A stretch of DNA of 64,000 nucleotides from Ulota crispa (taxonomy: Eukaryota > Streptophyta > Bryopsida > Orthotrichales > Orthotrichaceae), in NCBI GenBank assembly GCA_963920765.1, contig OY987244.1, positions 9,922,501 to 9,986,500 of the forward strand, given 5' to 3'. The translations under genes and the position numbers were made by a program. Below are positions 1 to 64,000 of this stretch, in pieces (the stretch's first letter is position 1; each line of letters starts with the position of its first letter). Below the pieces are notes generated by a model. That model made no database searches and had not been told where the DNA came from. It saw nothing but the letters and a program-made list of their open reading frames with translations.

Positions 1-848
1 GCACTGGAAGGGGTGTCAGAATTTTTCAATACTTGTGCTCTGGGAATAGAGGCAAAGCGATTTGACAGGGGCGTAATTCTTGGAGACCAGATTCTGAGGT
101 TTTGAATTGCGCAAGGCTGAATTTGGAAAGAAATGGAAGAGACGTGAAGCTGATTTCATGAATTATGAAATCGTGAAACTGCTTTCTTTGCGAGATTTCA
201 CTGTTTCTTTCCATTTGTGGGCGCCGTGTGATCCTGAGCCCAAGAATGTCGTCCAGAAATACTACCTCGTGAGTCGAGTGCTGAAATTGCTATTCGAAAT
301 CCTCTCGTATTTGCTGAAGAAAGAAGCTCGGACGCTGTCATAATCGCAACTGTGACACTTGGCAACTCATGCTTGCTGATTGTGACGTCAGGAACGAGAA
401 TGACAGCATGCGCGCTCTTCAGACGTTGCTGCGTTTGAACATGTTTCTATAGAAAGTGTCAGAGTAAGCTTGATAGGCTCAAATTCGAAGCCCTAAATTC
501 CTTTCAGAAGCGGTCGCTCTCTCTTAGAGTTTCGAAGGCTTGTTGTAGAATTGTCTCCTCTTGCAGAACCCTACTCCCTCTCGCATTTTGACATTTCTTT
601 AACGGGAGCTCTGAATCATCTGTCGTGAAAGAGAATAACAGAACGCAGGCATGTGGACAAAATCCCACAACAGGGGAACGGCCGGTGCAGTTTGAGCGTG
701 TACTGATCTGAATAGAATTTACTATAGCGTGAAACGTATGCAATGCACTTTGCCGTGTTCTTGTGTTGTGAGAGTTTCGAGGGTGACGATGGTGAAGGGC
801 TGGTGTACCGGAGCGGCATGTAACTAATGAGGGGAGGGGTGGTCACAG
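1..848. other. Unresolved 5' flank or intron of the FAM210-type gene
   Basis: No coding exon is recognised here. A 78-codon frame at 107-343 (+) resembles nothing I know. The position directly before an acceptor (ending at 848) suggests that most of this stretch is an intron or 5' untranslated sequence. Confidence 0.4.
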
Positions 849-1801
849 ATATTCTCGGGCAAGGGCGATGAAGAAGGCAACGCAGGGAAAGGCAAGAAAA
901 CCAGCCAAGCCAAGGAGCTCCTGAAGCGCTACGGAGGGGCGTATTTGGCGACGTCCATATCCTTGTCGATCGTGTCGTTCGCACTCTGTTACGCGCTTGT
1001 GCAAGCAGGCGTGGACGTGCCCACCGTGTTGGAAAAGGTGCGTGGTTTCATGAAGTTTGCAAAACCCATGGTTCGTAATTGTTGTAAGGTAGCGACACCC
1101 CTCTCCGTGAGTGACAAATTCAAAAAAATTCAAAAAAAATTGGTCATGGGTGACAAAGTGATGGTTTTGGGTGACTGGCATGATGGTTCTGAGTGTCCCA
1201 TCTCACAATTTAAGAACTCCTCAAGTTAGTATTCTGAGCGTATGAGCACACTAAAGACTTCAGTAAGCATTGCTTTTAGCATCTCTTACACACAACTATA
1301 CATTTTCAATGATTTTGGACTTTGAAAAATCATTGTGAGAAAATGCTTGCCAATTGAAACTTTTAAGATTGATGCTAATATTTTTAACTTCCTCTTCCTT
1401 AACAATATTTTTTTGCCAAAGTTCATCAATTGATTTTCCCTACTCCAAAATCCTTGGTTTCACGCTTATGGGTGTTGCTACCTTACTTCGAACCAAGCGC
1501 TGTCAAAGTTTCTCATCAAGACAGGAGTATGAGATCCATGGCATGGCAGTCGTCTCTACCGAATCTGGTTTGCATTGAGATTACGTTCCGATGTGGACAC
1601 TGAGTTGGGGATTTTTTGGGCAATGACCAACAACAGGTGGGCATTCACGTGAACGAGACGGGCGAGAAGGTGGGCGCCGTTGCATTAGCGTATGCAGCAC
1701 ACAAGGCGCTGTCACCAGTTCGCTTTCCGCCCACGGTGGCGCTCACGCCCATCGTGGCCTCCTGGTTTGGCAAGAAGCCCGCTGACGACGCCTCCAAGTA
1801 G
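849..1801 (+). CDS. FAM210/DUF1279 domain protein, 3' part (two exons)
   Basis: Two exons join in phase: 849-1037 and 1637-1801 (stop TAG). The first follows an acceptor 'cacag' and ends at GAAAAG|GTGCGT; the second follows 'caacag' and starts GTGGGC. The joined protein has a charged K/G/E-rich stretch, then KELLKRYGGAYLATSI and a hydrophobic segment (SLSIVSFALCYALVQAGVDV), then NETGEKVGAVALAYAAHKA and SPVRFPPTVALTPIVASWFG, the hallmark order of the DUF1279 (FAM210) family. These are small organelle-associated membrane proteins; plant members are predicted for plastid or mitochondrion, and their biochemical role is poorly defined. The start codon and transit peptide are not visible: the frame is open at 849, so at least one 5' exon lies upstream or off the window. 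The 599-bp intron carries a miniature transposon (1085-1485). Family call is firm; the 5' end is not. Confidence 0.85.
1085..1485. mobile_element. Miniature inverted-repeat element in a FAM210 intron
   Basis: The left end reads TAAGGTAGCGACACCC and the right end, reverse-complemented, TAAGGTAGCAACACCC, giving a 16-bp terminal inverted repeat with one mismatch. The element is 401 bp long and has no coding capacity. A second copy lies at 30738-31145 in the opposite orientation and shares internal sequence (the block around 'tttagcatctc' and 'caatgattttggactttg'). No target duplication is clear. Confidence 0.75.
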
Positions 1802-4273
1802 GCCTTGTGCTCTGTACCGCTGTACATACTCCGGCTTTGCTTCTTTCTCCCACCGAGCTTGATATTCTTTGCTTTTTTTTCCCCTTGGGGCACCAGCACT
1901 AACTATCCTCATTGTTTTCTACTAGGCTAGTTTCCCTTTCGCCCAGTGTTGTACCCTGGCTCCCTTTGAATTCTGTCAATACATGCCTCACTCGGCAACA
2001 TTTGCGGTGAAGCTTGCGCTTTGTTTTGTTTGCCTTTATGTCTTACCTTGCGTTTGTTGCACTTCTTTCTTTCTTTTTGCTGTTCCTTTCTAAAGTAATT
2101 GTTTTGCAGTAGATTGTGTGTTTTCCTTGCCGTAGGGCTGACTTTCATTTACTGGTGAAATTGGCTAAGGTTCATGAAGTTTCGTTTAGTGTCTTCTCCT
2201 ATTTGCAAACAAGAGCTGGGCTGCTTGTTTTCATGTCGGTGGGCGAGGGTTGCAAAGGCAAGTGAAAGAGAGAGAGTGAGTCTGCCTGGTCTGCACTCTC
2301 GAGTTTGATGATATTTAGAAACCTGGAATGTATCATAACAAAAGTCTTGCGAGCAATGTAGTTACATTGTGCCCTCAGCTTCTTTCAATTGAGAGTCTCC
2401 CATTCTCTCTATAGTACTGCCTTCATCTCATTGATCATATTCATGAACTTTATCTATTAAACTGCCTATGGCAGGTCTGGGGATGTGACCCCTCATTGCC
2501 CATAGCAACCTTCAAAGTGATGGTGGTTTGGACGCGGTCTTTGAAAACCTTCTAGAGGTTCATAATGCAATTTAAATTGAAGCTTTGAGCTGGGCACACC
2601 AGCTTTTTTAAACCTCGCTTCTCTTGCCAATTGTTTTGGGGCAATGCATTGAGGCTTTGTCCTCCATCAATGTGAAATTGTAGGCCATCTATGGAAGGCC
2701 CCAAAGTTGGTTTGTACATTAGGTCAATAAATCCATTATTGTACGTTGTTTGGGAGGCATAACATCTAAGGGCAAGGTCTTATTACCAAGGAAAGGACCC
2801 CAAACCATGACAAAAAGGCACTCGCTTTTTGCAGGTGAGGGCTAGACAAGTAATGTATTGCTTGTGTTAAATTTTAAATGGACATAAAATCTTGTCACTT
2901 TCTAGTGTTCTATTGTCCAAAGGCTAGCCTTGCAACCTTTTGCTTATCAATTATGAACTTTTTTGCAATAATACAAGATTGGTAGCCCAATTTTTGGACT
3001 GTCTTTTGGATGGTGATGAAAAAGACCTTAGGCGGGTTGCCTACAATGTTGGCTAGTAGGCGTTAGCAATCTTGTACCATAAGGCATCTCAATGTTTGCA
3101 TATTAGTATGAGACAGCTTAGGAGGCTAGTCGGCTTGCTTTGGTGAGACAACAATACTTTGAGCGATGAAGTTCTCAAGCATAACATAAATGGTTGACAT
3201 TGGCATGCCAGGGAAATTGGCAATCTTGGTCCCCTTCAGAATAGCCTACCAAGGCGGGCTTTGAGTATGATTAGGAGCTCAATTGAAGCATTTGATGTGG
3301 TGGGTATATTGAAAGTTGTGGGTAGCCACGGAAAAAAATTTACTTCCTTTCGGATCCACTCTTCTTGAGTTTATTTGAAATAAGGCCATTGTCATTGTTA
3401 CTTTTGAGTGGATAGTCAACCACTCAGTACCCATGCAAGAGAAGCTCTTGGGCCAAAAACAAAAAAATCTCTCCTGTAAATTCTGAATTATTTGGGATTC
3501 GAAGAAGCTGCCATTTTGTGTAGATATTTTGATTTCATTTGTCATCCACTCGATATTTAAGCACTCAATATTTAGGCAATCAATATTCAAGCACTATTAG
3601 ACCAAAGACAGAAGTTGTTATATTGTCAATTCTGAATTGTTTTTGTTCACACAGCGATTCCAAAATCTCAGCATTTGATAAAGTGGGATTTTATACTGTT
3701 GCGTTTGGGTTGAAAAGCAGAAACTACTTGTGCTTTCTTTTGCGTTCTGAACTATGGTTTAAGTTACATGCTCAATTTATCTCAATTCCCAACAGCTGTA
3801 CACTACACTTCTCAAGATTTAACTGCACCGCTCACCAAACCCTAAGTAACTTACAAGTTCATTCCTGATAAATTACTCGTAAGCTTATGAATCCATAAGC
3901 CTATGAATCCATTTCCTACAAAATGGTCCAGGATGTGAAAAACAGGTACCCCAGGCCAACAGCAGGTACACCATACATACATCCATGTATGTATAAACGT
4001 ATACATACATATGTATGTATATGCATACATGTGCACATATGTATATGCGCACACCCATGTGTATATTAATAAAGTATGTAACGAAATTAATGCAAAACTA
4101 TGTTAAACATAATTTTGTTTCAAAGGAAATAAAAAGGTTTCAGGAAATTTTCAAAATGGCTAACTCCACATTTTGAGAAAAATAAATTATTCCTCTTGTA
4201 TGTGGTGAAGCTGCTCTTCATCTACGGTATCCTCCAAACAAAGCTGTACAAATAGAACTTTTGAAGCACTAAA
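1802..4273. other. Intergenic stretch with 3' UTR and simple repeats
   Basis: About 1802-2450 is probably the 3' untranslated region and terminator of the FAM210-type gene. The rest is AT-rich, with short frames only. A degenerate short repeat (variants of 'caatatttaagcactcaa') lies at 3550-3597. I see no gene. Confidence 0.4.
3965..4070. repeat. TACA/TGTA-rich microsatellite
   Basis: Imperfect runs of 'catacatac', 'atgtatgtat', 'gtatacatacat' and 'atgtgcacatatg'. The tract is self-complementary and could form hairpins. The short frames across it are products of the repeat. Confidence 0.8.
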
Positions 4274-4510
4274 CTAGCTTAGATATTTCTGGAATGCAAA
4301 AGATACGAAACTTTCATTATTGAAACAAAAGAAGTAGCAAAATCTTACATTTGGGTGGAAATTTTTGATAGCGGACACCACCAGCAAATCAGTAGACCCA
4401 GACCTAGAATAGGAGGTTGACCTAAAAAATGCCTCTGATACCATTCGTAATGAATTGCATGAATAAACCAGAAACGGGAGGGTACTGTGTTGGAAACCTA
4501 ACATAGAATG
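4274..4510 (-). mobile_element. Possible LTR-retrotransposon remnant with initiator-Met tRNA primer site
   Basis: On the minus strand 'TGGTATCAGAGG' (near 4433-4446) matches the usual plant retrotransposon primer-binding site for initiator tRNA-Met. A near-palindromic 'tgttggaaacctaaca' at 4489-4504 resembles copia-type LTR ends. Nothing of gag or pol follows and no paired LTR is seen, so at most a truncated fragment remains, just downstream of the CCT1 stop codon. Confidence 0.35.
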
Positions 4511-4681
4511 TTACAGACTACCACTCGCTGTCGGTCGATAATATCTTGTCTCTGTTGAAAATTTGATTACGATGATGAAGTGGCAAAACAACAGTAATCA
4601 ATTTTTTTAGGATGAAATGCTTGCGTAAAAACTCACAGACCATTGATGGAGGTATTAATCTAAATTCACTAAAAACTAAGC

Positions 4682-7600
4682 TCATTGTTCGCCGTCGTCC
4701 TCCTTGTATAGTTTGATCATATCGTCAATTCGTAAGATTGTGATTGCAGCTTCGGTTGCAAACTGTAGCCAAAGCATTACAATAGAATGGATCAATATCG
4801 TTACTTCAATTGCTATAGAAGCAGAAAAGAAAAGAAGTACTGCTCTACGAACAAAAACTCCACAGGTGTAACTAATAACCTCAATACCAGATAATTGATT
4901 TCCCACCTGAATAATTTTGACTTTGCTCATGGCTGGCTCGATCACTCCAGCTTCAATATTATTTCTGACTACTCCGTTGATCAAGTCTAACCCAGTCCTG
5001 TTCAAACAATAAAAGACACACCCAAGATTACACACACGCAAATAAAGCGGCAGCTACAGAATTACTCTAATTTAATAGTATGATGAGAAATGTCCAACAA
5101 ATCTCAAGACAAGCGTCTGTATCAATATATTATCTGAGCACTCCAGAAACAACTTATGTAATCATAAGAAACTTACCCAGCAAGGTGTTGCTTATTCGCC
5201 TTTGTTTGAGCATTGTGGTGGTATGCACGAAGTTTAGCAACTAATTCTGTAGAGTCCTTGGCTGCATTCACAGTCAGAACCTGACCATTTCCCAACCCAA
5301 ATGTTCAGATTAGGCTTTATAGATGATTCACAAGATGCTCAAGAGAAGAGACGATAACTTTTAGTGCTGTTGTTACTCATAACTTAGGTCTCAGCATGAA
5401 CATGATTACAGGGAACAACATAAATTTTGATTAAATCTATTATAGAAGTAAACCCTCGCCCGTTAAGCTTTCCTTTACTAGGACACGTTAATCGAGAAGG
5501 ACCAGGGACATGTAAAATATCTGTCATCGCTATATTTCAGTGTTCCTTGCACAGGCGGAAAAGAACATGTGGTACCTTGGGGATGACGAGAAGAGCCTCA
5601 GCAAATTCAGCTATGGCAAGTTGCTCTCGCGAACCCAAAGTAGTTGCCAAGTTTTCCAAGTACACTGACAAAGCAGCCTCCACAGCTCCTCCTCCTGCTA
5701 CGACCTGCCATATACAAAAAAATTTAAAAGAAAGAAGCATTTGAAAGACAAAGTTCAATTTAAACTAAGCTTACTTAGATTCCATCATCAAAGTTCTTTC
5801 TATGATAACCCATATTATCTTGCTGTAATTCACAGAAATGCTTCAAAATGCCATAATGCATTGCAAGTGAAGACCTAAATTGGAAAAAAAGAATCTGAGA
5901 ATTGAGCATTTGAATATATTTAGTAAATAATAAACACTCTACTTACAGTATTTGATTCCAAGGTACGCTTCACAATACTCAATGAATCGTGGATGGAGCG
6001 TTCCATTTCATCCAGCATATAGTCATTGGCTCCTCTCAATACGATTGAGACCTGCCAAAGGACAAAAAATCATGCCATAAACCCCTAATCCAGCATAAAG
6101 CATGTTAATACTTCAACAACAACATCGGAAAAGAAAATACAGATACAGAACGAAAACACGATACAACATTCCAATTAGAAGTTGATGGACTAGGAGAGTA
6201 GAAGTATTTAATTACCGCTCTAGAGCTCTTGGCACCCTTGATGAGAATGACGTCATCATCAGACACTCGTTCCTCTGTGACTTCCTCCGCATTCCCCAAA
6301 AAGGAAGCATCAAACGTCTCACCTCCTTCCATATCAGCAAAGGTAAGAACCTGCATCACAGTGATCATGTCAGGACTTACAACACATTATATGAGTTATT
6401 CATGCTGGCTATCGCAACAGTGAATACCTAGTAAAGACATCGAAAGATAATTCTAAGCCAGAATCAGTTACAAGAACATTCAACAAACTGACAATAACTA
6501 TATTTATTGTGATGAATGTGAGAATTAACCATTAAAACCCAAATCCTTTATCGCACCAACATTCAACATAGTAGTACCTGAGTGGCACCAGTAGCCTTGG
6601 CAATGTGACGCATATCTTCCTTGCTAACACGCCGCAATGCAATAGCTTTGGCTTCGACAAAGTACTGCCTCGACAAAAAGACAGTTCATGAAGGCACCTT
6701 CCATAATTCGATCAAACTTCCTAAAAGAAAGACGAAGCAATTTCTAGAAAAGAATCACAATTAATAAACCCAAAATCAAAGATGACGTCCTGGATTACAA
6801 TCTACAGGTTTGGCTAGAAGATATGCATGTTTCTTGCAAAATCTAAGCTACAACCTTTCTGTAATAAGCTTGGAACAAGAATACACATACCTTCAAAGCC
6901 ATATCGTCAATGCCCTTGGTGGTAAGGATCACATTCGCCCCTGCCTTGAGCATTTTTTCGATTCGTTCCTTTGTGATATCTAATTCCCTGAAGAAACAAA
7001 ATCGTTTATTAGAAATGAAAAACTAAACCTTCTAAATACGGCAATTCCACTCTCCAATGAGCCAAGTAACATACTCATCGCATAACCAGACAAAGACACA
7101 TAATTGCTGTTTTGCTTGTAACAATCAACCATAACATACAAATATACAAAAGTAATGAAGAAAAATATTGGATAAGATTTCCGTGAGTCATGGAAAAACG
7201 AGGAATCCAGAAATAAACAAATAAAATCCTAGAAGCCGAAGAACCAACCTTTGGCGAATTTTCTCTAATTCCCTGGGATCTGTGACAAGGACTTGTATCC
7301 CCATTTGCATCTTTGTCTTCTGCAAGTTGACATCTAAGCATGCAATGCGGGCTGGTGCCACTCGTTTAGGCATTCCCTGAGCAGCCCTACCTAGTGGCAA
7401 AGCATATCCATTGAGAAGGTAGCTCTCTCGAGCACTTTGCCCATGAGCCTTGAGAATGTTGATGGACTGTCCAATTGATCCCAAAAAACATGCATTTTAG
7501 GACATATCATAATGATGTTTCAATAAAAGAAAACGTTCAATAACATATGACCATACTAAGCAACTAGGAACCAAAAGAGTACCAATACAAGTTCACATGA

Positions 7601-10069
7601 AGATAATGCTTAGACTCCACAACTTCTCACTAGGTTGGTTTGGAAACCTTGATGGGATATCTAGTATCGCCTCTATCGGACGTAGTCTTGACAGCTTGAA
7701 CAGCATCGACGACCTGACGAATCACAATAAGCAGGAGCACAGTTATTAAAATATGATTGCAAAGGAGATGTACGAACAAACAAAAACATGAATCAGAATC
7801 CTATTTAAAGTGTAGAAACGTGCGATATGTCTAAAGAAGATGATGACGGCCTCTGAGTGAGAAATAGAAACCCCAGAACAAAATCTTCATCAGCTTTCGT
7901 TTAGCAGTCACATTTCAAATAGACAAATCTCTCAAAGCGAATGTGACAAATCTGACCCAAGTATCGTATACTAGATCAACTGCTCATACTGCACATGAAG
8001 GGAGCATAAATCAATTCATACCATCTTTGCAAAGAAGTCACAGTCAGGCCCGATAATCTTGGAAGACATGCTCGTCTTTGCACAATTGATTAAGGTATCC
8101 TTTCCAATCTTTTCAACCTGTATTTGTTGTAAATGGTTAGCAATGCGCCAGCACAAGAAAGCAGCCATGAACCGAGTTTCAAAAACATTCAAAATACTAA
8201 TGAAAAGCAGAAGAAGTGCTGTAAACACGGTACTTGAGGAGGAACGAAACAAGCAACATAAAACGATCCCAACTGGAATTCTAAGATGCAGAAACAATAC
8301 CTTCGTAGCAAGCTTCTCTTGAATATACTTGCACGCCTCACGCATGGCAAGCTGATAATAAATGTAACTCACGTGGTCAGAATCACGCTTATATTGATTT
8401 AGACCAAAGTTAGAATTGTGTTCAATGTTTTGATGAAACGATCCTAATGTATATTTGACCAAATAATTATCCTGATCGTCCAAATAGTAAACACTCTACC
8501 TCATATTAAATGCCAAAAAAATATTTCTGATATAGAGAAGAGCTGAACAGAGTAAAAGGACTTACTCGATAGCCACTGATAATCGAAGTAGGATGAATCT
8601 TGATCCTAACCAAGTCATTTGCTCTCTGTGTGTAAGCAAAAAAACTTGGAGCATCAGTCCCGCCTAATGGATAAGCAAGTTTGAATGCAATATTACGCAA
8701 TGTAAAATGAATGGCATCAAATGACATAGCCAAAATCATAAAACTTCCTTGAGTACGAGCATATCTCTTAAAACAAAGTGAGCAATCGTAACTGCCAATG
8801 ACAAAGAGAAACTTTAAAAACTAAAACGGACGTGAGAGTTGTGTTAATCACCTTAAGAAGCTCTGCAGCAATGATAACAACAGAGGTTGTTCCATCTCCA
8901 ACTTCCCGATCTTGCAGCTCGGCTAGCTCTACCAATACCTGATGGGAGCTCATGTGTGAGTTGATCTTTGTTTGAACACAACACCTAACCATTTCTTGGG
9001 ATAACATTCTTGGAAACCAAATTCTATTGATAATCATAATTTATCCAACCAAACGCAAAGCACCGGTGTACCACACATCACTACAAGCGATGACATACTA
9101 TGAATATTATCATAGTTGAATGAAAAGCTAATGCATGCAGAGACTGAACAAATGCAAATCTAAATACCTAAGCTCGAGCACTAATGTCATGATGAACCTC
9201 GATCACATAAATAAGAGTAGAAAAGCAAACAACCATCATAACTCTAAACATAACCACGCGGTATTGCCAACTCTCTTACCAAAACGCACCAAAATTTGCA
9301 CACTAATACAAAAACAACAGCAGCATTTTACCTTCGCAGCAGGGTGCTCAACCTCCAGCATTTTTAAAATGGTGGCTCCGTCATTAGTTATGGTCACATC
9401 GCCAATATCATCCACAAGCATCTGCAAACCAGGACAATTCAAGGTTATATCAAAATGTTACAAATTAACCTTCCTCTCATGATAGCCCCTAATCAAAAAC
9501 TCTGAATGATATTAGCAAAACCAAGTAGGTCCTACTGCTCTGCAGCTAAGGCATACAGCCTCTTCACCTTCATGCCAGTTGTCAAAACAGGAAAGATATT
9601 GCAGATACGAAAAATTTAGTCAATCGAGTGAAACTTGAATAATGGAATAAAATTGTAGACGCACCTTGTCAAGACCAACAGGTCCTAATGAAGTTTTGAC
9701 AATGTTGGCGATGGCTTGGCAAGCCATAACTGTATTTCATCAATCACCACAACTACCACATCATCATCAGTTTCCGCATTCAAAGCGAACTTCAATCACA
9801 ACCGATCACACTACGGTACACTCTCGACACCCCTCGATTCCGTGTTAACCTCCAAAACTTCCAAAACCTTCGAAAGCTCTGAAACTTCGACAACCTCGAC
9901 AACCTCAAGGAACTCGAAAAATGTAAGAAAATCCACACCAGACACTCAGGTAACCGAACAGGTTCCGCCAAACCCTAAACCCTAGTTGCAAGAAACGGAA
10001 CTAACCATTCTGAGTTCGGACATCTTGGCCAGTTTGCCGATCGCCGAGAATACTCAAGTTCTGCGACAT
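4682..10069 (-). CDS. CCT1: T-complex protein 1 subunit alpha (CCT1)
   Basis: Subunit alpha of the eight-member cytosolic CCT/TRiC chaperonin, which folds actin, tubulin and other proteins using ATP. Seventeen exons, all GT-AG and in phase: 10069-10006, 9729-9665, 9421-9332, 8938-8852, 8625-8566, 8351-8301, 8117-8022, 7713-7648, 7466-7249, 6987-6891, 6664-6578, 6350-6216, 6051-5947, 5704-5576, 5280-5177, 4997-4907 and 4762-4682 (TGA). They sum to 1626 nt (541 aa), close to the roughly 545 aa of other plant CCT1. ATP-binding motifs are intact: NDGATI (56-61), GDGTTS (87-92) and VVAGGGAVE (408-416). The C-terminus [18 protein letters not shown] is typical of the alpha subunit, which separates it from CCT2-8. 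The N-terminus starts [21 protein letters not shown], as in CCT1, which fixes the start. No lesion is seen. Confidence 0.96.
9970..9984 (-). promoter_or_regulatory. Telobox in CCT1 intron 1
   Basis: AAACCCTAAACCCTA, two units of the plant telomere-type repeat, lies in the first intron (9730-10005), about 100 bp from the start codon. Teloboxes are common near the 5' ends of plant genes for translation and protein-folding factors and bind MYB-type or Polycomb-recruiting proteins. A regulatory role here is inferred from motif and position only. Confidence 0.5.
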
Positions 10070-10358
10070 GATTTAGCACTCGTGAGCGCAATCGCATGCG
10101 TCGATAGAAGGTTCTACAATGCCAGGCGAGTGTTTCAACAAAATTCTGGAGATCCTCGCAGCAACAGCAAAGGAGAGAAGAACAGAGAGAGCTGTGTCAA
10201 GGCTGCTGACCCTGAAACCTTGAGGGAGGAGACGGCGTGCTCTCATGGATCCCAAGATGGATGAATGATTTTCATCGGATTATCATCGATTTGGCCAGTC
10301 CCCTATGTTTTGGAAGGTGGTATTTGTACGTAGAAAATACACTATTTTCATGATTTAA
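10070..10358 (-). promoter_or_regulatory. CCT1 5' UTR and proximal promoter
   Basis: This 290-bp stretch separates the CCT1 start codon from a TTAA-flanked transposon. It is richer in GC than its surroundings and open in several frames without similarity to anything I recognise. No TATA box is evident. The distal promoter must lie inside or beyond the transposon. Confidence 0.5.
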
Positions 10359-10904
10359 CCCCTGAAGGGCCTGAACGCCCTTTGTGGCCGTACGTGTGAT
10401 TGTAAGGTAGAAGGCTCGAAAACCGTCCAGGCTCGAAAATCGCTCACCTTTCAAAATGTTCTGTACATGTATTTTCTTATAGATTTCTATAATATACAGC
10501 GGATGTACATTTAAGGAGGTGTACTATTTTAGAGTCCTATGATCTTTTCACTTCAAAATTTCACAACTAATTCTACAAAACTCCAAAAAATATGAAACAA
10601 TTTAGGCTAGATGTCAATTCTTCTTATCTTTCATAGAAATTTTATTGAAAAATATTTCAAGAAGTTCTACCTCCCCAAAATTCAATTTCAGCCCTTAGAT
10701 GGTCGGTTTTTGAGCCTTCTACCTTATAAATGAACTTGTTTGAGCTGCTCTGAGGCCTTTTCAAATTTTTTTATGCACCCACCATCATACAACCCTTCAA
10801 TATGTATGATTGTAACACTTAATTTTCAGTTGATTCAAACTTTTGAATATTGGTTGCAATTGTATTTGGTACCGTAGCTTTAGAGCCCAAGGGCCCTTCA
10901 GGGG
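10359..10904. mobile_element. TTAA-flanked element, 546 bp
   Basis: TTAA (10355-10358) is followed by CCCCTGAAGGGCC, and the right end reads GGCCCTTCAGGGG followed by TTAA (10905-10908). The 13-bp terminal repeats match perfectly. Sub-terminal segments are also inverted: 'aaggtagaaggctcgaaaac' near 10406 against 'tttttgagccttctacctta' near 10705. There is no coding capacity. It sits immediately upstream of CCT1. Confidence 0.8.
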
Positions 10905-10908
10905 TTAA

Positions 10909-11135
10909 TCCTTAAACGACCATAGGGAATAGTATTTACGTTGACATATAACTGTCATTTGTTACCAATAAAAAAAACTTAATTTGGGATCTCAAGTAGC
11001 TCACTAGAACCACATTGATCTATTCTCCAACTTCTTTGTTAGTCTCAAATGTAGTAGAAGTGTGAATCCTTTCCAAATACAAGAAAGATATCTTGTATTG
11101 TACTAGTCACAAAGGGCCTTTCAGTCATTTAAGGG
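10909..11135 (+). mobile_element. TTAA-flanked miniature element, left member of an inverted pair
   Basis: 227 bp between TTAA at 10905-10908 (shared with the 546-bp element) and TTAA at 11136-11139. Ends are TCCTTAAACGACC and, reverse-complemented, CCCTTAAATGACT. It is an inverted copy of 11140-11365, with long near-identical blocks such as 'ttgggatctcaagtagctca'. Confidence 0.75.
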
Positions 11136-11139
11136 TTAA

Positions 11140-11365
11140 CCCCTAAAGGATGGAGGGTGTTGCTACGAACAGTAGAATACAAGGTGTTTTTCTTGTATTT
11201 GGAATAAATTCACACCTTTATTGCATTTAAGATCAATAAAGAAGTTGGAGAATAGATCAATGCAATTCTAGTGAGCTACTTGAGATCCCAAATTAAAATT
11301 TCTTATTGATAGCAAATGACAATTATACATCAGCTTATATATTATACCCTAGGGTTGTTTAAGGG
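11140..11365 (-). mobile_element. TTAA-flanked miniature element, right member of an inverted pair
   Basis: 226 bp between TTAA at 11136-11139 and TTAA at 11366-11369. It is the reverse complement of the preceding element with scattered differences. The two could instead be one 457-bp foldback element with an internal TTAA. Confidence 0.75.
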
Positions 11366-12069
11366 TTAACATGAGAAGCCTTGATTTTTCCCATTTGAGT
11401 TCTAATTTCTTTTAATGCAGAAATGATGAGCAATGAGTTTGAAACAACAATGAAAGAGGTTCACTTTCATATACCTAGATGAAGGATATAACTCTATTGA
11501 TTGTCGAACCATAAGTGGACTACAAATTTATTTTTTGTTGTAATTGTCGTTAATTGGATCGTTATAAACGCTGCAAATTCTTTGTTTTGACAAGTTATTC
11601 CAAGATAATCCAAGAGAAGGAGAAACATCTTTAAGCTCTTTATAAAATTGGTATAAACTAAAAGTCTTTGTAACGTAAGTTTCACATCACAATCTTCAAA
11701 GACAATGCAAGGGCCATTACAACCATGCAATGTACTTAATCTTCCAAAAAAAATTATATCATACTACGTGATTTTTAAAAAAACGATTTTCTATATCATG
11801 AATGGTTATTGTTTGTTTTGGATAAACTCAAATTAACTAGCTATTTTTTTCAATTCTATTGACACTAGAAGAAAAAGGGGTCAAATCTAATTGACTAGTA
11901 TACAACTCCATGTCCAAAACAATTGCACCAAGACTGCAGAATGACTATAAGAAATGGTGGAGTTGAGGGAGATGCAGTGTAGTAGTACTATTCTCTGTCA
12001 CGGATGAAGTTTGTTTCAAATAGATGAAGTTGGTTTTCATTACCTATTTTAGATTCACTAGCAGATGAA

Positions 12070-12440
12070 TATGCTGCAACTCTGACATTCCTCTGACAAT
12101 TGTGCCAACTAGTTATTGGGGGGTTGAAGTTCTTTACAACTAGTGGGCTACCATTACTCCAATGCTACTCAAGAACAACTCAAAAAGAACTATGGCCAAG
12201 TTTTCTAGAAAATTTCAAGGACCTTATTATTTTAGCTACCCGTCGTGATGCCCCTATGCTGCAGTTTTGACATTCCTTTGACAACTCAGTCAGCTAGTTG
12301 TAAGGGAGTTGAGGTTCTTTACAACTAGTGGGCTACCATTACTCCACTACTACTCAAAAACAACTCAAAAAACACTATGCCCAAGTTTTTTAGAAAATTT
12401 CAAGGACCTTGTTATTTTAACTGTCTGTCGTGATGCCTCA
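12070..12440. repeat. Tandem direct repeat, two units of about 185 bp
   Basis: Units start at about 12070 and 12255. Both run from 'tatgctgca' through 'ctttacaactagtgggctac' and 'aaatttcaaggacctt' to 'cgtcgtgatgcc'/'tgtcgtgatgcc'. It lies in the sub-terminal part of the CACTA element. Confidence 0.8.
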
Positions 12441-12963
12441 ATAGTCATCAATTTCTCTCTACTCACTTTCAGTGTAAATGCATCCATATGAAGTAGTAGT
12501 GTAGCAATTGTTTACAAGTTGTTCATGAAGGTTTTATAGATAATTTCAAACTTTTCATAGAGGCATTGTATAGTTGAGCTACAGTTGTATTTAAGATGTA
12601 TATCAACGTTCTCATTTTGCAATGACAAAGATTTGATTTTGGATTAAGTCTACCTGTAGAAGGAGGACGTCAACCATGGTAGCAAAAATCACATATATTT
12701 CATGACTAGAAGTATAGATTACATAAAATATGCATTTCTTGAGCTAGCCACCATTTAGTACGCTCTAATATCTTGTATGAGCTAGTAAATTATCTTCTGC
12801 GGATAATTCAATTGCAGACAAAAGAACACCAAACTTTATTGCAAAAAATCAACCACACAAACTTCTAGAAGAAACGTGTCTTGGGAAACCCTAAACCTAA
12901 AGCCAATTTTCTGTCTCCGTCACTTGGATTTGCATTAAGAGGCACGTAAAAGTAACTATAAAG

Positions 12964-13499
12964 TTGGATTCCATAACAAAATCTCCTCCTTTTGGTACAC
13001 CCACTACACCTTCTTTGGAATTAAGGTTTAGCATGTCAAATCCATTGCTGATAGTAGCAAGCTCTTCATTACTTGTAGGTGAAGGAGTGGCGCAAGAGCT
13101 TGTGTTGCATCAATGGCAGTTACAACTAAATCAAAGCTTCCACCACTACCTCCACAAAGAAGCTCACGATTGAAGAGCACCAAGGCATTAGGGTCCGCAT
13201 CTTTGTCCATTGATTTTGGTGCAAGTTTTCCAAAGGAGGTGAGAACATCCGCGTCCGCCGGCGGAAGAGATTCCATGGTAGAAGCAAAGGTTGGAGCTTT
13301 GGAGGGCCTCTCTAGTTCACACGCAACGTTCAGCAAGGGAACACTTTGTTTCATAGGAGGGGGCGTGTATAATTTGGCGGGCGCTGCATTGCCGGAGAAG
13401 ATGTCAATGGTGGACTCAAGCTCAGAGTCGTTCAACAACTCTGGAAGGGATTTCCACAACATTGCACCAAGTAAGATTATCTACTCTAAAAACATGTAA
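12964..13499. pseudogene. Possible captured gene fragment inside the CACTA element
   Basis: A higher-GC island, open on both strands. The minus strand is open for 144 codons (13462-13028), with proline- and aspartate-rich text such as LPPADADVL and DPNALVLFNREL. The plus strand is open for 128 codons (13113-13499) and is serine-rich. I recognise neither. Composition unlike the surrounding AT-rich element suggests transduplicated host sequence; strand and identity are open. Confidence 0.35.
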
Positions 13500-15032
13500 T
13501 CGTCGATAATCTCTCTTGTGCTTCCGATGCATGCAATGCATCTTTGGGAATCACCTCCCTTCTATGGGAGTCACCTTCTTTCTACGGGAGTCACGTGATT
13601 CATGGTTGAGTTGTTTATGCTTTTCAGTAGTTTTTTCATAGTTATCACCATTACTTTGGCAGAAGTAAATCCCTTTGCAATAGTTGTATCACACTTGTCA
13701 CCAGTTACAGTGTAGTTATTTATTGTACTCAGTGGTTATATCGTAGTAGTTTTCTGTGAAGATGTAGTTGCTCATTCTACTCAATAGTTGTATTTCAATT
13801 GTTTTTAGTCATGGTCTAGTTGTTTTTTGTACTAAGCAGTCATATTATAGTTGTCACCAGTCGTGGGATACTTGTTTCGTCATATGGTTGAAGAATCTAA
13901 TTGACTCTGGTAATACTAACTATGATTTTTGAAACTTTGAAGTAGGTACCCATCGACGCAACAGTCACACCCACCGAGGTACACAAGAAGGGTAATGAAG
14001 GAGGAATTGCGTTGTGTATTGCAGCTACACAGTTCTTTATTCCTTAATCACAATTGCAACTCCATTGAAGACAAACTACTTAATTAGTAGTACTATTAGC
14101 TTCAATAGAAAAGAACAACACTAGAGCATACCATATACAATTCCAAATCAACTATGGTTCAATTACCATATACAACTCCAAATCAACTATGGTGCAACTG
14201 AACATGAATTGTCCTAGAAATGTGAAGAGCAAGAGGGACCTGCATGCAGGTAATAATAATACAGTAAAGAAATTTATAAATAGAATCTCAACAAATGGGG
14301 GCCCAACACCTGCCAAAACCCAGAACCACTTCTAGTTGTGCAGTAGTTGCAATCGAGTGTCGCATTTGGGCACCTCAAAAAAATTTAGTGCCCGTAGGAA
14401 AATTTTGGGCACCTGCTAGACTTGCCCCACCTCCAAAAAAACACTAACATAGATGATGAAGCAGATGCGTGTCAGAAGGATGAATTCTGCACAGATGCCA
14501 TTACTGTTTGACATCCAAATTCAAACACGTTCACAATAACTAGGAGCCAACTACAAGTAATGAAGTTGTTTTCTAGTTGTTTGTGTCATTTACTACTAAA
14601 AAATGACTTGTTTTCAAAGTTGTATATTTCCTATTTTCTTCTAGTGTGATGTTTGTTTAGCAAACAATTTCTCGAAACAATTTATATACTATACCTCTTA
14701 TATAAAAATAATATCATATTCAATGAACTTGATGAATTTTGAATACAACAAATATGTAGCATGTATCTTGATACATATTTTCATATAAATCTCTTTAAAT
14801 CTCAAAACTTTTGACTTATAAGTTCTTACAATGCAAAATACTTTTGAAATAAACGTCTTTATAAAGAGATGTTCAACAGTTTTGTATACGTTATTATAAG
14901 ATGTTCCTTGCTTTGTGGTTAACTTTAAGAATGTGGATACTTTATTATCTAATGACTTTTGGTGTGTAAGTATGAATTGTGCAAAACTAAGTTTGTGCAC
15001 CTTTTTGTCAAACAATAAATGGTCACTATTTT

Positions 15033-15173
15033 CACTAGAAGAAAAAAGTGTTCTAAACAACTAGTTCACAATGAATACAATTGTCCTAAAGAACTACAAT
15101 GACTCAATTACAATTGTTTAGGACAATTGCAGTTGGTTAGGACCAATTGTTTATTGCACATTTTCTTCTAGTG
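15033..15173. mobile_element. Miniature CACTA element, 141 bp
   Basis: CACTAGAAGAAAA at the left and TTTTCTTCTAGTG at the right, flanked by TTT on both sides. The interior is rich in 'caattg/acaatt' words. It shares terminal repeats with the 2.8-kb CACTA element nearby and could be moved by the same transposase. Confidence 0.8.
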
Positions 15174-16037
15174 TTTTGTGCATTCCATTTTTATTTTTCT
15201 AGTACAAAAATAGAAAGTTGAATAGTAGTGCTTAACGCATTATTCATGCAAATGAACTCACATTCTTCACCTTGGCACTTGAACAATTAGATTCAAGAAT
15301 TCATTCAATAGCTAAGTACAACATATTAAAAAAGTCAAGTGTTCTTTTATAAAATGGAGGAACTTCATGAATATGATAAAATTGATTGCAAACTCCATTT
15401 GTATGTACTATTTCAACATTCACAAAAGTCAATTTTCAATTGCAAAATTAATCATGATTCCAAGCAACAAAAAATCATTACAATGTTGTCAACTTTTAAT
15501 TGGCAAAGTATTGAACGCAATGCCAAACCTAGGCCATAGTTCTCTAAAACTAAAGTGCCATCTTTTGGTTTATGCAATATTTTTAAGGATTTTGAGTAGG
15601 ATGTTTGTTTGTTTTGAAAATATTCAACGCTATCATCTAAACTAGTGATGACACAAATTTGTTACATATCTACTTTTGACAATATGGTTAACCAACACGG
15701 TGATTGGAAAACTCTAGATTTCTTGTTGTTGATTTCTTAAAAAAATGATGTGCAAATTTTTAACAATGAACAAATCATTAAGAAGAAATTGAGCCCTCCA
15801 AACGGCTACAAGTTTGGTTGTTCTCGATGCTGGGAACTAGTCCCTGCTGGTTGTCAAAAATATATACATATATATAAACATATATTTATATTTAATCATA
15901 TCATTTGACGCGGTCAAGCTTTGACCAAGTTAGCCTACCCACGTGGAAGTGTTCCCATGTTTTGGGGGAGTGGACCCAAAGTTCCCATGGTTTTGGGGAA
16001 GGGGCCTCTTCTTGGGCCCAAATCCCTTGCAATGTTA
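15174..16037. other. AT-rich intergenic DNA
   Basis: No gene recognised. Contains an AT-rich run near 15860-15900 and short repeats of 'agttcccatg-ttttgggg' near 15950-16000. Confidence 0.4.
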
Positions 16038-16041
16038 TTAA

Positions 16042-16967
16042 CCCTTAAAGGACCAAGCCTTTTTTTTTGCCAAAATCACTAAAAACTGCCACTTTTAGGA
16101 GGTATAGAAAAAAATCATTTTATGTTTTGTTTTTGGGAAATCCAACCGTAGGATCTTGCCCTAGATTGGAAGAGGTACTTGATAAAAAAATGAGCTCATT
16201 CCAAATGGAGAGGAGTGACATATTTACATCTAAAGTGAAATAAAAAGTTTTTTTTCATGCTGCCCAAAAATTTCACAAGCCTTTGACCACTATTATAACA
16301 AAAAAACTGCTCTACCCAAAGTTGCGCTTTATTTTTTCCATGTAAGAGATCAAGTTAGGTATGTGTAGGAGAATTTTCAAATCAATTGGAACTTTACAAG
16401 ACATGGGAAAAAATAGTAAGTAAAAAGAAGTAGAGAATGAGTCAAAACACTAAGTTGTTAAGAATTTAATTATGGAAATGAAAAATGCAAATTCCAATGG
16501 TAATAATGTTGTGATAAACAATCTACTTCCTTTGGTTTAAAATTTTCTCCAAAATAATGAAAATTGAGTAAAATAAAGGACTTCAAAGTTTATTTTAGAG
16601 GAGATTTCATAACTGCCCGCAAACAAAAACTCCTCATGACTTTCATGTCATTGATTGAAATTGAACAAGTCAAAGCTTCTCATGAATGATAAAATCTAAA
16701 GAACCAATTTCAAATTTGTGTTTTAAAAAAAAAAAAAATTTAAGAAGTTTTTGGGCTGCCCTTCTGGGCAGCCCTCCCCAAATTTTCACAAATCCATGCA
16801 TAACTTCTTCGTCAAATGTTGAAATGAAGAAAAAATTAGATGCTCACGTACATATTTGAAGTCTCCACCTTCAATAAAAGTTTCAAAAAATCACACAAAG
16901 TAGTTTAGCCATAGGTACATGCCCAAAGTCTAGCTTGTCCCCCGAAGGGACAACGGTCCTTTAGGGG
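16042..16967. mobile_element. TTAA-flanked element, 926-bp family, copy 1
   Basis: TTAA (16038-16041) then CCCTTAAAGGACCAAGCC; the right end is GACAACGGTCCTTTAGGGG then TTAA (16968-16971). No coding capacity. Closely related copies lie at 21440, 29690 (reverse) and 43348. Confidence 0.85.
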
Positions 16968-16971
16968 TTAA

Positions 16972-18419
16972 GGAGTTGTTAGCTCCCAAGCACTAGATCC
17001 TACTTCTATGAAGCATTCAAGTTTGTCAAAATCATTCATTTCACCCAAATAGTAAGCTTAGATTCTAGGATGCTAATCATGAGCATTAAACAATAGATTC
17101 AAAAAAACTACACATGAAATAGAATCATGCATTTGCAAATTGTATGAGCAAAAAATGCAACTTTGTCAAGAAGGAGAAGCTTGTCCAAGCCCAAATATAA
17201 ATGTGAAAGGCCAATGTTTGCAAAGAGAGGAATTATATGTTTTAATAAATTTTGATATAATTTGGACATAAGTATGATTGTATGGGTTTGATAAGGTTTT
17301 ATACTTTTTTTATAAAGAATGTAGAATTTTTTTGGTGCAGGTGTTGGTGTTAACGTACAAAAACAAGTAAGGCTTAAGGAATACATGTATTAACTAAGTG
17401 AATTCATAACCTTCTTCCAAAAAATCACCACAACACTACCAATAAGCAAATTAAAACTTACTAACACCAACATGATCAATTTGTATCAATAGTAGTTTAT
17501 CTAGGGTGTTTTTTTGGTTTTTTGGTAATGTAGATTTTAGGTCAATTTGCTCATTGAAACTAACTAATCACAAAAACACCAAAACACCGACGCTTCAATT
17601 GAAGCTTCAATACATTGTTGTGTAGTCTTTTTCTTATATGACTTGTTTTGTTGCTTATAACCAAGTTTCTTTACAACCTTGCTCTCATATCTTTTGCTTC
17701 TTCCTTTCAACAATATGTTATCAACATCCTAAATCATCAATAGAATTTTGGCAATGCATTTAGTTATCCTTTATCTAAAAGTAATATTCAATTCTATAAA
17801 TACAATATTTATACAAGTCTTGTTGTCTTAGAATACTTGCATGTTAATTGCATGAAAACTACAAAGTAATTATCATTTCTATTAGTTTTACTCATTATAA
17901 AAAATCATTGTTAAGTAAAATCATTAATTTTTTATACCATTCACCAAGTTGAATTATTTTTAGAACCAAATGATTCAATTTTTTATTAAATGGAAATAAC
18001 AACATATTCAATTAACAACATGTTTCTATAGGAAATTGCTAAAACCACACCCAAAATTGCTAATGCCATACCCTTGTGAGCATGTAATAATACTGTTTTA
18101 ATATATTCAGGTTGTTCATCATTCATTACACAATCATAGCTTTCTAAAGATAAATAGTTAGAAATAATTGAGATCCACGTTCACATCTTATATTATGTTT
18201 TAGTATAGCACTAGATACATTTATAAATGAAATCAATAATCTTCAAATTTCATCCCAACCTATACTTTGGTATATTATTCTACAAGTCTTATAAACATTC
18301 ATTTGCACTAGTAAGCATATACATCATTTTGCAATAATTTTGGTTTGATACATACAAATGCCTTTGCTACCATGCCATTGGTCCTCAAAAAAGATTCATG
18401 ATCAACATATATGAACAAA

Positions 18420-18420
<1 letters not shown>
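16972..18420. other. AT-rich intergenic DNA
   Basis: No gene, RNA gene or clear element boundary recognised. Only short frames. Confidence 0.4.

Positions 18421-18493
<73 letters not shown>
18421..18493. repeat. (AT)n microsatellite
   Basis: An almost uninterrupted AT dinucleotide run of about 70 bp directly abutting a miniature transposon. TA-rich DNA is a common landing site for such elements. Confidence 0.95.
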
Positions 18494-18496
<3 letters not shown>

Positions 18497-18905
18497 AATT
18501 ACTATAGCGACACCTTAAATCGTTAATAGGACGCCCCCTTTGAGCATGAAATTTGATAATTTAGTGTTATTTTTGATTTATTAAGTGGTCCATCATTCAT
18601 TAAATCACAACATTATCATCTCCTTGAAAGGAAACAAGACAAATACAAATTTTTGTTGAAATATTCTTGCACCAATACTATAGTTTGATATGTTTTTGCT
18701 TTAAGTAACTCAAAAGTCCTATATTTTTAGTTTGAAATTTAAGCACACCTACTTCTTTTTTTTTAGTGTAGCCTTAAAATGATAAAGGTGAAACAAATTT
18801 TTTGATCTAAATATTAAAAAAAGCAAAATCAGCATTAAAAATCACATTTTCATGTCCAGAGGGGGTGTCCCGTTAGCAATTTAGGGTATCGTTGTAGTAA
18901 TTCCC
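18494..18905. mobile_element. Long-TIR miniature element with GGGAATTACTA ends, 412 bp
   Basis: Left end GGGAATTACTATAGCGACAC; right end reverse-complemented GGGAATTACTACAACGATAC. The inverted repeat extends about 45 bp, through 'taaat..taa..ggac..cccc'. TA lies on both sides, but the (AT)n context hides the true target duplication. Similar ends are found at 31456-31861. Confidence 0.8.
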
Positions 18906-21435
18906 TATATATCACTTATCAAATGTGTTTGACCTTCATTTACCCATTTACCTATTTTTGATGTCATTACTATGAATATCCAAGTCATTGCAAACAACAA
19001 TTGCTAAATATAAACTTCATAAAACTAGGAATTTTCATGTCCATGTCAAGATAAAACCTATAATAAACACTTCTACTAAGTAAATGTCAATTGGTTTTCC
19101 ACAAAACCAACACCACACTCTCCAAAACATGTTGCATAAGAGGAGTCGCCCCTTGTTTTTTTGGCACAAGTGCTCGGCCACGTGAAAGAAAATTGGCTTC
19201 TTCACATTTAGAACAAGCCCCATCGACAATGACACCAAATACAGAAAAAACTCATAAGAATATAATAAATTCAAAGGCCTTCCTATTCAAAACCCTATAT
19301 ATGTTGGGATGCTAAATAAGGGGAACTCTATCTTCTTTTAGAAAAATTTGGTTAGCAGTTCCAAGTTTCTTAGAAAAAACAATAGATTGTGCAATGCACA
19401 ATTTGTGCATAATACACTTTTTCTTTGCAATTTTTATTAAAATTTCAAAATAACACACGTAAAAGGAAATTGTACATTTTGAAGAGTTTGTTGTTTCTTA
19501 TAAATTTGTAGCTCACTTTATGAAAAAACTAATCAATAAAAAGTCTAAGTTCTTGTGTAAAATGATATTTCAAATGTAAAAAAAATGATCCTTTGTACAA
19601 AAGTAATGACAAAATTAGTGTTCACATCATATCATGTTGACAACATTATTGTCTTAGCATGTTTTATAGAAAGTCAAATTCATACAATAATTTTTGTATT
19701 TCTTGTGAATTCTTAGAGTTACTGTGTTTTTCTTTATTTTTCCAAAGGTTTATTGAATTTAAATGAACAAACAATTGTTAAAAGCTAATTCTAGTTTCTT
19801 TAATTTTTATGCAAACATTTAAATCTTTTTCAAACAAGTTATATATTAAGGTTCATCTAAGTTTGGTTTAAGACCTTCAGCATTTAGGACTTCTAAGAAG
19901 TGCCATGTAATCTCTAGTAACGTCATCACTACTAAGTAACTCACAATCAATTTTAGAGGTTATTTGAAGGGTTTTTACATATTTTATAAATAAATGTTGG
20001 TTGAAATGTCTTAAAGTTTGAAGTCAATCAATAGGTCAAACTTTACAATTTTTTCAAAACTGGTCACTAGATTGATCTTTTTAATTGCACTTCATAACAC
20101 ATCCTCACATTTTTGGATATCCAAAACAAGAACCTTTAGCATTCACTTGGACTCAACAAGGTCTTCAAAACATTCCTTGAAGATTACAATGGCAAATTAC
20201 AAATGTTAGTACACAAATGTAAATGATTTTCTTATTACTTATTCACTACTATTATCAAAATAGTTCCTTAAATGCTTGTCAATTTTACGAAGTTTACCTC
20301 CAACAATGAACCATCAAGGATAGCAATTGCACCTAATGTGTTGAAACTTAGTTAAAATTATGCCAAAGAATGGTAAGATGACAAGATTTAATTTGAGCAA
20401 AAATTAATTCAAGAGCAATGAAAGTAAGTTTAAAGGATGTATTTGACAAACAAGAAAGTCTATTTCATGAGGGCGAAATACTCCTACATGCTCCCTAATC
20501 TCCTACAAGCTCCCTAATCTCCTACAGGCTCCCTAATCTCCATAGCTTGTACTACATTTGAGATGGAAGTACATGTTTTTGACCAAGTAAGTGAGATTGT
20601 CATCTATATTTTTATGTATTTCAAACATATTCATGAATGCAAATAACTCCATCTTTCATAAAAAACCTCAAATTGTACAGCCCTAGAGGCAATTTACATT
20701 GTGTTCCACGTTTCACGTCCCATTAAACTTTTCAAAATTCATTGGTTGAGAGTCCAAGAGTTAGAACTTGGCAATTCATACTATGTACCAAGTTCCAAAT
20801 CCAGCGTCTTGGTTGGTTACATTGTGCTTACACGATAACCCTTTTTGGAAATTTAGACGATAAAGACGTGGAACATCACCATAAATATGAATAGGCTATT
20901 TTTCTTAACCCAATTTTCAACCCACAAAATAGTATATAACACGTTCATTACTTTCTTTAGTACCTGTAAATGGCCAAGGCACCCAATTTGGGTGTTTACA
21001 AAACTTTGAAAATGAATAAAACCTTATCAAATCACTATTTTAGGTAATTTTTTTACAACACAAGTTTTTTAAGTCAATTCTCAAAATCAAAAATCTGATT
21101 ATGAAAATGAATGTTCATAAGTTCTCTACTTAAACTTTTGAACAATGGTGTTCACTGCAATTTTGAGTTTTCTCATGTTGGAAAATCTTGAAATGAGCCT
21201 CAAGTACATTAAAGCTTGGAGACAAATCCACATTAAAAATTCATTGGAAAAAAAATGTAGGAGTAGATTTTGAAAGCCGTAAATTGATTGAAGTTAGACA
21301 TGTAATGACCTTAAACCTCATATTTATTTGGTGACCGACTTTTTAGCTTTGACATGTGAAATGTAGATTGAAAGACTTTAAGGCACTTTTGCAGTTTTAA
21401 CACCCTCATGTTCAAACATTATAATATTTCAAACT
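18906..21435. other. AT-rich intergenic DNA
   Basis: No gene recognised. The longest frame on the plus strand (19091-19315) has no recognisable domain. A three-unit short tandem repeat lies at 20470-20533. Confidence 0.4.
20470..20533. repeat. Three tandem copies of a 21-bp unit
   Basis: Unit of the type 'ctcctacaagctccctaat', three times in direct succession with one-base differences. No spacers, so it is not a CRISPR array. Confidence 0.85.
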
Positions 21436-21439
21436 ATAA

Positions 21440-22354
21440 CCCCTAAAGGACCAAGCCATTTTTTATGTGAAAAACACAAAAAACTACCACTTTTGGGGAA
21501 GCAAGTACAATGGTAAGAAAAATAGGTCTTTACAAGAATTCAATTGTAAGATCTTACAATAGACTACAAGAGGTACACGTGGTAAAAAATTCAGCTCAAT
21601 CTACATAAAAATGAGTGAGTTATTTACATCTAAATTGAGGATTTTTTTTTGCTGCTGCCCAAAAATTTTAGAAGGCTTTGACCACTCTTAGATCAAAAAT
21701 TACTCTACACAAAAATGTGGTTTTTTTTTACCATGTAGGAGACCAAGTTAGGTATGTGTGGGAGAATTTTCATATCAATTGGAACTATACAACACATGGG
21801 GAAAAATAGTAAGTAAAAAGAAGTAGAGAATGAGTCAAAACACTAAATTGTTTAAGAATTTAATTTAAAAAATGAAAAATGCAAATTGCAATGGTTATAA
21901 TGTTGTGATAAACAATCTACATCCTTTGGCTTTGTTTTTTTTCCAAAATAATGAAAATTGAGTAAAATAAAGGACTTCAAAGTTTATTTTAGAGTAGAGA
22001 ATCTAGAACTGCCCACAAACAAAAATTCCTCATAACTTACATCTCATCTATTGGAATTGAATGATTCAAAGCTCCCCACGTCTATATAAGTCTAAAGAAC
22101 CTATTTCAAATTTTTATTTGAAAAAAATGAAATTTTTAAAGAAGTTTTTGGTTGCCCAAGGAGCAGCTTTTTCCAGATTTTCATGCATAACTTCTTCAAC
22201 AAATGTCAGAATGAAGAAAAAATTACATTCCCACATAGATCTTTGAATTCTTCACCTTTAATAAAAATTTCAGATTATCATGCAAAGTAGTTTAGCCATA
22301 GGTATATGCCCAAAATCCCAATTGTCCCTTGAGGGGACAATGATCCTGTAGGGA
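21440..22354. mobile_element. TTAA-type element, 926-bp family, copy 2 (diverged)
   Basis: Starts CCCCTAAAGGACCAAGCC and ends GATCCTGTAGGGA, flanked by ATAA on each side instead of TTAA. Internal sequence aligns with the copy at 16042 along its length (shared words such as 'gtaagtaaaaagaagtagag'). An older or off-target insertion. Confidence 0.75.
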
Positions 22355-22811
22355 ATAAGTGATATTATTGGGTTTTGTTTTTTTATTGTAATTTCTAACA
22401 TGTTTAATTTCAATTTCTACGGTTACGATTATAAATAACTTGATGAAATTTATGCAAAGGTTGATTGATTGTTTTGTCATGAAAATCCAAGAAGCTCGAA
22501 AAGGCCTTGGGCATTTAGGGGTTAATAGCTCAACTAAATGGGGTGTGGGATGTAGTGTAAACCGCCTTACAATTCGTTTAAAATTTGAATCTTTTGCCCC
22601 AGGGCCTAGAACACTCTTCACTTTTGCATAGGCGGAATATAATTTAATCGGCTTCATTCAGGCAACCAGGAAGGTCGGACCAGTTTACCGAAAATCCATA
22701 CCTGCCATCCATCGATTGGCCCAGATCTCTGACAGAGGAAATTCAGGCAACTTCAGGTAATGAAGGAGGAAACAGATGTGGCAAGCACGGACGGTCGTCG
22801 CAGCATAAGCT

Positions 22812-23760
22812 GACCGTCACGCCGCACCTCCGTCGACGACGACGAAACGTCCACAAACCCAACGAATTGCCAAACCTACGTTCCCGGGTTCGCAACATGG
22901 GCAACTCCTAGGGCTGGAATGAGGCAGAAGCATCAGCGAGCTGCAGCTGCCAAGTGGCAGCCCGTCAACCACAAGAGTCTGAAGGCCAGTGTGAGCCACT
23001 AGTCGCTCCACTGGGGGGCCATGGAAACCGACTCCCTATTTTGACTGCATAGATATGGGGCAGGATGCATCCTGGCCAAGCCCATGACCCTACGATTGCA
23101 TGGCCTATGACCGCATGCATAGGTCAAACGATATTATGGCCTGCCAATCTTCACGTGTAAGACGGTTCGATCGAACGCTTGGATTGCGTCCAGCTGGACA
23201 CTATGACGAGCGGCCACATGGATGGGGACCCCATCCATGTATGCGCCCATGCCCACGGGTACGCATGCATCCCCATCCATAGCCATGCTTGTGGCGAGCT
23301 GAGCGCCGTGTGTTGTTGTTGGTTTCGCGGTGAGCGGTGTTCGGGAAGAAGACGCAAGCGTAGGTTTGTTGATGATGCGTGGTGAAAAAGGCGGCAGTCG
23401 CTGATCTCCGCTGACTGCAGGGAATGGTCGTCGTGCTCGGGTGGCGAATCCTGGTTTTTTTCCGGCGGAAATGCGTGCCGGAGGTGCCGTTTTTGAGGTT
23501 TGGAGAGGGAAGGAGTGGTATGTAGAGCGCGGAGGTCGTATTTTTTGCGTGGCATCGTTTTGAAGGAAGAGAGCAGCGAAGTGATTCGTGATTCGTGTTC
23601 GATCGTCGTTGTGGCGGAGTTTTGCCTTCGAGGGATGGCGTATTGCAGTGGCAGATTTCGACAAGGAGGATCGTGTTGGGAAATCAGCTCGAAAGGACCG
23701 CCTTGTGGCTTGCCTAGTTGCGCCGGGTAGGAGCCTTTTTAACTAATTATAGAATTTTGG
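22812..23760 (+). promoter_or_regulatory. GC-richer island, probable LNK promoter or 5' UTR
   Basis: A sharp rise in GC and CpG against AT-rich flanks, with overlapping frames on both strands (for example 23134-23664 minus) but no recognisable protein. A 'catg/atgc'-rich patch lies at 23090-23290. Position upstream of the LNK-like gene suggests promoter and untranslated leader. No evening element was noticed by eye. Confidence 0.4.
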
Positions 23761-25422
23761 GCTTCATATCTGTGGTCGCCGGACAGTTGTGCAAGCAATA
23801 TTACTCTTAGTAGCTCCCTGATCCAGTTTCTTGATCCCTAGCAGGTTTTTGTAAGGCGGCTTCTTGTGCGGACGAATCCGTGACGTGCCAGGATCTTATT
23901 ATCATTTTACTCTGGCCATGAAGCAGTATAAGATCAGTTTTAGGAGGATTAAAGCGTGGTGCTGAACATGGCAGAAATGGTGTGCAGGTAAGGCCTTGTA
24001 GAGAACACTCTGGTTTACTGTATAGAGGAGCGTTTTCCACGCGATATGAATCAGGGGAGCTAATCAGGAGAACTAGAATGGAAGTGGAAATCAAGTAAAG
24101 TTCCGTTGTTGGTCGGAAATATGGTCACCTGCAGAGTTTTTGGTGTCTAGCGCCGCTTAGAGAAGTATTTGTTGTGCGCCTGCCACCAGATCGCAATCTT
24201 AGGCTCGTGATAGTCTCGCTCTGCTTCGATCTTTGCGGAGGGATGACTTACTGATTGCCGATGTTCGTTGTTGCTTTGGCATATGTAGACCATGTTCTTA
24301 TCGGTTTGGTTGTCTTTCATGTTCTGTTGTGTATAATATGGAATATCGGACTTCGAGGGTTTCTTGTAACAGTGTTCTTCTGAGTATCGTGACTTGTTCG
24401 ACTTCTAGAGTGCACCCGTACAGCTAGGCTATACACTTGTAAGATCTCAGGCTTGGCGACGGTAGTCAGGGACACATCACCTAAAGAATTGAGTACTTTT
24501 GGAGTGAGTCTGCAGACAGTATTGTGCATGAGGTGTCCGGAGCATGGCTTTTTCTGACATGTGGTTGTATGTATTGCAGTGAGATGCTCTGGTGCTGAGG
24601 GTGTTTTAGAAAATCCGAAAGTGGGGTAGTAATAGAGCAAGGGTTTGAGGAAAGTGGGCGTTTTATTTCGACGTGACCTGCCGAAGACAAGTTTGTAGTG
24701 CGGCAGGGTTGAGGAGGAAGGCGGTTAGAATTCAATTCGTCTTGAAATTAACATATCAAATTGATCTGGGAGAGCATTTTTGGAAAATCTTGAAGAGTCG
24801 ATGTTGCATTCCCTTCTACCTTACAAGCCAGTTTTGTGGAATGACCTCATCACTGGGGCAGACCACTCCTTGACGAGGTTTTCTTATTCGCAACAATTGA
24901 GCTTCCTTTCACCAACTATGCTTTCAGGTGCCCTTTCTATATGATTATTCGCGATAAGCTCCAGTTCAAAAGTTAGTTGGAAGGAATAGGGCTCTCATTT
25001 ACATTGAACTTGGGGGACGCAATCAGTATGGCTTAATATGCCACAGCTAATGCACATATGATGTTAATGAAGGCTGCAATGATAAAGTGTGTCGTTGTTC
25101 ACTTAGATAAATATATATAGTCGTAGATTCGATTGAATCCATTTCAGAACTTGCATCATCTCGATACATCCTTGGGTAGTTGATGTTATGTGAGCCTAGG
25201 ATCTTGCTATGATTGTACATCTTGACAGACTTGGAGCGCATGTTAATTATAGCCATCATGTCTATGCAGCCTCGAGATTGCTTCTTTACTAGGTTAAATT
25301 ATGTTGGTGATGAACTACATTTCAGGTGCTCGATATTTGTTGTGTATAACATCTTTCGAGTTGAAAGTTGATTAAGGATGATCAAATGTATTGAGAAAGT
25401 TAGGTTTTGGCAATTGTGGCAG

Positions 25423-28400
25423 GGAGGGAAAGCATGACTGGCAAGGATGACATTAAGAGTGAGTCGTTTACGATGGGGAGTGCTGATCTGGGAGTCCTTA
25501 TGGCCGATCCGTACACAGAAGAGGATGCTAGGATTCTTTCAACGACCTGCTACTTCGGATCAGATGATGCGGATGACCAAGAAGAAGGGATGCAGTTATT
25601 TGGAAATGTTAGTGAGAGCATCAAAACAGATTACAATTGGGATCAATGCTTTGGAAAACTGGTAGATGTTGACAATTTGCTCAGGTTAGTCCATTTTTCG
25701 AGGTCATCGTTGTATTAGCACTTCGAGCGCAAATGTATCCGCACATGGAGTTCAATGCTAGCTGTTTCCCTACTCTTATCTGTGGAGTTGGGCCACCTAT
25801 CCTGAATTGCAAACCGAGAATTTGCATACAAGTATCTCTTTTGACATGTTATGTGCCTTGCAGCTCTGGACCAGAATTGACTTTTGGACCAGGAAATGCC
25901 AACTCTGCTGTGGACAGTATGCAGTGGCTTGAATCGGCATCCCCTACTGCTGTACTACCAGAGAACGGGACCGTAGCCAAGTTACCTTTTCGCTCCGACT
26001 GTGGCGTAACGACAAATGGGACTCTGGATGCCGCTAACTTAAGAATAGACTTTGTCCCTGGCAATGCTCGTCCTGCTCAACCAGCTTTAGACAAGGCAAA
26101 AAACTGCGTAACAACTGCAGATTATGTACCTGGTGATGAACGATGGTCTGGTCCTCAATCAGGCGCTCAATTCATGGTCAATGGTTCGTTAACCGAAGGA
26201 GAGGTTAGTGAAGTTCGTGATCGGCAACGCCTTTTACGAGTAACGAATTCTTATGCATTTGAGTAGATCCTTATCGCTGCTAATACTCGTGAATTCAGAG
26301 AGACAGGGGTTGGATTGTGATACTGGATTGTCCAATGTTCTAAGATTGTGTACCACAGCACAAAACATTTGAACTATGTTGTATTTCATCGTCAGATTGG
26401 ATGTGCTAAACCGTTTGCTGCAACTGGGTTCAAACGTCTGCATTCGACTCTGATAGCGTTCTGTTGTTGCAGGCTACGGCTGCAGATGCGCCTTTGTGCA
26501 AGATGAATGGTACGTGTGTAGGAATGGATATATTCGAGGATGGTACAGGTGCCTCATCTGTCAGTCATTCAGATACCGAAAAAGCCAATATAGCACAGGT
26601 ATTAGTCCATTTTCTTTGCACCTTCCAGTCCGTTTTATGTTCCGTATCACTTTCCGAAAATATTTTGCACATGGGATTTGAGATTTGGGACGGTCTGTGC
26701 TCTGATGAACATTCTAATCCCGTTCCTTCGTTCATGTTAGGCTCAGAGAGCACGGCGGCATGCTGTAAACCGTAAAAGGGTTGAAGAAAGGTCTAGGCGA
26801 CAGGTGAATCACCGAAAACTTGGTCATGGTTCAGCGTATAGCAATGCTGCTATACCGCAGCCACATTTGCTGCAACCGATGCCCATGCAGTTACCTGCAC
26901 ATGCAAGTCACTTTAATCAGCCATCAGCAGGTTTATATGGATTTGTGGCTCCTCGTCTGAATCTCTCACCCATGCAACCAATGATACGTCCTGCACCTCC
27001 TTACATTCATGGTGGGCACAATCCCTCCGTACGCCACATTCAGCCAGTGCCACCTACGCCTGTTTCTTCTCAGGTACATCAAGGGTTGTTTATGGGTTAT
27101 CAACAACCCTGTTCTTTCCAACCACCTACCGTGGCACAACACCAGCAGTTTCAACTTCGGCCGCCTGTAGATGCACCTATCTGCTCGACCCCGAGTAGTT
27201 CTAGCATGACTCCACAAGAGAAGATTGAGAAGCTGAGGCATCTGCAACAGATGCAGGCACGGTTTGCTGTTGAACAACAACAACAGCAGTTTGTGGCTCA
27301 AGGTGTGGTTCCCATGGATTCAGGCCTAAACCAAACCGTAGGCAATGTGCCTGCACAGCTCCCTCAGGTTTTGCCTGTAAGGCAGCCAGATGTAGCAGTC
27401 ACTGGGAGCGAGATGAAGATGTCTGGAGTAGAAAGCGACTTCGAGCCTTCTCTTTCAGTGGGCCAAACTAGCTTGGAAACCACATCAGAAGACGAATGTG
27501 GCTCAGCCGAGGCTGTGGTTCTTGATCAGCTTCAGAATTCTATGAAATCGGTAATGTTCAGCCTGTATACCTATGGAACTCTTTTTAGCACATTTCATCT
27601 GTTTCATTGAATTCGTGCACTTTGCCAAGCTTCTTGCAATTAGGTCACAATGTGCTAGATTACTAGGAAATGCTCCTTCATAACATCTAAATGTGACGAT
27701 TGTTTTTTATTTCTTACAGTTGGAGGTGGAGACGAAATTGTGCATAAGGGACGCTTTGTATAGGCTAGCAAGAAGCGCGATGAGGAGGAAGGGCACCGGT
27801 GGGAGAGGTGGTGGTGACGAATCTTGCAGCATCACACAGGCCTCTGAAGACGGTGATTGTGCTTCAGATGGTCTGGAGACTACAATTAACAGTGATCCGT
27901 GCTCATCAAGCAGGGTATCCAGGTACTTCTGCACGCTTTAAGTTTGTTTCTTGCTGGTTTGGAGAGCACATAGTAGAGCTCAAATCTGATGCAGGGATGC
28001 CTCAAAACAACGTCTTAACTAACCCATATGTGGGGTATACGCAGAATGAACATGAACATGGTGGAGACTCAAACAAATCCCATTGATCGTTCTATTGCGC
28101 ATTTGTTATTTTACAAAACGCAACATCTGCCGGCAGCTCCGACTGTACCTAACGGTAGCATTGTGAGCCCACAACTTGGCATTCCGGATTCGCAAACCAA
28201 TCCGTCTTCATGGCAGCAAGGTGACTTACCACTAAACAGTTGGCGGCCCGGTGTATCCCTTGCCCTTCCCGTAACAGGTGCGATTCAAGGTGCAGTAGCA
28301 GGAGTCGACATTAGTGCAGCACTCCAGCTACGTCCACCTGTACCTCTCGTCATTCCTGCCAACCCTGTGACGAGGTTCCAGGCTTCACTAGGCATGGGTG

Positions 28401-28813
28401 CGCCGCTGATCACCGAAGACGCACAGCAGCTGCAGAACAGTATGGGCGGGACTCCTTTGGCTAATGGAGAGCTGTCCTCACCGATGGAATCGCATTGTCA
28501 GCCTGGAGCAAATGCCGAGGAGCAACGACCACTGCCGGCACAAGCTGCTGCACCGTCAGCACACAAGGTTTCTCTCGAGTGTCGAAATGGTCGTCGAAGC
28601 AGTAAGCGACTGGAGCACGCAGTGGGCTTGAAGGAGCTCAGCCAGGTGCTTACAGAAGGGTTGGATGGAGAATCAGGATCTTTGTGTGGAGATCAAACAT
28701 CAGTGCCTCCTGCGTCAAGTCCTGGTGTTCGTGAGGAAGGTCAAGCAGGTAACCTTGAACGAAGTCAGCCGTCAAGACCTTATCCCTCTCAGAGGGGGCC
28801 GATTCTTTGCTGA
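25423..28813 (+). CDS. LNK1/LNK2-like night light-inducible clock co-activator (5' end unresolved)
   Basis: LNK proteins are nuclear co-activators that bind RVE-type MYB factors and link light to the plant circadian clock. Six exons join in phase: 25423-25684, 25864-26203, 26473-26598, 26741-27550, 27720-27922 and 28045-28813, giving 835 codons plus stop. Family marks, in order: YNWDQCFGKLVDVDNLL (end of the first exon shown), a basic patch RARRHAVNRKRVEERSRR (near 26747), a proline- and glutamine-rich middle, TPQEKIEKLRHLQQMQARF with a poly-Q run (near 27210-27290; LNK2-like), then two C-terminal blocks: VETKLCIRDALYRLARSA (27720-27783) and TNPIDRSIAHLLF (28072-28112). These two blocks are those reported to contact RVE proteins. 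The first exon or exons were not found. The last exon may be cut by a cryptic donor near 28750. Confidence 0.85.
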
Positions 28814-29689
28814 GGAGACTACAGTCGGAGTTGTGAAAGCGAACATTGGGAAAAAAACTGTTGATGACCGTGATGTCTGGATTTTTTTTTGAGAGCCAGT
28901 TGATCAACTTCAGGCTACAATGCACTTGATCTCCACACCTGAAGGTGAGGCTGCTGCTTGATCCTGGCTTTGCATTCTGTTCAGTTTCTGTCTTGAATCA
29001 ATTGTTGTGATCAAGATTTGTGCTTCCAGAATTGCTGTTGATTTATTCCTTTGTTTTATGCTCCAGACGATCCTGGATATAGTGTAGTCCACCTGTGGGA
29101 GGACATTACTGGCGTGAGAAGATGGGCTTGGAGGAGATACGCTCTACGCACAAACCAGTGTGAGCACTGCAAATTACGTTTCCTTCCATCCTCTTGCAGG
29201 GATATTCTAGTTATCCTTTTGAGTGGCACCGTTCCTTCAGGAAACCGTTTTCTGGAAGAGTTTCTAAGGCGGTGACTGATGTGTTATGCTAAATATTTGT
29301 ACACGTGATCCTGGTGTAATTCGGAACTGAACACCAATGAAAGTGTGGAAGTAGTCCGCTGAATTTGAACGGGTTTTCGCCCGTGTTACATTATTTCTAT
29401 GAAAGAAATCCTTGTTCGTATCCTTGCCAAGCGTACTTCTGCTATTTTATTGCGCCTACAACCGAACATTGCTTGCAACCCATAGTTGCCTACTAATAAG
29501 GTGTTTCAACTTGCTAATACTGTATATGACTATTTCTGAGAGCGTCTTCCCTATAAAACTGTTTACCGAGCAGAGAAAGATATTGTAGGGACTCTTTTAC
29601 AGAGCCTGGATACAACGGAAATCCCCAATCCCGAGGACTGACGTGTATCTGTAGCTACCAACGCTAGCTATTTTTTTGTGATGCATTAA
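28814..29689 (+). other. LNK-like gene 3' region and spacer
   Basis: Probably 3' UTR to about 29.3 kb, then spacer. A 74-codon frame (29051-29275) is open after a possible acceptor but has no recognised similarity. It could be an alternative last exon. Confidence 0.35.
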
Positions 29690-30736
29690 TCCCTAAAGGA
29701 CCATTGTCCCTTCCGGGGACAAATGGGAAACTTTTATCAAAGGTGAGGAATTCAAAGATCTATGTGGGAATGTAATTTTTTCTTCATTCCGACATTTATT
29801 GAAGAAGTTGTGCGTGAAAATTTGGAAAATGCTGCTCCCTAGGTAGCCTAAAACTTCTTTAAAAATTTCATTTTTTTCAAATAAAATCTGAAATAGGTTC
29901 TTTAGACTTATATAGATATGGGGAGCTTTGAATCATTCAATTCCAATAGATGAGATGAAAGTTATGAGGTGTTTTTGTTTGTGGGTAGTTCTAGATTCTC
30001 TACTCTAAAATAAACTTTGAAGTCCTTTATTTTACTCAATTCTCATTATTTTGGAAGAAAAATAAAACCAAAGGATGTAGATTGTTTATCACAACATTAT
30101 AACAGTTGGGATTTGCATTTTCATTTTAATAATTAAATTCTTAATAATTTAGTGTTTTGACTCATTCTCTACTTCTTTTTACTTACTATTTTTTCCCATA
30201 TGTTGTATAGTTCCAATTGATTTGAAAATTCTCCCACACGTGCCTAACTTGGTCTTCTACGCGGGAAAAAAAAACCTCAACTTTGCATAGAGCAAATTTC
30301 TTGATATAGTAGTGCCTCAATATGATGAAGGTGTCTGGACAGCATATTCATTTCATGTAAGGAAAACATTCATTGTAACTAAAAGATCTTTTGTAGCTCC
30401 CCAGCCGCCAGAGACACTCATCTACTTCATCTTAGCCAAGCATTTTTTCTTATAAAGGTTCATCTTAGCGAGGCACTACTGTATAGCAGTGGTGAATGGC
30501 TTCTAAAATTTTTGGGCAGTACAAAAAAAAACATTTTTCTTCACTTCACATGTAAATATCTCACTCCTCTTCATTTGGAAGAAGCTCATTTTTTTCCCAA
30601 GTACCTCATATTGATCTAGAACAAGATCTTACGATTAGATTTCAAAAAATAAAAATAAAATACCATTCCTTTCATCCTTCCAAAAGTGGCAGTTTTTAGT
30701 GTTTTTCATAGAGAAAAGGGCCTGGTTCTTTAGGGG
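29690..30736 (-). mobile_element. TTAA-flanked element, 926-bp family, copy 3 (reverse, with nested insertion)
   Basis: TTAA (29686-29689), then TCCCTAAAGGACCATTGTCC; the right end is GGTTCTTTAGGGG then TTAA (30737-30740). Orientation is opposite to the other copies. Its 1047 bp exceed the family length mainly because of an insertion at 30307-30481. Confidence 0.85.
30307..30481. mobile_element. Pogo/Tc1-mariner-like miniature element nested in a TTAA element
   Basis: 175 bp. Left end TAGTAGTGCCTC..TATGATGAA; right end reverse-complemented CAGTAGTGCCTCGCTAAGATG. TA flanks both sides (30305-30306 and 30482-30483). A CAGT...CTCG-type end with TA duplication is typical of pogo-like elements. 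Removing it restores alignment with the other copies of the host element. Confidence 0.7.
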
Positions 30737-30737
30737 T

Positions 30738-31145
30738 TAAGGTAGCAACACCCATAAGTGTGAGTTGAAGTGTTATAAGATATGTACCTAGATCAAACAA
30801 GCTTGAAAATAATGTTGCTAGATTAGCAAGAAGGAATGAAAAATATTGGCATCAACTTCAAAGTTCCAATTGCAAGCATTTGTTCACAAAGATTTTCCAA
30901 AGTCCAAAATCATTGAAAATGCATATTTGTGAGTAGGAGATGCTAAAAACAACATGATGGGGTACTCAAAATTGTCATGCAAGTCACCTACAACCATCAC
31001 TTTGTCACCCATAACTATCACTTTTGCACCCTAAACCATCACCTAAGTACCTATAACTAGTTTTTTTAATAATTAAATTGCTGATGGCCTCTATTAGGTG
31101 TAAGTCACGCTTATGGATACAGTCACGGTTAGGGGTGTTACCTTA
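30738..31145. mobile_element. TAAGGTAGC-end miniature element, second copy
   Basis: Starts TAAGGTAGCAACACCC and ends GGGGTGTTACCTTA, 408 bp. It is the reverse-complement relative of the element in the FAM210 intron. Its left end overlaps the TTAA that closes the preceding element, so the two were inserted end to end. Confidence 0.7.
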
Positions 31146-31455
31146 TATTACTATCAACTAAACCTTGTCTGGACAAAATGCTTCATAAGATAGAACCACC
31201 CATTCCCAACCAAGGATCCAAACTCAACCAACCTAGGGTGAGCTATTAGGCTAACTTATTAATAAAAAAATCCTATTGCCTAATGTTTTTACATACCCTG
31301 ATTTATATGTACTAAAATATATAATATTTCATGAACCCTCAGTAGTTCTTCATATTATATAATTTTTTTGTCCTTTGAATTAAATGGACCCTATCTTTTA
31401 ACTCACATGGTTCCTAATATATAGGCTAGTGATCTCCCTGAGTGTACATAGAACA

Positions 31456-31861
31456 AAAAAGGACTACAGAGACACCCTCTAGTTGCTACGGGGACACTCA
31501 TGTAACCCAACTTATTAAATTTGAGATTATTATTACGTTGAAATATGAATAAAAATAAATATAATACCTTAGCGCACATTTGTGTTTACAAGAGCTGCAA
31601 ACATACAACAAATATGTCTCATTTGTGACATGGTCAAGAGTTAAACTTATAAATGAAGGGAACAACTAATTTAACTCTTGACCATGTCACAAATGAGACA
31701 TATTTATTATATGTTCACAACATATGTGTGCTAAGATATTGTTTTTAATTTATTTCATGTAATAATAATCTCAAATTTAATAGGTTAGGCTATAGGGGTG
31801 TTAATAGGTTAGGCTATAGGGGTGTCCCTGTAGCAACTGGGGTGTCTCCCTAGTCATTCCC
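31456..31861. mobile_element. Near-complete palindromic foldback element, 406 bp
   Basis: The right half is close to the reverse complement of the left half. Paired outer segments are 'gagacacc..tagttgctac' and 'attaaatttgagattattatt'. The inner stem pairs 'tgtctcatttgtgacatggt' (near 31615) with its complement near 31680-31705. A direct duplication of 'taggttaggctataggggtg' lies at about 31779-31824. Outer ends resemble the element at 18494. Confidence 0.75.
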
Positions 31862-32509
31862 TATAACAAATACCGAGTGTACATCAATTCCTTAATTAAA
31901 ATCATAGAGTAAATCTCTTTACTTGAACAGGTCATACTTAAAGACCAATTCTTGAAGAAGACAAATTTGTTTACAAAGCAGAACCAAAAGAACACTTTCT
32001 GGATCAGATAATAGTTGCAAAAGACCAATGTACAAAATTACACATGTCGGAAGTAACACAAAAACTTTAAAAAAAAAAAGAATATACAAAAAAGATCAGG
32101 ATTACAAAAGCATAAAACTAGGTTCCATTCATTCATGGTTCAGTAATTGAACACCTAGTCTTGAAATGGACAACAAACCTTTCTCTCTACAACTGCTTCG
32201 AAATAACCTCAACTAATGAACAAAGCACTCCTGACCGATTGTTATTGATACCACAGTAATGTAGCAAATTCAATACAGAATAATTGTTTTTCTTCTCAAA
32301 AGTACCACCTGGCATCACTTGATTGGACAAAGCCAACAAAAGGATGATGTGGAAAGGGGCTAGGTTAGTTCAAACCCAAGTTACGAACGGGGGGTTTCAG
32401 TGCTCAGTGACCACACAAGGACAAACCAACTACAAACGGGATTTCAAGTAAACCCCTAATGGCAAAAAAATAATTAAAAAAGAAAGAAAAAGGAGGTTTA
32501 CAAGCAGCC
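31862..32509. other. 3' flank of the CER1-like gene
   Basis: AT-rich, no other gene recognised. The minus-strand 3' UTR and terminator of the CER1-like gene should lie within it. Confidence 0.4.
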
Positions 32510-35500
32510 TTAGGCTCGAGAAACAGGTTTAAATCCATGTTTAAGAGCTGCAGCCCATGTTTCATCAATGCGGTTCACTTGAATGGCGCCCACTTCATGG
32601 TGCTCCCACCCCTCCAATGCATGCACAAGGCCCCCCGCATGACACGCATGCACCACCCCCCTTGGCATGGTCATCTACAAAACCACACAATTAAAACCCC
32701 TCCTTATCAATAAACCAAATATTTCCACGTACAAAACCATACAATCCAACACTTTATCAATAATCAATATATGCGTACAAATCCATACAATCCCACCCGT
32801 TATCAATAACCAAAGTATGAGCAAGGTTCTAGGCATTTGTCATGTACAAAACCAAGTACTCAAGCTCAAACTCTTATTAGCAATAAGGAATACGCACAAG
32901 GTCGTATTTGCAAAGTCTAATACACTCCCTTGATTTCCTAATTAGAAGGTTTTCAGAATTCATCCTCGTGTGACACAAAATTCTTCATTACACGATGTTA
33001 CAGAAACCAAAAGGTGAGAGATAGAAGAAATTGTGTCCTCATATTGACCATTGAATAAAGGATATCCATCTCTTGTTTTACAAATCTACTAGCAGTTGGT
33101 ACTTGCTACGCTACACATTCACCGTAAGAATTTTATTAGGATTTTCATATGTTGCATAGAATGTGATATTACAGAGGTCAGTGTGATTTTAGCAGTATGA
33201 CTAGCTGTTGGCGCTTGCTACGCTATGCATTCACCATTAAAAACTTATTAAGATCTTCAAATGTTAAATAGAATGCAAAGTACGCATTCACCGTTAGAAT
33301 TTATTAGGATTTTCATATATTAGATAGAATGCAAAGTAAGAATTTCAGTAAATATTCAAATTGTGTCTACAGAGTGGAGATGTGATATTACAAAGGTCAT
33401 TGGGATTTTAGTAGTATGACTAGAGCATCTTTCAGAAACACGGTCATGAGTGATCCTACCTTGCATCAAAGAAACCAAAACCAAGAACTTGTTCACATCA
33501 CATTGACCATTATATAATGCGCACTTTGTTGTTAATTTGGGCACGCTATTAGGAGCATGGCTCAATAGCAAATAAGCTTATTTGGTAGCAAAAAAGCCAA
33601 AAAAGTAATTTGTTAAAAGGAAGAAAAGTGGGGGGTGGTACCTCGCATGAGCGTAAGCCTTTCATGTCCTTGGGCACATGCATGGCACAAAGCGTGCCAT
33701 AAGTGCAGTCTTGCCTGAACTCTTCCAGAGGGGGCACCACAAACTGGTGGAAGTGGGTTCCTGGAGGTGCCCACTTCTGCTCCGCTGACGTGGCCCATTT
33801 CCCCATCACCCATGTCTGGCATGTCTGCCCGGCTTGAAATTTCGTCACCTGCACCATGTTTTCTCTGTACTGGGGCGCCAGCTCAGCTTGTATTGTCTCA
33901 AATCGGTCCCGGGACGATGTCAACATCTGCAATGCACCCCATGATCATTACATATAAGTAATGGAAAAAGAAAAAAATAATTCTAGTTCAAAAGATCAAT
34001 GTGACCAAACCTTTTGTTGAGAATGGTTCAACTATTTAAGCCTCATGGACCTCAATGGCAAATTCCATCCTTGATGCCTCCATTGGGAGGTCAACCCTAT
34101 AAAAAACCAACATGTTCATTTTACCAAAAAATGATTTTATGTACTAAAATTTGTACCACACCTTTGCCTTGTACTCTTATACTACGTATGTAAAACCACG
34201 AACGATGTAGAAAAAAATGGGCTGGTTAAAAACATTCGTCATATGCCAAAGATACCCCGTGTATGTGTGAGGACTTTTTATTAGTTATTACATGATGCAC
34301 ATAATAGATATTTAAACTAACGACCTTGCAGCATTGAAATAGTTTAACAGCGTTTCATTCCTCACGATCTTATGTCTTTTCACTTTTCGTAGGAGTATAA
34401 GATTAGTCTAATATGTTTAGTAACTAGTATGATATTCATGTATCCCACTTTGGCAAATCATAAGAATATCGATATTTCTGCAAAAAAATTCTTGAGAAAG
34501 TAAACATTGGTTAATACTTGTTACCATATTGTTGGTTAATTTTAAAAGACTAGTAGTGAGTTATGTTAAAAGTAAAAGCAAACAATGTTAGGATGCATAT
34601 AAGTATTCAGTGTACAACCATGGACATAGAGGCAATGATGAATCTCTCTTAGATTGAACGAAATAAACACAATGTTTTTCCACTATGAGTATGGTAACAA
34701 AATATTTAGAGAATCTAAATTAGGCGAATGATTTATTTTCAAATGTCAAGCTCAAGAAGATAAGAGTGTGCCTCTGACTCCAAAAACCACGTCTAAAACA
34801 AAGGTGGAAATTGCAATTTTCAATGAACATTTTAGGATAGCTTCCAAAAACTTATAATCAGTTCGATGAGAGTTGGAGAAATATGAGATCAAAGTGGTTT
34901 AGAAAAGATTTCGACATAAGTTGAGAAACACATTTTGACACGGGTTAAGGGGAGCAATATGGAACCCACCAAGACTCGCACGCCACGTTGGCATAAATGA
35001 AGGGCAATGGCGCGACCCAGCTTTGACGTGGCGCCCGTGATGAAGATCTCCTTAACATCAGCAGGCAGTTCATTAAGAATGACGGCCGCTGTCAGCGTAT
35101 TCCCATGCACCACTCGGATGCGTAGGTCTTTGTGCTTGTTCACGAACAAGGCTCCCCCTCCATTGAGACTCTCATTCTGCCCATCGCCATTGCAACATCC
35201 ACAAGAAAAAATTTAAAAACAAAAACAAAAAAAACTGAAAAAAGAGCAACTAAAGAGCCAAAAATAAATAAAAATATAAAGCAAAGCAAGCATACATCCA
35301 AACATGTGCCCAAAAAATGACAAGGAACATGGAAAAACAAGGACATATTCTCATTACAAAATGTTTAAAGTTTAATGCAAAATGTTCAACGCTTAAGACA
35401 TTGAGATTAGGACACATATTTGTAGAATCTGCTTGTTGAACCGCAACACTTTGTCTGGTTTTGTTTTGTTGGTTGAGCAACATGTGCCCTAAAATGCACC

Positions 35501-38500
35501 CAAGTAAGGAAAAACATGACCAGAGCCATCCATGCTTGTGCATATTTATTTGTGAAATCAGCTGGTATCATTAAATTTCATCCAAAAATTGGTGCACCCA
35601 ATGTTTCTTTGAGAAGAGTTTGGCAATTTCATCCCAAACTTCAACCCGTTTTTCTGGTGGTGAGGTAGCCAATGTCAAAAGGAAGTATGATTGTGACAAA
35701 AACTTGCGTAAAGAAATTTTCACTGAGTTGAATAGTGACTTCTTTTCCATCCTTTGCATACAAGAGTCAATAGCTACATTTTGGACTTTACCTACGCTGA
35801 TAAAAGACTTATCATCACTTGAAAATCAACATCCTAGCTTGGTAGTAGATCAACCTCCCTTCAGTCTAGCATGTTTTGTTGTGTAGACAACATATATAGA
35901 AATGAGGGCTTGATTTGTGGGGTTCTTACCTTGTTTAAAGCGCCCAGACTAATCACTCGCACTCCAGTGTCTTGAGCTTTGAAAATGGCTTGTTCTATAA
36001 GGCGGTTGATGCGCCTCTTCTCAAACGGGAGAAAATACTGCCACACCAATAATTGTACATTCAAGCCTGTTAAAATATGACCACCTCTAAATTGACATTC
36101 TAAAATATATTCCTTACACTTGCCACCATATCATAGATAGGCATTTTATGACTTGCCAACATAGGGCCCATTTTTATAGTAGAGCCAAATTATTGACCTA
36201 ATTTTCAAACCACCAAAGTGAATAAAAAAGATTACTCAAATCCTCAAATCAAGGCAACAATCAAGACCTTAAACTTTACACTAAGTTTACCAATCACCAT
36301 AATTAATCTTGTTGATAACATGGCCACTTTTACAACAAAATTTTGGCACAAAAGATTGAACCCAAGTCAAAAATTTATATTAAGCCACCACAATGCATCG
36401 ACTCAATTCAAAAAGATGAACCCAATTTGTTAATTTGAAATCAGACCAAAATACATGTAAACACACAATCACACCTTCGGCAGTTAGGCCCAATCGATAA
36501 CCCACTGGACTGTGGATTCGGCCTAAGCTCACAATGCAAACCAAACAAGGAGCTCACGACCTCTGAACGACACTGCAAAAGCAAGAAGAAGAAGCAGAAG
36601 AAGTGTAGTAGGCTTGGAGAGAAGGAGGGAGAAGTGAAGAAGAAAGAGGAGCAGAAGGCAGACAGACCTGGAATCCGTAGCGGGGGACGACCCAGGTTTC
36701 GGTGCGGAGGTGCTTGAGGCGGTAGGTGTCGGCGGTGAAGACGGTGCCGAAGAGCCACAGCAGCAGCATGATGGGCAGGGCCAGCGGCCACAGCGGCCAC
36801 ACGAACCACTTGGGCGCGTACGGCCACGCGGCGAAGGCCGGGATGCCGAAGGGCAGGTGGAATGCCGACAGCAGGTCCAGCCCGTGCGCCAGAAACACGA
36901 AGTCCGGCTTCTCCTGCTTGCCCTGCCGCACTTGCTCGTAGAGCGTGTCCGAGCACTTGTCCGCCGTGCCCCCCAGGTAATCATACACCGGCATGAAGAG
37001 GGCGAAGTTCGTGTGCACATGCGAATGGTGCAACGAATGGTACCTGCCAAACCCCAAACACCCAAAACCAACACCAACACAAATCATCAGATCTTGTCAA
37101 GGAGTTGTCTTATACGATCTTATGAAAGAAGCTCCTTGTACCTCTGCAGCTAAAGCCAACTCTATCTACTGCAAGAAACACACTAGTTGTAAACCCGCGC
37201 CCAAGATCCCTCAATTGTCATTAGTTGGATGAAAACATTATAATGTAAGATTCAAATTGGCCTTAAACTATGTTGAATATATGACAAGGTCTAAATGTAG
37301 TAATGCAAGTAGACCAGTTGTAAGAGATGGAGGTTCTGTAAGCTCTAATAGTTCTATAAAAACATACCGAAACATCCACCCGATATTCAAAAATTAAACG
37401 GCTATGCAAAAGAAAAAAAAAGGAACAATTCTACCATCAATTAGTGTGCATACTTGGGATTTGGCATGGACGGGGCATGTAGGTATTTGAGGGACTTGTA
37501 ACGTTATTGTAAGGTGCTTCTGTCCTTGAGAATAGACACTTGTTTACTTACACACATTGCTGTCCACACACAAGATGTTACCGCTACCAAGAAAAAAAAA
37601 GAGATTCAAACATTGTTCTTGGGTTTTGATCAAAAGTAGATTTGAAGAGGTTGTCAAAAACAACAATATATTTCTTTTTTTAGTGTAGTATCTTGTAGAT
37701 GTGGTTTGATTGATAGTTCATTTGGTTTAAGGGACCCTATTACTTCAAACACAAGCATGCGACTTATTGATACAACATCAAAATCATACGTGTTGCTAGT
37801 GAGTTCTCAAGCATGGGGTCAATTAAACAAACTCTGTTTGAATGAAAAAGCTGAGGGCCATGGAAAGATCAAAAGGTTCATGGATTTTTTTAAACTTACG
37901 TGGGGGTGTAAACCAGGTACTTGAGAGGAGGGAAAACACGAAACACCCAAGTTGGAATGAACTCGAAGTTGCAGTGCCCAATGGCGTTCATGAAGTCAAA
38001 AAAGAGCCAGTAGAAGTAGATCATGCCCATACACGCTCCTCCGATGGCCCAGGTCCCCAAAAATGGCAGAGCGAAGTTTGCAGTGTACATCAAATGCTCG
38101 GCAAACGGATGCACCGACCCTGCTCACCCCCCAAAAAAAAGAAAACAAAGAAAGGAACAAACAAAAATCAGCAAAATAAAGATTAAATCCATTGCATTTA
38201 CAACACTTTCAAAACCTAATCCAAAAATTATGTTCAAGGCTACAATCCTACACAATTGTCATGCTCTTAGTGTCATAGCAACCAAAACTAAGATCCCACG
38301 TAGTGATATTAGAGAGGTATGTTGAAATGTACACCCAAAACGGCACCATAAGCCTGAGCTAAAGAAGAATCACGCATTCTCCAAAGAGTGAGCCTAAATA
38401 GATCCTCATTGCACGATGTTGAACATTTGACAATTAAAAGTTAGGGCATAGATTTGGAAAATCTACTCATTTTCGCGTGTGATACTTGGATTAAACGTAA

Positions 38501-40933
38501 TCTTAGTTGCAGTTTTTTTGTGTGGAAAGAGGTAGACTTTACTAGGATAGAGAAATTTGCTTGATCTAAGTCAAGGTGTAGCTACATTATAGAATTTACC
38601 TGAGACGGGCTCCGTGATGAATGAGGCGTGGTGATGGGAGTGGTATTTGTTGTAGAGGACGTGGTGGTGGAGGGCACGGTGAAGCCAGTAGTAGATGAAC
38701 TCGGTCGGCCCCATGTGCAACAACAGAAGGGTGACGATTCCTCTCGAGTCCCAAAAGACTGGGAAATTCTGAAATCCAGGCAGCACTGCGTGCACCAGCG
38801 TTGCTGCAATTATGTGAAGAATTATGTAATCATCCCTGAAAAACACAAACCAAGTTAACCAAGATTACACCAAAATTGCTTGCCAAGCAAAACTCCAGGC
38901 ACAGTACCGGTATTCAGATTACAAAAGCTTGACAGAAACAGGTGAAAGATATTAAGAAGCACACTTACAGTTAATATAAATTTTATCATATTGGAGAAAC
39001 TCAGAGTGCAAAAAGTGTGACATCATTCCGTTCCACCAAGCTCTAAAAACTAGAACTGCTGTAGATTTACTGGCGCCTGCCATGAAAAAGTGCCAGTATT
39101 GCAAGCTTTTGCCAATTTGATAAAATCAAGGCACGATTTTTTTGCAAGGTTGTCATAATGTTATACAACGAAGTTGACAGTTCTCTTAAAGCGATACTAG
39201 CTAAGACCAGAGGTAAAATGGTCTACTGTTGTGTCAAGTTGTTGAAGACTTCACGTACAAGTCAAAACCAATAATGAAGAAATCGAAGAGAAGACTATCA
39301 AAAAGTTAAAACCATAGTAGATCTTTATTGAAACACAGATCAACCTAAACCACGTACATTCCTTTTCGGTGAACTCAAATGACACCCTAACTTCATTGCC
39401 GAATAATATTACAACGAAAGCAGCTGCTTCACCAATATATTGCTATAAACGAGAAAAAGAAGAGAGAACACCCAGATACTTCCACATAATGGCACTTGGT
39501 ATTTTTTCAGAAAGAGAAAAAGTTGCAAAGATAAAGAGGGGAAAACGGGTAAAAGGGTAGAAGAAAGGGAATTTTTAACAGTACCAGTTGCTTTCCCTGT
39601 CCACTTGGTCAAACGAAATGCCTTTGGTCTGAATGCGGTATTTTCCAGTGAGCCAGTGGCACCGGGACAAGCTCATCCACGCTTGGCCGTGCAGGTAACG
39701 CAGCGCAGAGACGGCAAGCATGTGCAGGCACCAGTTGTCCGCCTCATGGCCTCCCAACAAATTCGTGTGCACCGCTTTCACTGCGAACGGAAGAAACAGC
39801 GTGTACTGCAGCCCCACCACCCCCAACGTTACTCCAAATTTCACAATTCTGGCTGTACTTTCAATGCGTGACACGTGTGCAAAACTTTGAGTCTAGACCG
39901 AGATTGGAAGGAGGAGAAGGCACTTGTTTAGCTAAATTTTGGCAGAAATTTGTTGCAGATTGCCAGAATGTGCATGCTTGCTTGGAGCCACCCTAACGAA
40001 AAACGTAAAAAGAATGGGGTTATTCCATTCTAGCATTACCGGAAACCGTTGTGAGAGTGATAGAATGGTGATGAATACCAACCAGGGGCAAATCTACTAA
40101 TCTACGCTTGACCCTTTCCTCGTACTACAGTGGATTGCGACTGTTTCTTTCTCTGCTACATAAATTTGAATGTGCGTGCTACAGTGAGCCAAGTGTCGGT
40201 GCAAAATTCGAAACACACGAGACTGCACCTCTGAATCCTATATTAGGAATGTGCAAAGGAATGTGCAAGCTAAGTAGCTTTTCCTTAGGATCACAGTCCG
40301 GGGAGATTTTTTAGCTTAACCGGCCACTATCCTACATTCTCTTGAGCCAACCGGTTGTCTATACCGGTTGTCTAGAGTATACTCTCCGCTAAGCCTATAG
40401 AAATAAAGAATATTCTCTTTTTTTCCTCATTTGGTCGGTTTTTTTCCTAAACTATTGAATTCGATTCGGCAATTCTCAAACTCAACCCGCTAGCTCGTAA
40501 CTAAATGCCGGTACTCCCGTACATTGCTTAGGATTAGCTGCCGGTATTTGCACCAATCAGATTCACTAAAAAGCAGCCATGGTTTGAACAGGAAAAGGCC
40601 CTGAGAACCAGAGATGAAATTCCCTATGGAAAAATCAGATACTGGAAAATACACGATTCGATTGAAGGTAATTTTGAGCCACCATTCTAACCAAATTCTC
40701 TGTGCTTTCCAACATGCTCAGAGATGAAATTCCCTATGGAAAAACCAGAACGTGGAAAATACATGCTTCAATTGAAGGTGATTTTGAGCCACCATTCTAA
40801 ACAAATTTTGTGTGCTTTCCCAACAGGCTCCGACCTAAATTAAAGCTAGTGAAAAAAGGGCCCAAGCACCCACCTTCCAAGCGCCGAGGCTCGCCCATGG
40901 AGACTCCGACCACAAGCCCGGCTTGCTGGCCAT
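32510..40933 (-). CDS. CER1: CER1/CER3-family very-long-chain aldehyde decarbonylase-like protein
   Basis: CER1 and CER3 act in the endoplasmic reticulum in alkane synthesis for cuticular wax. Nine GT-AG exons, all in phase: 40933-40874, 39805-39585, 38835-38600, 38119-37900, 37043-36668, 36037-35930, 35176-34970, 33926-33642 and 32674-32510 (TAA). They give 1878 nt, 625 aa, the length of Arabidopsis CER1. Start [13 protein letters not shown] matches the family N-terminus. Fatty-acid hydroxylase histidine clusters are intact: HRALH (146-150), HSHHH (159-163) and HSLHH (248-252). The C-terminal WAX2-type domain (about 445-620) contains [45 protein letters not shown] and [19 protein letters not shown]. 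The N-terminal half reads like CER1 and the C-terminal half like CER3, so the exact paralogue is uncertain. Confidence 0.93.
40611..40830. repeat. Two-unit 110-bp tandem repeat in CER1-like intron 1
   Basis: Units at 40611-40720 and 40721-40830 share 'gagatgaaattccctatgga', 'ttgaaggt.attttgagcc' and 'accattctaa'. They lie just upstream of exon 1's donor on the minus strand, within the first intron (39806-40873). Confidence 0.9.
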
Positions 40934-41760
40934 AGCTCACGTACTCCGACAGTAGCACTCAATTCCAGTCACAGAAACAAAGCGTAAGCTAGCACCTCCC
41001 CGTAGCCAGCTCCGCAACGCAGGTCCATGCACACTCTGACAAAGATCAATATAACTTAGGCAGCTGCTTGGTCGGCCATGAATGCTGCTGGACAACGACG
41101 ACAACGACAACGAAATTAGTCAGATGATCCGAGGGGGAGAAGATAAGAAATGAATGCGGGTGGGGAGGCGGCTGCAACGACTGATGAGAATTGAGAAGTA
41201 CTGGTGGGGTGGTGTGGTGTCCCCCCACGGGCAAAGGACGAGGTTCGGAGCTTGAATGCGCTTTATTACCCTTTAGCATTCGTGGCTTTTCACTGCAGAG
41301 TCCACAGGGGGACGAGGGGATCCACCATAAAGTTACACGTGAGAAACCGACCTTGGTCTCAAAAGGGAAACCAGTGCGAGAGAGACGGAGCCTGTCGTGA
41401 GTAGCGCCGCATGTTGCAATTGGTCGTCAAATCCGTGGCAGGAGGTGGTCCAGAAGCGCAGCGATGCGAGGCGAAGCGAGCAAAGTGACGAGAGGTGGAC
41501 GGGCATTCCAAGTGCTGCGCTTGCGCGCCACACAACTGGGCCTGGCCTCGGCCACTCCGGCGAAAGGATCATGATGGTCTGATGGTATTGATGAAGTGAG
41601 GAGACTCCGGCTCCACAAAGCACTCAGCGCCGGAGATCAGGCTGGCGGCCGAAGCGGTCGGTCGTTCTGTGCCAGAAGATGATAATCCCCATGACAACTG
41701 AGCTCCGCATGCAGCCACGTTCATCCACCGCCCTCGCTCAAACGTGCTTTCCGTAATGAG
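40934..41760 (-). promoter_or_regulatory. CER1-like gene 5' UTR and promoter region
   Basis: GC-richer than its surroundings. A 'gacaacgacgac' trinucleotide tract at 41093-41113 probably lies in the leader. Frames on both strands at 41190-41630 show no recognisable protein. Confidence 0.4.
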
Positions 41761-43343
41761 CTCAAGTAAGGTACACTGAATATTGCGTTTAGGCTGCCCA
41801 CACTAATTTCTCGACATTTCACACTATATAAATATTTACTGCTGGTACAGTATCTTTCATCAAATCACTTCAAATCACTGCAATCAAACCATTTTTAGGT
41901 AATCTATCAACAACAATGAAGCAACAAAAAAACAAACTAGTGGCTTCCAAGTCACAAACCATGTGAAATTTAAATATTTAGTGAGTTGTATGTGCCTCCA
42001 AGTGGCCAAGTGATGAGTCATGAGGTAACTTATTGGGGTAAGGCAACCTAATTGCCAAGGCAACCTAAATGCAATCTTCAAAGTAGGAGCACCCATAAAC
42101 GTAAAACTAAGGGTTTTGAACATGTTAACTATTAATAAACAACTAGCAAATAATAGGATCCTATTAGGAACAGAAAAAAATAAGTTTGCACTTTCAAATG
42201 TATTATTTGAATACTTTGAGAATAAGTTATGAATTTTTAAAGAGAAAATTGCCATTGCACCCATAATCACTTTAAAAATTCATGTTCACATGTTGTAAAT
42301 TCTTGTCATTACATCTATTCACTTCCACAGATTTTTCAAGATTTTAGAAGTGACAGTTATGGGGACACTGACGCAAACGAGTTTGTAAAAGTGAAATTTG
42401 AATTTTTCAACCAAACTGATTTTCTAAGCTTAGGAAATCAATTGAGTGAAAAAAATCAAATGTTATTAGCCAACCAAAAAATGAATGTCTAGGTTATAAT
42501 TGATAGGAAAAAAGAATAGAGTGGATCAGAGAAGAGTAGGAAATGCACTAAGTTTTTAAAAAAACCTACGTGGACTATGGTCTTGAGTCTTAGGGTTTTA
42601 TTTTTATTTTTATCAAGATAGAGCAACCCACACCCCAGAATACCCGCTAGAAAGGAAAATTTTGCTAAAATGGGAAAAATGAATGATATGTAGAAGTTCA
42701 TCCAAAACACTACAATATAAGCTACTTTCATCCAAAATTTGGCAAACTAAGTTTTTGCTCAAAGAAGGATTTGGCAAATTCATCCAATGTTTCACCTAAC
42801 TTTTCTAGTGTATTGGTAGCCAGAGGCCTCGCAAGGTATGATTCAAGGTAGTATGCTCTCAAACCTTCACTTTAAGGACTAGTCTACTTTTTTGTTGGCT
42901 TTTCAAGACTAATGTTTTTTGTTTCTTTTTTAAACAAAGAGAAATGGATGCTAAATGTAATCCAATTTTTTTCACATGTTTTTGAAGCATTATTGAATTG
43001 ATGATGAATCTTCAAGGTTTTCTGCAGTAGACACCTATTTGTGGCTCTAGGTCTCTCATAAACCGTCCCTATGTAACTTGTGAAGAGATCAAGTGAATAG
43101 AGGAGTACAATTGACTCTTGCAATAAAATACACATTTTTTCTATGACTTGAGAGGATCCATTCAAGAACCACTTCATATCCATTCATGACCTACATATGG
43201 AATGCTTTAAATGTGAGGATTGCAATTAGAACATGTTAGCATACTATCTTAGGCAAACATTTGCTAAAAAATTAAGGGAATTGATAGGAGCACACTGGTG
43301 TCCTAATGGAAAGTATTCCATCATGTAAATATTCATAGCTTTA
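41761..43343. other. AT-rich intergenic DNA
   Basis: No gene recognised; short hydrophobic frames only. Presumably decayed repeats. Confidence 0.4.
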
Positions 43344-43347
43344 TTAA

Positions 43348-44274
43348 CCCCTAAAGGACCAAGCCCTTTTTTTTGCCAAAATCACTAAAAATTGCCACTT
43401 CTAGGAGGTTTATAAAAAAGGGCTTTTATGTTTTGTTTTTGGGAAATCCAACCATAGGATCTTGCTCCAAACTAGAAGAGGTACTTCTGGGAAAAAAATC
43501 AGCTCATTTCAAATGGAGAGGAGTGACATATTTACATTTGAAGTGAAAAGAAAAGTTTTTTTCCATGCTGCCCAAAATTTCACAAGCCTTTGACCACTCT
43601 TATAACAAAAAAATTGCTCTACCCAATGTTGCGCTTTATTTTTTCCATATAGGAGATCAAGTTAAGTATGTGTAGGAGAATTTTCAAATCAATTGGAACT
43701 ATACAACACATGTGAAAAAATAGTAAGTAAAAAGTAGAGAATGAGTCAAAACACTAAATTATTAAGAATTAAATTATGGAAATGAAAAATGCAAATCCTA
43801 ATGGTGATAATGTTGTGATAAACAATCTAGTTCCTTCATTTTAGTTTTTTTTTCCAAAATATTGAAAATCGAGTAAAATAAATGACTTCAAAGTTTGTTT
43901 TAGAGTTGAGATTCCATAATTGCCGGCAAACAAAAACTCCTCATAACTTTCATGTCATTGATTGGAATTGAATAATTCAAAGCTTTTCATGAATAAAAAA
44001 ATCTAAAGAACCAATTTCAAATTTGAGTTTAAAAAAAAAAAAAATTTAAAGAAGTTTTTGGGCTGCCTAGACGGGCAGTCTTCTCCAAATTTTCACAAAT
44101 CCATGCATAACTTCTTTGTCAAATGTTGGAATGAAGAAAAAATTAGATGCTCACGTACATATTTGAAGTCTCCACCTTCAATAAAAGTTTCAAAAAATCA
44201 CACAAAGTAGTTTAGCCATAGATACATGCCCAAAGTCCAACATGTCCCCCAAAGGGACAACGGTCCTTTAGGGG
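43348..44274. mobile_element. TTAA-flanked element, 926-bp family, copy 4
   Basis: TTAA (43344-43347) then CCCCTAAAGGACCAAGCCC; right end GACAACGGTCCTTTAGGGG then TTAA (44275-44278). At 927 bp and closely similar throughout to the copy at 16042, this pair looks like the youngest of the family. Confidence 0.88.
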
Positions 44275-44299
44275 TTAAATATGTTTGAATTTCAATAGG

Positions 44300-45906
44300 T
44301 GATACATCTTGTTTTTGAATTAAATAAAACTGTTAAAAGAAATGGATTTGATTTGGAAATCAAGAATTGATAAGAGGATAAGAATCTTGAGTGGAGGTTC
44401 AGCATGGGTTAGAGGATGAGCTAACGTGCACCTTACTTTAGAAAAAGTGGAAAAGTAATGGAAAGTTTCTCTTTAGCAAGTATGAATTGAGCGTGAGTGG
44501 CAATTAACTGTTAGTAGAGCAAACCAAACCTTAAAAAGAGGATAGTTTTTGAGTTAGGGATGATCTATTATTGTCTACTAGTATACTATCCGTTGTACCA
44601 ACAAGATTATGCCTCCCACCCTCTATCCTTGTGTTTTCCAATCCTTATGTCATCTATCTCTTTGCCTCTATCTTTGTGCCTCTATCCTTGTGCTCCTTTA
44701 TTTCCGTGTCCCATATCCCCGTGCCTTCATATCATTGTGCCCATTTATCCCCTTGCCCTTCTATTTCCGTGTTCCCTATCCCTGTGCCTTCTATTCTTGT
44801 ACCTCCTATCCCCATGGCTCCTATCCTCGTATCCTCTTATTCTTGTGTCTCCTTATCCCCGTGCCCTCTTTTGGTTGAGAGAAAGTTGTGGTGCAATTGC
44901 CACTGATAGTGCAACTGCTAGTGACGGTGCAACTGCCAGTGACTTGTTGTTAATGTCTAGTGAAGCAGATAAAAGAGAGTCATAGGTGATTTTACTTTAT
45001 TAATTTATACCTTTTTGATCCTAGTTATGCGCAAACCTAACTTATGCCCAACCCTAATTGATTGAACTCTATCATATGATAGGTCATAACTGACTGACCA
45101 CTATTATTTTATTAATATAGATTGTATCTTTTTTCTACAAAATTTTGAAAGTTTGTTTTTGGTGAGGAGACATTTCTGAATTGTATTTGCAAATTTGATT
45201 TGGAGCTAGGATGCAAAAGTTATAATTGCTTGAATTTAAGGATAGCCAAGCCATATGAGGTAGAAAGGCTGAGACTTTGATAAGCCAGAGCTGACGTTTA
45301 GTCCATTATTTTGCAACAAGATTTGTAGGATGTGTTCTTCTTTGTCTTAGCTTTCAAAGAAGTTACTGGAGTTGAAATTTAAAGTTTTGAAAAGAAAGTT
45401 ATGAAGGAGTAAAGGCTTCAAAGTTGGCTATCTTTTGTGAGAGGGAGGCTGCAACTTTGGAGAGCCATAACTTTTGATGAGGTTTATATTCTCTTTTGGA
45501 AATTTTATGGGTGATAACTTGTTGGATTAGTTTTTCAGATTGTTATCATTAATTGTATTTGGAGGATTTTTGAGAGAGTTGTGTTGTTTGAAAGTTTGAG
45601 AGATTTTGGAGTTTTTCATAGATTTTGGGAAGTTCATAGATTTTGGAAGTTTTATAGATTTGGGAGTTTGATAGATTATATGTCTTGAGACTTTTGGAGG
45701 GATTAAAGAAATTGAGGTGGATCTCATTTTGCAAAGCAAGTGCTCTTTAGAATTTTTCTTTTGAGCTGATAATAGGAGAGGCCCATTTTGCAGAGCAAGT
45801 GCTCTGTAGAATTTTGTTAGAGTCTGCATGAAGATTCACTAACCACACACACAGTTGCAGCTAAACACCCCAAGTGTTTTCAAGGCGCGCTCTTCTCGAC
45901 CCGACA
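44300..45906 (+). mobile_element. Solo or truncated LTR related to the retrotransposon at 59.5 kb
   Basis: The stretch aligns with about 59480-61187: shared blocks include 'tttgatttggag', 'ggatgcaaaagttat', 'gaaaggctgagactt', 'attttgcaacaagattt' and the end 'aaggcgcgctc.tctc.acccgaca'. The retrotransposon continues after its LTR with TTTGGTGCTTCC; this copy continues with unrelated CCGGGGG, so no internal region follows. The left boundary is uncertain. Confidence 0.65.
44610..44870. repeat. Degenerate minisatellite, unit about 15-16 bp
   Basis: About sixteen imperfect units of the form 'tcctatccttgtgcc' in tandem. The long frames over it (44560-44985 and two others) encode repetitive Pro/Cys/Leu text in all frames and are by-products. 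It lies inside the LTR-like block. Confidence 0.8.
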
Positions 45907-46012
45907 CCGGGGGTTGATATATGCACACTTTGCCAAGATAAATTTTAGGTTCCTACCATCAGAAAGCTAAATTTGAAAATTTTGAATTCAAATTTGGACC
46001 AGGAGACTTTGA

Positions 46013-46170
46013 TTTAGTCTAGAACTGTGAAGGAGGTTGCAATTGAACAACACCCACTAAAAGAGCTTAACTAGAAGAGAAAATGTTACTTATAATTTTG
46101 TTTGTAAAAGAGATCAATTTTTTCACTAAATGTTGTTCAATTACAACCTCCTACATAGTTCCAGACTAAA
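46013..46170. mobile_element. Foldback miniature element, 158 bp
   Basis: Arms pair over about 40 bp: left 'tttagtctagaactgtgaag', right reverse-complemented 'tttagtctggaactatgtag', both continuing into 'gaggttg.aattgaacaaca'. The loop is AT-rich. It abuts a CACTA-type terminus at 46171. Confidence 0.75.
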
Positions 46171-46189
46171 CACTACTAGAAAAGGGCCC
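46171..46189. mobile_element. CACTA-type terminus
   Basis: CACTACTAGAAAAGGGCCC is a typical CACTA end. Given the minus-strand TNP2 transposase at 49.3-51.9 kb, this could be the 3' end of that element. I did not find a matching TAGTG end before the assembly gap. Confidence 0.5.
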
Positions 46190-46659
46190 AAAAACAACTC
46201 TGTCCATGTGACAATATATGGCCTGTGACTGTTGTTAGTTGTTTTCTTGAAAATTCCGGCTACTTGTGACATGGATATGGTTGACTATCATTTATACAAT
46301 CTGGAATGACATACAATTTGTACATGTACCACTAGAACGCCAAATTCTTGATTTGGAATAGCTTGGAGACGTGATCAGGGAACGAGCACTTTGAATGGCT
46401 TCGTTTGACGACCGCAATTTAAGTTTTGTAGCCAGACTGTTGTGTCAGTTCTTTTTATTTAAGGGTTTGGGGCAGGTCAAAATTCAAGGGCAACTGCTCC
46501 TAGTTCCACCTTCCTAGATAATTTGATTTATGTTTTGGTTTTAAATTGTTTTAGGTTACATGTTATTCTTGTTGTGGTCCCAGTTAGGGTCAATTCTTGA
46601 CTTTGTTGTTTTGCCATTCATGTGTTCATTTTCTTTCTTTATCTTTTTTTGTTCTTTTC

Positions 46660-47450
46660 TTTCAAAAATTTGATTATTATCACGAGTGTATATTTTGTTG
46701 TTTCCTTTTTTTCTTCTATGTTTTTAGGTGGAATTTTGATTGTCACTCAGGATTTTTCTTTTTTCTTTTTCTTTTTTCTCTTCTATTCATTTTTGCTCAA
46801 AAACTTGATTATGACCAAAATTCTTTATTATAGGGCCATTTTTTTCTTATGGTCTCTTCTGTAGATATAGAATTTCTTTACAATCCAAAACTGTAACTTT
46901 TGCCTTTACTTTTCTTATTTTATCTCTTTTGTTTCTCAAAATTTATTATGCCCCGGAATTCTTATTTTTTCCCTTCTTTTTCTTCTTCCTGCTCTTTTGG
47001 TTCAGAAATTAGATTATGACCCGGTATTCCTTAAGTTTTTTCCGTTCATTTTCTTCTTCCCTCTCTTTTGGTTACAAATTACGATTACCCCGATTTTTTA
47101 TAAATTCTTCTTTCATCTTCTTTTGCATCGGCCGATTCCAAAATTTGTTTATACCTAGAATTTTTCTTTTTCAAACTTTTTTTTTCCTTTTGTCTCCTGT
47201 GGCTGAGAAATTTGATTGTTACCCAGGATTTTTATCTATTCTTCTTCTTGTTTCTTTTTCTTCGATTGTGTCTTTGTTTGTCACTTGTTTTCCCGTCTTT
47301 TGGTTTGCGGTGTGATGGTGGTGGGGGGGGGGAGTACTTTTGATGTGCTTGAAAAATTTGATTACTGCCCTATTTTTTTCCTTTTTTTTCATTCTCTTGT
47401 TTTCCTGCTTCTAGTTCAGATAATTGATTCTCACCAAGTATTTTTGATTT
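46660..47450. repeat. Degenerate 70-bp tandem repeat with T-rich spacers
   Basis: About ten units, each a core like 'aaatttgattatgacccgg' followed by a 'ttctttt/cttcttc' pyrimidine tract. Cores near 46667, 46734, 46802, 46940, 47006, 47085, 47143, 47208, 47353 and 47418. The hydrophobic Phe/Leu-rich frames across it are by-products. Confidence 0.7.
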
Positions 47451-47577
47451 AGTGTTGTTGTGACGCTTGACTATTTCATTTCCTAAGTGCATTGCTCACA
47501 ACTTTTATTCTTGAATTCATTAGACAAAAGTTCCTTGCCGTATTTGAATTGTGCATCTCCGAAGATGCAAAAAATTG

Positions 47578-47676
47578 GGCATTTTATGACTCTGATTTAT
47601 GACTATTGTGAGTCATTTAGAATTATGAATGACTCACAATAGTCATAAATCAGAGTCATTAAATGCTCATTTTCTA
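47578..47676. mobile_element. About 100-bp palindromic miniature element, copy 1
   Basis: Two arms of about 44 nt pair almost perfectly: 'gactctgatttatgactatt' + 'gtgagtcatt' and its complement, around a short loop 'tagaatta'. Related copy at 52464-52566. Confidence 0.8.
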
Positions 47677-47997
47677 GAAGTGTCCTCTCTCCATACTCAA
47701 CCGTCATGCCAATGCAAGGAGATCCATTCTTACAAAGTATTTACTAAATAGCAAGTTTTGGGAGTGCACCATATGAGAAAGACTTGCCAACTTGTCCACG
47801 ACTTTGGATATCAAAATTAGGTCAACACAATTTCATGGTGCTCTTTGCGCACTGCTCATACCATTTTCAAATTGAGGTTCAGGGCAATCATTGGGGCTTA
47901 CAAATATAGTCTGTCAGAATCAATCAACACAAGAAATGTAGTCAAGGACCGTGAGCAAGGAGAACTTTAACTTTCTAAGAAATTGTTTTTTTGATAG

Positions 47998-48230
47998 CCT
48001 ATTCTCTACTGCTATTGTTGTACTCTACATTGTCTGCTTCTGCGTCCTCATCATGTAAATGCTGCAAAGCCCTCGCTACATCCTCAGATTGTACCTCCAC
48101 CAAGTTTTCTAACCTATTCTCCACTGCTGTTGCTGTACTCTAGATTGTCCACTTCTGCGTCATCAGCACATAATCGTTGCAAAACCCTCGCTATATCTTC
48201 AAGCTGTACCTCCAGCGCGTTTCCTACGTT
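47998..48230 (-). pseudogene. 116-bp tandem repeat, likely decayed coding sequence
   Basis: Two units, 47998-48113 and 48114-48230. On the minus strand they encode related acidic peptides: LEVQLEDIARVLQRL with ADDAEVDNLEYSNSS, and LVEVQSEDVARALQHL with DEDAEADNVEYNNSS. The unit length is not a multiple of three and a stop separates the units, so they cannot be read as one protein now. They lie downstream of the TNP2 remnant and may belong to the same element. Confidence 0.5.
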
Positions 48231-49307
48231 ACGTATATGTGGGATGGGGTCATTGTCTACAACGGCTGCCTGAAGTCCTTCGAAATCCTCTATTCTGCCC
48301 AAGGACAAAAAATCCACTGCGTGTGTATCTTAGAGCGTAGAGAATTTGCGCAGTCTTCTTGGTTCCCTCTGAAGAACAATCTTCCAACTTGGTTTTGATA
48401 CATTAGTTGAAAAAAAAAACTTGTTCAATATGTAGAGGGAAAGCAAACAATTGGGCAAATTGAGGAATTAGTCTATCAAAATTTACACTAGTGAAACCAT
48501 ACGCGTCTTGCGCGTCATGGTTGCGCTTTTGCCCTTCTTGTTTGCAAGCACCCAATTGCAAACAAGAACCACAACCTCAAACTGCCCATAGTTAACGGAA
48601 AGAATATCTTCAACCCATCCCACGTATTCCACGTCTGCTACTTGTGGGTTCTTGTCTTTAATCCCTACTCAGCACAACTGGCAAAATGTTGCCGCTACTC
48701 CTGAGTTGGCTGTTGTCAAGTGCTTCTTAGATCTACAGATGTGTAAGTGATTTCCAAAGGCAAACATTGACTTAAACAATTTGGCACATTTCAAAGGAGG
48801 CAACATAAATGTCTGCACATCCTTGTCCACCGCTTCCTCTCCTACATCCAATGCAAAAATTAGTGCCTTCTGAAACCATACGTGAAAGGGTTCTTCACGC
48901 ATCTCTATTAGGTACTAGACTCGGCTCCGTCGCCTTTGACGCCTATACTGAAGGCAATTATTCTTGCAAATTTCCATTTCTTCATTGTGCTTTTAGTATA
49001 TCACCCGCCACTACAATTGTTACCCATTTTGCAGCTTACTAAAAAATACAAATACCTTTGGAAACGTTAAAAACTTGTTTTGAACACAGTAGTTTGTTAG
49101 GTTTAGGATTTTCAGTCTACACAACTACCAGCAGTCACATGACCGTATGCACATGATTGTACAAAGTTATGTAATAATGTAGCCATGACTACCTGCTGTG
49201 GTATTCTCAAATCACTCCATACAGTCACAAGCCCGGTTAGCCATGCCTTTAGAGATTCATGATCCCGGTTCATTAGAGAAGCAGTGGTTGTAGAGTTCTG
49301 TATTGGC

Positions 49308-51850
49308 TTACCTTCTCCAATCCTCTAGAGAAGCAACATTGCTCAAGACAAATTTGTGGATCCATTCACGGAGATCACGTGATAAAATATGTAAGTCGCC
49401 TTTCCCTTCCATGATCTCGTTGTACATAGACGGGTCTTCTTTGTCATCCCAAATTCTTTGTATTGTCACCTTGTACTCTTGCATGTACTCTGTACAAAAA
49501 CCTAATGCCTCCACAATGGCATAACCTTCAACCATACTACCCTCCGATTGAGCTTGGTTTTGCACATAACTTTTCAAAATCTTCAAGTACCTTTCAATGG
49601 AATACATCCACTAAGTGTGCACGGGTCCGCATAACTCCACTTGCTCCACTAGGTGAAGAACCAAATGGTTCATGATGTCAAAAAATGATGGTGGGAACTC
49701 TTTCTCTAGCATACAAAGAGTGAGGGCCACATCAACCTTCAAATCCACAATATTAGTAATAGAGATAGTCTTAGCACAAATCCTCCTAAACAAACGTGAC
49801 ATCATGATAATAGTAGAACGCACCTCTTTCTTCATGACTGTTTGAATACACATTGGGAGGATTTGCTGCATTAAGACATCGTAGTCATGGAACTTAAGGC
49901 CCTTCAAGGTACCATCGACATGTACGCGCTTCTTGAGCTGACCAACATATTGTGTAGGTGTATGCAATGACCTAATTTGATTCACAAATGAATGCTTCTC
50001 TTCTTTTGACAAGACATAAGGCGATTGTGTTAGAGCAATGCTTCTAGCAGTCCTCCCTGGTACAGGCCACAGATGTTTCCTTAGATCAGCTTCTTTCATA
50101 TCCAGTCTTGTTGCTATAGTGTCTTTTTCTCCAAATTGGGTTTTCATAATGTTTTTAGTGAGGTTTTTCTCACAGTGCATGACGTCTAACGTGTGGTGAA
50201 TTAGTATATCTTGCACATTTCACAACAAAACATTAGATTTTGTTCATACAAAAAAGGAAATTTTTTCAAAATGGTTGACCTCTTCAGGTTTCAATTGAAG
50301 CCCTTGGATGCTCATTTAAGGAGACTCCTTCCCTACTATGTGCAATTTCAAACATCTGCAAAAACGCATTTTTGAGTTCAAGGTTTGTTGATTACCCACC
50401 TTCCAATACACCAAACTATACAAGACTGTTTTGCGCTTGACTCCGTGCGTGTGCATTGGATTTGCCGTTTGACCACTGTTAGTTCGTCCAACATCCTCCT
50501 ACCAGTCTTCACGGTCTTGTGCGTAACAAAAGACCTCGGCCCCAGTCATTATGCCCAGTGCTTTTCCAAATTTGGATTTCCTATCAAAATTTGCTTGCTG
50601 CTTCCTCTACAGATGGCCTATAGGCAAGTGACGTCTATGACCAAGGTACACGTTCTTGTTCAGTGACTTTGATCAATGTGTCTCCACATTTGGGCCACAC
50701 AGAGGGCATGTCCTATGTCCTTTTGTAACTTGACCTGCAATGAGCCCATACGCCGCGAAGTCGTGCAAAGTCCACATTAGGATGCTGCGAAGTTTGAATA
50801 CCTTTCCTTCTTCACGTAAAACCAAACCATCAAGGCAATCAACCCCGGCCTACAATCTCTATAGTTCTTCAATCAAGGGGGCTATGTACATATCAATGTT
50901 TTTGTCAGCTACACTCTCTTTTCCAGGAATAATCAACAACAGTTGACAGCATCATAAAAAAGTTCTTTGTTACCAACCACGGCAATAGATTATAGTTAAG
51001 CATTACCATCGGCCAAGTGGAGTGACTTAAGCTCTGGTTACAAAAGGGATTTACTTCATCCAATGCCAATCCTAATTTGACATTCCAAACTTTGTTTGCA
51101 AATATAGGCTACGTTTTGTTGACATGATTCCAAGCCTTGGAATCAACCATAGACCTCATCACGTTATTCAAGCTCTTACCACTCGCATGCCATCTCATTA
51201 ATTTGGCCAACCTTCCACAACTGTACATCCTCCATAGGCGAGGAATCAGTGGAAAATGTCTTAAGACCTTTACGGGCACTGAGGTCAAGTTTGTGACATA
51301 AGGAGACTTGTGGCATACAAGACACTCCTTAGCATGTTCCAAGTCTTTCTTGAATAGGCAACAACCATCTTGGCAAGCATGTATAGAGTTATAGGACAAA
51401 CCTAATCTCATTGACATGGTCTTTGCTTCATAAAATAACTTTGGTAGAGTGTTCTCTTTCAGTAGTAAAATGCCTTTTAGAAGTTTCAGTAGTTCCTCCA
51501 CAAAGCTATTAGGAACTCTGAATGTGGTGCAGCAAACAAGTATTAGAAGTATCGCTGTAAGTTGGTTGGTTTGGCTTCCAGGGATTAACAACGTTCTCGC
51601 CTCGCGCATGAGGTTGTTGATGTTCATACTAGCTGGATCATCCACATGTACATTGGTCTACCTCATATCAAATTCCTCTTGATTCTGCTCTATCTCTTCT
51701 TCCTCTTCTCCAATGTTTACGTCAACCATGCCTTCAAACTCGTTGGTGATCCCAATACCATTCATATTGTCCTCCATTTTGTTGTTAAAATTGAGATTGT
51801 CATAAGACTTGAAACATTCGGTAACCATTTGCAAGACATCCACATCCCCT
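49308..51850 (-). pseudogene. TNP2-like CACTA transposase, degenerate
   Basis: En/Spm-type transposases cut and paste CACTA elements. The TNP2 order is visible on the minus strand: an acidic N-terminal part (51843-51658), then 51645-51109 with EELLKLLKGILLLKENTLPK, LGLSYNSIHACQDGCCLFKK, CLVCHKSPY and RHFPLIPRLWRM; further decayed text to about 50.2 kb; then 50216-49611 with LDVMHCEKNL, LKGLKFHDYDVLMQQILP, FPPSFFDIMNHLVLHLVEQV, and 49607-49308 with MYSIERYLKILKSYVQNQAQ (DUF4218). An in-frame TAG splits GPVHT from WMYSIERY where the family has a sense codon, and other breaks lie between the blocks, so this copy should not yield full-length transposase. Confidence 0.85.
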
Positions 51851-52463
51851 GAGTTATTGGCGTCCTCTATCTCTTACGGTCTCTCAATACCCACGTTGTT
51901 GTTTGCTGCCCCTAAAAATTGGTGTCGCTTCTTCCTTTATGCCCGGTAAGCCAGGTTCAGGTGGGCATTATTGTTTTGCGATTTCCAAGGTTATCATATG
52001 TCATACTGTTTGTCAAATATTCTTCCAGAATTAAACTTTATTGACCATATGTAATGGACAATACTGTACACAAGCGCATTCAATAAAAAATAGGAGTTTA
52101 ATCTATAAGTTGTGAAAGACAGAGCATGCAAACAAACCACCCCGGATCTGGTATTTTGGTAAACACAGAGGCTGTTTGCTTTGTTTGCTATTCCCCTCCT
52201 AGTAGTTGATCCAACCTCTTTCAAGTGAAGCACTTAATTGCTTCATTGAAATCAAATGCACACTCTATTGTTCTGAGTTGGCCGACAGTGGCATTCTATA
52301 ATATTCAAGAAAACGTGTTAGAATTGATGCTTCTTTCCGTCTTGTGCACCTAACATTATAGACACCAACAACCTCCTATAGAGGAACATCTGCAAGTCCT
52401 ATCCATATTTATTGGGCACATTGTAAGTTCGTGCTTGCACGTTTTATGTCTACGCAGTATTAG

Positions 52464-52566
52464 AAAATGGGCATTTTATGACTATGATTTATGACTATTT
52501 TGAGTCTTTCACAATTTGAAATGACTCGCAATAGTCATGAATCAGAGTCATAAAATGCCCATTTGC
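52464..52566. mobile_element. About 100-bp palindromic miniature element, copy 2
   Basis: Begins AAATGGGCATTTTATGACT and ends with its complement AGTCATAAAATGCCCATTT around a loop 'tttcacaatttgaa'. Same family as 47578-47676. Confidence 0.85.
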
Positions 52567-53168
52567 AAATTGTACAATTTGCGAGCTTGTTTTGCTTTTT
52601 ATTTGATTCCCTCTTTCTAATTGCAACGCTTGCTTTGAAGTTCCAATGTTAGTAGCAATCCAGAAGTATTTTAAAATTTACTCATGGGGTTTGGAGGGTC
52701 ATGCAAGCTGTACATTAATAATGTTGGGACTTTAAAAAAATAGCCCATGTCATCCATTATAGTGTATGGTATTTTAAACAAAGGTGACCACATGGTTATC
52801 GGCCTCTCCAGCATTAGCATACTCAGTCTACAAACGCACCCCAAGAATGACAGACCTCACTCTCAGTTCACGCAATAATGGGCAAACAATTCATCTCCTA
52901 CCTGAACGTCAATTTTTGCTAGGGTGATTACATAGCCCCATTTGCTTGTATTCCAAGGCTTTGGTAACATTTTTTATTTCCAAACCACATTTCCTATCTC
53001 CCTTTGGCCTTTAGAATTGTTGATAAAGTCGACAACATTCCCCTTTAAAATATCTCCGTCTATGAAGACATCGTCCTCTACTTGCATCACATACGAGTTC
53101 ATTCAAGGGTAATTCTCGCTGACTACCTTATACTCTTCATGAGTGTACTTGGGCCCAACAAAAGAGAG

Positions 53169-53777
53169 TTATTCCTCGCTCCTAGAAGCAAATTCAAATG
53201 CAAATAGGCCCCAGCCCATGAAAGCAAACTTGGAAATTTGAATTATCCATTTCCTATTAGCATATGAGATCTGGGTCATTTTTGGAATTTGACCATTGCA
53301 CCATTGGCCATCATAAACATTTGATCTCCATTCATGTAAGGCAGCAGCTCTTCCAGACATCTTCTCAGACCTAACAAGCATTTTCCCCTTTTGGAGGCTC
53401 ATAAATGACCTCAACAATGTCATACATGCTGCTTGAGCGTATGTCCTTCTTTGACTATACAAAAACAACACAATCTCAATTAACGGCTAAATACAAACGT
53501 TGAGTCAGGCTTGTGAACGTGAAAACAATTTTGAGGGGGGGGGATATACCAATATGGAGGACGTGAAGGCCGGGTCCCTTTTACGGGTTTTGAGGTGTTT
53601 CCGGATGTTGGATTTGTCAAAAACCTTCCCGCTTGCGTTGTCTAAACATGGGCATGAATATCGCCGTAGATGCAGTCTGTTAGCTTCCATCTCCTCTTCT
53701 TGCCATAGTTGCAAATGCTTGAGATTCTCCAATTCTTTGTCTTTGTTGCTCAATTCCTCCAATCTGCACATAGACAA
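53169..53777 (-). pseudogene. Two unrecognised frames, probably transposon-derived
   Basis: Minus frames 53777-53505 and 53471-53169. The first has a coiled, charged start (EELSNKDKELENLKHLQLWQ) and a short Cys/His patch, YSCPCLDNASGKVFDKSN followed by IRKHLKTRKRDP, which might be a degenerate zinc finger. No family is recognised. Location upstream of the TNP2 remnant suggests the same or a neighbouring element. Confidence 0.3.
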
Positions 53778-55147
53778 CGTTCAATAAGTATTCTCTAACA
53801 ACAATAGATATGATAGTACTTTAGGTAGTTGCTATTCATATACCCAAGAAAAGAATTATACTACCTTCAGAGGGTGACTAGACAAAGACAGATGATGCAT
53901 TACAGTCACATGACATCTACAAGTTATTTTGCCGTAGCGCTGATGTAACAAGAGACAGTCAACTATTGTAACTACGCCGTAGGCGTCGCCACAGTCTATG
54001 CAAATAGTGTAAGAGGTCTTGTACTCAAAGCGGCTGCCAAAACCACGCGTCCTAAACTACATATCACGCATGTTTTTTTGGCAAAGAGGTATCAAGTCCA
54101 GTAGTTGTGATGGCATTTTGGTGTGAGGAAAAGATCCAAGCAATAGTAGCATCTGGCTTTCTTATGCTCAAAACATGGCTTCTGCCCCCATCAATGAGTA
54201 TGAACAATTCAAGGCAAGCAAAATTGCAAGAGTGCAACGCCAAAATGTGCAAACTAGGACTATCAACAAGAGGAGACAAAATTCTACAGCAAGAAGAGCT
54301 TTGGTACGCTACTGACTAATATGTCATCATTATTTTTTTTTGTTGCGGGCGCCTCGTACCCAAAGTTAAAGGGTTCTCATTTCACGCCGCGAAACGTGAA
54401 GTTGATCCAAGGGTGATTGCTGCAAAGCTGGTTCAAGCGCCAGGCACATGCACTGGACCTGCTGAATTTGTTGTCCTCAAAGTCATTGACGTTTACAACG
54501 GAAGCATTGGTGAACAAGCCAAAAGTAGTTAATGCTTGCAAGTCACCACGCAATAAAATTAGCAGGATTTTTCCTATTCAAACAATCTTTTTTTACGCTC
54601 ATTTCTAGATATGGTGCAGTTGATTCTCTCATGTCTGTTTGAATGGACAGCGCAGTTGTCATGTGCTACTAGGGTTTTAGACTCAAGAGTGACATGACTC
54701 CTTGCAATTATAGTAGATGTGACACCACGGTGTTGTACACTTCGTCTCTTTCATTTTGCAAAGTGTTTTTCTATTGCATTCTGCTTTCCTATGTTCTAGA
54801 GCTTTGCCGGTAGACATCAACAACACCTAAGTCCGGTGGGTGCTCCAACCTCTTCATGCGTGAGCGGGTGAAGAATGGGTGTGCTCCTATGCGGTGTGTG
54901 AGGGTTTGGGAGGAAGGAGGGTGATTTCATGTGTGTTCTTTGGGAGAGGGGGAGAGGTGGGGGTGTTGTGAGTGCATTGGTGGGAGCGGGATTGTATTGG
55001 TTGGTGGCCTTCCGCTAATTATGTTGTATGTTTCCCGCTTTAGATTATTGTTAGCATGCTAACACTGGAGAGTGTCTGAGGCCTAACTAGTGCAGGTAGT
55101 ACGACTTGTAGCAAAAACATCGTGACACATTCGAAAGACAGTACAGG
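53778..55147. other. Intergenic DNA, no gene seen
   Basis: Mixed sequence with short frames on both strands (for example 54107-54319) and no recognisable domain. Confidence 0.35.
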
Positions 55148-56555
55148 ATGGGTGATGCGTTGAGCAATTACATAAGAATTGTTGCTAATTTACCCAAAAT
55201 TGATCAAGTGGAACTATTCCGCATAATAACATCTTTTCCGGCTATCACCTTGCCAATATTTGAATTAGTTGCTAACCAAATTGCGGGGATTTTGGAGAGC
55301 AACTTGGAGGTGCCCGTTAAAGTCTCTCACTTGCAAAAGCAAAAGGTAAGGGGCACTGAGACACAACGGAGCTGCCAATTACTGGAAATGACAAAGGCTT
55401 GCAAGGACAAGGAAGACCCTCCCTATTGGACGGAAGAGGAGGAGGATGACAAAGTCCCTTCCAATGAGGAGGAGGACGAGGAGGTCCAATTTGAGGAGGA
55501 GGCATATTTGGACAAGGAGGCATTTGAAGAGGACATCCCTCAGTTGAAGGTCCGTTTTTTGAGAACCTTATTTACACGTTATTGTTGTCAACTGCAACAT
55601 GAAGGTCAAGTCATGCCATCCGTCACTTGTTGGAGTCCCAACACATTGAAGGGGAGGCCAAGAAATTGACAATTGATGGTTGCCACTTGCCACATCCGTG
55701 CCCAAGAAATGGGAGAGGACAAAGTGCCTACGGCCTCGCCTACGGAGAAATGGCCACCACAAGAATTTTAGAGGAGTAGTGCTGAGGGTGATCAAAATCT
55801 CATTGCTGAAGAACATATGAATTCATTTCTTGACAAGCTCAGATTAGATGAGCTGCTTGTGAAGCAACATATGGCAAAGAGAGGTGTGTTCCCTGGAAAC
55901 CTTGAGGGGAAGGGGAAACATCTATAGCAAAAAGGCTTTATCAAGGAGCGCTGAAGTAGCCTGACCCCCTCTCCAATTGGAGCATTGTCAACATCGCCAT
56001 GCACACCACCTGCGAAAAACAAGGGTGTATGTGAGCAAGCAAGGGATGCCGAGAAATTGGACATATGAGAGTGGATGGAGCTGGACAACAAAGGAAGGCC
56101 TACAGGTAAGTACAAGCGTGTCTATTTGAGGAAGCTCTGGTGTTTGTCACGGGACCTTAACTGGGGCAAGTGTAAATTCAATAAACACCCACGACAACTT
56201 GTCCTTGCAATCAAAGAAAAAATGGCGGCCACTTTCAACTACAGTGGCATTTTTGGTAACATCCTCGAGGACATTTTCCTAGAGTTGATCAAAAAGCAAA
56301 TGAGGACAAAAAGGTTGAACATGAGGAAGATTATCAACTCTAGGTCCTCCCTACCCCCAAATGTGAAGAAGTCGCATGTTGAAGACTTGCGGAAGTTAAT
56401 TAAGCGGAAGGACAAGATAGAGGAATTTAAGCGCATGAAGAGGGTTTGTGGCTTGTTGCCAACGCGGTCCAACTCAAACCAATCGAAGGAATTGGTAAGA
56501 TCACGCTTAGTAAGAATCTACAACATTCCTACACTCCCCTTTTTGTTGAACTAAT
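55148..56555 (+). pseudogene. Unrecognised acidic and basic frames, probable transposon ORF remnants
   Basis: Frame 55148-55669 (173 aa) starts MGDALSNYIRIVANLPKIDQ and carries a strongly acidic run, EEEEDDKVPSNEEEDEEVQF. Frame 56075-56554 is basic (GRPTGKYKRVYLRKLWCLSR; repeated Lys/Arg) and could continue the same gene after a break near 55670-56070. I know no family for them. The 3' end runs towards the assembly gap. Confidence 0.3.
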
Positions 56556-56560
56556 ACTCT

Positions 56561-56760
56561 NNNNNNNNNNNNNNNNNNNNNNNNNNNNNNNNNNNNNNNN
56601 NNNNNNNNNNNNNNNNNNNNNNNNNNNNNNNNNNNNNNNNNNNNNNNNNNNNNNNNNNNNNNNNNNNNNNNNNNNNNNNNNNNNNNNNNNNNNNNNNNNN
56701 NNNNNNNNNNNNNNNNNNNNNNNNNNNNNNNNNNNNNNNNNNNNNNNNNNNNNNNNNNNN
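56561..56760. other. Assembly gap (200 Ns)
   Basis: Exactly 200 unknown bases, probably a placeholder of fixed length. Frames reported across it have no meaning. Confidence 0.99.
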
Positions 56761-57820
56761 ATTCTTACACAAATCAAAGTGGCTTTTAAAATTTCAAATA
56801 CCACAAGGGCATATTTGATATTTCAAATTAATGGAGGGGCCTTTTTTTATATTCTTCCAAAAAAACAAGGGGTGTCAATGATATCCTCAAAGACAACCAA
56901 GGATAGAATTGATGTTCTACAAAAAGTTAAGGGTATTTTTGATATTTGTACACAAAGCCATAATGCAATATTCATTAGTTTGGGAGAAATCTTTGATTTT
57001 GGGACTTCTGAAATTTTCCTTTTTTAGAGCTTTGAGGTGATTTAGATTGAGTTTTATTATAATTTCTTTGAGACGTTACATCAATGATGAAACATCTTGA
57101 AGGAATTATCAAAAAACTCAATTTAGATCTCCAAAATATTCTCACAAATGCAAAATTTGAGTATCCCAAAATTTGTTTTGGGAAAGCATTTATCCCAAAT
57201 TAACAAATATTGTGTTCAAGGGTGTTTACATATTTCAAATCTCTAGGGGTTATATTTGAAATTTTGATGAATTGAGGGGTATTTTTGGTATTTTCCCTAC
57301 ATTTTTCACTTAGAAAGAAATGAGGTTGTGTATTTCTTCTCTCTCGAGTGGCCCTTCTTGTACCAAAAGTAACTCACCCCCAGCTCCAAACGATATGGGA
57401 CAAACCCCCCACTCTCCCTTACAAGTGGTTTTATGAATAAAACGAGCTTAGTATAAACCGCATGACTTAGGACGCCAAATGTAGAACATGGAATACAGCA
57501 TGCGGGATGCAGAACACATGATGCAAGATGCGGGGTGCAGGATGCGGAATGCATGACAAGGCCGACTAGCCATGCGACGGGGTGAGACCCGGGCCCTTGC
57601 CTTGCCCCGCGTGCCATGTTGGCTTGGGCAACTTTCAAGGGCAACATTTAACGTCCTGCGTATGGCACTCCATCTCCGAAGCCTGTGTGGCCCTGGCATG
57701 AGTGCAGACGATTTGATATTTTCAGTATCCGCCTCATTATTGGCTCTTGGCTCTGGATCGCAAGGAGAAGCTAAGGCTTTGCATTGAGAGAAGGTATCTG
57801 AGGAAGTTTGAGTAACTTAA
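56761..57820. other. Repeat-rich intergenic DNA
   Basis: The first 540 bp are rich in 'atttcaaat/attttggtattt' words. A GC-richer stretch at 57330-57700 carries a short tandem array. No gene recognised. Confidence 0.4.
57490..57560. repeat. Short imperfect repeat of GATGCRGGATGC type
   Basis: 'gcatgcgggatgcag', 'gatgcaagatgcgggg', 'tgcaggatgcggaatgc': about six units of the 'gatgc' motif in direct order. Confidence 0.6.
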
Positions 57821-58725
57821 CCCTTTAGAGACCACCGAACCATATTTTGGTTCAAGAGAGTAGTTTTTGGCCTATATTGTAAAATTGCTCAACAATTTGG
57901 AAAATGGTTTTGATGAACCCTTGTGATCACAAATTTTTTGCATCCAACCCAAAATACAACAATAGAATCAGATATGGGAGTTGATAAATAATGGTGTTTA
58001 TACATCATGACCTCAAAATACGTATCCATATTTGGTCAAAGATGGATCAAAGCAACAACACAATACATCAAACATCCAAGAAGAATGCCATATTTCAATT
58101 ATGCAATCTTTAAAAACCTCTTATTGCTCAAGGAATATGCTTGTATTGTTTCTCCATATGGTAGTTATACAATTGTATTATTTGAGAATCCATTGAAATG
58201 ATGCTATCAATTTATTTAAAAAAAAGTTTATCCTACAGTTAAGGCCAATTCTTGATTGCTTTCACCAATTGGATTTTTTGTAACAATTATCAAATTTTTT
58301 GTAGAACCGTTTTATGGTAGCAAAGAAAATGGGATTTTTGACCCTTTTTGACCACTTAGCTACACCTTTTGATTGCTATTTTTATCTATTTTGAGTGAAA
58401 CTAATCTTGTTGGAAAGGAAACCCTACTTTCTAGAAATGTAAGGCTTTTCTCAATCAAAGCTTGCATGAAGCGCTAATATTCAAAACCACACAGGCATGA
58501 AAATCTAGAGATTCTCCAAATACGGCTCACTCAATTGTTATAATATTTCACCTCTAATGGTAGATCTAGCTGAAATTTTGATACATTGCAAAAAATAAGG
58601 TGCCCTTCACATTTGTACGGTTGGATTATTCAAATTGGGTCCATATTTGATTCAAATGCACATCTAATCTTATTGCCCCCTGTTTCTAGTGGATTTTGGG
58701 AAAATGTGTGTGTTTTTCTAAAGGG
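57821..58725. mobile_element. TTAA-flanked element, 905 bp, separate family
   Basis: TTAA (57817-57820) then CCCTTTAGAGACC; the right end is GTTTTTCTAAAGGG then TTAA (58726-58729). The terminal repeat is short but the end pattern CCCTTTAG-CTAAAGGG follows the other TTAA elements. The interior is unrelated to them at a glance and non-coding. Confidence 0.7.
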
Positions 58726-59109
58726 TTAAGCTTAGGCAGTTTATTCAAGAACAAAGTAAGCTTAGAGAGTCAAAAATTGAAACTTGGTGCTTCACACTAC
58801 ATCCCAAGTCCCACGTTTGGGTTCATTGCATTTTACCAACATGGCTTTCAGAATGTTTGGTGTCAAAGAAGGTAGGAACTTGTTATTTGATGGGGAAAAC
58901 GGAGGTACCATTTTGTACTCCACCTTAAACCCAAAAAGCCACCTTAAACCAGATTTGAAGGTATCAAATTCAGTCTAAGCCACTAAAAATTTTTCCCACG
59001 CAAATTCCTCCTCTCAAGTGAGGACGCTGTCCTGATGGACTTCCCTCCATCATGTAAATACTTGTTATTTCTTTATATTTGTGTTGATTTCAATAAATCA
59101 ACAGTTGAG

Positions 59110-59375
59110 GCAAAAGGGGTGGTCGTGGTGAGGACCACGGTTTGGTGACAACGCAGCGGCCATAGATTCCAATGCGCTGCGCCGTCTTGTCACATGCACA
59201 GCTCAGGGGGGTAGGTAGCGGGTTGGCTGGGCCAATTTCCTGCCTCACTAGCTGCCAAGCCGTGAGCCGCCATCACCGCTCGACGAGTTCGATGGGATTC
59301 GAACCCGGACCGGCGGGCGGCCAGAGACGACCGCTTTTCCAGCCAACCAAGTCCACGACTTGGCAACTGAAGACA
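59110..59375 (-). mobile_element. Candidate tRNA-derived SINE
   Basis: On the minus strand a box-A-like TTGGCTGGAAAAGCGG (near 59344) is followed after about 35 nt by a perfect box B, GGTTCGAATCC (near 59293-59303), the two internal RNA polymerase III promoter boxes of a tRNA. No acceptor stem can be folded, so it is not a tRNA gene. About 180 bp of GC-rich body follow before AT-rich sequence. The 3' tail and any target duplication are unclear. Confidence 0.5.
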
Positions 59376-59479
59376 AGCGTTTGACGCTATTATATGCTTG
59401 CAAGAGCACGTGGCCATTTTACGATGGTGTTTATTTTGTAATTTAATCATTTTCATATGTTTATCTAGAGATTTTGGAA

Positions 59480-61187
59480 GGCTCATATATTTTGCCTTTG
59501 TTTGAATAAAAATACTAAGGATTTAGAAGTCAATGGGAAAGGTGTGAAAGGAAAAGGGTTTTGGCATCTATGGTGGGGTTAGGATAAGGAGGAGCATGGG
59601 CTGATGTGCCCCACCTCCCTACCTTAGATAGGGTCGAAATTGTGGAGGAAAGATCCCTTAGTTGTTGGAAGTTAGTGTATGAGTGTTGGTGGGAAGAAAG
59701 GGAAAAATCCCGAAACTTTGAGAGGAGATTTTTTTCTGTGTATACATGATTTTGAATTGAAATTTGAGGAGGTTGTTCCTTGTGTGATTACCTTTCCAAA
59801 ATGAGTTTGCAAGTTTGATTTGGAGTTGTGATGCAAAAGTTATGAGTGTTTGAATTTTGGAGTCAAAAAGCCAAACTATGAAGAAAGGCTGAGACTTCGA
59901 CAAGCCATAACTTATGATCTGTATATCATTTTGCAACAAGATTTGGAGAGAGTGTTTATCTTGTTATTGGCTTTCTAGAAAGTCTTTAAACTTGAAGTTT
60001 GAAGCTTGGACGAGAAAGTTATGGAAGTGTGAAGGTTTGGAGGTGGCTGCCCTTTTGTTAGGAGAAAGCCGAGATTTTGAAGAGCTACAACTTTTGGACA
60101 GTATGAGATTTTCTTCTCAAAATTTTAGGAGTGATAGTTTGTTGTCATAGCTTTTCAAATTGTCTTTAATCATTTCATTTGGAGTTTTATTGAAGAAGTT
60201 ATAGTGGGTAGAAGTTGCGGGTTTGGGTGCTCTCTAAAAAATTGAGACCCACACTTTGATTGACTAGAGCTTTCGGACAAAGTTTTGTTTTGAAGTGCAA
60301 ATTTTATGGATTGAAGCCAGTGATATCATCTTTCTAAATTGATATCACGTTTCTATGGGTGATGTATAGAACAAAAGTTATAGAGGTTTTTAGAGGCAGT
60401 GTTTAGTTTGTAAAGAGGAAGAAGAGCCTCTACTTTGAACTTGCATAACTTTTGGACAGTATCTTAGATTGAGTTGAAATTTAGAGGGATGTTAGAAGGT
60501 TAGGAGAGCTTTTCAAATTGCTATTACACTTAGCATTTGAATCTTTGAGCCATCTGTGGCATTAGATAGAAGGTTGCTGCCTTTTCTAGGACTTGTTATT
60601 TGTGATTTTCCCCATTGTTTTTATTAAAACATGAAGACTTGAAGACTTGAAGACATGAAGATTTGAAGATCTGAAGATATGAAGATTTCAAGAGGAATGT
60701 TTTGGGTTTATTTTTTATGTATGTGTGGGATGTGGCTTTGTTATTCCTAGCCGGTTTTGGAGGCTCGTTTGTCAATTCATTTCCATTCTGTTTTGTAAAC
60801 CTTGTTGCGGGCAGTTTGGGTTAAACCAAACTTAACCCCATTTATTGTCGTGGTGACGAAGTGGGATTGATCACCCACATGGTCGAGACTTGCTCTGTTC
60901 TCACGATCTGGAGTTTTGGCCAGCAGATCGTGAATTTGATTTTAGGATCCCGTCATACGGACGGCAGCTCGTGTCTGCTGTCCCGATCTACCCGTCCCGT
61001 ATCCAGTGGGCTCTTATCCCTACCTTGACCCTTATACCCTTAGAGCCAGCCACAGGATAGGCCAACGGAAGACTGAAGACTAAAGATTTGAAGAGAAGAT
61101 CAAGATTGACAACGTTTTCAGTCGGCAACGCACGATCGCAGCAAGACACCCTGCGTGTTCCCAAGGCGCGCTCCTCTCAACCCGACA
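59480..61187 (+). mobile_element. 5' LTR of an LTR retrotransposon
   Basis: This block ends CTCAACCCGACA directly before a putative primer-binding region, TTTGGTGCTTCCACTGAGAG (61188-61207), and 50 bp before the gag start. Its related copy at 44300-45906 ends at the same place. The left boundary is approximate, and the 3' LTR is beyond the window. Confidence 0.6.
60631..60690. repeat. Short tandem repeat of TGAAGACTT type
   Basis: About seven imperfect 9-bp units ('tgaagactt', 'tgaagacat', 'tgaagattt', 'tgaagatct') in the LTR. Confidence 0.85.
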
Positions 61188-61237
61188 TTTGGTGCTTCCA
61201 CTGAGAGAGCTTTGGGGCGATTATTGCGTTTGTTGAT

Positions 61238-63826
61238 ATGGGAGACAGTAACGAGGCTTTCGGCGCCAATACCGGTGGTGCCAGTGGAGCTGATTTGCCT
61301 CGAGAGGTTCCAAGCGCCACTACCAGAGGTGTTGGTGGACCTCAGATGCCAATGGAGGATCTCCTAGGAGCATTGGCCATATTCATGGAGCAACATCGAG
61401 CCAACCAGGGTGGTCAAGTAGCCACCGAGGCATTGAAAGCTGTTGTTGTGAAGACTGGTAGATTTGACGGCAAGAACATAACGAAGTTTTTGCGAGCCTA
61501 TGTTTGCGAGATGGAGGTGCATCAAGTTGATGAAAATCGAATGATGGCTACCTTCGACATGGCAGTTGTGCCTGACATTCGTGACCGTGTGCGAGAGATC
61601 CGCGAAGGAGTTCACACTTGGATTGCCTTTGCTGAGCGTCTACGTGACGAGTACTTTGACGAGGACACGGAAAGGATGACCAGAAGATCTTTTCTAGAAT
61701 GGGTGGAGCAGCGGCCAGGAGACAACATGGGTGCTCATGAGCTGCTGAAGGCCTTTGAGAAGAAGTTTTCTCAGTTACCCATGATTGAGAGACGCCTCCT
61801 CAACACCAGGAAGGCAGAGCTTTTCCTTCAAGCAGCTGATGCTGCATTGGAGGATAGACTTCTTCTACTTCTTGGAGATCGTACCACAGAAGGTGGTTTT
61901 ACCACCGATTGGAGAAGGGTGGAAGAGACCGTGACCTTGTTGGCCAAACAACAACGTGTGAGGTCAAGAGGATTTGGAGCAGGAGTAGACACTAATCCAA
62001 TTTTAGTTCCAAAAAGTCCCAAAGTATCTTTTGCACCATCATCATCAACAACTCCAGGGTCTATCTTGAAGACCACCAAAACCAACGAAGGTAATGCTCT
62101 TGAAGAACTCATCAAGAGTTTTAAAGAGCTGAAGGTGGAGTTTATTGAGTTGAGGAAGTCTCAGGCATCAGGCTCTTCTTCATCGTCGCAGCCATCTGAT
62201 GGAGGGAGGACACTCCCTTGGAGATGTATATGGTGTGACAAGAGCGAACAAGATGGCAAGCATCGCCTTCGAGACTGTACAGAGTGCGACGAGGCCTTGA
62301 AAGATGGCATCGTTGAATTTATTGACGGCAAGCTTCATGATTCATCCACAAAGACACCATTGAAGACCAACTTTGGCAGAGGAGGGATGAAGAAACTTAT
62401 GGAGGGAAAGATGGGACGATCTAGTTCCATACATGTACGTGAAGCTGATTCATACCACATTGAAGTGGAGCAGCACTCAATTGGAGCTTCACCCACTCAG
62501 AGAGCCACACTAATGAAACGAGGAGCTCAAGCCATCAGAAATGTAACTGGATGGGAAGACCCGGTTGATGCAAGCAGCATCAAAGCATTTTTGGAGAGAG
62601 ATCAAGCCAATGTTGATCACTATGAGGCTTCAGTTGAAGAGAAGCGTGGGAGAGTTGAAGCCGAAGATGGTGAAGAGCCTTCATCAAAGAAGAGGGCTCA
62701 AGCGCAGAAAGATTCTGCAAATGAGTCGAGGCGCAGAGTACAAACGCGCTCGAAGACACAAAGTCCAAGCTTTGTGCACCCTGAGGATGATTTGCTTCCT
62801 GATAGAGACTGGGGGCAGTCTAGCGGCAGCGGAAGAGGCCATGAGAAAGAAGACTCTAGCAAGCCAAAGGGGAAGAGCCCTGCTTATAAGCTCCAGTCCG
62901 ACATTGAGACCTCCATTGATATGAAGGGAATATTGGAAGAGAGGATCTTGGATGCCAAGATCGAGTTCACATTGAGGGAAGCACTTGGCATAGCCAAGAA
63001 AGACTTCCATGAGCTGATCATCGACATCATCAAGCGAAAGAGACAGATGACAGCAGAGACTGTAATGGTGAGTGCTTTGGACACTCACATGACCATCGAT
63101 GAAGAGATTGAGATTGGCGAAGTTTTTGCCATGATGGGAGACCATGAGGCTCACTGCAGTGAAATTACACTCACGGAGATAACAAGAAAAGAGCCAGAGA
63201 GGGTGCAGCGCTCAAATGGAAAGGCTAATGAGGCAAAAGTTCAGACAATTGATGATGAAGTATCAAAAGTTGAAGCTAAGATTTTTGAGTTCAGTTGTGA
63301 TCATTCTACTGATAGACCTCATGATGTCGAGACTGAGTTTCAGCAACCGTATTGGGCTAGAGCCACCACTGAAACAAGAGTGAAGCTTGGTGGAATGGAT
63401 GAATCTGTTTTGGCCCTTGTAGATCATGGTTCAGAGATCAACATCATATCTCGCAAGACCTATGAGAAGGGCAAATGGCCAATTGACACAGAACATGGCT
63501 GGGTGATGAGAGCAGCTAACAATGGGCGCAGTTCATTGTATGGAGCTTGCCCTTCAGTGCCAGCAAAGATTGGAGATGTGGAGGTTGAGCAGAATTTCTT
63601 TGTTCAAAATACTGGGGCATATCCAGTGCTTCTGGGCCAACCTTTCATCACTGCTTCACGCATGGAAACCAAAGTGTTGGATGATGGATCTCACTATGCT
63701 CGAATTCGAAGTATAGATGGGAAGAAGTCAGTGCAGTTCTTAACTGTGAGAGCTGACAATGAGAGGCATCGAATGCAACTCAGAGAAGTATCTTTGCCGA
63801 CTTCTCTGAACTTTCCGGATTTCTAG
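61238..63826 (+). CDS. LTR-retrotransposon gag-protease polyprotein
   Basis: Uninterrupted 862-aa frame. Gag forms the particle that packages element RNA; the protease matures it. Residues about 1-230 are the helical gag part (TWIAFAERLRDEYFDEDTER; LPMIERRLLNTRKAELFLQA). A zinc-knuckle-like motif follows: C330, C333, H342, C347 (CX2CX8HX4C, longer than the usual CX2CX4HX4C). Then come a charged linker and a retropepsin-like domain (about 700-830) with LALVDHGSEINIISRKTYEK and ..VLLGQPFITA. The catalytic triplet at 729-731 is D-H-G where D-[S/T]-G is usual. The order gag then protease and the domain style suggest Ty3/Gypsy. Reverse transcriptase and integrase are not in the window: a stop ends the frame and 174 bp remain. 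An intact frame this long suggests a recent insertion. Confidence 0.85.
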   Translation: MGDSNEAFGANTGGASGADLPREVPSATTRGVGGPQMPMEDLLGALAIFMEQHRANQGGQVATEALKAVVVKTGRFDGKNITKFLRAYVCEMEVHQVDENRMMATFDMAVVPDIRDRVREIREGVHTWIAFAERLRDEYFDEDTERMTRRSFLEWVEQRPGDNMGAHELLKAFEKKFSQLPMIERRLLNTRKAELFLQAADAALEDRLLLLLGDRTTEGGFTTDWRRVEETVTLLAKQQRVRSRGFGAGVDTNPILVPKSPKVSFAPSSSTTPGSILKTTKTNEGNALEELIKSFKELKVEFIELRKSQASGSSSSSQPSDGGRTLPWRCIWCDKSEQDGKHRLRDCTECDEALKDGIVEFIDGKLHDSSTKTPLKTNFGRGGMKKLMEGKMGRSSSIHVREADSYHIEVEQHSIGASPTQRATLMKRGAQAIRNVTGWEDPVDASSIKAFLERDQANVDHYEASVEEKRGRVEAEDGEEPSSKKRAQAQKDSANESRRRVQTRSKTQSPSFVHPEDDLLPDRDWGQSSGSGRGHEKEDSSKPKGKSPAYKLQSDIETSIDMKGILEERILDAKIEFTLREALGIAKKDFHELIIDIIKRKRQMTAETVMVSALDTHMTIDEEIEIGEVFAMMGDHEAHCSEITLTEITRKEPERVQRSNGKANEAKVQTIDDEVSKVEAKIFEFSCDHSTDRPHDVETEFQQPYWARATTETRVKLGGMDESVLALVDHGSEINIISRKTYEKGKWPIDTEHGWVMRAANNGRSSLYGACPSVPAKIGDVEVEQNFFVQNTGAYPVLLGQPFITASRMETKVLDDGSHYARIRSIDGKKSVQFLTVRADNERHRMQLREVSLPTSLNFPDF

Positions 63827-64000
63827 AGGGCACACGTGGGATGTGGGGATCCACGGGTGCCAAGGATATCAATACTAGAGAATTCCCCAATATACATACT
63901 GCTATCAAGTGTGGATTTTTGAGCGTGACAAAGTGTGGATTTGCGAGTTTCATGGATGCCAAAGATTTGGACCATGTACATAGAAGATTTATCAAAAAGA
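63827..64000 (+). other. Retrotransposon internal region after the gag-protease stop
   Basis: No frame is clearly pol. A pol reading frame would be expected to start soon after the window if the element is complete. Confidence 0.4.

Follow-up and report, generated by a model that had tools for sequence, protein, structure and literature searches.

Classical piggyBac elements are about 2.5 kb long and have terminal inverted repeats that start with CCC, and the piggyBac-type MITEs of animals are short, have termini in common with an element that encodes a transposase, and are flanked by TTAA. The superfamily duplicates a 4-bp TTAA target, a property also found in Kolobok and so non-discriminating between the two. 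Further hallmarks of piggyBac are a cysteine-rich domain at the C-terminus of the transposase and seamless excision that leaves a single TTAA behind. In the excerpted text of one report, CTAA/TTAG and ATAA/TTAT are given as minor piggyBac targets (PMC6651600). For land plants, the excerpted text of a transposable element review divides plant TIR elements into six superfamilies and does not contain piggyBac (PMC9033089), and an excerpted repeat table for Ceratopteris richardii has a 'PiggyBac' line of 1,230 copies and 122,417 bp (PMC6890710), which counts piggyBac-like repeats in another land plant with no ends, targets, or transposase given alongside.

All three are shown here for short elements in a 64,000-nt stretch of Ulota crispa DNA (the window, within which element positions are counted) and for their relatives elsewhere in the genome. 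These elements are almost certainly non-autonomous (MITE-like) DNA transposons of the piggyBac superfamily, presumably moved by a piggyBac transposase from longer relatives. The host is a land plant, and its LHCB protein has its best alignment with a chain of 8HTU (PpPSI-L). In common with that superfamily (PDB 6x67/6x68; piggyBat 9c0f) we find TTAA duplication, CCC ends, the PF13843 transposase profile, a D-D-D triad, and minor use of CTAA and ATAA; differences from classical piggyBac are the land-plant host, transposase elements of 5.5-8.8 kb, which owe their length in part to nested repeats, and moderate matches to PDB structures. The short build, common ends, and TTAA flanks are the same as in animal piggyBac-type MITEs, but here there are thousands of exact ends of a single type, in a plant, and the middle of one element (about 350-732 of the element at 16042) matches neither parent element found (loci L025 and L026).

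Four families of short elements in the window

The eight elements that the first-pass annotation placed in the window are real, with all eight coordinate pairs exact, the flanks as described (TTAA on both sides of seven elements and ATAA on both sides of the eighth), and the 926- and 927-bp lengths of two copies correct (Table 1). The single end type proposed for all eight holds for half of them: CCCYTAAAGGACC-type ends occur only at 16042, 21440, 29690, and 43348 (family A), and the other four elements make up families B, C, and D. The inverted ends in the window, and those of the transposase-bearing elements elsewhere in the genome, begin with CCC, with departures to TCC at one end of the elements at 10909, 21440, 29690, and locus L030, and to CTC at the left end of the L031 element; the TCC ends at 21440 and 29690 show that family A ends are partly mutated. 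By segment, the members of family A are roughly 73-90% alike, and the greater length of the element at 29690 is due to its nested insert of roughly 160-170 bp.

Table 1. Elements and paralogous empty site in the window.
Feature	Position	Strand	Description
Family A non-autonomous piggyBac element	16042..16967	+	926 bp; TTAA both sides; ends homologous to the L025 and L026 transposase elements
Family A element	43348..44274	+	927 bp; TTAA both sides; 90.3% identical end to end to the element at 16042
Family A element	21440..22354	+	915 bp; ATAA both sides
Family A element	29690..30736	-	1047 bp including nested insert; TTAA both sides
Family B element	10359..10904	.	546 bp; CCCCTGAAGGGCC ends; TTAA both sides; class from ends and flanks
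Family C element	10909..11135	+	227 bp; TTAA both sides; class from ends and flanks
Family C element	11140..11365	-	226 bp; inverted copy; one TTAA in common with 10909-11135
Family D element	57821..58725	+	905 bp; CCCTTTAGA ends; TTAA both sides
Paralogous empty site, relative of the L045 element flanks without insertion	57067..57210	-	111/145 bases, ungapped at junction

The two family C elements adjoin in opposite orientation and are 82.6% identical over 195 bp. Taking 10909-11365 as one 457-bp palindromic element is ruled out by locus L070, where two 227-bp copies stand in direct tandem, and by matches to single units at other loci; the 227-bp unit is therefore the element, and the earlier division into two elements was right. 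The run of three adjoining elements at 10359-11365 prompted the idea that elements prefer each other's TTAA as targets, which we reject: from the TTAA density of the window, about 16 sites with exactly abutting ends would be expected genome-wide, and 7 are seen, giving no sign of self-target preference. For the family D element, full-length copies at 80% and 87% identity lie in L030 and L031, and the L031 transposase element contains a full-length relative within its end.

Genome-wide, exact CCCYTAAAGGACC occurs 10,851 times in 275 Mb, compared with 5 occurrences of a reversed-pattern control. TTAA precedes 9,236 of these 10,851 copies, whereas a TTAA begins at 0.48% of the positions in the window, and TTAACCCYTAAAGGACC, with 9,236 occurrences in the genome and 0 in the reversed-pattern control, excludes chance. 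The family was earlier described as busy, which is true of its copy number but not of recent movement: of 40 copies scored against the element at 43348, the closest reaches 91% identity, and stops interrupt 110 of the 120 transposase matches. Frames free of stops include L029, C4:3591922, and C6:21758576. The family is numerous yet not young.

Duplication of the target

Because TTAA is palindromic, flanks alone cannot separate a duplicated target from a longer inverted end that includes the TTAA, as in, for example, a mariner-like element with a TA target. We fetched 30 loci with a VTAA flank (14 CTAA, 10 ATAA, and 6 GTAA) and allowed up to two mismatches in the partner end. CTAA was repeated at the partner end in 7 of the 14 CTAA loci, and a matching 4-mer was found in none of the 10 ATAA loci and none of the 6 GTAA loci; in 6 of the 30 loci there was no partner end within two mismatches. 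Two paralogous empty sites are ungapped at the junction: L051 agrees with L041 at 127 of 155 bases, and L045 aligns with a stretch of the window itself (Table 1). From the CTAA...CTAA pairs and these two empty sites it follows that the 4 bp are a duplicated target. A further empty-site comparison, L031 with L033, gave a weak match (39 bp at E 0.05), and L070 was dropped as an empty site since it is a tandem copy. The seven CTAA pairs, the ATAA...ATAA flanks at 21440, and the single 4-mer between homologous flanks in both empty sites all contradict a longer inverted end, which we regard as scarcely credible.

Transposase-bearing relatives

The piggyBac transposase profile PF13843 has 120 matches in the genome (best E 1.3e-73). 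Two of the domains, at L025 and L026 (E 5.7e-63 and 6.7e-63, with 3 and 2 in-frame stops), fall between ends homologous to those of family A, in elements of 8.8 and 8.5 kb that have TTAA on both sides and other repeats within. The family A element at 16042 matches both ends of each: 358 bp (79.6%) at one end of the L025 element and 195 bp (82.6%) at the other, and, for L026, 341 bp (73.9%) at one end and 185 bp (80.0%) at the other. Transposase elements that carry both family A ends fix the class as piggyBac, bearing out, along with the target duplication, what had been guessed as piggyBac or Kolobok from the ends. Kolobok elements likewise use TTAA, and the duplication is common to both superfamilies; however, a PF13843 domain between family A-type ends of about 350 and 190 bp contradicts Kolobok for family A, and we consider this assignment very improbable. 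Neither insertion lacking TTAA duplication, nor TTAA lying inside the element, nor a partner from another superfamily was seen.

The earlier proposal of one class for all eight elements is secure for family A, tied to a transposase by long common ends, but families B, C, and D are not so tied. Family D is linked to a transposase element solely by a similar end type, CCCTTTAGCGACC at L031, and no transposase partner was identified for families B and C. Their ends and flanks suggest that these three families belong to the same superfamily as family A. The recommended search for an autonomous partner yielded PF13843 elements with family A ends but, given the stops at L025 and L026, no intact full-length autonomous copy.

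Twenty-four transposase domains were compared and are very diverse, with a median identity of 31-38%. In the columns presumed to hold the catalytic D-D-D of piggyBac, all three aspartates are present in 16 of the 24, including L025, L026, and L033, and 11 of 12 departures are D to N. The L033 frame moderately matches piggyBat (E 4.4e-18) and 6x67 (E 6.5e-16) in the PDB, and a cysteine-rich stretch, read by eye, follows its domain behind in-frame stops. Paired ends were seen in eight transposase-bearing elements (L013, L025, L026, L027, L030, L031, L032, and L033); such pairs, of the same type, bound all five members examined of a second transposase clade (L013, L027, L030, L031, and L033), while L025 and L026 group with L011. 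The right flank of the L033 element is TCAA rather than TTAA. No paired ends were found within the 1.5-kb flanks of transposase domains at 20 loci, the elements being longer, and none were found at L029, one of five transposase loci covered at 10 kb. Pairing the L033 ends as 1595-8215 proved wrong, as a MITE of about 960 bp adjoins the element, which ends at 7246; we do not claim L038 as a partly deleted L025 element, the common 441 bp being inverted relative to the end.

A variant compatible with the piggyBac class is that family A was moved by another piggyBac lineage of this genome and that the L025 and L026 ends are merely related. The diversity of the domains and the recurrence of similar 13-bp ends across transposase clades are in keeping with it, as are the terminal identity of the 16042 element to L025 and L026, which is 74-83% and not near 100%, and the coverage of most other transposase loci by 1.5-kb flanks, with the ends outside. 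However, the homology to L025 and L026 continues well past the 13 bp at either terminus, and of the loci compared only these two have such homology around a transposase, the exception being the separate MITE that adjoins the L033 element. We find this variant rather unlikely and favor an enzyme of the L025/L026 type as the probable mover of the short copies, by cut and paste. In this scheme, longer relatives elsewhere in the genome supply a piggyBac transposase that would recognise the CCCYTAAAGGACC-type inverted ends of the short elements, cut the elements out, and paste them in at TTAA or, rarely, at CTAA or ATAA, with the 4-bp target duplicated upon insertion. Family A retains about 350 bp and 190 bp from the two ends of an 8.5-8.8 kb transposase element, around a middle unlike either parent found.

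Implications for land plants

With 10,851 exact ends of one piggyBac type and 120 profile matches, this group can account for a large part of the genome in a land plant. Tentatively, this moss-like lineage, if not land plants in general, could have its own old and highly diversified piggyBac radiation, with several transposase lineages less than 50% identical within a single genome and with derived MITEs in the thousands, and the L029 transposase frame, which stays open and has no visible ends, could be a host-co-opted gene; we hold this broader picture to be conceivable, if on balance doubtful. To our knowledge, few piggyBac transposases or ends have been described from such hosts, and the diverse transposases and ends reported here add to piggyBac biology from this little-described side. 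Descent from an algal ancestor and horizontal transfer become testable as origins of plant piggyBac, and the results suggest that unclassified TTAA-flanked MITEs in bryophyte annotations may be piggyBac.

Four families of short elements

All eight short elements lie where the first-pass annotation had placed them, with TTAA on both sides in seven and ATAA on both sides at 21440-22354, and their mutual comparison yields four families, A to D (see table). Within family A, the elements starting at 16042 and 43348 are 90.3% identical and the remaining pairs 73-90% (per aligned segment). The family D element has full-length copies at two transposase loci, L031 (87%) and L030 (80%), and a partial copy in another fetched stretch, L002. 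In agreement with the annotation, none of the genome-wide matches listed for the Pfam transposase profile PF13843 falls in the window.

The 29690 element is made longer by a nested insert, at which the flanking family A alignments overlap by about 10 bp, as against the 4-bp TTAA pattern. Two family C MITEs (short non-autonomous copies) stand in direct tandem at a further locus, L070, beside a light-harvesting (PF00504) match.

Coordinates of elements and other features (plain coordinates, window; C-prefixed, genome contigs)
Feature	Position	Length	Ends or remarks
Family A	16042-16967; 21440-22354; 43348-44274; 29690-30736 (reversed)		grouped by mutual alignment
Family B	10359-10904		ends CCCCTGAAGGGCC
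Family C	10909-11135; 11140-11365	227 bp; 226 bp	opposite orientation, one TTAA in common
Family D	57821-58725		ends CCCTTTAGAGACC and CCCTTTAGAAAAA
Nested insert in 29690	30314-30482	~160-170 bp	ends approximately AGTGCCTC...GAGGCACT
L025 element	C5:24506230-24515050	8,821 bp	TTAA, CCCCTAAAGGACCATTGTCC ... GGCTTGGTCTTTTAGGGG, TTAA
L026 element	C9:12440864-12449385	8,522 bp
L029 transposase locus	C2:34590449-34600448		frame 4362-5531, minus
Both-orientation repeat	45904-46170	up to ~400 bp	also in L004, L012, L022 and L033
CACTA-like frames	49611-51657, minus		resemble plant CACTA-type transposase (translations judged by eye)
Long open frame	61205-63826	873 codons	resembles LTR retrotransposon gag and protease part (by eye)
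CER1/CER3-like frame	36554-37096, minus		resembles plant wax synthesis protein (by eye)
Light-harvesting cluster	C4:21.39-21.77 Mb		eight strong PF00504 matches; L070 adjoins one

Copy number and target duplication

Exact searches of this assembly (275 Mb, 157 contigs) found TTAACCCYTAAAGGACC 9,236 times (4,623 + 4,613) and CCCYTAAAGGACC 10,851 times (5,383 + 5,468), with 0 and 5 occurrences of the respective reversed-pattern controls. TTAA precedes 85% of the exact CCCYTAAAGGACC ends, against a background of 305 TTAA sites in the window, or about 0.48% of positions. A genome search with the 927-bp copy 43348 gave 8,966 candidate places, and among the 40 scored, identity reaches 91% for the closest other copy and lies at 85-91% for the rest of near-full length. 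Family A is very numerous, and these 40 show no sign of its recent movement, a sample that a rare younger copy could escape. Neighbouring element ends show no sign of being preferred as sites of insertion, with 7 exact abutting sites observed and about 16 expected.

Because TTAA is palindromic, exceptions to it were used for the test of target duplication. A, C or G precedes TAACCCCTAAAGGACC at 325 places in the genome, and the first 30 in contig order were fetched (L036 and L037 representing opposite ends of a single element). In the scripted search for the partner end, a matching 4-mer received a small weight and up to 2 mismatches in 13 were accepted. The partner 4-mer was identical at 7 of 14 CTAA loci and at none of the 10 ATAA and 6 GTAA loci; in six of the 30 no partner end within that limit was found. 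At eight TTAA loci (L001-L008, with two elements fetched from both ends), the partner was TTAA in seven and TTAT in one. The CTAA...CTAA pairs are what insertion into a CTAA target leaves, while the ATAA and GTAA cases look mostly like later mutation of TTAA, yet the 21440 element is flanked by ATAA at each end. A passage of PMC6651600 (citing Li et al. 2013) reports CTAA/TTAG and ATAA/TTAT as the minor targets of piggyBac.

When 23 element records (fetched loci and window, some elements twice) were emptied by script and matched elsewhere, three gave matches spanning the junction; L070 was dropped as an empty site, being a tandem copy. Two empty sites are real: L051 against L041 (127/155 bases, 2 gap positions) and L045 against window 57067-57210 (111/145 bases, 4 gap positions), with no gap at or beside either junction. 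The 4-mer at both empty sites is unlike that of the filled copy, which this divergence would allow. A further but weak case (39 bp, E 0.05) comes from L031, where a family D element occupies a TTAA within the end of a transposase element; the related element L033 carries a single TTAA at the corresponding position.

Transposases and the ends of their elements

PF13843 (DDE_Tnp_1_7), the model of the piggyBac transposase, has at least 120 matches in the genome (best E 1.3e-73; 528 first-look candidates, 116 scored), and 10 of the 120 are stop-free domains. Their distribution takes in the large contigs C1 to C11, and as light-harvesting genes are also present on most of these, contamination is an implausible origin. 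A 460-residue frame at L033 matches PF13843 (E 2.2e-47) and, among PDB entries, piggyBat (E 4.4e-18) and piggyBac (6x67, E 6.5e-16). Among 24 aligned domains (the 20 best genome matches plus L030, L031, L032 and L033), all three catalytic aspartates are present in 16, median identity per domain is 31-38%, and several groups are mutually below 50%. Eleven of the 12 departures from the catalytic aspartates are D to N, as expected from G-to-A change; decay of methylated repeats would match this.

Paired ends were absent in 20 transposase loci with 1.5-kb flanks, and five 10-kb loci (L029-L033) were then examined. L032 has the pair CCCTTGCACGTCC / CCCTTGCATGACC, 7.5 kb apart with TTAA on both sides, and L033 is a 5,648-bp element, TTAA, CCCATTAAGGATC ... 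CCCTTTAAGGACC, TCAA, directly abutted by a MITE at the mutated TCAA. The right ends of L030 and L031 carry the same signature over about 20 bases, and the left end of L031, CTCTTTAAGG, is interrupted by a family D element. L029 has no pair of TTAA ends within its 10 kb; its piggyBac domain, like that of L019, is stop-free with three catalytic aspartates, and it may be a domesticated copy or an element whose ends were lost.

For L030, L013 and L027, which belong to one clade, stretches of 1.1-1.8 kb were fetched where L033 and its relatives predicted the missing ends, and all five were found, each with TTAA: L030 left (score 22.6), L013 left and right (23.1 and 22.6) and L027 left and right (12.1 and 14.2). 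The scoring matrix took in ends of L030-L033 and left out the five predicted ends and those of L025 and L026; a 2-Mb Markov control gave 0 hits above 20 and 0.35 per 10 kb above 12. The L027 ends are individually weak but mutually consistent. The L013 left stretch holds another strong end (22.6) in the opposite orientation, which is taken to belong to a neighbouring element.

The link to family A comes from L025 and L026, whose transposase domains are 61% alike and fall in one group with L011, and whose locus edges carried family A sequence before flanks were fetched. At its two ends the L025 element is 79.6% identical to 16042 over 358 bp and 82.6% over 195 bp, and one of these ends is 88.6% identical to 21440 over 176 bp. 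For the L026 element the corresponding values against 16042 are 73.9% over 341 bp and 80.0% over 185 bp. Neither element has a match to the central part of the MITE, at about 350-732 of 16042. Since both contain other repeats and have stops in the transposase domain, they are evidence of relationship rather than of a functional helper. The both-orientation repeat of the table is nested twice inside the L025 element.

A piggyBac transposase is known to bind the repeats at the ends of an element, to excise that element and to integrate it at a TTAA, which is thereby duplicated. Target duplication, ends and transposase domain are all seen in this genome; the steps of catalysis would be as in piggyBac, and the short copies may have been cross-mobilised by the transposase of longer relatives.

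Host and significance

A light-harvesting protein encoded at L064 can be aligned along its length to chains of 8htu and 7xqp, each at 456 bits, the fused chain 9vfj_2 topping the ranking only by summing two weaker domains (293 + 234 bits). The 7xqp structure is from Physcomitrium patens, and presumably Pp in the name PpPSI-L denotes the same species. That name is given to 8HTU in figure legends of PMC10005731. Ten contigs of 16-41 Mb each make up most of the assembly, which, with the L064 match, fits a moss-like land plant host.

In the literature, an account of plant TIR elements gives six superfamilies, with piggyBac nowhere mentioned in the sections seen (PMC9033089); the word is likewise absent from the available portions of a P. 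patens transposable element paper (PMC7466625) and of a moss genome review (PMC13120521). PiggyBac appears in a generic superfamily list in an excerpt of PMC10794571, and a repeat table in part of the Ceratopteris genome paper counts 1,230 'PiggyBac' copies (PMC6890710). Among the literature matches listed, none described a piggyBac family from a bryophyte. The piggyBac class of the window elements is firm, and the kind of element is already known; what is noteworthy is that a land plant should hold a piggyBac population of such size and diversity.
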